From a virus: a stretch of DNA of 33,240 nucleotides. The DNA is taken from the IMG/VR virus record IMGVR_UViG_3300017527_000775, positions 1 to 33,240 of that record. One strand, written 5' to 3'. Position numbers and translations under genes: made by a program. The notes under the pieces were generated by a model, which did no database searches, was not told where the DNA came from, and worked only from the letters and a program-made list of their open reading frames with translations. Positions 1-33,240 of the stretch are shown piece by piece (position 1 is the first letter of the stretch; every line of letters starts with the position of its first letter).

Positions 1-318
1 CCTCAACCCAACTCCAACCCAACTCGATGACCTCGTCTACATCCGGGATACATACTCACCGGGGACATGTCGGTCTCCCTTGTACCCAAGGGATTATGTC
101 AATGAACGAATTGCAACGATGCGAACAGCATACCACACCTCGATCAAAAATGTCAAATTTGCACAATAGCGACAAGATAATGACAAGCAAGGGGGCCCTT
201 GGGGGAAAAGTGGGAGGTGAGCGGCGCTTCACATCTCCCCTTCCTACGAATGAGAAATTTAAATGTGCAATATTTAACCAAATGGACGACTGCGTCGTCC
301 CAACATATTAAACTATTG
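1..318. other. Hairpin-rich non-coding left end (candidate packaging or terminus region)
   Basis: About 300 bases without a believable gene, more G/C-rich than the rest of the window. An 11-bp tandem duplication (CAACCCAACTC) occupies 4-14 and 15-25. Several hairpins follow: TCCCTTG/CAAGGGA with a 4-nt loop at 76-93; CAAGGG/CCCTTG at 188-201; an imperfect GGGAG-GTGA/TCAC-CTCCC stem at 212-239; and GGACGAC/GTCGTCC with loop TGC at 284-300. No T-run follows any of them, so they are not standard terminators. The region lies directly upstream of the terminase genes, where cos or pac sites are often found, so a packaging site or contig/genome terminus is an inference from position. The open frame at 27-311 does not look like a protein. 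Confidence 0.5.
4..25. repeat. 11-bp tandem duplication
   Basis: CAACCCAACTC occurs twice head to tail (4-14, 15-25) at the extreme left of the window, just before a hairpin-rich stretch. It could be part of a packaging or terminus signal, or simple local slippage. Confidence 0.6.
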
Positions 319-345
319 AACTGCGTTCAAAAATTGAACAGAGTT
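319..345. repeat. 27-bp dispersed palindrome, copy 1
   Basis: Left arm AACTGCGTTC, centre AAAAATT, right arm GAACAGAGTT. The arms mismatch at positions 5 and 6. This copy lies 93 nt before the small-terminase start and upstream of the strong promoter at 382-411. Its right half overlaps the -35 of a weaker candidate promoter at 334-362, so it could act as an operator. Confidence 0.95.
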
Positions 346-362
346 ATAAAGATGCTTATATT
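334..362 (+). promoter_or_regulatory. Candidate secondary promoter overlapping palindrome copy 1
   Basis: TTGAAC (334-339), a 17-nt spacer, then TATATT (357-362). The -35 lies within the right half of the palindrome, so a protein bound there would block it. Both boxes deviate from consensus, and in A/T-rich DNA this may be chance. Confidence 0.25.
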
Positions 363-381
363 AATTTAACCAAATAATATC

Positions 382-411
382 TTGACAACTTACAACACTC
401 TGTGTTATAAT
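382..411 (+). promoter_or_regulatory. Consensus sigma70-type promoter for the late/packaging operon
   Basis: A perfect TTGACA (382-387) and a perfect TATAAT (406-411) are separated by 18 nt. Transcription would start near 418, about 20 nt before the small-terminase ATG at 439. This rules out the in-frame TTG at 382 as a start codon. It is the only full-consensus promoter I noticed in the window and implies recognition by the host housekeeping RNA polymerase. Confidence 0.8.
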
Positions 412-438
412 ATGGGTATTAGAAATGGAGAATTTAAA

Positions 439-981
439 ATGACTTTAGAAAGATACTTCGATGATGATAGGACGGATTTGAGAAGAAGAGAGAGAAGTAA
501 GAAAAGTACTAGAGTGTGGAAAGTCAGCGAGATGTGGGACGTGCATCATAGGATTGCTGAAATGGTAGCGTTAGGGATGAAGAATGTGGATATAGCTAGG
601 AAACTAAACGTCACTCCGCAAACTATCTCTAATGTCAAGAATTCTCCTAAAGTACAGAAATATAAAGATATCGTCAGTGGTGCAATGGCAGCTGACAATG
701 TTGACCTCGGGATTAGGATTCAAAAGATAGCTCCAAAAGCGTTAGATTTTTTAGAGAACTTAATCAAAGGTCAAGAGGAAGATGCAAGCTTACCATTAAG
801 GGCTAAGGCAGCTGAGAGTATGATGGATAGAGCTGGTTATGGAGCTGTTAGGAAATTGGCAGCCGTTAATACTCATTTGACAGCTGAGGATATTGAAGGT
901 ATTAAAGATAGGGCAAGAACTAGTGGCATCATTAAAGCTGTTGTTGATGAAGCTATAGATGTCACAGATTCTGCAAATTAA
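439..981 (+). CDS. terS: Putative terminase small subunit
   Basis: A 180-aa protein that probably recognises phage DNA to start packaging with the large terminase encoded two genes downstream. An N-terminal helix-turn-helix is visible (around IARKLNVTPQTISNVKNSPK), followed by a long, mainly helical region suited to oligomerisation. The start is the ATG at 439: GGAG at 427-430 lies 8 nt upstream, and the in-frame TTG at 382 lies inside the promoter -35. The stop codon (979-981) overlaps the first bases of palindrome copy 2. The call rests on the HTH, size and position beside the large terminase, as small terminases diverge strongly. It could instead be another HTH DNA-binding protein. Confidence 0.75.
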   Translation: MTLERYFDDDRTDLRRRERSKKSTRVWKVSEMWDVHHRIAEMVALGMKNVDIARKLNVTPQTISNVKNSPKVQKYKDIVSGAMAADNVDLGIRIQKIAPKALDFLENLIKGQEEDASLPLRAKAAESMMDRAGYGAVRKLAAVNTHLTAEDIEGIKDRARTSGIIKAVVDEAIDVTDSAN

Positions 982-1006
982 CTCTGTTCATTTTTCGAAC
1001 ATAGTT
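980..1006. repeat. 27-bp dispersed palindrome, copy 2
   Basis: Left arm AACTCTGTTC, centre ATTTTTC, right arm GAACATAGTT. Position 5 is mismatched between arms. It overlaps the stop codon of the small terminase and ends 14 nt before the next start, with the GGAGG ribosome-binding site directly following. Confidence 0.95.
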
Positions 1007-1020
1007 GGAGGAACTTAAAA

Positions 1021-1374
1021 ATGCTTAGCTATCCTATAGAAAAAGGAACTGTTCACAATACATCAAAGACAGGTGGTGCAGATTTCTTCTCTGCAGATCT
1101 AAGTCCTAAACAAACTCCATGTTGCTTTAGGATTGGTATTGCAGTTAATAATACTACCAAGTTGAATGCTATGATTAAACTTAATGATGCTGATGAAGTT
1201 ACAGCAGTTCTTAATGGGAATCAAGATTTGGTAGCAAATGTTTACTATAATTTTGACATCCTTCTTTATCAAGGCAATACACTTAATATTCAATTAGGTA
1301 CTACTAGAACAGTCCTTCATTGCTGCGTACAGGAAATTCCTATTGGTGGAGCAGCAATTCTAGACCCACTTTAA
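1021..1374 (+). CDS. Hypothetical protein between terminase subunits
   Basis: A 117-aa protein I do not recognise. It has a high content of alternating hydrophobic/polar stretches (for example MIKLNDADEVTAVLNGN and YYNFDILLYQGNTLNIQLG) that suggest a small all-beta fold. There is no signal peptide or membrane segment. The ATG at 1021 has a good GGAGG ribosome-binding site immediately after palindrome copy 2. The stop lies 3 nt before the large-terminase ATG, so both are probably translated from one message. A small virion or head-completion role is possible from the fold type and position, but nothing in the sequence proves it. Confidence 0.6.
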   Translation: MLSYPIEKGTVHNTSKTGGADFFSADLSPKQTPCCFRIGIAVNNTTKLNAMIKLNDADEVTAVLNGNQDLVANVYYNFDILLYQGNTLNIQLGTTRTVLHCCVQEIPIGGAAILDPL

Positions 1375-1377
1375 AAA

Positions 1378-2898
1378 ATGAAGATTAATTCTGAAATACA
1401 AGACATTCTTGCAGAATGTTATAAGGATACTAAAGTACTTGCGAAAGTATTATTTCCAGATCTGTTCTTTAGTGAGTTTAGTGTGCTTCATGATCAGATC
1501 TTTGATTTAATAGATAGTGGTGCTAAAAAGATTGCAATAGCTGCCCCAAGGGGAATAGGTAAAACTACTATTGCTAGAACTGTGGCAGCAAAAGGTATCT
1601 TGTTTCGTGATACAAACTTCGTTTCTTATGTCTCGAATTCTGCCTCGTCTGCTGAATTACAGACTGAAAATCTAAAACGTGATTTGCTGGCAAATATAGA
1701 AGTTCGTAAGATTTTTGGTAATGTTAAGATTGCTGATAGTGAATTTCAGCTTGACGATACTTTCGCAAAAACTTCTTGGGTAGCTTACGGTAATACTCTT
1801 GTTATGCCTCGTGGTAGTGGCCAGCAAGTTCGTGGGCTGATCTGGGGCAAGTACAGACCACAACTCATCATCATTGATGACTTTGAGAACAAAGATGAGA
1901 TTATGAATCCTGAGCAAAGAAAGAAGTGGAAAGACTGGTTTCATTCTGATCTTGAGAAAAGTATAAATAGATACAATAATGACTGGCGATTCATCTACAT
2001 CGATACTTTGAAACATGAAGATGCTTTGTTACAAGAGCTGATTGATAGCAGCGATTGGGAAAGTATCACATTAAGTGTTTGCAATGACAAGTATGAAAGT
2101 CTAGCTCCCTCCTATATAACTACTGAAGAACTCAAAGAAGAAGTAGAAACTCACAAAGAAAAAGGAATTCTTGATATATTCTATATGGAGTATATGAACC
2201 TACCTATAGCTACTGAAGATGCCAGCTTTAAACAAGGATATTTTAAATACTATAACGAACCAGAGTTAGATAAAAGTTCTGTTGAGAATATCATCATAGT
2301 TGATCCTGCCAAGACTGTTAAGATGCAAAGTGCTGAGAGTGCTGTTTTAGGTTTAGGGATCAATTATACTACTAACGCTATCATGGTGAGAGATATAGTT
2401 GCTGAGAAACTATATCCAGATGAACTGTATGATCAGATGTTTGATATGAAGGTTCGTTTGAATGCTCACGTAATGGGAATTGAAGTTACCGGTTTAGAAG
2501 AATTCATTAAGCAGCCTATCGAGAATGAGATGCTCAAACGAGGTCCAAGTGTTTCTTGTGAGCTGGTTTGGTTGAAAGCTCGGTCAGGTCCTATTGAAGG
2601 GCAGAAAGTTGTTGCTCAGGAAAGAGGTAAGATTAGAAGAATAGCTGCATTAGTTCCTTATTATCGTCAAGGGTATATCTATCATAATCCTAATTGTTGT
2701 GCTCAATTAGAGGCTCAATTGCTGATGTTTCCTAGATCTAAACGTAAGGATATAATGGATGGTCTTGCATATGTTATTGAGATGATGGATCTCGGCAATC
2801 GATACTTTGACGTTCCTGACGAGGATCCGGATGACTCTGAGGCTGAGTTCACTGAGCTTGATTACGAACTGCCTCTAACTAATTGGAGGACAGCATGA
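1378..2898 (+). CDS. terL: Terminase large subunit (ATPase-nuclease)
   Basis: The 506-aa DNA-packaging motor, which docks on the portal, pumps DNA into the prohead using ATP and cuts the concatemer. Visible are a Walker A motif APRGIGKTT (about residues 56-64), a Walker B strand LIIIDD followed by FE (about 163-170), and the start of an RNase H-like nuclease domain at VDPAKT (about 308-313). A late acidic motif, DIMDGLAY, follows in the C-terminal part. Length is normal for the family. The ATG at 1378 follows the previous stop by 3 nt with no obvious Shine-Dalgarno, suggesting translational coupling. Its TGA stop overlaps the next gene's ATG (ATGA). Confidence 0.93.
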   Translation: MKINSEIQDILAECYKDTKVLAKVLFPDLFFSEFSVLHDQIFDLIDSGAKKIAIAAPRGIGKTTIARTVAAKGILFRDTNFVSYVSNSASSAELQTENLKRDLLANIEVRKIFGNVKIADSEFQLDDTFAKTSWVAYGNTLVMPRGSGQQVRGLIWGKYRPQLIIIDDFENKDEIMNPEQRKKWKDWFHSDLEKSINRYNNDWRFIYIDTLKHEDALLQELIDSSDWESITLSVCNDKYESLAPSYITTEELKEEVETHKEKGILDIFYMEYMNLPIATEDASFKQGYFKYYNEPELDKSSVENIIIVDPAKTVKMQSAESAVLGLGINYTTNAIMVRDIVAEKLYPDELYDQMFDMKVRLNAHVMGIEVTGLEEFIKQPIENEMLKRGPSVSCELVWLKARSGPIEGQKVVAQERGKIRRIAALVPYYRQGYIYHNPNCCAQLEAQLLMFPRSKRKDIMDGLAYVIEMMDLGNRYFDVPDEDPDDSEAEFTELDYELPLTNWRTA

Positions 2899-3176
2899 CC
2901 CCTGTAGCTTATTTAGGAATTTCTTGGGTAGGTAATATAGTAATGTTTGTCGTAGGTATTTGGTTAATAAAGAGATATATTACTGAAGTGAAACATGGAG
3001 TAGATGAGAGTATGAAAATTGCAATAGAATATATGACTAATACTTTCGATAGACAAATAGCACACTGTAGTGAGAAGTTTGACACAATAGAGGGTGGAGT
3101 GCAAGGTTGCTGGGATGCGGTGAACTCTCATGGACATAAAGGTTTGGATAAGGAAGGTTCAAAGGTTACCAGGTGA
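2895..3176 (+). CDS. Small single-span membrane protein (holin candidate)
   Basis: A 93-aa protein with one clear hydrophobic segment at about residues 5-28, followed by a basic boundary (KRYITEVK) and a soluble, mainly helical tail. The ATG at 2895 overlaps the large-terminase stop and has GGAGG at 2885-2889; an in-frame TTG further upstream would lie at that ribosome-binding site. A small one-span protein beside the terminase could be a holin or other membrane protein. No endolysin was found nearby to support a lysis cassette, so the functional label is only a suggestion. Confidence 0.6.
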   Translation: MTPVAYLGISWVGNIVMFVVGIWLIKRYITEVKHGVDESMKIAIEYMTNTFDRQIAHCSEKFDTIEGGVQGCWDAVNSHGHKGLDKEGSKVTR

Positions 3177-3408
3177 TTTCATAAAACTACTTAGAACAAC
3201 AGATGTAATAATTAAGATGCTAATTTGGCAGCAGCACTATATCAGAAATGCAGTTTTACAGATATTTGCTGTAGCTAAAATAGCCAGAAAAGAAGGAAGA
3301 CTTTCAGATCAAGAGTTTATGTTAATCATGGTTTCACTTAGTAAGATTGAAGGACAATTACACTATGTTCAAAATTTGAACAGAGTTATAAATACGGAGA
3401 ATGATTAA
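3130..3408 (+). CDS. Hypothetical helical protein overlapping the membrane protein gene
   Basis: A 92-aa, basic, predominantly alpha-helical protein of unknown function. The ATG at 3130 gives a 47-nt overlap with the preceding gene and has no strong ribosome-binding site, so the start is uncertain; an internal ATG at 3217 is possible. Palindrome copy 3 (3361-3387) lies inside its coding region and encodes most of the tail YVQNLNRVINTEND. The gene thus appears to have absorbed, or been extended through, the palindrome. The frame ends 8 nt into the next gene. Confidence 0.5.
   Translation: MDIKVWIRKVQRLPGDFIKLLRTTDVIIKMLIWQQHYIRNAVLQIFAVAKIARKEGRLSDQEFMLIMVSLSKIEGQLHYVQNLNRVINTEND
3361..3387. 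repeat. 27-bp dispersed palindrome, copy 3 (inside a coding region)
   Basis: Left arm CACTATGTTC, centre AAAATTT, right arm GAACAGAGTT. It is translated as the C-terminal residues of the upstream 92-aa protein and lies 13 nt before the ATG of the first fibre gene. The first base of the left arm deviates (C for A). Confidence 0.93.
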
Positions 3409-3901
3409 AGTGACTGAGCGTAAAATATACTTTGGTTCTCATGGTCCCTACCTTTATGATGATACTGACTTGATAGGTGATGGAGATGGAGACTTCAGCG
3501 GTCAGGCCTATGATAGTATCGTGACTGATGGTGATATGTTTGTAGGTGGAGATATTACTGTTGGAAGCTTCAGTCTGGAAGGTGCATCTCCTGATTTAAA
3601 TCTGCACAATACTTCTGACGAAGACACTGATGGAGGTCGTGAGAGTAAGATTGACTTTCGTGGTGATCAGAGCGGTGGTGAGGAATCTTCTCTTGCTTGG
3701 ATCGAAGGTAGTCACAAAGGAACTGGTGACGATGAGAAAGGGCAGATCAAATTCTATGTCAACGACGGGGATGATGGAGATACTCCTACTGAAGTGCTGA
3801 CCATAGACGAAGATGGACTGGATCATGGGACACTAGGTGGATTAGGTGATCCAGAAGATCATCCTCATTATATAGCATTGGCTATTGCACTTGGTGGTTA
3901 G
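3401..3901 (+). CDS. Tail-fibre/appendage structural protein
   Basis: A 166-aa acidic, Gly/Asp-rich protein. The GDGDGD stretch, the GDITV segment and the C-terminal GGLGDPEDHPHYI are typical of phage fibre shafts and tips; a similar D-D-HP-Y motif recurs in many tail-fibre proteins. It is probably a short fibre or fibre-attachment piece acting on the virion surface. The ATG at 3401 is only 1 nt from its GGAGA sequence, so the in-frame GTG at 3410, with proper spacing, may be the real start. It is followed after 2 nt by a second, larger fibre-like gene. Confidence 0.6.
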   Translation: MIKVTERKIYFGSHGPYLYDDTDLIGDGDGDFSGQAYDSIVTDGDMFVGGDITVGSFSLEGASPDLNLHNTSDEDTDGGRESKIDFRGDQSGGEESSLAWIEGSHKGTGDDEKGQIKFYVNDGDDGDTPTEVLTIDEDGLDHGTLGGLGDPEDHPHYIALAIALGG

Positions 3902-3903
3902 AA

Positions 3904-5568
3904 ATGATAGCACTTAATAATACGGATGTAATAGAAGGTGGTGCATCAGCAAATTCAGTTGTTGACTTTGTTATAAGTGGTCTGGATGGGTACACTATTA
4001 CTCAATTAGCTCAGGGTCAGCTAACTACCACTTACACAACTGCTTTGCTCACCGCTACACAATCAACAGCTGTTTCCTCCATAGTTTTAACAAATACAGA
4101 CTCTTCAGCGAGAACTGTTAATCTGTATCTTGACTCCGCAGATGGTGGAAATCCTCGCAATTTGATTCCTAAGGACTTGTCATTAGGAGCTGGATCTACT
4201 CTGATCTTTAATGGCAAGAGCATGACAGTTGTGGACACTGATGGTGGTATGCTAACTGCACCAGCTCTTGTTCCACTCACCGTCCCAAAAGGCGGAACAG
4301 GTGTTGCTACTATTACAGATGGCGCAGTAGTTATTGGAGCTGCTGCGGCTGCTATCGAAGAAGTCACACCTTCTGCTCTTGGCAAAGTTTTAGTCGATCA
4401 GGGAAGTGGAACAAATCCGGCTTATGAGTATAGACCTATAAACAATCTACTCACAAATCCTATGTTTAACGTCTGCTCTAAAGCTAGTTTTGAAAATTAT
4501 AGAACACTTTCTGATGCTACTACAACTGTCGCAGGAACAACTTGTACCTCAACAGCTCATGCTCTTTCAGCTGGCATGCTTGTAAAAGACGGAGCAGGAG
4601 TTTGCTTTGAAGTAGTTTCCATAACAGACGCTAATATATTTGAAGTACATACTACAGGTGCAGATAATAATAGTCAATGGTATGAGGCTGGTCCTGGTTT
4701 TGTCGGTGCAGATACAGATGCTCCTGATACTTGGGAGAAGACGAATTCAGCATCCTTTCAGTTGACACGCATACAGCAGGATTCGAGTGCACCTGTGAAA
4801 GCTTTATATGAACTGGAAATAGTTAACACAAGTGGATCAGACGGATATGTAGATTGTAATCTTGGACTAAGTGATAGCAATGTTGCTTTACTAGCAGCAT
4901 TTGAAGGCGCTGAAGTTGCTTTATCTTGTTATATTAGAGGACAGAGTGCCGCTAGTAAAGTAGCCATTGGTACGTGGGAGGATGGCTTTCAGCAGGTTGA
5001 TATAAATAGTGGAACAGGTTCAGAATGGCTTGAAGGTACAAGAACAGTAGGAACATCACTTTCTGCTTTTCATCCGTTTAGTATAAAGGTTTTGACTGGC
5101 GAAACTGTTTATGTAACTATGTGTGTCCTGATTTATGGAGCCTCAATTGGTGTAGGAAACTTTTATAAAGATCCTCACTGGGTTATGTTAGAAGAAACCT
5201 GGTGGTTAGAAGGCTTTGATCCTACTGCGGATACTTTTTCTGATGTTGCAGCTGGAGAAGATATAAATATTGAAGCAGCAACTAATATGAGAGTACCAAA
5301 GGATGTAATTTGTCTGTATGTATTTCTTCAGGCAAGAGATTCAGATGCATCTACAGGTGGACCAGCTTTTGATTTATACTCAGATCTTGCTGGTACAAAT
5401 AAGCATATGACTGCTCGTATTGCCACTGGTGGAACTACCTTTGACGATAAGTGGCTAATGGAAACAGGGTTAGTTTGGACAGAAGACGGAGACATCTCTT
5501 ATGGAGTTTCTGCTAGCGGAGCCAATACGATTGATGCAGGGATTAAAATCCTTGCCGTTCTTTTATGA
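3904..5568 (+). CDS. Putative tail-fibre / receptor-binding protein
   Basis: A 554-aa, Thr/Ser/Gly-rich, mainly beta protein. The N-terminal third ends with PKGGTGVATITDGAVVIGAA, a linker pattern common in phage tail fibres (GGTG...T.G...G). Then comes a boundary NNLLTNPMFNV, which resembles the start of carbohydrate-binding or jelly-roll modules found at fibre tips, followed by a long beta-rich C-terminal region. The role is probably host recognition. It follows the small fibre gene directly, with a weak ribosome-binding site, so coupling is likely. It ends with TGA at 5566-5568, 7 nt before the next ATG. Confidence 0.6.
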   Translation: MIALNNTDVIEGGASANSVVDFVISGLDGYTITQLAQGQLTTTYTTALLTATQSTAVSSIVLTNTDSSARTVNLYLDSADGGNPRNLIPKDLSLGAGSTLIFNGKSMTVVDTDGGMLTAPALVPLTVPKGGTGVATITDGAVVIGAAAAAIEEVTPSALGKVLVDQGSGTNPAYEYRPINNLLTNPMFNVCSKASFENYRTLSDATTTVAGTTCTSTAHALSAGMLVKDGAGVCFEVVSITDANIFEVHTTGADNNSQWYEAGPGFVGADTDAPDTWEKTNSASFQLTRIQQDSSAPVKALYELEIVNTSGSDGYVDCNLGLSDSNVALLAAFEGAEVALSCYIRGQSAASKVAIGTWEDGFQQVDINSGTGSEWLEGTRTVGTSLSAFHPFSIKVLTGETVYVTMCVLIYGASIGVGNFYKDPHWVMLEETWWLEGFDPTADTFSDVAAGEDINIEAATNMRVPKDVICLYVFLQARDSDASTGGPAFDLYSDLAGTNKHMTARIATGGTTFDDKWLMETGLVWTEDGDISYGVSASGANTIDAGIKILAVLL

Positions 5569-5575
5569 GGAAACT

Positions 5576-5989
5576 ATGAATATATCATTTGATCCAGAGC
5601 ATGTATTTGAACTGGAAGATGACAGGAAGGTATATTTCACCCTTGTAGATGATGCTGCGAAGGAATATAAGTGGCATGGCGATGTGCCGAGTGAGGGAGA
5701 TATTCAGGCATTCCTTGATGGAACAAAGGATAAAATCCTCTTATCGATCAGGCGTAGAGAGTATCCTGAAGCCAGGTTTAAAAAACTAAGCGACGTCGAT
5801 AAGTATTTGGCTGAAAATCCAGGAGTGATTCCTGAGCCTTGGATATCAACTCATCCAATCAAGACTAACATTATCGATGGAGAGAAGATTCTTCCTAAAG
5901 TGTGGCAGTCCTTAGATGGAATAAGAGGAAAAGATCCAAATGTAGATGTGCTTATAGTAGCACTGGAGAATATATTTGGAAGACGGTAA
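5576..5989 (+). CDS. Hypothetical protein at the end of the fibre cassette
   Basis: A 137-aa soluble protein I do not recognise; it has an N-terminal FDPEHVFELEDDRKVYFTL segment and a mixed alpha/beta pattern. The ATG at 5576 is preceded by GAGGA; an in-frame upstream ATG at 5501 lies inside the fibre gene and lacks a matching ribosome-binding site. Its position suggests a fibre chaperone or small tail protein, which is inference. After the TAA at 5987-5989 the frame stays open for a further 27 codons through palindrome copy 4; I treat this as probably non-coding. Confidence 0.5.
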   Translation: MNISFDPEHVFELEDDRKVYFTLVDDAAKEYKWHGDVPSEGDIQAFLDGTKDKILLSIRRREYPEARFKKLSDVDKYLAENPGVIPEPWISTHPIKTNIIDGEKILPKVWQSLDGIRGKDPNVDVLIVALENIFGRR

Positions 5990-6025
5990 GAGCACCAACT
6001 GGACTTAGAATTAGATAAGATTATT

Positions 6026-6052
6026 AACTCCGTTCAAAATTTGAACAGAGTT
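6026..6052. repeat. 27-bp dispersed palindrome, copy 4
   Basis: Left arm AACTCCGTTC, centre AAAATTT, right arm GAACAGAGTT. This is the only copy whose arms pair at position 5, but position 6 is C against A. It lies 11 nt upstream of the portal ATG, with GGAG directly after the right arm. Confidence 0.95.
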
Positions 6053-6063
6053 GGAGAAACTTT

Positions 6064-8031
6064 ATGCCATACATAATTAAAGGTAATGAACCAGTTGTAG
6101 ACTATGCTGAGATATCAAGAAATCAGTATGATTATAACTATCCTAAAGGCTTAGATTTAAAGCCTGATTCTGATTTGCATAGCTTTATAGTTGATAAGAT
6201 CTTCCACAATGCTAGAATCAGTGCTACTATTATGACTAATCGTTTTCCTCAGTGGAGAGAAATAGATCGTAAGTTGACAGCTTATATTCCGACTACTGAT
6301 AAAGAGAAAGAGATTAAGGAAGATGATGTTCGTAAGCCGACTAGTATAGTATTCCCATACAGCTATGCGATTATGGAAAGCTTGTTAGCTTATCTCGTAA
6401 CAGCGTTCTTTCCTGAGCCAATCTTTCGTTATGAAGGAGCTAGTCCAGATGATGTTCTTGGTGCTATTATGATAGAGAAGGTTATTCAACTCCACTCCAA
6501 TAAGTCAAAAATAGCATTGAATCTGCATACCATGTTTAGGGATTCTATGGCTTATGGATTAGGTCCTTGTGTGCCACTCTGGAGAAAGAAGGTTGGTCAG
6601 AAGGTAGTTAAAACGGCTGGTGATGGATTCTGGGATACATTAGGAAGTTTTATCAAAGGGCCACAAAAGAGAACTATAGCTGACAATCAGATTATATTTG
6701 AAGGTAATGCTTTACAGAACATAGACCCTTATAAGTACCTTCCTGATCCTAATGTTGCAGTGCAAGATGTACAACTTGGTGAGTTCTCTGGATGGATTGA
6801 TACTACTAATCTAATGGACTTATTAAGTGATGAACAGAACGATTCTGATATGTTTAACGTGAGATATCTTAACCATGTTAAGAATGTTAGGAGTACTGTT
6901 TATAAGTACGATGAAAGTGAGAGAACGAAAAAAGCTGGTGGGCCGTTTGCTGATAATACAGTTACTAATCCACTTGATGTAATCTGGATGTACGTTAAGT
7001 TAATTCCAAAAGAGTGGAAGATTGGTACTAGTGAGTATCCTGAAAAGTGGCTATTTGGGTTGGCTAGTGATAGTATAGTTATTAAAGCTAAACCTTTAGG
7101 AATGACTCATGGAGATTTTCCTGTGGTGGTTAGTGCTCCAGATTTTGACGGCTATAGTTCTACGCCAATATCAAGAATGGAGATCTTATTTGGCTTACAA
7201 GAAGTTCTTGATTGGATGTTTAATAGTCATGTAGCTAATGTTCGTAAAGCTATTAATGATATGCTGGTTGTTGACCCTTATTTAGTTAATGTCAATGACT
7301 TGAAAGATCCTAAGCCGGGAAAACTTATACGTCTTCGTAGACCAGCGTGGGGAAGAGGAGTTGAAAATGTAGTTCAGCAATTAGCTATTAATGACATTAC
7401 AAAGCAGAACATTGCTGACAGTTCATTTGTTATGAAGTTTATGCAGCAAATAGGTGGGACTGACAATCCTGCAATGGGTACACTTCGTTCTGGTGGGCCA
7501 GATCGTTTAAGTGCAAGAGAATTTCAAGGGACAGCTGCTGGAGCTATTTCAAGAATGGAGCGAATAGCTCGTGTTGTTGGACTGCAAGCTATGCAAGATA
7601 TAGGTTACTTCTTCGCCCACAATGTTCAGCAAATGATGACTCAAGAACTCTATGTAACCACAACTGGACGGTGGGAAGAAACCTTAATGAGGGATTATGC
7701 TGACTCTGTTAAATCTCAGAGAATGAAAGTTTCTCCTTTTGACATACTAGTAGATTATGATCTAATTGTACGTGATGGTAGTGTGCCGGGAGGAAACTTT
7801 GCCGATGTATGGGTACAGATGTTTCAAGTCTTAGCCAGCCAACCTGAGCTTTATCAAAGCTTTGATCTGGTTAAGATTTTTAAGCATATAGCTCGTAATT
7901 TAGGAGCTAAGAATGTTGAGGAATTTGAGCGGAAGACGCCACCTACTCAGCAGCAAATAATGCCTGATGAGCAGGTGGAAGAAGAAGTTCAGCGTGGGGA
8001 TTTAGTACCTATACAAGGAGGCATGCAATGA
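6064..8031 (+). CDS. Portal protein (head-tail connector)
   Basis: A 655-aa protein with the size, composition and layout of podovirus portal proteins. A mixed N-terminal part contains SIVFPYSYAIMESLLAYLVTA and a FRDSMAYGLGP segment. A helical, Gln-rich C-terminal part includes RSGGPDRLSAREFQGTAAGA, a pattern I associate with portal proteins. The portal forms the ring at the unique vertex through which terminase loads DNA. The ATG at 6064 follows palindrome copy 4 and a GGAG ribosome-binding site. The TGA stop overlaps the next ATG (ATGA). Its place just before scaffold and capsid genes fits the usual order. Confidence 0.8.
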   Translation: MPYIIKGNEPVVDYAEISRNQYDYNYPKGLDLKPDSDLHSFIVDKIFHNARISATIMTNRFPQWREIDRKLTAYIPTTDKEKEIKEDDVRKPTSIVFPYSYAIMESLLAYLVTAFFPEPIFRYEGASPDDVLGAIMIEKVIQLHSNKSKIALNLHTMFRDSMAYGLGPCVPLWRKKVGQKVVKTAGDGFWDTLGSFIKGPQKRTIADNQIIFEGNALQNIDPYKYLPDPNVAVQDVQLGEFSGWIDTTNLMDLLSDEQNDSDMFNVRYLNHVKNVRSTVYKYDESERTKKAGGPFADNTVTNPLDVIWMYVKLIPKEWKIGTSEYPEKWLFGLASDSIVIKAKPLGMTHGDFPVVVSAPDFDGYSSTPISRMEILFGLQEVLDWMFNSHVANVRKAINDMLVVDPYLVNVNDLKDPKPGKLIRLRRPAWGRGVENVVQQLAINDITKQNIADSSFVMKFMQQIGGTDNPAMGTLRSGGPDRLSAREFQGTAAGAISRMERIARVVGLQAMQDIGYFFAHNVQQMMTQELYVTTTGRWEETLMRDYADSVKSQRMKVSPFDILVDYDLIVRDGSVPGGNFADVWVQMFQVLASQPELYQSFDLVKIFKHIARNLGAKNVEEFERKTPPTQQQIMPDEQVEEEVQRGDLVPIQGGMQ

Positions 8032-8267
8032 GCGCAGCTTTATGGAGGGAGTTCAGAAATAGCTCAGTTTGGTATGAGTTGAAGAAAGAACTGAATGTTT
8101 GGCTGGAGAATGTAAGGGATCATTTGGAGAGTTCTGCCACAGATGAAAACGAACTCTATCGCAATCAGGGACGAGCTGATGCAGTAAGATATCTGTTGGG
8201 ACTTCCAAGGGTGATGCAAGAAGTATTTGAAGAAGCAATTGAAGAAGCAACTGAAAAGGAGGAATAA
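8028..8267 (+). CDS. Small helical protein between portal and scaffold
   Basis: A 79-aa, strongly helical, acidic protein with a central NELYRNQGRADAVRYLLGLP. Similar short proteins with a YRNQGR-like stretch are often found next to portal genes in phages; their function is not known to me. The ATG at 8028 overlaps the portal stop and has a strong AAGGAGG. The stop lies 2 nt before the scaffold ATG. The tight coupling suggests a role in prohead assembly. Confidence 0.6.
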   Translation: MSAALWREFRNSSVWYELKKELNVWLENVRDHLESSATDENELYRNQGRADAVRYLLGLPRVMQEVFEEAIEEATEKEE

Positions 8268-8269
8268 AG

Positions 8270-9172
8270 ATGAGTAGAGAAGAAGATAGACTGGATGAAG
8301 GTATGGAGAGTAATGTATTTCTGGAAGGTGATGCATTAACTGAGTTGAATGACATTCTTGATGGGCCTAGACCTAAATTGGAACCAGTTGAAGAGCCAAT
8401 TGAAGAGCCTATTGTTGAAGAGCCTATTGAGGATAAAACAGCTCCTGTTGAAGAACCTGTTGAAGAACCTGTAGTAGAGCAACCAGTTGTTCAACCAGTT
8501 GTTGAAGAACCTGTTGTCGAAGCTCCTGTTGTTGAAGAGCCAAATATTGCGGAAGAGCTTAGGTTGGCTAACGAAAGAAATGAATTGCTGCTTCAGCGTA
8601 TTGAGCAGCTTTCTGATCCGGAACCTGCTCAACCTGCTGTAGAAGAGCCGACAGAAGATCCAGTTGTTCAACCTGTTGTTCAACCTGCTACTACTGAACC
8701 TATTGACTTTGTGAAGGATTTAGATCTTGATCGAGTTGTTGAAAGCCCAGAAGAGTTTAATGCATTACTTAATGAAGTTTACAATAAGGCAATAAATGTA
8801 GGATCTCAGCAAGCTAGTGAAAGATTGCTTACTGCAATTCCAGAGCTGGTTGTGAACTACGTTGGAAGACATTCTGCCATGAGTAAGATTGTTGGAGATT
8901 TTTATGAAGCTAATCCTGATCTTACTAATGCAAAGAAAACTGTGGCAGCTGTTGCTAACGACGTTCATGCTGAGCATCCTGATTGGAAAACTGAGGATGT
9001 TTTTAAAGAGTCGGCAGTAAGGGCTCGAAAGCTTCTCGGTATGGCTGAGAGGGCTGGAGTGGTTGTGGAACCTGTAGGTGACCCAGCTAATCCTCCCGCT
9101 CAGCGTGGCAGAGAAACACCTGCGCCTCAAAGAACTAAATTGGCAAAGGAAATTGATGATCTAATATCATAA
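8270..9172 (+). CDS. Putative capsid scaffolding protein
   Basis: A 300-aa acidic protein. Residues about 38-90 are a low-complexity run of EEPV/EQPVV/EEPI repeats, mirrored by imperfect DNA tandem repeats (about 8380-8545). A coiled-coil-like stretch (LRLANERNELLLQRIEQL) and a helical C-terminal half with a charged end follow. This composition and the position between portal and major capsid protein are typical of scaffolding proteins, which guide prohead assembly and then leave. The ATG at 8270 has AAGGAGG upstream. The stop abuts palindrome copy 5. No protease domain is visible. Confidence 0.65.
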   Translation: MSREEDRLDEGMESNVFLEGDALTELNDILDGPRPKLEPVEEPIEEPIVEEPIEDKTAPVEEPVEEPVVEQPVVQPVVEEPVVEAPVVEEPNIAEELRLANERNELLLQRIEQLSDPEPAQPAVEEPTEDPVVQPVVQPATTEPIDFVKDLDLDRVVESPEEFNALLNEVYNKAINVGSQQASERLLTAIPELVVNYVGRHSAMSKIVGDFYEANPDLTNAKKTVAAVANDVHAEHPDWKTEDVFKESAVRARKLLGMAERAGVVVEPVGDPANPPAQRGRETPAPQRTKLAKEIDDLIS

Positions 9173-9199
9173 AACTATGTTCGATTTTTGAACAGAGTT
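9173..9199. repeat. 27-bp dispersed palindrome, copy 5
   Basis: Left arm AACTATGTTC, centre GATTTTT, right arm GAACAGAGTT. It begins directly after the scaffold stop codon and ends 18 nt before the next ATG, with ACGGAGGG in between. Confidence 0.95.
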
Positions 9200-9217
9200 C
9201 AACGGAGGGTTCTTATA

Positions 9218-9553
9218 ATGTCTGCAAATACAGGGCGTATGGCAAGAATTCATAACGAGAGAATTGTAGATCAGTTTGTTGTCAAAACTGCTGCTGCAAC
9301 ACTAACTTTGGCGGAGACTCAAGTAAGGGCTGACACCACAGCCGGTGCAATGGCTATTACTCTTCCGTCTGTTGCAGAAGCTAAAGGTCTAACGTATTCT
9401 ATCATTCTTGAAACTGATGGTGGCAATCTCACTATTCAGGACGCTGATGATAGTTACAACTGGTCTGATCTTACTTGCGACGATGCACTTGATGGATTCC
9501 TGCTTTACAGCGACGGCTTTGTTTGGTGGCAGTTGGCTGCAATAACTGCATAA
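9218..9553 (+). CDS. Small beta-rich virion protein (decoration candidate)
   Basis: A 111-aa protein with a basic N-terminus (GRMARIHNERIVDQ) followed by a compact beta-rich domain, roughly from TLTLAETQ to the FVWWQLAA end. Such small beta-barrel proteins near the capsid gene are often head-decoration or fibre-foot proteins. The start is the ATG at 9218 with ACGGAGGG upstream; an in-frame TTG at 9188 would begin inside the palindrome and is not supported. The location between scaffold and capsid genes supports a capsid role, but I cannot name the family. Confidence 0.55.
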   Translation: MSANTGRMARIHNERIVDQFVVKTAAATLTLAETQVRADTTAGAMAITLPSVAEAKGLTYSIILETDGGNLTIQDADDSYNWSDLTCDDALDGFLLYSDGFVWWQLAAITA

Positions 9554-9597
9554 TTCTACAATCACGTAGAAACAGTATATGGTATTACTGATTTTTT
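9554..9597 (+). terminator. Weak hairpin pair with T-run (possible attenuator/terminator)
   Basis: TTCTAC/GTAGAA (9554-9571, loop AATCAC) is followed by CAGTA/TACTG (9573-9590) and then T6 at 9592-9597. The second stem is only 5 bp, so at most partial termination is expected. It lies between the candidate decoration gene and the beta-helix gene and could lower expression of the latter. Confidence 0.3.
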
Positions 9598-9622
9598 AAT
9601 AAAGACAGAGGAGGTACCGACC

Positions 9623-10519
9623 ATGTCTTTTAAGGGACAACTTTTGAAAGCCGGAATAGAATCTGATGGTAAGAATATAACCATCTTTGATGGAACGTTG
9701 ACTGCTGGTAATGTCTGGGTTCCTTTCGGCAATGTATACTATGTTTCCAAGGATGGGAGCGATGACAATAACGGCTTGACGTGGGCAGAAGCTTTTCTTA
9801 CTGTCGCAAAAGCTATTACAACCATGAACGCTCGAATTAGCTGGTCTGCTAGTCCTTGGGCAGAAAACGACATTTGCTATATAGGCCCCGGAACCTATGC
9901 CGAAGCATTAACTTCGTTACCTTACGGATGTGCTTTAATAGGTGCAGGTCATGACTATCGTGATGCTCAGTTCGGAACTAAAATTAAGCCAGCGAGCGGT
10001 TCTCCAGTCAATGTTGGGGCAGCTATTAATAGCTTATTCCAGAATATTGGTTTTGAGTCTGCTGATACCAGTGCAGCCTTTGATGCAGATATTTTGAACA
10101 ACTGCGGATTTGATGGCTGCTATTTTACTGGTCCTGCTGAAACCTCAACTATGGCTGCTGGTATAGTGACCAAAGATGCAGTCATGAATCGAATTCTTAA
10201 TAGTCAATTCAGCTGTGCTGATAAAGGTATTGATGTGAACTATGCTGATGGCGGAGACTCGTTCTCTCACAATCAGATCTATCATTGTCAGTTTGATCAG
10301 ATTGATACAGCTGGAATTGAAATTAGTACCAATCTCGTTGGGCCATCTTCGAAAGTCAAGCATTGTGACTTTCATGGGGGCGGAGTTACAATGGCTACGG
10401 CTATTGATGATAACTCTGGTCTTCTGGATGTTAGCTGGTGTACGGCTGAGGCTACGAGTGGATATAGTGGCTGCAGGTCTGTCAATGCCAGTTATCTGAA
10501 TGGAGCTCTCCAAACGTAG
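9623..10519 (+). CDS. Beta-helix (pectate-lyase-like) virion protein
   Basis: A 298-aa protein. After a short N-terminal part, YYVSKDGSDDNNGLTWAEAF (about residues 39-58) matches the usual opening of right-handed parallel beta-helix proteins. GPGTYAEALTSL and repeated N/C/F-rich turns (ILNNCGFDGCYF, QIYHCQFDQI, KVKHCDFHGG) follow, as in solenoid rungs. Such folds form tailspikes, depolymerases or fibre trunks. The position between scaffold and major capsid protein is unusual for a tailspike and suggests a capsid-attached fibre or decoration. Catalytic residues cannot be assigned. The ATG at 9623 has GAGGAGG upstream. Confidence 0.65.
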   Translation: MSFKGQLLKAGIESDGKNITIFDGTLTAGNVWVPFGNVYYVSKDGSDDNNGLTWAEAFLTVAKAITTMNARISWSASPWAENDICYIGPGTYAEALTSLPYGCALIGAGHDYRDAQFGTKIKPASGSPVNVGAAINSLFQNIGFESADTSAAFDADILNNCGFDGCYFTGPAETSTMAAGIVTKDAVMNRILNSQFSCADKGIDVNYADGGDSFSHNQIYHCQFDQIDTAGIEISTNLVGPSSKVKHCDFHGGGVTMATAIDDNSGLLDVSWCTAEATSGYSGCRSVNASYLNGALQT

Positions 10520-10528
10520 GAGGTTGTT

Positions 10529-10897
10529 ATGGCTGTTTTCACTCTAAAAAGAGAGTGTTATCATTGTGGTGGAAGTGGAATAGTTCCAATTTATACTCTT
10601 CCCACATCTCCTCCAACATCGACTGACGTATGTCCTGTATGTGGAGGAGATGGAATTATTGATTATGAGTATATAGGTCTTCCTGTTGGTGTATTTTATT
10701 CTTATCAGGTATTTGAAGCAACTGATCTAAGTGAATATAATGCACTTAATGATGCTAATAAAGGACACTATAATATTCTAGTTTCTTTAGGTTATATTGA
10801 TCTTAGTGAAGGTTCTAATGCTTTTAATCTATTACAAAATATGTTTGGTCCTGGAACTACAACTAGAGCTAATCTATTAGCTTTAATCGGAGGTTGA
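10529..10897 (+). CDS. DnaJ-type zinc-finger protein in the capsid cassette
   Basis: A 122-aa protein with two CxxCxGxG motifs near the N-terminus: CYHCGGSG and CPVCGGDG, about 23 residues apart. This is half of the four-motif zinc-finger region of DnaJ/Hsp40 chaperones, and it should bind one zinc ion. The rest (VGVFYSYQVFEATDLSEYNALNDANKGHYNIL onward, in shorter blocks) is helical and has no J-domain HPD motif. GGAGG precedes the ATG at 10529, and the stop is 1 nt before the next small gene. A role in capsid folding or assembly is inferred from the finger type and the position two genes before the capsid gene. Confidence 0.6.
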   Translation: MAVFTLKRECYHCGGSGIVPIYTLPTSPPTSTDVCPVCGGDGIIDYEYIGLPVGVFYSYQVFEATDLSEYNALNDANKGHYNILVSLGYIDLSEGSNAFNLLQNMFGPGTTTRANLLALIGG

Positions 10898-10898
10898 T

Positions 10899-11078
10899 AT
10901 GAAAGAGAAACTAGCACTTGAGTGTGCATTAAACCCTGGACTCAAGAAATATCTTGAATCTATTGGAGTGGTCAGGCCTGGAGTTATTGATAGTGCAGTG
11001 CCTGATCCTGAGCATGCTGTTGAAGATCATACTGAGAATCCTTCTATAGATGAAAGTCTTTCAACAGAAGATGAATAA
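10899..11078 (+). CDS. 59-aa acidic protein upstream of the capsid gene
   Basis: A short gene with ATG at 10899, GGAGG at 10889-10893 (5 nt spacing) and TAA at 11076-11078. The product begins MKEKLALECALNPGLKKYLE and has a strongly acidic, Pro-containing tail (about residues 31-59). It follows the zinc-finger gene by 1 nt and precedes the capsid ATG by 31 nt. The position and tight packing make it a real gene. Its function is unknown; an assembly helper or minor capsid component is possible. Confidence 0.6.
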   Translation: MKEKLALECALNPGLKKYLESIGVVRPGVIDSAVPDPEHAVEDHTENPSIDESLSTEDE

Positions 11079-11109
11079 CCTTAACTAACCCTAATTGGAG
11101 GTAAATATA

Positions 11110-12423
11110 ATGGCTGGTTTTCTTGGAATGAGAGGCACTGGAGACTGGGCTACAGATGAACGACCGCTGAATTGGCGACAAGGTATCTTGTATCTGTATC
11201 CTAACGGAAGTGCTCCTCTTACTGCTATAATGAGTAAGATGGGTAGTGAGAAAGTTGACGACGCCCAGTATCACTGGTGGACGAAGCTGCTTGCTACACA
11301 AGGTGGAAACTTTACTGCAGGTACTATTTATACTAATGCTGCACTTAGCTCGGCCTATGCGAGTGGCGGAGTTGCTGGTGAGACGGTATATCTTAAAATG
11401 CCTGCTAATTCAACGGCTTCGCTTTGTGGAGTCGATGAGTTCCGAGTAGGTCATCAGGTAACTCTTCGTGACCAAAGTGACTATAACATGACTGTTAATG
11501 GAAAAGTCACGGCGGTGCAAGCTAACGGAGCAAGTTCTTATATTGCTATTAAGCTGCTCGAAGATGATGACAACGGAAGCTCGACTGATCTTTCCGATGC
11601 TGATAACATTCTCATCACTGGTAACATCAACCCTGAAGGTGGGACGATGCCAGATGCGATTGCTTACAATCCTGTGAAGTGGTATAACTATACCCAAATC
11701 TTCAGAACGCCACTGAGCATTACTCGTACGGCAAAGCTTACCAAACTGCGTACTACTGACTCTTATAAAGAGGCCAAACGGGAGGCGTTGGAGCTTCATT
11801 CTATTGAAATGGAGAAAGCTTTCTTATGGGGCATTAGGACTGAAAACACTGGTGCCAATGGAAAGTATGAGCGTACCACTTTGGGTCTGATCAATGCTAT
11901 TAAGGATAACTCTTCAAGCACAACGCTTGACTATGTTTCCGATAGTGACTTTTCTGGTCAGTCATGGATACAGGGTGGTGAGGACTGGTTAGATGAAAGC
12001 TTGGAAGTCATCTTCCGCTATGGAGGAACTGAAAAGCTGGCACTCGTTGGTAGCGGTGCAATGCTGGGTATTCAGAAACTTGCCAAGACCTATGGCAGTA
12101 TTCAGCTGACTCCGGCGAGTAAAACCTATGGTATCGACATTAGGACGTGGCTCACGCCCTTCGGTACTATCCATCTTAAAACGCATCCTCTCTTCAGCTA
12201 TAATGCAGTCGATCGAAATACCATGATCGTCTTCGAGCCTCAGAAGCTGAAGTATAAGTATATCAGTGATACCACCTTCTACGATGACCCTGATAAGAAG
12301 AACACCGGGGCCAACAGAGTTGATGGTACTGATGAGGAGTGGCTGACTGAGTGTGGTCTGGAGTATCATCATCCTACTGCGTTTGGTTACTTGACTGGCT
12401 TTAATCAGACCAACACTGCGTAA
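11110..12423 (+). CDS. Major capsid protein (DUF5309/SU10-like)
   Basis: A 437-aa HK97-fold type capsid protein. Features recalling the DUF5309/SU10 family are an N-terminal arm with Trp/Arg residues (RPLNWRQGILYLYPNG), QIFRTPLSITRTA in the middle, the EMEKAFLWG helix end, the late MIVFEPQKLKYKYI strand, and a C-terminal WLTECGLEYHHPTAFG. It forms the icosahedral shell. The start is the ATG at 11110 with GGAGG at 11096-11100; the upstream TTG at 11095 overlaps that site. Codon use is somewhat richer in G/C-ending codons than in neighbours, as expected for a highly expressed gene. A structured region follows the stop. Confidence 0.85.
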   Translation: MAGFLGMRGTGDWATDERPLNWRQGILYLYPNGSAPLTAIMSKMGSEKVDDAQYHWWTKLLATQGGNFTAGTIYTNAALSSAYASGGVAGETVYLKMPANSTASLCGVDEFRVGHQVTLRDQSDYNMTVNGKVTAVQANGASSYIAIKLLEDDDNGSSTDLSDADNILITGNINPEGGTMPDAIAYNPVKWYNYTQIFRTPLSITRTAKLTKLRTTDSYKEAKREALELHSIEMEKAFLWGIRTENTGANGKYERTTLGLINAIKDNSSSTTLDYVSDSDFSGQSWIQGGEDWLDESLEVIFRYGGTEKLALVGSGAMLGIQKLAKTYGSIQLTPASKTYGIDIRTWLTPFGTIHLKTHPLFSYNAVDRNTMIVFEPQKLKYKYISDTTFYDDPDKKNTGANRVDGTDEEWLTECGLEYHHPTAFGYLTGFNQTNTA

Positions 12424-12440
12424 ACCTTTTACTGGATATA

Positions 12441-12525
12441 GTGGCAAAGAGCTGAGCTGAGCTGAGTGAGTAACGGACTGACAACCTAAACTGAATTAGG
12501 TGGAAGATGAGGCACTCTTTGTCAC
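12441..12525 (+). ncRNA. Structured RNA element after the capsid gene
   Basis: Outer arms GTGGCAAAGAG (12441-12451) and CTCTTTGTCAC (12515-12525) form an 11-bp stem with one G-U pair. Inside are a 6-bp hairpin ACCTAA/TTAGGT (12484-12501, loop ACTGAA) and a GAGCT repeat run. There is no T-run, so it is not a simple terminator. It may stabilise capsid mRNA or limit readthrough. The right arm overlaps palindrome copy 6 by 3 nt. Confidence 0.45.
12449..12470. repeat. Short GAGCT tandem repeat
   Basis: Three GAGCT units followed by GAGTGAG. It lies within the structured post-capsid element and is probably a slippage product or part of that structure. Confidence 0.7.
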
Positions 12526-12549
12526 TATGTTCAAATTTTGAACAGAGTT
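12523..12549. repeat. 27-bp dispersed palindrome, copy 6
   Basis: Left arm CACTATGTTC, centre AAATTTT, right arm GAACAGAGTT. It ends 5 nt before the ATG at 12555. The gene has no clear separate ribosome-binding site, so the AGAG in the right arm may have to serve. Confidence 0.93.
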
Positions 12550-12554
12550 GAATC

Positions 12555-12749
12555 ATGGCAGACTATGGATATATGGATGTAAGTGCTACGTGTCCCACTC
12601 ATGGCGGAGTTACCGAGACCGTTAGAATCTATGGCAGCAACGGTGATACTGTTTATCGAGTGGTAAAGGATCAAACCAATGGAGATTACTTCACTATAAA
12701 GGTTGTGATAACAGTCTCAGGAGCTGTAACCAGTTATGCACACGATTAG
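12555..12749 (+). CDS. 64-aa hypothetical protein
   Basis: A small, probably beta-rich protein (TETVRIYGSNGDTVYRVV, then FTIKVVITVSG) of unknown function, with a CPTHGG sequence near the N-terminus. It lacks a second Cys pair, so zinc binding is doubtful. The ATG at 12555 lies only 5 nt after palindrome copy 6. The next gene starts 9 nt after its stop, which supports co-translation with the adaptor gene. Confidence 0.5.
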   Translation: MADYGYMDVSATCPTHGGVTETVRIYGSNGDTVYRVVKDQTNGDYFTIKVVITVSGAVTSYAHD

Positions 12750-12758
12750 AGGTCTATT

Positions 12759-13487
12759 ATGAGCTTAGTATCAGTTAGACAAAAGTTTATAGAGTTCAGT
12801 GGTAGGTATGATTTAGTTAGTAGCACTACTACTTGGGCAGATAATGGAGCTGATTTCTTTCTCAATGCTGGGCAAAATTATCTTGATAGATTGGAGTTGA
12901 TCAATAAGAGCTATTCAAGAGTTTTCAAAACCTTAGCTATTGATGACTGGTATATTACCTTTCAGCGTTGTAGAGCTATTCAAGAAGTCTGGGCTAGTGA
13001 TAGTGATTATGAGCGTTGGCAATTAGAACGTAAAGATTTTGATCTATTACGTGCAGCTTATAATGAATTACCAGCAAATCTTGACTCCGGCGATCCACTA
13101 TATTACGCTCCTATGAGTCTTCGCAAAACTCCCGAAACTGCTACTGAAATGACTATTGATTATATCTATGATAGTGAAACCACTGTAGCTGCTGACCATT
13201 ATACCTATAATGGAATCATCTTCATGCCTCCAACTGATGAAGTATTACTTATCGAAGTTCGAGGTTTATTCTATCAGCCTGAATTAACTAATGACAGTGA
13301 TACTAATTATTGGACAGAAGTTCATCCGCATATATTAGTAATGGCTGGTTGCAGAGCACTTGAGTTAATGTACAGAAATACTCAAGGTGTTAAGGATTGG
13401 GAAACTTCTATCAAGCTTGAAATCACTGGTCTTGGTATGGATGAAGCTGAACAAGAGCTTGCCGAGTTTACTGAAATGGAGGGCTAA
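12759..13487 (+). CDS. Putative head-tail adaptor protein
   Basis: A 242-aa protein placed directly after the capsid gene block, where adaptors that sit beneath the portal are usually encoded. The N-terminal helical segment with DFFLNAGQNYLDRLELIN and the later MAGCRALELMYRNTQG helix recall phage adaptor/gp6-like proteins. The middle part is beta-rich. It probably completes the connector after packaging. The ATG at 12759 has GAGG upstream. The TAA stop overlaps palindrome copy 7. The call comes from position and layout more than from a definitive motif. Confidence 0.5.
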   Translation: MSLVSVRQKFIEFSGRYDLVSSTTTWADNGADFFLNAGQNYLDRLELINKSYSRVFKTLAIDDWYITFQRCRAIQEVWASDSDYERWQLERKDFDLLRAAYNELPANLDSGDPLYYAPMSLRKTPETATEMTIDYIYDSETTVAADHYTYNGIIFMPPTDEVLLIEVRGLFYQPELTNDSDTNYWTEVHPHILVMAGCRALELMYRNTQGVKDWETSIKLEITGLGMDEAEQELAEFTEMEG

Positions 13488-13513
13488 ACTGTGTTCGAAA
13501 TTTGAACATAGTT
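13487..13513. repeat. 27-bp dispersed palindrome, copy 7
   Basis: Left arm AACTGTGTTC, centre GAAATTT, right arm GAACATAGTT. At position 5 the arms would form a G-U pair in RNA. It overlaps the last base of the adaptor stop codon and ends 15 nt before the next ATG. Confidence 0.95.
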
Positions 13514-13528
13514 ATGAGGAGAATTAAG

Positions 13529-14044
13529 ATGAACGAGAAACTTTTCGTAAAAGGCAAAACTGATGAAGAGCGATTTAAGTCTATTGAGCAGACGTTCAAG
13601 CACTTCAGCAAGCGGTTACATAAAACTATGGTTGGAGTGATTCCTCCTATTCCATTGTTCGGCTTTGTTGATATTCCTGATCCGGAAACTGGTTTAGTAA
13701 TGGCTCAAGGTCCATTCCCTTTCAATGGTATGATAACAAGAGGGGTTCTAATAGTTGAGCATTATGAAGGGAAAGAGAGTGTAAAATTCACTATCAATAT
13801 GATAGGTTTAAAAGCTCAAAGATCTGTTTCATTTGATACTCGTAAACAGGTAATTATCGAACAACTCAATCTGCCCATAGAACTTGGTGATAGACTCAAT
13901 CTGATTGTAGATCAGCCTGATAGAGTTATGGCTATTTGGGCTAGTATTTTGTGTGTAGTTCCAATGGCCGAAACTCAACAAGAAAAATACTTAATCGAGG
14001 AAGTCAGCAGAGTTGCTGAGGAGGAACATAATGCCTTGTATTAA
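13529..14044 (+). CDS. Hypothetical protein of the tail/adaptor cassette
   Basis: A 171-aa protein with a helical N-terminal part (FKSIEQTFKHFSKRLHKTM), then a beta-rich domain beginning VGVIPPIPLFGFVDIPDP and ending near VMAIWASILCVVP, and a charged C-terminal helix. I do not recognise the family. It is probably a virion component given its place between adaptor and tail genes. The start is the ATG at 13529 with GAGGAG 7 nt upstream; an in-frame TTG at 13502 lies inside the palindrome. Its last 14 bases overlap the next gene. Confidence 0.55.
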   Translation: MNEKLFVKGKTDEERFKSIEQTFKHFSKRLHKTMVGVIPPIPLFGFVDIPDPETGLVMAQGPFPFNGMITRGVLIVEHYEGKESVKFTINMIGLKAQRSVSFDTRKQVIIEQLNLPIELGDRLNLIVDQPDRVMAIWASILCVVPMAETQQEKYLIEEVSRVAEEEHNALY

Positions 14045-14216
14045 GAGTGGCAGTAAGTGGAAACTTGGTTCTGGGCCAGCTATGTATAAGTCGAAAGCTG
14101 CTTGAGAGCGTGCTTATGCAGCTTACCGTGCTCGTAAGCATTCAAAACCTAAACATCATTCTGCTCCGATGGGAAATTTTCTTGAGAGTAGAATGAAGAA
14201 ATTTGGAGTCAATTAA
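14031..14216 (+). CDS. Small basic protein interrupted by an in-frame TGA
   Basis: The frame from ATG 14031 (GAGGA upstream) encodes 24 residues, MPCIKSGSKWKLGSGPAMYK then SKAA. It meets TGA at 14103-14105, then continues for 36 codons (ERAYAAYRARKHSKPKHHSA and onward) to TAA at 14214-14216. The TAA overlaps the next ATG (TAATG). Small phage proteins beginning MPC..K...K and containing a SKAA.ERAY.AY helix are familiar to me as uninterrupted proteins, so both halves belong together. The TGA may be read through, be a mutation, or be a sequence error. Alternatively only the 24-aa peptide is made. Its position suggests a minor virion or assembly protein. Confidence 0.6.
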
Positions 14217-14593
14217 TGTCACTGCAAATAGATGAGGAAAAACTCAAACGGCTTGGATCAGATATGGTTCGAGAAAAGTTTGGCAAGAGTCCTAAAGAGC
14301 TTTGGTGGGAAAGTACTGTTGATGCACTTAAAACTGCTGCAGCCCCAGCTCTTGGTGCTTCAACTATGGCATTGAGACCTAAAATGATGCGAGAGCTTAC
14401 AAATCTATTAAAAGGTAAGTTGAAAAGTTTTTCACTTAAGGAAGCCCAAAAAGGCTTATTTGGTAATACAGGGCCATTACCTAATCAAATGTTGCAGCAA
14501 GAGAAAGCTACTGAATTACAATCAGCTCGTAATCAAACTTTGCAAAGAGCTGCTATTGATTATGAAGCTCTTCATAAGGACTTTTTTGCATGA
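14216..14593 (+). CDS. Hypothetical helical protein, possibly extended past TGA
   Basis: A 125-aa, Lys/Gln-rich, helical protein with an Ala-rich central segment (TAAAPALGASTMALRPKM). Its start overlaps the previous stop (TAATG). It ends at TGA 14591-14593, which overlaps ATG 14590 of the next gene. After that TGA the same frame runs 16 more codons, YLHSQTAEQMGLSFNE, to TAA 14642-14644. That TAA again forms a TAATG junction, with ATG 14644 in the next gene's frame. Either the TGA is the normal stop (AAGGA precedes ATG 14590) or it is internal, as in the flanking genes. The function is unknown. Confidence 0.55.
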   Translation: MSLQIDEEKLKRLGSDMVREKFGKSPKELWWESTVDALKTAAAPALGASTMALRPKMMRELTNLLKGKLKSFSLKEAQKGLFGNTGPLPNQMLQQEKATELQSARNQTLQRAAIDYEALHKDFFA

Positions 14594-16212
14594 TACCTCC
14601 ATTCACAGACGGCAGAGCAAATGGGTTTATCTTTCAACGAGTAATGGTTCCTAGTATTCCTCGAGAAGGGAGGGCTATAGCTTATGTCGAAGGAGGAGTT
14701 CCTAATTATAGTTGGTCTATCACTGGTAGCAATTTCACCCTTGATGATGCTACGACTAGTGTACCTTATAACTTCATTACATGTGCTGCTGATGCAGAAA
14801 TTAACAACTGCGAAGAACTCACAATTACCGACTCCGAAGGAAACGAGACAAGTGTTTACATATGCTGCTGCAGCGGTGTTGTATGCTGTGATGATCCTAG
14901 TTATTCATTTACTTTTGATTATCTGGGCTCAAGCAGAAATATTATTAGAGGACGTTCAGGCATTATTCGAGTAAATGGTGGCTGTCCGCCATTTCAGTGG
15001 GCGACAGATGATACTGATTTTACTTTTGATAATGATTATACTAATAGTAGAATGAATAAGTTAAATGCAGCATTAGGTGATAATAGTGCTGTTGATGTTA
15101 CTATTACAGTTACTGATGCTTGTGGTAATACTGCTGGGAGCGTTGGAGCAGTTGACGGACTGGATGGAGAGATAAATGTAGAAGGAGGACATATAGCAGG
15201 ACTGCCTAATTCTAGTGGGACTGACACAGATGATGTTTGGGATTACAACTGTGGAGATTCAAACTATGCCTTCTTTTTCGAGAGTGAAACTGGACTAGAT
15301 GTAGAACCTGGTGACACGCTTGATATAAGTGTAAATGGAGGAATACCTCTCCACGTTTGGAATAGTTCCAATGCTAGTGCTCTTTCATTCGGTTCAGATG
15401 GATCAGGAGAGGCTTGGGGATATACAGTAGATAACGATGGACTAAGTACTATTAGATTATATGCTAATTCTGGTCAGTCTACTGATGTAACTTCACAAGT
15501 AACAGTTACCGATTCATGTCTCAAGAAGCCTATACATCCTACTGGAGTTGGAGTAATAATAGTTTCGATATTAGCTTGTTGTGGAGGTGGGCCAGCAGCT
15601 TTTGTCCTTGATGATGGAAGTACTCCTGATACTATAGCCCCAGGTGGCAATATTACAGTATATGTATCTGGTGGATGTCCTCCATATACATGGGAAGTTT
15701 CGGGAACTGGTTATAGTTGGCTATATGGATCTACTACAGATGGTACAGAAAATGTTCTGCTATCTGATGCTGGTACATGAGGTAGCGACTATGATGCAGT
15801 TGCATCTCTTACAATTACCGACAGGTGTGATAGTGTAGTTACAGAAGAGATAAGGAGCACTGGTGGAATCTGGATCAAACAGAACTCTAGCAATATTAAT
15901 GGCTGTAATGAGAGTTGTGATGCTAGTTGTCAGGATGCAGGAACCTGTATTGATCCATCTACTCAGTTGACTGTAAATGCAGAAAGATGGACGATGTACT
16001 GGACAGCTTGGTGCAATGTAAACTGTTCAAATAACTACTGGGAAGAAGGTGGCTGTTCAGGTCCAGGAGTCGATGAGTATCCAGACCCTCCTCCGTGTGG
16101 AGACCCTGCTGCTTGTTCATCTACCTATGGTTCTCAAGGTTGTGACTGCGGTGGTCCTACTGGAATCTGTGATGCAAGTTATATGGACTACGAAACTTTC
16201 GGGTGTGCTTAA
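14590..16212 (+). CDS. Cys-rich Ig-like repeat adhesin interrupted by an in-frame TGA
   Basis: The frame encodes 396 residues, then TGA at 15778-15780, then 143 more codons to TAA 16210-16212. It carries four tandem beta-sandwich repeats with the pattern V.GG.PPY.W ... TITVTD.C at about residues 33-84, 126-180, 247-310 and 357-410. The fourth repeat is cut by the TGA, and its closing strand (ASLTITDRC) lies beyond it, which shows one ancestral protein. The last part is unusually Cys-rich (for example CGDPAACSSTYGSQGCDCGG). It is probably an extracellular-face virion adhesin with disulphides. The start may be ATG 14590 or ATG 14644. The TAA overlaps the next ATG. Confidence 0.65.
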
Positions 16213-16559
16213 TGGAACATTTAATTAGTGCGTTTAGGATGCGTGACCTGCAGAATTTAATAACTATCTACCTATGGCTGCAGACTAATGGAAAGTCAGT
16301 CGAGGATCTAAAAGATTATCTGACTAAGGTAAGAGTAGACAGAGAAGAAGCAAGACAGAAGTATATTGAGAAAAGAGAGGAATGGGAAGAGAAGGCAAAA
16401 AAGTGTCCTGAATGTAGCTTCCCTATGTTTATAGAAGCTTTGAGTGAAAATGAGTGCCATTGGACCTGCCCTAATTGTAGATTTGGTGTATACAGAAATG
16501 TATCAAGGAATGATGAACTAAGGGCATATGGACTAATTGGGAAGAGTCCTCCTCCTTAA
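16212..16559 (+). CDS. Zinc-ribbon protein with coiled-coil
   Basis: A 115-aa protein. It has an N-terminal helical region, a charged coiled-coil-like helix rich in E/K/R (from about residue 38), and then a zinc ribbon with two pairs, CPEC and CPNC, separated by about 21 residues. It ends in a Pro-rich tail. The ATG at 16212 overlaps the previous stop (TAATG). A virion-assembly or protein-binding role is possible; zinc binding is likely but the partner is unknown. Confidence 0.6.
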   Translation: MEHLISAFRMRDLQNLITIYLWLQTNGKSVEDLKDYLTKVRVDREEARQKYIEKREEWEEKAKKCPECSFPMFIEALSENECHWTCPNCRFGVYRNVSRNDELRAYGLIGKSPPP

Positions 16560-16585
16560 ACTTATTACAGTTAGAGGTTTAGAAT

Positions 16586-17929
16586 ATGAAAGAGTTTAGT
16601 GTAACGCTTAAAGAAGGAATATTAAGAGGTTTAAGGACTAGTGATACTAATCCTAGAAACACTGAAGCCTTAACAGAGTGTCATAATCTAAAACCTGGGG
16701 CTGGTGATCTAGAATCATATGAGGCTATTACTGATATTAGTGGTGCTCTTAGTGTTAGCTGGCCATATCCTCAGGTGTTTCTAGGTTCAAATTATAGACT
16801 CATTTGCACGAATACTACTGTATATGAGATGGATAGTAGTTGGACACAGACCTCAAAAGTTGTAACAACAGCAGATGACATTTGGGACTTAGCGGATTTT
16901 GGTACTTATTGTTTGCTGGCTAATGGGACGAAACTTGTAGAAATAGATGCTGATGGAGCCTATTCGGCAAATGATAGTTTAACCAACACACCTAGATTTT
17001 TAACTGGCTGTAATTTTAAAGGTCAACTTGTGGCAGGTAATATTAAGACCACATGGCATGGCTGTGGAACGAACTCAGTTATTTGGAGTGCTATTGGAAG
17101 TATAGATTGCACTCCCAATGCTAGTAACATAGCAGGTTTTCGTGAGATGCCTTGGAATGGGACTGTGAAAAGAGTACTTCCATTAGATACCGGAGTAGTA
17201 GTTTATGGAGATAATGGAATAGCTGCGTTGATTCCTAGAGGAACTACTTTCGGATTAAAACCTTTATTAGGTACTGGAATACCTTTTAAAGGAGCTGTGG
17301 CAGGTGATGATAAAGAGCATTTATTTGTAGATCAAGAAGGAACTTTTTGGAAAATAACTGCTGATTTTCAGCTAAAAGAATTGGGCTATAAAGAGTTTGG
17401 TTCTTTGATAGATCTAACTGAGATAATGGTTAGTTATGATACTGGTAAGAAAGAATACTTTATTTGTGATGACAGCTATTCATATCTATTAACAAGGTAT
17501 GGTCTTGGTCAGATGTATCAAAGAGTGACTTCTGTTTGCAATGTAGATGGAGTTACTTATGGTGTATCAGATGATGATAGTGATCTTGAAGGTAGAATTA
17601 TTACTGATACATTAGATTTTGGTGTGAGAGGAATTAAAACTGTTATGACTGTCGAAGCTGGTATCAATCATGCTAGTGGCAGTGATATGCATTTCAGAGC
17701 TGGTTATAGATATAATAAAACCAGTGCGATTACTAACTTAGGTTGGAGATTAGCAAGTCCAGAAGGATTTGCTACGTTAGTAGCTGGCGGGACGGAATTC
17801 AGGATAGGATTGAAAGTAGACAGCTATCTAACTACGAATGTTGACAGTTTAATCGTTAGAGTTAAATTAACTGACAGAAGAACTCTCAAAGGTCCTCCTG
17901 CTCAGTGGATAGGAGCTATAACAGGATGA
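16586..17929 (+). CDS. Putative tail tube/nozzle or stabilisation protein
   Basis: A 447-aa protein that is almost entirely beta. Short repeats such as YRLICTNTTVYEMDSSW, TYCLLANGTKLVEIDADG and LDTGVVVYGDNGIAALIP look like beta-propeller blades. It ends with a separate beta module containing SDMHFRAGYRYN. Podovirus nozzle and packaged-DNA-stabilising proteins have this size and architecture and are encoded between adaptor and internal virion genes, as here. The ATG at 16586 has GAGG upstream. The stop overlaps the next ATG (ATGA). The role is inferred from fold pattern and gene order. Confidence 0.45.
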   Translation: MKEFSVTLKEGILRGLRTSDTNPRNTEALTECHNLKPGAGDLESYEAITDISGALSVSWPYPQVFLGSNYRLICTNTTVYEMDSSWTQTSKVVTTADDIWDLADFGTYCLLANGTKLVEIDADGAYSANDSLTNTPRFLTGCNFKGQLVAGNIKTTWHGCGTNSVIWSAIGSIDCTPNASNIAGFREMPWNGTVKRVLPLDTGVVVYGDNGIAALIPRGTTFGLKPLLGTGIPFKGAVAGDDKEHLFVDQEGTFWKITADFQLKELGYKEFGSLIDLTEIMVSYDTGKKEYFICDDSYSYLLTRYGLGQMYQRVTSVCNVDGVTYGVSDDDSDLEGRIITDTLDFGVRGIKTVMTVEAGINHASGSDMHFRAGYRYNKTSAITNLGWRLASPEGFATLVAGGTEFRIGLKVDSYLTTNVDSLIVRVKLTDRRTLKGPPAQWIGAITG

Positions 17930-18363
17930 TAATAAAACTGTTGCCAGACCAGGTAATGAATTACTGGCCAATGATTAAAGGTGGAATAGAAGCTTCTTTG
18001 CCTCCGGTTACTGGAGATAGTAAGGAGAAGATGAACAATATCTTGATAGAGTTACTTGACGGCAGGTTGGACTGTTGGATAGCTTTTAGAAAAGATATTG
18101 AAGTTGACGTGGTAGCTATAATAATTACCAGCATTTCATATGACAGTAGAGGTGATACTAGCAGTTTGCTGCTATATTGCGTATATGCTCTCAAACAAAC
18201 AGAAGGTCAAGATTGGGTTGAGGGTTATGAAGCACTCAGCAAATATGCAAGAGCTAACAATTGCAGTAGAATGGTAGCTTATTCCAATGATGAGAAAATA
18301 CTTAAAATTGTTGAAAAGTTTGGTGGGGATGCAAGTTATAGGTTCCTATCTATTCCCATATAA
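17926..18363 (+). CDS. GNAT-fold acetyltransferase-like virion-associated protein
   Basis: A 145-aa protein with the outline of a GNAT domain: an N-terminal strand-helix part, a central RKDIEVDVVAIIITSISYD strand pair, LLLYCVYAL, then a helix WVEGYEALSKYARANNCSRM and a late strand/helix (MVAYSNDEKILKIVEKFGGD). The acetyl-CoA loop (Q/R-x-x-G-x-G/A) is not clearly present, so enzymatic activity is doubtful. Similar proteins sit beside internal virion genes in podoviruses. The ATG at 17926 overlaps the previous TGA; an upstream GTG at 17905 is less likely. The TAA overlaps palindrome copy 8. Confidence 0.5.
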   Translation: MIIKLLPDQVMNYWPMIKGGIEASLPPVTGDSKEKMNNILIELLDGRLDCWIAFRKDIEVDVVAIIITSISYDSRGDTSSLLLYCVYALKQTEGQDWVEGYEALSKYARANNCSRMVAYSNDEKILKIVEKFGGDASYRFLSIPI

Positions 18364-18388
18364 CTATGTTCAATTTTTGAACAAAGAC
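18362..18388. repeat. 27-bp dispersed palindrome, copy 8
   Basis: Left arm AACTATGTTC, centre AATTTTT, right arm GAACAAAGAC. The last two bases depart from consensus, and position 5 gives A against A. It overlaps the preceding stop codon and ends 16 nt before the next ATG, with GAGGAGG between. Confidence 0.92.
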
Positions 18389-18404
18389 GTGAGGAGGATT
18401 TATC

Positions 18405-19574
18405 ATGGGTGGTAGTGGAGGAGGTTCATCTGGAGGAGGAGGTGGAAGTGGCAAGGTTGATTATCCTGACTACATGAAAGCCGTTCATGAAGATTGGTTG
18501 AGGCAAAGTGCTGACGTTATTGATTCAAGTATTGTAGATATTATGAATGCAGCACTTGGTAATTCTCCTTGGTCAGGCGAGAGTCCCTACAATCCTGCTA
18601 CTCCATTAAGTGATGCTTGGACAGCTGTTTGTGCCTATAATACTCTCGTTGATTCGCTCAGCAGTTCATCAGATTGGGTGAGTGCTATAGGTAATGTTCG
18701 TAATGAGATTGATGATAATCTTGTTGATGAGTACTTTGTAAGTGACTCACTGTTAGATAGTTCTGGAGATGTTATTGATGTAACTCCTGAAGATTACGTC
18801 GGATTGAGAGTTGCTGATAGTAAGACTGACATTGATGCAGTTATTGATGACACTTACATTGATGATGATGTAATGGGTTATGCTGACAACCTTCGAGATC
18901 ATGTAGATAATCAAGAGATTCCTAACTTTGAGGCTGGCATGAGAGATATTAATGCTGTTCAAAGTAGTGCTTTCATAGTTGGAAGATCAGTTATTTATAG
19001 CTTCATGAATAGGGACATTGCTAAGTACTCTACTCAACTCCGTGAAGGTCTTCATAAACAGCGTAATGAGATGGTCATGAATGAAACTGGTATGTTTGTA
19101 GACTTGAAGAAAGACGTTAACAAGATGGTTGTTAATGAGACTGAATTGAAGATGCGTATGCGTATGCACAGAAATGATATGATAGTTAATTCTGCTTCTG
19201 AAGTTATTCGAGCTTTGTTAGCTCGTGTAGAGTTCGAACGTACTGTTGCTGCTTTATCTATTGAAGCTAAACGTATTCATATAGTAGCATCGAAAGAAGA
19301 ATCTGATGAACAGTTAGCTATTGATGAGAATGATGCTCAGTGGGACTTAGAAGTATTTCAACACGGAGCTAATTTATTGGCAGCTATTGGTGGTGGTACA
19401 GCTACTCCAAGTTCAGGACAGAAGAAACCTGGAGCTGTAGCTAGTGCACTTGCTGGTGGATTGAGTGGTGCTGCAGCTGGTGCTATGATCGGAGCTCAGA
19501 TGGGAGCTGCGGGTGGTCCTTGGGGAGCTGCTATTGGAGCTGCTGTTGGTATAGGTGCTGCTTTACTTACATAG
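18405..19574 (+). CDS. Internal virion / DNA-ejection protein with glycine zipper
   Basis: A 389-aa protein. It starts with a Gly/Ser-rich linker (residues 2-16), followed by an acidic domain and then a long helical region rich in Met/Asn/Arg (about residues 200-310). It ends in a membrane-active glycine zipper (about 340-389, with GAAAGAMIGAQMGAAGG and GAAIGAAVGIGAALL). This arrangement fits podovirus ejection proteins that leave the capsid and insert into the cell envelope to form a DNA conduit. The ATG at 18405 has GAGGAGG upstream, after palindrome copy 8. It is followed 9 nt later by another virion gene. Confidence 0.6.
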   Translation: MGGSGGGSSGGGGGSGKVDYPDYMKAVHEDWLRQSADVIDSSIVDIMNAALGNSPWSGESPYNPATPLSDAWTAVCAYNTLVDSLSSSSDWVSAIGNVRNEIDDNLVDEYFVSDSLLDSSGDVIDVTPEDYVGLRVADSKTDIDAVIDDTYIDDDVMGYADNLRDHVDNQEIPNFEAGMRDINAVQSSAFIVGRSVIYSFMNRDIAKYSTQLREGLHKQRNEMVMNETGMFVDLKKDVNKMVVNETELKMRMRMHRNDMIVNSASEVIRALLARVEFERTVAALSIEAKRIHIVASKEESDEQLAIDENDAQWDLEVFQHGANLLAAIGGGTATPSSGQKKPGAVASALAGGLSGAAAGAMIGAQMGAAGGPWGAAIGAAVGIGAALLT

Positions 19575-19583
19575 GAGGATAAA

Positions 19584-20057
19584 ATGGCTGATTTTTGGTC
19601 ACAACTAAATACGATGTTAGCTAATCCTAACACACAAAGGTTTATGGCTGGATTGGGAACTCAGATTGATCCTGAAGGAGTTGGAGGAGCTATAGGTGTT
19701 CCTACATCAAAAGCTATTCAACGTCAGCAATATCAGAAAGCTACTGCAAAACAGCAAGGGAAACAAGATCAGCTTTTTGAACTTGCAAGAAGAATTCTTT
19801 CTGGAACTGAAGGTTTTACTCCAGCTGGTTCGAGAGGTTTTAGTAAGATGTCATTCGCTCCAGGTAAAGAAGGTCTTGGAGAGATAAGTGCTTCTTATGA
19901 CGTTGGAAGAGATGAAGGTAGCTTTACTCCTTCTATAAATCAACCAGCTAATCCAGTTGATACTGGAACTGCTGGAGGTACTGGGACATCTATAGATGTT
20001 ACAAGTTCACCTAATCGTCCACAGTTTAACATGACGGACTTGTTCCCTCTTCAATAG
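19584..20057 (+). CDS. Internal virion protein, N-terminal half (frameshift candidate)
   Basis: A 157-aa product starting MADFWSQLNTMLANPNTQRF, with GGAGG before the ATG. The central part is helical and Gln/Lys-rich; the C-terminal part is Pro/Gly/Thr-rich. It reaches TAG at 20055-20057 after NMTDLFPLQ. The +1 frame is open from 20035 and carries on as a 300-aa helical protein (LFNSPAGLNAADLAGLDPEL) with no usable start of its own. The two are therefore probably one protein of about 465 aa. Either a programmed +1 shift occurs (CTT-C before TAG) or there is an indel, for example in the CCC run at 20045-20047. Confidence 0.6.
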   Translation: MADFWSQLNTMLANPNTQRFMAGLGTQIDPEGVGGAIGVPTSKAIQRQQYQKATAKQQGKQDQLFELARRILSGTEGFTPAGSRGFSKMSFAPGKEGLGEISASYDVGRDEGSFTPSINQPANPVDTGTAGGTGTSIDVTSSPNRPQFNMTDLFPLQ

Positions 20058-20976
20058 CCCTGCTGGTTTGAATGCTGCCGATCTAGCAGGGCTAGACCCA
20101 GAACTGGTAGCGCAACTTTCTAAACAGGGAGTTGCCGAACAAGAGCTATTACAAAGATCTCTTCAGCAGATTATGGAGAGCTCTCAGTTGAAGGATATTA
20201 GTGCTTTTCGTAGAGCTCAAACTGGTAAGCTTGAACGTGAGGGTGATCCTAGATTTATGATGATGAGTAAGCAAATTGATCTCATGAAACATCCTCAAGA
20301 GATTGAATTGATGAAGGGGCAAGTTGAGAGAATGAAGAGTCAGAATCAACTTTCTAATGCTCAAGCTCAAGAAATCACTGGTATGTTAGATTTGAAACAA
20401 CTCTTGATGGGCTATAATATAGAGAAGACTTCTGCTGAAGCAAGAACTGAAAGAGAAATGCTTAGTGCTGATAAAGGAAGAGTTGAAGCTAGGACTAAGT
20501 ATTTAGGCTCACTTGCTGAGAATCTCGATGCTCAAACTTCTGAATATGTAGATGTAGTTCTTGCTGGTGAGAAAGGTAAAGCTCGTATTAGAGATATTAT
20601 GGGTAGCGGTGGTGAGGGTACACAAGCAGCTAAATTGAAAGAAGCCTCTCGTAAGTGGTGGTCTGATATGGAGTTGAAAAGTGATGATGCTGAGCTTTAT
20701 ATAACTGGTAATATGGGTAGTCCGGAATCAGCTGCTATGCATAGTAGATTCAATAGATTTTCTAACAAACCTTATATGTTTATCTGGGATGAGGATGAAG
20801 GGGAAACTGTTAAGGTTCCATTGCCAGTCGTTGGCAGAAATCGATTGACTGCTAAGAAGGTTTATAGAGCTGCCAAGAAGAATAATATGACTGTTAAGGA
20901 TTACTTGGCAATAAGAAGAATTATCGATCCTGAGCAATATCCACCTGGCATGATTCCTAAAGCTACTCCAGGTTAA
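20035..20976 (+). CDS. Internal virion protein, C-terminal half (no own start)
   Basis: This frame opens at 20035, just after TGA 20032-20034. The first candidate start is TTG 20068, without a ribosome-binding site, which argues that translation enters from the upstream gene. The product is long, helical and Gln/Lys/Glu-rich, with coiled-coil character (for example KGQVERMKSQNQLSNAQAQE), typical of internal virion proteins. It stops at TAA 20974-20976. The same frame then continues for 19 codons, TKASSKYDLNRYLGSGDVF, to TAA 21033-21035, just before palindrome copy 9. That spacing is the usual one for gene ends here, so the first TAA may also be internal. Confidence 0.5.
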   Translation, partial: RTCSLFNSPAGLNAADLAGLDPELVAQLSKQGVAEQELLQRSLQQIMESSQLKDISAFRRAQTGKLEREGDPRFMMMSKQIDLMKHPQEIELMKGQVERMKSQNQLSNAQAQEITGMLDLKQLLMGYNIEKTSAEARTEREMLSADKGRVEARTKYLGSLAENLDAQTSEYVDVVLAGEKGKARIRDIMGSGGEGTQAAKLKEASRKWWSDMELKSDDAELYITGNMGSPESAAMHSRFNRFSNKPYMFIWDEDEGETVKVPLPVVGRNRLTAKKVYRAAKKNNMTVKDYLAIRRIIDPEQYPPGMIPKATPG

Positions 20977-21040
20977 ACAAAAGCTAGTAGTAAATATGAC
21001 CTTAATAGATATTTAGGTTCTGGAGATGTATTCTAATTAT

Positions 21041-21067
21041 AACTATGTTCGAAATTTGAACGGAGTT
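21041..21067. repeat. 27-bp dispersed palindrome, copy 9
   Basis: Left arm AACTATGTTC, centre GAAATTT, right arm GAACGGAGTT. The variant bases in the right arm create GGAG (21062-21065), which has the correct 6-nt spacing to be the ribosome-binding site of ATG 21072. Here the palindrome itself is the translation signal. Confidence 0.95.
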
Positions 21068-21071
21068 GAAA

Positions 21072-24000
21072 ATGGCTATAGATATATTGGAAGAGATTAG
21101 AAAGCGTAGAACTGCTCAAAGTCTTGATCTTGATGATGATCTTGATGCAGACGATATTTTTGCTGAGGCAGGAATTGGCACTGTTGAGAAACCTACTTAT
21201 CGTAAAGGACCTTCAGTTGGTGAAGAGCTTCTACGTGGATCAGAAGCTGCAGCCACATTAGCTACTGGTATTCCAGCTATGATATTAGGTGGATTAGCAG
21301 GTGGAACAGCACCACTATTTGGAATGGATCCTGAAGAAACTCTTGAGACTATTCAAAGTACTTTAACCTATCCTTTTGGATTAAAGGAGCCTACGAAGAT
21401 TGAAGAGAAAGTTGTTTCAATTGCTATGAAACCTTTTGAAATGATTAGAGAGTCAGCTGATTTCTGGGGACATAAAGTTGTCGATATGGGCACTGAGAGA
21501 GGTTGGCATCCAGAAATAACTGCTAACATAGGTGCATTGGTAGCTATTGCTGTTGAAGGTGGTGCAGTGCTAGGTGGGCCGAAAGCAGCTAAAACAGCTA
21601 ACGTAAAATGGCTACAGCCTTATAGAGCCAAGTTACGTAAGATTAGAGCTAACGCTAAAGCTGCTGCTGAAGCTGCTGAAGCTGAGCCAAGAGGGACTAG
21701 ACCCTTTCAGCAATTTCTAGATGGTGAAACTCCTCCTCCGCTGAAAAGTCAAAAGTATATTGACAAACTTATGGATTTGGAAGCTGAGATGATGAAGGAT
21801 CCTCGAATGGCTACTTTGGTAGAGCAGTATGTTGAGAATATGAAAGCTGGTGGACCTGGAGCACCTGGAGTTACTACGCCAGTTCAGCCAAAGTTACTTG
21901 GTCAGCAAGGTGAAATTGCTGCAGGAGCTATTAGATTACCAGAGTTCATGGATAGACCTATTAAGCCAGTCTCACAACGTTTAGCGGAAATGAGAGCTAG
22001 GAGAAGAACTACTACTGAAGATTACTTTGGTAGATTTGTCGAAGAGCCAGTTGATCCAGTTCTTGAAGCTACGTTAGAAGTCTTTGAACAGTGGGAAAGA
22101 TCACTTGGTAAGGATCCTAGTGATTTTCCTCGACGAAAATTAAGTGAGATTACAGCTAGCCAAAGAATTGATTGGCTGAGGAGGAGACGTGGTACAACTG
22201 CTGATGATTATCGAGTGAAAGCTACTGAAAGTGATATTACACTTACTGAACAGCTCCGTCAAGATAGACTTGGTGAGATAGACGAGATGATTGAGAGGAT
22301 TTCTAAAGAAGATGCTAGTGATCCTAGGTTAGATATACTTCGTCGTGATCGAGAACGCTTGATGAGAGAAGGAGAAGCTCGACCATTTCGTACTGGTGAA
22401 ACTGAAGTTAAGGTTGACATTACTAAAGATGGAGAAACTATCAAAGCTGATGTTGGAGAGATTGATTCGAGTACTAATTTACGCTATGATGGTGAGTTTG
22501 TAGGTCAACATAGCTGGACCTATATGGAGAAAGGTAGAGAAACTACTTTCATCTCAAAGACTAAAAACAGAGCAGAAGTCGAAAGTATGTTGAGTGATAA
22601 GCTGCTTGAATATGAAAGAACTAGTGGTAAACTCACAACTACTCCGCAATCACAAGCTGATAAATATGGAATAGAATATCGTGGTAGTGAAGAAGCTAAA
22701 ATGTGGCAGCTGCCGCCAGAGATCGAGAAGCAACTACTTAAAGAAAAGCGTATGATGCCTACTGATGAAGAGTTCAGAAAAGGTTGGGAAGTAGTTGAAG
22801 AAGAGCATATTTTCTGGGACCCTCAAACTGGAGAAGAGTTCCGTGCTTCGTCAGCCAGAGCCGTAGGTGATGAGCTGAAGTTTCATAGAGCTGAAGTAGC
22901 TGCACGATCAGCTGTTAATGAAGTTTATAACATTGACAAGTTTCAAGAGTACTTTGAGAGTTGGAAAGCTGGCAATAATCAGATAAATTTAGGTGATCTG
23001 AAAGAACGTTTAGTTGACCATCTCGAGAATGTTCCTGATAGAATATTTGAAACAAGTGCTGACATAATAGACTATCAATCTCGTGGTGATATGCTGATTG
23101 GAGAAATCAATAAAGAGATGCGAAAGGCTATGCCTGAAGCTCCTCCAGAAGTTGCTGAAGCTCCTCCAGTAGGCCAATTAAGAAAACGCAGAACTCGTGA
23201 GATAGAAGCTTCTATTGAGGAGAAAGTAGATATCGGTGATAAACTGAGTCCTGAAGCCAGAAATGCTTATCGCACTTATAAAGAGTTTCAAGAGTATGCT
23301 ACTGAAACTAGTGAAGCTAGAAACCTAAGCGAAGTAGGAAGTGATTTAGCTACTCTTCTTGATGAAAGAGGAAGTTTTTCACTTGAGAAGATGAATCATG
23401 TTCAAAAAGCAGCTTTGCAGAGATTGACAGCTGATGCTAAGAGGCTTGGGAAGGATCTTAGTGAGGTGTTGAGAAGAGCTGGTTTTGATGAGGCTACGAT
23501 TGCTGCTATTAGGAAGATGACTGAAGATGTAACTCAAAAAGTTGAACCTGAAAGAGGTATGCCTCCGAAGAATGTAGCTGTGGTTAGCGATGTGCCAGGT
23601 GATACAATCTGGAATCAAAGAAAGACTAATAAGAAATTACAAAAACTACCTACTTATGTTAGTGAGATCAAGCAGCTATTTGAAGCTAACGAATTGAAAG
23701 GAAGAAGAATATTTGAAGGTATTGAAAACCCTATAAGGACTTTTGAAGAAGCTGGTTTGAAAGAGCTAATCTATTATCCTTATAGAGTTGCTGAGAAAAC
23801 TGCAAGAGTTGAATGGAATGCTGTTAAGAAACAGATTTCGAGTTTACGTAAAAGTGTTCCAAGTAAAAGTGGTAAGCGTATTGGAGCTTATGCTATGGGT
23901 CAGCAAAAGCATGGAGTTAAACTGATGCAAGAGATGGGAGTTGATATTCCTGCTTTGACTGAAGCTGAGCTTGCAGCTTATAATCAAATGAGAGCTGGTT

Positions 24001-25556
24001 ATGAAAGCTTCTTCGAGCGCATTAATGAGATGCGAAAACTTATCGGTCAAGAGCCTATGAAGAAAGTTGACAACTACTTTTCGTTTGTTAGAGCTTTTAA
24101 TATTCTCGATAAGAGTGGTGTGTTTACTGACATGCTTACTGCAACACCAGAAACTATCAATGCTAGATATATTAAGTATGGAGCTACTCCATTTAAGTTT
24201 GATAAGGCTAGAAAAATTGCTGGCATGGCTAATATTAAGAAAATGATTCCAGTCGAACTTGATGCCTTTGATATCTTTGAGACCTACATGGAGCCTGCTA
24301 CTAGACATCTACATATAAGTCCTATTGTAGCAAAGGTTACAGAATATTTAGCTAAGTTACCTGCAGAACCTAATGGACCTCAGCAAGTATATTTATCTGA
24401 ATATAAGCCTAGGTTAGCTAACTTTCTCGAGCGCTGGAATAAGCATATATCTGGTCATCCAACATACTTATTAAGTGAAGCTTTTGGAGAATCTGGAGCC
24501 AAGTTGTTAGCAAAGGGAGCTACCAAACTCAATAGAAATTTTGCTTATTCTATTCTTGGTGCTAATTTAAGATCAGCTTTGATCCAAGCCAGTGCTCTGA
24601 GAAATACAGTTACTGATATAGGTTTGACTCATACTTTGGAAGGCATCAAAACTATTGTCGATCCTAAGATGCGTAAGTTTGCTATTGATTCTAGTAATGT
24701 GCTTCTACAGAGGGATTTTGATATAGTTGTCGGGGATGCTATGAGGTTCTTGCAAGGAGGGAAGGTTGCGAGAACTTATAAGAGTATCGGCAGTGCGAGC
24801 TTGAAACCTCTACAATGGCTGGATAAAGAAACTGCTATCGCTACTTGGAATGGTGGTTATAAGATGGCTTTGAAGAGAGGTTTGAAAGGTAAGGATGCAA
24901 TTAACTTTGCCGATGATGTAGTTGTGAGAACACAGGCAAGTTCACTGCCAGGCGATCTAGCTCCAATCCAACGAAGTGCTTTGGGAAGAGCCTTTACATT
25001 GTTCCAAACCTTTGTTATCAACGACTGGGGATTTTTGACTAGAGATGTGCTAGGTATTGGGAAGGACGTACCGATTACTAATAAAGCTGTGTTTAAAAAA
25101 GTAATGCGCTATGTTTTAGCTACTACACTTATCAACATGGCTTATGAAGATGTAGTTGGGATTAGATCTCCATTTCCTACTCCATTAAGAGAGTTTGCAA
25201 GAAGCAGAAGTGAAGATGCTTCAGCAATCGGAACCTTTGTAAATGTAGCTAAAGAGCTTATTGAACCTATGCCTGTTGTTGGAAGTACTCGTTATGGTAA
25301 GAATGTTTTTGGACCTGCTGAGGAGTATATCGGTGAGGTGATTGGTAAGATTACTGACCAGCCGTTAGCCAAGCCTTGGCCTGAATTGCTACTTCGTCCT
25401 GCAGGTATTCCCGGCACTAGTCAGATATATAAGTATCAGCGTGGGAGAGCTAGGGGAGAAGGTCATGTTGCATCACTTCTTGGTAAGTTTGAAAAACAGA
25501 GAAAGGAAAGTACTATGAAAGGTATTCCGGGATTAGGTAGTATTCCCAGTTTGTAA
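21072..25556 (+). CDS. Very large internal virion / ejection protein
   Basis: 1,495 codons, the largest gene in the window. A hydrophobic Gly/Ala segment (AAATLATGIPAMILGGLAGG) lies near residues 60-80, and a second one (ANIGALVAIAVEGGAVLGG) lies further on. Long charged helical stretches fill the middle. The C-terminal region, around FADDVVVRTQASS and ALGRAFTLFQTFVI, resembles the large-polyvalent-protein-associated domains of phage proteins injected with the DNA. The start is ATG 21072, with the GGAG inside palindrome copy 9; the earlier TTG 21066 overlaps the palindrome. No lytic transglycosylase motif is evident to me. The TAA overlaps palindrome copy 10. A role in ejection through the envelope is inferred. 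Confidence 0.65.
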   Translation: MAIDILEEIRKRRTAQSLDLDDDLDADDIFAEAGIGTVEKPTYRKGPSVGEELLRGSEAAATLATGIPAMILGGLAGGTAPLFGMDPEETLETIQSTLTYPFGLKEPTKIEEKVVSIAMKPFEMIRESADFWGHKVVDMGTERGWHPEITANIGALVAIAVEGGAVLGGPKAAKTANVKWLQPYRAKLRKIRANAKAAAEAAEAEPRGTRPFQQFLDGETPPPLKSQKYIDKLMDLEAEMMKDPRMATLVEQYVENMKAGGPGAPGVTTPVQPKLLGQQGEIAAGAIRLPEFMDRPIKPVSQRLAEMRARRRTTTEDYFGRFVEEPVDPVLEATLEVFEQWERSLGKDPSDFPRRKLSEITASQRIDWLRRRRGTTADDYRVKATESDITLTEQLRQDRLGEIDEMIERISKEDASDPRLDILRRDRERLMREGEARPFRTGETEVKVDITKDGETIKADVGEIDSSTNLRYDGEFVGQHSWTYMEKGRETTFISKTKNRAEVESMLSDKLLEYERTSGKLTTTPQSQADKYGIEYRGSEEAKMWQLPPEIEKQLLKEKRMMPTDEEFRKGWEVVEEEHIFWDPQTGEEFRASSARAVGDELKFHRAEVAARSAVNEVYNIDKFQEYFESWKAGNNQINLGDLKERLVDHLENVPDRIFETSADIIDYQSRGDMLIGEINKEMRKAMPEAPPEVAEAPPVGQLRKRRTREIEASIEEKVDIGDKLSPEARNAYRTYKEFQEYATETSEARNLSEVGSDLATLLDERGSFSLEKMNHVQKAALQRLTADAKRLGKDLSEVLRRAGFDEATIAAIRKMTEDVTQKVEPERGMPPKNVAVVSDVPGDTIWNQRKTNKKLQKLPTYVSEIKQLFEANELKGRRIFEGIENPIRTFEEAGLKELIYYPYRVAEKTARVEWNAVKKQISSLRKSVPSKSGKRIGAYAMGQQKHGVKLMQEMGVDIPALTEAELAAYNQMRAGYESFFERINEMRKLIGQEPMKKVDNYFSFVRAFNILDKSGVFTDMLTATPETINARYIKYGATPFKFDKARKIAGMANIKKMIPVELDAFDIFETYMEPATRHLHISPIVAKVTEYLAKLPAEPNGPQQVYLSEYKPRLANFLERWNKHISGHPTYLLSEAFGESGAKLLAKGATKLNRNFAYSILGANLRSALIQASALRNTVTDIGLTHTLEGIKTIVDPKMRKFAIDSSNVLLQRDFDIVVGDAMRFLQGGKVARTYKSIGSASLKPLQWLDKETAIATWNGGYKMALKRGLKGKDAINFADDVVVRTQASSLPGDLAPIQRSALGRAFTLFQTFVINDWGFLTRDVLGIGKDVPITNKAVFKKVMRYVLATTLINMAYEDVVGIRSPFPTPLREFARSRSEDASAIGTFVNVAKELIEPMPVVGSTRYGKNVFGPAEEYIGEVIGKITDQPLAKPWPELLLRPAGIPGTSQIYKYQRGRARGEGHVASLLGKFEKQRKESTMKGIPGLGSIPSL

Positions 25557-25581
25557 CTGTGTTCAATTTTTGAACAGAGTT
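25555..25581. repeat. 27-bp dispersed palindrome, copy 10
   Basis: Left arm AACTGTGTTC, centre AATTTTT, right arm GAACAGAGTT. It overlaps the stop of the 1,495-codon gene. Unlike the other late copies it is not followed by a + strand gene but by the convergent-transcription terminator, 6 nt downstream. Confidence 0.95.
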
Positions 25582-25586
25582 TGTAT

Positions 25587-25667
25587 GGCCTGACACTCGT
25601 GGAGTTTTACCTCCTTTCCTCCTTTAATATTCCTTACCGTCCGAAGGAATTGAGTGTCAGGCCTTTT
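25587..25667. terminator. Structured terminator between convergent operons
   Basis: A perfect 12-bp outer stem, GGCCTGACACTC (25587-25598) and GAGTGTCAGGCC (25652-25663), is followed on the + strand by TTTT. Inside are two further hairpins: GGAG/CTCC (25601-25614) and ATTCCTT/AAGGAAT (25629-25650, loop ACCGTCCG). The whole can fold as a three-way junction. It separates the + strand virion genes from the − strand genes and directly follows the − strand mini-ORF. The T-run is short, so termination may rely on the stem or on collision. It is not a tRNA. Confidence 0.6.
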
Positions 25668-25725
25668 ACATTACTGTGTCGCATATACAAGGTTCGAGAC
25701 CACACCTACCGCATATACCTCTCAT
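25666..25725 (-). CDS. 19-aa Cys-rich mini-protein
   Basis: Reading leftward, AAGGAGGTGA (overlapping the previous stop) precedes ATG at 25725. The product is MRGICGRCGLEPCICDTVM. The four Cys in C-x2-C-x4-C-x-C form could bind a metal ion. An in-frame ATG two codons earlier (25731) sits too close to the Shine-Dalgarno. It is the last frame of the − strand operon and ends at the terminator stem. The Shine-Dalgarno match and Cys pattern favour a real gene, but the small size makes it uncertain. Confidence 0.45.
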   Translation of the reverse strand: MRGICGRCGLEPCICDTVM

Positions 25726-25740
25726 TGGCATCACCTCCTT

Positions 25741-25932
25741 TCATTCATGCAGAGCATCATCTTCTATAGCTTTTATGAACTCATTTACAAGGCGATCAAA
25801 ATTCCAGAATCTATTTTCAAGTTCTCTATCACATTCAGAATAAAAAGTATGACCCATGCTGCGTAGTTCACCTTTCGCTCTTTCCCAAGCCATAGCTCTC
25901 ATTGCATGAAGTTCTTTAGATTCTCTTGACAT
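25741..25932 (-). CDS. 63-aa hypothetical protein
   Basis: A charged helical protein, starting MSRESKELHAMRAMAWERAK, with an acidic C-terminus and one Cys. The ATG at 25932 is preceded by AAAGGAGGT, a much better site than the in-frame TTG at 25968. Its stop overlaps the Shine-Dalgarno of the Cys-rich mini-ORF. Small size and operon position suggest an accessory early protein; the family is not recognised. Confidence 0.6.
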   Translation of the reverse strand: MSRESKELHAMRAMAWERAKGELRSMGHTFYSECDRELENRFWNFDRLVNEFIKAIEDDALHE

Positions 25933-25993
25933 ACTACCTCCTTTATTTAGGTTTTTTCTTCTTATCAAACTTGATAGTTATAGTCACTCCATC

Positions 25994-26356
25994 TCATTTG
26001 ATAATCAAGCTTCCAGGTATGTTTAGCTCACAAGCTTCATTTGAATACTTACTTTCAGCTGTCTCATTGTAGGCAGTACAGACGAAGCAGAAAAGTGTAT
26101 CATCAGGAAAGTTGAGAACATCAAAGGTAGTAACATTTCCTACATCAATAACGTTAGTTGTGTTGTAGTCACTAGTATCCCCTTTCACCTTCCAATAGAG
26201 TTTATAACCATCTGCTCTATTGCTGGCATTCCACTCTAAGGTAAGATCTTTCGCAGAAGCTATATTAAATGCTAATAATACGATTACTAATGCTATGAGT
26301 AGAAGTATTATAACTTTAGCCCAACCTTCCAAACTATCCCAAAATTTTTTAAGCAT
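25994..26356 (-). CDS. Membrane-anchored fibronectin type III protein
   Basis: A 120-aa protein. Residues 1-15 are amphipathic, residues about 16-34 are a hydrophobic signal-anchor (VIILLLIALVIVLLAFNIA), and the rest is one FN3 domain (LTLEWNASNRADGYKLYWKV to the NEACEL end). The FN3 domain should lie outside the cytoplasm. Such proteins could alter the cell surface, for example by excluding other phages, but that is inference. It overlaps the upstream gene by 8 nt. After TGA 25994-25996 the frame continues DGVTITIKFDKKKKPK to TAA at 25943, which abuts the next gene's Shine-Dalgarno. The TGA may be internal. Confidence 0.65.
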   Translation of the reverse strand: MLKKFWDSLEGWAKVIILLLIALVIVLLAFNIASAKDLTLEWNASNRADGYKLYWKVKGDTSDYNTTNVIDVGNVTTFDVLNFPDDTLFCFVCTAYNETAESKYSNEACELNIPGSLIIK

Positions 26357-26570
26357 TTTCTTTCTCCTCTATAAAGTTAAAATTTAATTGTTTAGGTTGA
26401 TTAAGTAGCTCTTCCAACTCTTTTAAATTATTTGCTATTGGTGTAGAGACTTTATTCTTAGGAATTGAGTATATGATTCCTCTAAGTTTGTGCATAAAAT
26501 CTAACAATGGTAAGTCTCCATACATCTCTAATCTTGCATGTATCCAGATAAGAAAATCTCTATCCTTCAT
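26349..26570 (-). CDS. 73-aa conserved-type phage early protein
   Basis: It begins MKDRDFLIWIHARLEMYGDL and has a central DFMHKLRGIIYSIP stretch. I recall short phage proteins of this form (KDR.FL.W.H.RL ... YMHKLR) near replication genes, with no known function. The ATG at 26570 has GAGGAGG upstream; a start at 26585 would precede that site. It ends inside the FN3 gene by an 8-nt overlap, so the two are coupled. Confidence 0.6.
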   Translation of the reverse strand: MKDRDFLIWIHARLEMYGDLPLLDFMHKLRGIIYSIPKNKVSTPIANNLKELEELLNQPKQLNFNFIEEKENA

Positions 26571-26585
26571 TCTCTTCCTCCTCAC

Positions 26586-26768
26586 TTATGATCTTAATCG
26601 AAATTCTAAGTTTAACCTTAAGGTGTCAAAAAGTTTACTTAAGGCCCAGATCATAGCTTCAATTTCAGCTTCAGTTTCAGGGTTTAGCGAATCACTACAA
26701 TCAAAAACAAAGCCTTCTACTTTTATTTCACCTTCTTCTACTATCACCTTACCAATCTCTTTAATCAT
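26586..26768 (-). CDS. 60-aa hypothetical protein
   Basis: An acidic protein, MIKEIGKVIVEEGEIKVEGF at the N-terminus, probably a small alpha/beta fold. The ATG at 26768 is overlapped by 4 nt with the end of the ATPase gene, and GAGGAGG lies about 10 nt upstream within that gene's last codons. Palindrome copy 11 lies 23 nt upstream of its start. No function can be given. Confidence 0.5.
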   Translation of the reverse strand: MIKEIGKVIVEEGEIKVEGFVFDCSDSLNPETEAEIEAMIWALSKLFDTLRLNLEFRLRS

Positions 26769-27997
26769 ATGTCTTCTTCCTCCTCACTTGTAACTCTGTT
26801 CAAATTTCGAACAAAGGTATGATCATGTTCTGGCCTGTAGATTATCTTTCCAGAAGGAACATGGCGTTCTAAAAACTTCATTGCTTCAAGTGATTTAAGA
26901 ACGTTCTCCATATCCCATTCAGATGAGTCGCTATAAAAGATAGTCATCAATTCAGAAAATGTCATCTCATGTTTTTGTCCCAACTCGACCATTACTCTAC
27001 TAACGAGGTCAGCTTGTGAACTCTTCCCAACGCCTCTAAATGTATTAGGCATCTTTAATTCAGTATCTTCAAGCAATTTAATTCCCGCTTGTAGATCATC
27101 TAAACCTATCACCATAGAGTCAGTCCTAGCTGCATTGTGAATTATAGCTAACTTCATCGCCTGAGCTGGTCTACGTTCAAAGTAGCCGTTAAATCTGTGA
27201 TCTTTAAAGGGTGGATTTTCGTCTTGAGCTACATACCACTGAGCCCAAAAACTAACAAACTCATCCGTTACGGTAAAATGACCTTGCAGATACCAGATAC
27301 GTTCAAGGTCTTCTATCAACTTCACTCGCATTTCTAATTCTTCTTTTGACAGAAAAGGATCAGGAACTGGTCTAGCTCTCTTTGGCTCATAGACAAAAAC
27401 CATTCTAGCTGTTAATCCTAATCCTATAGCATCAAGTGACATTGAAGATCTTATTAACTCAGGAGTAGTAGCTCCAACAAGGTTTAACCATACACCAGTT
27501 ATGTTATCTGTTCCCTGATGTTTAGTTCTATATGTCCACTCACTCCTGCAATCGTACCAGTCAGCAAGGTCGCTCATTAGTGATAAGTTACGATAACCTA
27601 AAAACACAGTTAATTCTTGACTATGAACTGTTAATGAACTATGAAATACCATCTCACCAGTAGTTGGATTGATCTCATTTTCATTAGCATTACTTAGTTC
27701 TCTAATCAAAGCTTCACGAGTAATAGCTTCAGCAGCTAATTTAATTCCTGTAACTTCACGTTGAATTTCTAGTGCAGGATTCATAGCTGTTCCTTTTCGT
27801 GCTTTGCCTGAGGGAGCTACCAGAATTATATACATATTAGGGTAAAAGGTTAAGCTTCCCCAAGGCAGAAAGCATTTACGTTGGAGTGCTGAAGCGATAG
27901 TACTTACAGCCATCCACTTACGAAACAGATACGGTGGTTCTGTGTTTTTGGTGTAACTCATATAGGTAGCTATCCAATCATCTAATTCTCGTGACAT
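26765..27997 (-). CDS. DUF3987-like ATPase (putative replicative helicase/primase-associated)
   Basis: A 410-aa protein with a P-loop variant, LVAPSGKARKGTA (about residues 59-71), and a VHSQELTVFLG strand that may carry the Walker B-like acid. AMKLAIIHNAA in the second half recalls the DUF3987 family found in phage and plasmid replication regions. The C-terminal winged-helix-like part precedes a tail partly encoded by palindrome copy 11 (FVRNLNRV), then an acidic EEEED end. It probably unwinds DNA or works with a primase, inferred from family and its place downstream of the polymerase. The ATG is at 27997, with only a weak ribosome-binding site. Confidence 0.55.
   Translation of the reverse strand: MSRELDDWIATYMSYTKNTEPPYLFRKWMAVSTIASALQRKCFLPWGSLTFYPNMYIILVAPSGKARKGTAMNPALEIQREVTGIKLAAEAITREALIRELSNANENEINPTTGEMVFHSSLTVHSQELTVFLGYRNLSLMSDLADWYDCRSEWTYRTKHQGTDNITGVWLNLVGATTPELIRSSMSLDAIGLGLTARMVFVYEPKRARPVPDPFLSKEELEMRVKLIEDLERIWYLQGHFTVTDEFVSFWAQWYVAQDENPPFKDHRFNGYFERRPAQAMKLAIIHNAARTDSMVIGLDDLQAGIKLLEDTELKMPNTFRGVGKSSQADLVSRVMVELGQKHEMTFSELMTIFYSDSSEWDMENVLKSLEAMKFLERHVPSGKIIYRPEHDHTFVRNLNRVTSEEEEDI
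26792..26818. repeat. 27-bp dispersed palindrome, copy 11 (inside a coding region)
   Basis: In + orientation the left arm is AACTCTGTTC, the centre AAATTTC and the right arm GAACAAAGGT (last two bases degenerate). It is translated on the − strand as the NLNRV part of the ATPase C-terminus, in the same register as copy 3 in its gene. It lies 23 nt before the next − strand start. Confidence 0.92.
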
Positions 27998-28002
27998 AAT
28001 AG

Positions 28003-28053
28003 CTACCTATAACTTTGTTCAAAAATTGAACATAGATTACCTCTCCAATTCAT
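28003..28053 (-). CDS. Possible 16-aa leader peptide spanning a palindrome
   Basis: A perfect AAGGAGGT (28062-28069, overlapping the polymerase stop) precedes ATG 28053 by 8 nt. The frame encodes MNWRGNLCSIFEQSYR and ends with TAG 6 nt before the ATPase ATG. Palindrome copy 12 lies inside it. It may be a leader that couples translation of the ATPase, whose own ribosome-binding site is weak, or an accident of sequence. Confidence 0.3.
   Translation of the reverse strand: MNWRGNLCSIFEQSYR
28011..28037. repeat. 27-bp dispersed palindrome, copy 12
   Basis: In + orientation the left arm is AACTTTGTTC, the centre AAAAATT and the right arm GAACATAGAT. Position 5 gives T against T. It lies 13 nt upstream of the − strand ATPase ATG at 27997. 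Confidence 0.92.
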
Positions 28054-28059
28054 CTGCTA

Positions 28060-30513
28060 TTACCTCCTTAATTTCTGATAAGATTCTTCTAACTTTACTG
28101 CTAATGAGTGGATGTTTTTAGGAAACTCTTTATGATCAATCTCAATCCCTTCATTCTTGTTAAGGTTCAAACCTATAGTTAAATCGGCTGGTATTACAAA
28201 CTCACGATCTTTCCATCTAAGTGGAGTTTCCAAATTATCTTTGATCGAGACCAGCATTTGAGCGTGACGATACCAAGGTATTGATAAAGGTATTTGAAAT
28301 CCAACTGAGTCATGAACTTGAGTCATTAGTTCAACTAGACGGAACTGATCTTGATTGTAGTAGATATAGTTCAAACCACGCTCGTTAATGTGATCTCCAC
28401 AAGTTCCTTGCGGTATGCAAGAATAACCAGCTTTAAACAACTTATCACCCCACATATCGAGGAACAAAGTTTTTCTATTATAGAGATTGGTTAGCGTTCT
28501 ATTTTTGGCTAACTGAGCTCTAATCATAGTATGAAAATTCTCACGAACTCCAGGATACATAGCATGATAACGATTATGCATCCACTTTCCTTCACGTTCT
28601 GGAATCTCACAATCAAGAGAAAAGGTTTTATAACCTTCATCATAATTGAGAGCATGATTAGACTTCTTGCCCCAATAGCGTTCTGAGAATCTTCCACCAG
28701 ATAATGGACAAGAACCATCTTCTGTAGTAACTTCATCAATAGGCTTGCCGAATATTAGTGAAGCGGTTAGTCTATGAACATCTATACCATTCTCAAAAGC
28801 ATGAATCATCTGAACTATATTGCCAACATAAGCTACGATTCGATTCTCAAATTGAGACATATCATAGGAATAGAAAACATAACCTTCGTCAGCTAACAAA
28901 CAGCTCATCAATTCATGAGGCCAGTTCTGCATGTTCATTCCAGTTCCGAAGATACTTTTCGAAGAACTAATTCGGCTGAACCTAGTCCCGACCGGATTGT
29001 AGCTACATCTAATTCTCGAATCCGAATCAACCTTACTAGAATTAAGATAGGTTGATTTGAGTTTGACAGCACTGCGAATATCGAGTATAAGTCTCGCTTC
29101 ATGATATCCTTTTCTGAAAACTCTTTTAAGGGCTCGTTCATCTGTCGTTACACCTCCTCCCCGTTTCTTATAAGCTTTCAATCCCTTCTTAACATAGAAA
29201 TACTCACCTACTTGTTTAGGTGAATTAGGATTGAACTCGAAACCAGCTAGTTTATTTAACTCCTCTTGCATTTTGTCAACTTTTGCTTGCTGCTCATCAG
29301 CTAACTTCTTCATTACATTTAAATCAACTCTAATCCCCTTCTCCATCATATAAGTTAGAGGAGGAATTATTCTGGTTTGACGCTTATAAGTAACATCATT
29401 CTCCTGACGAGTAAGATCTTTTAACTGCTTTGGTAAGATAGTTGCACAGGCAAGTGAATCATAGCCGTTATACATCCAGCCTTGTTCCCATCCAGTATTA
29501 GCTCCATATATCCACAGCTTTCCATCATCCTTATAGTAATTCATATCTGTGTACATGGCTGTTGGAAACTCTAAACGGACTAAGTAATCTTGAAATAAGA
29601 TCTTCTGTGCTACCATAGTATCACCCATGTTGTAAGAGCGAATACCATACTTGCGTAACAAGAAATGAGAATCGAAGATGATATTATGTCCAACTTTATG
29701 AATCCTCTTATCAGAGAGAATTAACTCTATCATCTTCATTATAGATATTTCTTGATCAGGCGGGAAATAGTCACCAGAACTATCTACAAACGGAATACAG
29801 ATTGTATCCTCTTCAAGTGTAGCAAAGCTGATACAACCTAGTTCTAGGTTATAAAGCTCAATGTCATAATAAACTGTTGATCCCATCAAGCCGTCTTTTC
29901 TGATCATGTTTAAGTATTCAATGATAGTATTGAAAGAAGGCTTAGTGATCACATTGCGAGGAGTTAAGTTGATTTCTGGAAAACTGCTCTGCTCCTTCAC
30001 ACGCTTTAAGTCCATTACGATTAGATGTTTGTTTAAGTATTGATATTTAGGTTTGATTACAGTTGAAGGGTGAATGATAGGAATTACTTTTCTGCCAGGT
30101 AACAAAGTGCTATTAATGATACTACTTCTCCAGCGGTGTATTCCAACTCTATCAGTCAGTGCATATAAAGCTACATTTCCGACTGCTACTATAACATTAG
30201 CATTGTTATCTTGTAGTTCCTCCTTCAACTCTGCGATATACTCTTCACCTTCAGGAAATACATGAACATTGTTATTCTTATCTATAGAGATATAATCGTG
30301 AATAGGATAATCAAGATCTTTAACTACGTTGGTATAGTAGCATTCAGATTTGAGTATCCTACTCAGCCGACAGCAATCGTGAAGCTCATCACCAGCTGGT
30401 CCGCAGAACGGTTCACCTCGACGAACCTCACGCTTGCCGGGCTGTTCACCTACAAAAGTTATTTTGCAGTTGAGTTTATCGCCTGAAGGTTTTACATAAG
30501 TTTTTCTCTTCAC
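28060..30513 (-). CDS. UDG-like / 3'-5' exonuclease / family A DNA polymerase fusion
   Basis: An 817-aa replicative polymerase. Residues about 15-175 resemble family 4/5 uracil-DNA glycosylase: GEQPGKREVRRGEPFCGPAG (22-41) and HPST (148-151). A DEDDy exonuclease follows, with YDIEL (216-220), GHNIIFD (275-281) and YNGYD (348-352). The polymerase palm/fingers carry motif A DMSQFENR (551-558), motif B KKSNHALNYDEG (616-627) and motif C VHDSVG (733-738), all with catalytic residues present. There is no 5' nuclease. The start is GTG 30513 with GGGAG upstream, overlapping the deaminase stop (GTGA). The UDG part may act at the fork on dU. Whether it is catalytic cannot be settled here. Confidence 0.9.
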   Translation of the reverse strand: MKRKTYVKPSGDKLNCKITFVGEQPGKREVRRGEPFCGPAGDELHDCCRLSRILKSECYYTNVVKDLDYPIHDYISIDKNNNVHVFPEGEEYIAELKEELQDNNANVIVAVGNVALYALTDRVGIHRWRSSIINSTLLPGRKVIPIIHPSTVIKPKYQYLNKHLIVMDLKRVKEQSSFPEINLTPRNVITKPSFNTIIEYLNMIRKDGLMGSTVYYDIELYNLELGCISFATLEEDTICIPFVDSSGDYFPPDQEISIMKMIELILSDKRIHKVGHNIIFDSHFLLRKYGIRSYNMGDTMVAQKILFQDYLVRLEFPTAMYTDMNYYKDDGKLWIYGANTGWEQGWMYNGYDSLACATILPKQLKDLTRQENDVTYKRQTRIIPPLTYMMEKGIRVDLNVMKKLADEQQAKVDKMQEELNKLAGFEFNPNSPKQVGEYFYVKKGLKAYKKRGGGVTTDERALKRVFRKGYHEARLILDIRSAVKLKSTYLNSSKVDSDSRIRCSYNPVGTRFSRISSSKSIFGTGMNMQNWPHELMSCLLADEGYVFYSYDMSQFENRIVAYVGNIVQMIHAFENGIDVHRLTASLIFGKPIDEVTTEDGSCPLSGGRFSERYWGKKSNHALNYDEGYKTFSLDCEIPEREGKWMHNRYHAMYPGVRENFHTMIRAQLAKNRTLTNLYNRKTLFLDMWGDKLFKAGYSCIPQGTCGDHINERGLNYIYYNQDQFRLVELMTQVHDSVGFQIPLSIPWYRHAQMLVSIKDNLETPLRWKDREFVIPADLTIGLNLNKNEGIEIDHKEFPKNIHSLAVKLEESYQKLRR

Positions 30514-31172
30514 AATATATACTCCCTTATGTTATCCTTCAGATAAGTATTATTTACAATAAGTTCTCCAACCTTACCTTCTTCAGAATAGTGCTCCAAT
30601 TTAGTTACTACGATCTTATGTACTCCTGCATTGATCAAGACAACGAGACAAACTTTGCAAGGAATCTGATCATTCATATAGAGAGTAGCTCCCTTCACTT
30701 CAACTCCCATCCTAGCAGCATTTGCAATACAGTTCTGCTCAGCATGGGCAGCCGTGCACAAGTTTATCCCTTCGCCTGATGCGTAGCCGAGAGCTTTTCT
30801 CGGACACATATTCTGATCAGATATGAAACCTACTTTCTGTCGTAGATAACCGTCAACCTTCATGCGCTCACTCCCACAATGAGGAACTCCTCTCGCAGGA
30901 CCATTATAGCCCGTGGCTATTATAGAATTATCACGAACTAGAACGGCCCCTATTTGGCGAGAGTGGCAACGAGACTTCGATCCGACTGCATTGCAGATAT
31001 TGTAGAAGTATTGATCCCAAAGAGATTCACTCTTAGAAACAAGTGGATTACTGCTTTGGGCAATTGAGACAGATTCTCCACACTCAACACAACGAGGATC
31101 ATCGAATGAGCTAACATGAATAATGCTGTCGGGAGGTAGATTGGAGCACCTTGGACAAGTGCTATTTTTCAT
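30510..31172 (-). CDS. dCMP deaminase with N-terminal zinc ribbon
   Basis: A 220-aa enzyme that converts dCMP to dUMP, the precursor of dTMP. The catalytic HAE (143-145) and zinc-binding PCKVC (171-175) motifs are present, and GYNGPARGVPHC fits the dCMP-deaminase subgroup. An extra N-terminal ribbon with CPRC (6-9) and CVEC (28-31) is unusual. The ATG at 31172 follows AAAGGAGG and overlaps the previous stop (ATGA). It overlaps the polymerase start. Together they form a dU-producing enzyme coupled to a polymerase with a uracil-recognising domain. Confidence 0.85.
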   Translation of the reverse strand: MKNSTCPRCSNLPPDSIIHVSSFDDPRCVECGESVSIAQSSNPLVSKSESLWDQYFYNICNAVGSKSRCHSRQIGAVLVRDNSIIATGYNGPARGVPHCGSERMKVDGYLRQKVGFISDQNMCPRKALGYASGEGINLCTAAHAEQNCIANAARMGVEVKGATLYMNDQIPCKVCLVVLINAGVHKIVVTKLEHYSEEGKVGELIVNNTYLKDNIREYIL

Positions 31173-31501
31173 CTAGCATCCTCCTTTACCATTGCATAAA
31201 GTTTGAATAGATAATTGAGGATGTCGACAAAGTTCTCCTCATAAGCTTCAATTGGAATAGGATCATGAGTTATGTTCCCATCTCGGAAGTCGTGATTGAC
31301 CTGATCAGACAATGAAACTATTTGTTTGCTGACAAGGTTCATCATAACCTCTTGCGGATACTGATCCCGATAGCTGCCGATCCGCTTGAAGTTGGCCATA
31401 ACATCTTTAACGCTGAAATAGCGAGCTTCACGATCTCGCATTATGTCAGCAGCCTTATTGAGGATTCTTTTCTTGTGTTTCGCTAACATTTCCTTTTCCA
31501 T
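31169..31501 (-). CDS. Hypothetical helical protein upstream of the deaminase
   Basis: A 110-aa all-alpha protein. It begins with KKRILNKAADIMRDREARYF and ends with a VDILNYLFKLYAMV helix. The arrangement, with a central QEVMMNLVSKQIVSLS helix, is like small phage proteins of the DUF6378/MazG-like type, but I see no clear EXXE metal site. The ATG at 31501 has GGAG 7 nt upstream. It overlaps both its upstream gene (47 nt) and the deaminase (ATGA). A nucleotide-metabolism role would fit the neighbours; this is weak. Confidence 0.5.
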   Translation of the reverse strand: MEKEMLAKHKKRILNKAADIMRDREARYFSVKDVMANFKRIGSYRDQYPQEVMMNLVSKQIVSLSDQVNHDFRDGNITHDPIPIEAYEENFVDILNYLFKLYAMVKEDAR

Positions 31502-31673
31502 CTTTTTTCTCCTTTTCTTTGCGTTTATTCTCCAACATAACTGGAGCGATTTCTTGCCATAGATCCATCAGAACACTTTGAATAGCACTATTTATATTCT
31601 GATAGGGTTCCCTAGCTAATCTCTGCTTCGCTTCCATACGAACGAGATGTGATAGTCCTTTAACTGTGTTCAT
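31455..31673 (-). CDS. Hypothetical protein starting at a palindrome
   Basis: Up to 72 aa, helical with a Lys/Glu-rich tail (KRKEKEKKDGKGNVSETQ). If translation starts at ATG 31673, the start codon and the next three codons lie inside palindrome copy 13 and no ribosome-binding site is visible. A start at ATG 31637 (MEAKQRLAREPYQNINSAIQ) would have AAAGGA about 13 nt upstream. The start is therefore unresolved. The gene overlaps the next one by 47 nt. Confidence 0.45.
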   Translation of the reverse strand: MNTVKGLSHLVRMEAKQRLAREPYQNINSAIQSVLMDLWQEIAPVMLENKRKEKEKKDGKGNVSETQEKNPQ

Positions 31674-31688
31674 TTTTTGAACGGAGTT
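31662..31688. repeat. 27-bp dispersed palindrome, copy 13
   Basis: In + orientation the left arm is AACTGTGTTC, the centre ATTTTTT and the right arm GAACGGAGTT. It overlaps the end of the 31687-31929 gene by 2 nt and contains the first possible start codon of the next − strand gene. Confidence 0.94.
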
Positions 31689-31929
31689 ATGATGAGAATA
31701 AATCTCTTATCATTTTGACATTGTCTATGACACCTAATGCCAGCTGCTCAATCCTGTTCAAATGATCAGATATCGTTGGAAGATCATCACCTAGAATTCT
31801 CAAATTCTTAGGCAGAGTTAGGCCTTCTTTAGCTCCTTGATCTCCCCGAAACTTGCTATCAAGATCCTTGTCAATAATCTCTTGAGTTCGATCAAAAGCA
31901 GTTTTTCTTACGTCAGTTTCTATAACCAT
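31687..31929 (-). CDS. 80-aa hypothetical protein
   Basis: A helical, charged protein, MVIETDVRKTAFDRTQEIID at its start, with a C-terminal helix HLNRIEQLALGVIDNVKMIR. The ATG at 31929 has GAGGAG at good spacing. It lies between the ParB-methyltransferase gene and palindrome copy 13. No family is recognised. Confidence 0.55.
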   Translation of the reverse strand: MVIETDVRKTAFDRTQEIIDKDLDSKFRGDQGAKEGLTLPKNLRILGDDLPTISDHLNRIEQLALGVIDNVKMIRDLFSS

Positions 31930-31941
31930 AATTATTCTCCT

Positions 31942-33240
31942 CTAAGTTAACTTACTAATAAAACCATCCTTGTACTCTGGAGCTAGATCAAAGCCTATCG
32001 GCAGCATTTTCTGATTGTTAGCTGCCAAAAGTGTATTGCCACTTCCAGCATAAGGTACAAGTACTCTAGCCGACTCCCAACAGAATGTTGAAAGTATATC
32101 TTCCATCATCTCAACAGGTCGTTCAGTTGGATGAAGTTTTCTTGCAGCAGGAACAGGAGCGTAGTCGAACTTATTACCCCTACCAGGTCTGACGATCTTA
32201 GCATCACCTTTGCGAGCATAGTAGAACATTTCATAAGCATTGCCTAGATATATATCAGGCTGCATGGTTTGTCCTGGACTGGTTGCTTTAGTCCAAACGG
32301 CTGGGATTCTTCTGGTTTTAAAACCCACTGAAGTTAGTAGATCGAACATAAGTTCAAACCAAGGCTCAGGGGCAAACCAGAGAATCAGCCAGCTGCCTTC
32401 ATGCATTACTCGATAGCATTCTTTCAAAGTGTTTAACATAAAGTCTGGATAATCTTTAATGTCTATCTCATTATAGCTATCTCCATAAGTAACATCATGT
32501 CCGTGAGTTGACTTTTTCTTACTTTGTAAGTCTATAGCATAAGGAGGATCGATCTCGACTAAAGAAAATATATCATTAGGGACTTTCTTAATCCGCTCAA
32601 AGAAATCACCTATTATGTAAGAGTCAGCTAATTTCTTCTGTCGATCACCAAGAATTTGATCAGCTCTCTTGCCTAAGTCATGATGGAGGAGAGTTCGATC
32701 TACTCGTTTCAATATCTGCATGCCTTCGCTTTTAGTTTTAATATTCTCCAAACCTAATTGAGGCATAGCTTCGGCAGCCATTGCAAGCTTAATATCGTCA
32801 CTCACTCCGCCGACAGATTTACCAAGTAATTTTGCAGTATCTCTCATTGACCAACCAGGAGCATCGTCGCTAGTTGAAATCCTCTGTCCATGTATCTCAA
32901 TCATCAAGTTATGAATGTCACGTTTTAAGCGACCCTCTTCAATCGGCTCCATATCTTTGCGATCTACATTCTCCAGCAATTCAATAGTTTTCAATTCAAG
33001 TGATGTTAGAGGATGGTCATAGATTCGGCAAGAGATTTCTTCCATATCTAAGCTCTTACAAGCTAAGAATCTCCTACCACCAGCTGCCAATTTGTATGGA
33101 GGCTTACCGCTATCTGATTGAACTGCAATAGGATTTATCAAGCCATTGCTTTTAATACTTTCTTGTAGCTCAATAAGATCTCCATAGTCCTCCCTTCGTC
33201 TTTCACCAAACTCAATATTATCCATTAATACTATTTCGAG
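31942..33240 (-). CDS. ParB-like / DNA methyltransferase fusion (5' end off the window)
   Basis: At least 427 aa. The N-terminal ParB/sulfiredoxin-like domain has AAGGRRFLA (47-55) and ENVDRKDMEPIEEG (85-98). A KorB/ParB-type helix-turn-helix lies at about 126-149 (SMRDTAKLLGKSVGGVSDDI). The C-terminal half is an N6-adenine/N4-cytosine methyltransferase with DPPY (226-229) before PYAGSGNT (391-398), the order of the beta class. ATG 33225 has no ribosome-binding site, and the frame stays open to 33240, reading EIVLMDNIEFGERRR, a good ParB-domain opening. The true start is probably beyond the window. It probably methylates phage DNA at a site chosen by the HTH. Confidence 0.85.
   Translation of the reverse strand, partial: LEIVLMDNIEFGERRREDYGDLIELQESIKSNGLINPIAVQSDSGKPPYKLAAGGRRFLACKSLDMEEISCRIYDHPLTSLELKTIELLENVDRKDMEPIEEGRLKRDIHNLMIEIHGQRISTSDDAPGWSMRDTAKLLGKSVGGVSDDIKLAMAAEAMPQLGLENIKTKSEGMQILKRVDRTLLHHDLGKRADQILGDRQKKLADSYIIGDFFERIKKVPNDIFSLVEIDPPYAIDLQSKKKSTHGHDVTYGDSYNEIDIKDYPDFMLNTLKECYRVMHEGSWLILWFAPEPWFELMFDLLTSVGFKTRRIPAVWTKATSPGQTMQPDIYLGNAYEMFYYARKGDAKIVRPGRGNKFDYAPVPAARKLHPTERPVEMMEDILSTFCWESARVLVPYAGSGNTLLAANNQKMLPIGFDLAPEYKDGFISKLT

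Follow-up and report, generated by a model that had tools for sequence, protein, structure and literature searches.

Here we report that a 27-bp palindrome scattered along the genome of an uncultured phage is a two-fold symmetric DNA site composed of independent half-sites, and that in related phages its changing letters follow one residue of a phage-encoded ParB-methyltransferase. This covariation makes it very probable that the ParB-methyltransferase reads the palindrome. We further propose that this phage-encoded protein nucleates at the palindrome as ParB does at parS, and that the site thereby loads a sliding, genome-modifying enzyme; we hold this full statement to be probable, at a confidence marked down because its second half, sliding and modification, is the weaker one.

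The window (the whole 33,240-nt stretch of phage DNA analysed) contains 13 copies of the palindrome (Table 1), where none is expected. A scan with the consensus AACT-N-Y-GTTC-(7 A/T)-GAAC-R-N-AGTT, allowing up to three mismatches, found exactly these 13 and no others, and had zero matches in 100 dinucleotide shuffles of the window. When symmetric motifs were searched for blindly, with no consensus as input, the strongest palindrome in the window consisted of the same 13 sites, at 14.7 bits per half-site; the blind search found none in the shuffled window and none with an even centre in the window itself. Both searches bear out the positions, shared arms and 7-bp A/T centre described in an earlier, sequence-only reading of this DNA. 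The arm is unconstrained at position 5, where only 1 of the 13 copies has matching arms.

Table 1. Copies of the palindrome and parts of its proposed reader in the window
Feature	Position	Strand	Remarks
Copy 1	319..345		37 bp upstream of perfect sigma-70 promoter (382-411)
Copy 2	980..1006		Junction of terS and gene 1021
Copy 3	3361..3387		Upstream of gene 3401
Copy 4	6026..6052		Upstream of portal gene (6064); this junction in Desulfofustis phage holds that phage's version
Copy 5	9173..9199		Upstream of gene starting at about 9218
Copy 6	12523..12549		3' of major head protein gene, 5' of gene 12555
Copy 7	13487..13513		Overlapping stop of gene 12759-13487
Copy 8	18362..18388		Junction of genes 17905 and 18405; junction occupied in Desulfofustis phage and in 13/30 genomes
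Copy 9	21041..21067		Upstream of giant gene
Copy 10	25555..25581		Gap separating convergent genes
Copy 11	26792..26818		Within 3' end of primase gene; equivalent place in relatives G001, G002 and G005
Copy 12	28011..28037		Upstream of primase gene (minus strand)
Copy 13	31662..31688		Start of gene preceding deaminase genes (minus strand)
ParB-CTPase fold + helix-turn-helix + N6/N4 DNA methyltransferase, 427 aa	31942..33225	-	Pfam, structure models, covariation; proposed palindrome reader
ParB N-terminal (CTPase fold) domain, residues 9-87	32965..33201	-	GGRR and ENxxR motifs retained
Helix-turn-helix, helices 127-134 and 138-153	32767..32847	-	Structure models
V138 codon, letter-tracking residue	32812..32814	-	Covariation; equivalent of ParB R173 / Noc Q158
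N6/N4 methyltransferase domain, DPPY and GSG motifs	31966..32565	-	

As that reading had also noted, 11 of the 13 copies sit near or at a start codon in the same direction, copies 1 and 10 being the exceptions; the 11 end about 4 to 24 nt upstream of the next same-strand start codon or, in the case of copy 13, overlap one. Start-proximal copies usually lie directly 5' of the Shine-Dalgarno sequence, and the AACT of the palindrome often supplies the TAA stop codon of the preceding gene. Any insert of 27 bp that separates a stop codon from the following Shine-Dalgarno sequence must lie a short way from a start codon, and across the family we found no fixed distance or orientation to start codons, many sites lying within genes or between convergent genes. 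The promoter at 382-411 (+ strand) matches sigma-70 at 12 of 12 positions, with a TG preceding the -10 element, and is the sole perfect one found in positions 1-20000. It falls within the listed open reading frame 382-981, so the true start of TerS is probably internal to this frame, 3' of the TTG at 382.

Used alone as a protein query, the TerL of the window phage had no match among viral contigs; relatives were gathered with a DNA-polymerase alignment, which yielded 80 from IMG/VR. Each of the 52 related contigs examined yielded, in the blind search, a palindrome of like build at dispersed positions (51 of them odd-centred; in G039 it ranked second among the motifs), and genomes of the family carry 6 to 24 copies each. 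No such palindrome appeared in shuffled controls of the related contigs, nor in even-centre controls except for six A/T-rich genomes, where the hits overlapped the same kind of site. The letters differ by lineage: GTTCAA in the window phage and, elsewhere, GTTCAT, GTCCCAA, GGTTAA, GTTTAA, GTTACAT, GAATAA, ATTAAA and others. G046 (L139+L158) has a centre 1 bp shorter and therefore even (nCTatG[t/g]taAA-TTta..., 15 copies); it also has an arginine at the specificity residue described below, both spacing class and residue being as in classical parS/ParB. The more distant Microcystis phage Mel-JY34, whose fusion is 24% identical, showed no clear dispersed palindrome.

Four family contigs (L240, L241, L242 and L245) are binned in MAGs named Clostridia, WOR-3, Nanohaloarchaea and 'bacterium' and are probably misbinned phages; L240, L242 and L245 each carry dispersed palindromes of their own. 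In L028 (G001), at 15031-17465 and 17462-18651, the DNA polymerase and primase genes each occupy two frames, by assembly error or a real frameshift.

The nearest named phage, Desulfofustis phage LS06-2018-MD01 (TerL 50% identical), lacks the window palindrome and has its own version, TGCTATGTCCCAANTTGGGACATAGCA, of equal length and build, in at least nine copies. Some of its sites occur at matching junctions: 5' of the portal gene, 5' of terS, 3' of the primase gene and between the counterparts of genes 17905 and 18405. At the homologous junctions of relatives, where the sequence-only reading had proposed to look, the palindrome is thus found in each phage's own letters and some junctions are shared, but junctions gain and lose sites individually; a site 5' of the portal gene, for example, is present in 11 of 29 genomes.

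Across 456 sites, changes in one arm are independent of those in the other and without compensation, arm matching falling slightly below the expectation for independence at several positions. An RNA stem is expected to show compensating changes. Arms that differ in this independent, uncompensated way identify the sites as double-stranded DNA half-sites for a symmetric protein.

To relate proteins to these letters, a column scan compared 5,000-5,150 alignment columns per run, drawn from about 24 shared protein families, with the changing core letters, after removal of each clade's mean and with permutations (n=200) kept within clades. It replaced a general phylogenetic regression, which was dominated by one deep split. 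The top column was residue 138 of the ParB-methyltransferase (V138 in the window phage), which for two core positions reached F=46; the next column had 10, and the 200 within-clade permutations peaked at 23.6; with a four-position core it was still first in all three clade cuts, and zero or one of 200 permutations reached it. The scan had no input of the published ParB/Noc specificity residue. In crystal structures of ParB and Noc, the equivalent of V138 is the specificity switch (ParB R173, Noc Q158), and at residue 173 of Caulobacter ParB, Jalal and colleagues showed by crystallography and binding that arginine reads guanine and glutamine reads adenine (PMC7383237). The tracked base lies 6 bp from the dyad here, compared with about 6.5 bp for ParB/Noc (PMC7383237).

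Residue and letter are connected by a simple rule: among the 46 genomes whose letter is clear, histidine pairs with G (6/6), glutamine with A (5/5) and all other residues with T (34/35), with seven independent origins on the tree for the rule and none against it. Extended by arginine with G, taken from the published ParB structure, the rule was right in 13 of 14 contigs outside the scan, some of them close kin of scanned genomes, while predicting T throughout was right in 9 (L115, the same contig as G061, was excluded). Its sole failure there was L108, a distant member. Only a single specificity position accounts well for the letters, and the rule does not extend to the outer arms. A ribbon-helix-helix protein, the first candidate reader, was dropped because it fails to track the palindrome letters; a single-strand DNA-binding-like protein and TerS had higher whole-protein distance correlations, which reflect shared descent, yet were unremarkable in the column scan.

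The ParB-methyltransferase gene starts next to the window end (33,240). Pfam finds ParB_N and N6_N4_Mtase in 41 of 41 family members scanned, and the motifs GxRR (Box II), ENxxR (Box III) and DPPY are present in 48, 49 and 47 of 49 members, respectively. In the AlphaFold model a helix-turn-helix follows the CTPase fold (pLDDT 94) and residue 138 opens the recognition helix; residues 1-200 match structures of Spo0J, Noc and KorB, and the C-terminal part matches the fold of the methyltransferases CcrM, HpyAVI and RsrI, with a Rossmann fold and DPPY/FxGxG-type motifs. A PDB sequence search with the helix-turn-helix alone matched zero ParB chains, and we liken it to that of ParB on its fold, its position after ParB_N and its recognition-helix pattern. 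The canonical ParB C-terminal dimer domain is absent, the methyltransferase domain standing in its place, and no ParA-binding motif was found in the fusion protein; the 29 genomes searched held no ParA over the cut-off and no recognisable tyrosine integrase. In the fusion of the Desulfofustis phage (L013:10342-11634, +) DPPY is replaced by DFPY, and G048 is also without DPPY; going by this motif, methyltransferase activity is possibly changed or lost in these two phages. At least 46 relatives encode, beside the ParB-methyltransferase, a conserved ribbon-helix-helix-like protein of about 80 aa (L023:9826-10071, L013:9872-10105); the corresponding place lies just past the window end.

Across genomes, about two-thirds of the sites are mostly non-coding, against a gene coverage of about 94%, and about one-third lie mostly inside genes. 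Mean site spacing is about 2-6 kb and, in nearly all of 41 genomes, more even than that of randomly chosen gene junctions (mean z -1.8, median p 0.014); uniform placement, too, would give less even spacing (mean z -1.6, 41 genomes). Among gene pairs that flank sites, the shares of co-directional, convergent and divergent pairs are about those seen for all junctions, with convergent pairs slightly over-represented (78/687 vs 215/2,892 of all junctions), and convergent gaps are occupied as readily as other gaps. Gene starts bearing a site show no excess of promoters, sigma-70-like ones being present at 6% of them and at 10% of starts without a site. Given the even spacing, the use of convergent gaps and the lack of promoter excess, the best reading of the sites is that the ParB-methyltransferase loads at them as at parS, and not that they are stoperators, RNA hairpins or module boundaries. 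The last of these had been suggested from the sequence, and it is not supported by sites that turn over between junctions, lie mostly within genes in about one-third of cases and use convergent gaps equally.

Based on these observations, we propose that a dimer of the protein would read both half-sites via its helix-turn-helix, as supported by the way the letters co-vary with the residue known to set ParB/Noc specificity. It would then close into a nucleotide-gated clamp and slide, as may be expected because the ParB CTPase motifs are retained and because ParB, Noc and KorB do so (PMC12704722, PMC11790492). Sliding from sites about 2-5 kb apart would carry the attached methyltransferase over the entire phage genome, a reach suggested by that attachment together with the even spread of sites, and the modification would most likely shield the phage genome from host nucleases. 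That the palindromes load a sliding methyltransferase is a tentative claim, not far from an even call. The most detailed version, in which a CTP-gated ParB clamp loads at evenly placed sites, slides and modifies all DNA between them while site and reader co-evolve family-wide, is possible and somewhat more doubtful. Even spacing could also be of use in silencing or in packaging.

The main rival to loading of a genome-modifying enzyme is silencing of the KorB type, in which the ParB-methyltransferase on the same sites would serve chiefly to repress phage genes or set their timing, acting on them directly or reaching promoters by sliding, with methylation secondary or site-marking. KorB of plasmid RK2 provides the precedent: this CTPase clamp of the ParB family is loaded at scattered sites of 16 bp and silences promoters that lie as much as 1.5 kb from them (PMC11790492). 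Like the phage palindromes, its OB sites are many and dispersed per replicon, some of them far from promoters; unlike the phage protein, KorB is a repressor partnered by KorA and is without a methyltransferase. The numerous copies directly 5' of gene starts, and the nearness of copy 1 to the only perfect promoter found in 1-20000, are consistent with silencing. We nevertheless consider it unlikely, as sigma-70-like promoters are no commoner at site-bearing starts than at others, convergent gaps are filled as readily as the rest, no KorA-like partner was identified, and proximity to start codons is what any insert of this length at such junctions would show.

It is highly improbable that a different phage regulator, for instance the small ribbon-helix-helix-like protein, uses the palindrome as its operator. 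The protein's place beside the ParB-methyltransferase in 46 relatives and a site just 5' of its gene in about one-third of genomes would suit such a role, but its strand residues are near-constant while the palindrome letters change, and the scan gave none of its columns a score approaching that of the ParB column. Similarly remote is a partition (ParABS-type) centromere set maintaining a plasmid-like prophage: a ParB-fold reader and parS-like sites are at hand, but ParA over the cut-off and tyrosine integrase are both missing from the 29 genomes, the protein has no ParA-binding motif, and the one named relative is predicted to be strictly lytic (PMC10370329). The least probable role is that of an RNA hairpin acting in transcripts (processing, stabilisation or translation control), for although the nine copies tested gave better folds than most shuffled versions and many lie directly 5' of ribosome-binding sites, the arms differ without compensation and match below independence at several positions, the sites occur on both strands and between convergent genes, Rfam gave no match, and the letters are tracked by a protein recognition-helix residue.

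Among known systems, ParB-parS and Noc-NBS of bacterial chromosomes share with the phage system a CTPase fold and, after it, a helix-turn-helix for reading a palindrome of two-fold symmetry, as well as the specificity residue and its glutamine-adenine rule. Their sites are 16 bp and even-centred, whereas the phage palindrome is 25-27 bp and mostly odd-centred; the phage fusion carries a methyltransferase where those proteins have their dimer domain and is without a ParA, and the phage family is apparently lytic, with site letters that vary across it. The SAS/ESAS repeats of Cluster K mycobacteriophages also lie 5' of some gene starts, and ESAS has 17-bp inverted repeats (PMC3203893), but SAS is asymmetric, 13 bp long, directional and tied to translation starts, with no ParB-methyltransferase link described. 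The stoperators of Cluster A mycobacteriophages are likewise many repressor-binding sites spread genome-wide (PMC9283540); they are, however, asymmetric sites of a monomeric immunity repressor in temperate phages. The suggestion that the palindromes are stoperators, which are asymmetric prophage-repressor sites, is not supported, given their symmetry and a phage family with no recognisable tyrosine integrase in 29 genomes. The suggestion of phage-wide operators came closer without being exact, in that the palindrome is a dispersed candidate protein-binding site whose set is conserved in relatives. The sequence-only reading recognised no matching published family; the ParB/Noc/KorB site class does match, visibly only through the relatives and the protein.

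ParB-N6/N4-methyltransferase fusions of identical domain make-up (PF02195 + PF01555) are already known to be frequent in phages (PMC12704722). The available text of that 2025 survey offers only a possible anti-defence role for them, reports nucleotide binding for only some and does not describe their DNA target sites, and none were found in the literature searched, the coverage of which is incomplete. What is new here is a first candidate DNA target for this common kind of phage protein. The fusions gain concrete candidate targets, dozens of natural protein-site pairs with differing letters and a simple residue rule, so that two questions become testable together: the function of the fusions and the natural evolution of ParB-type specificity. 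If the proposed mechanism is true, it would represent a new way of spreading a modifying enzyme across a genome.
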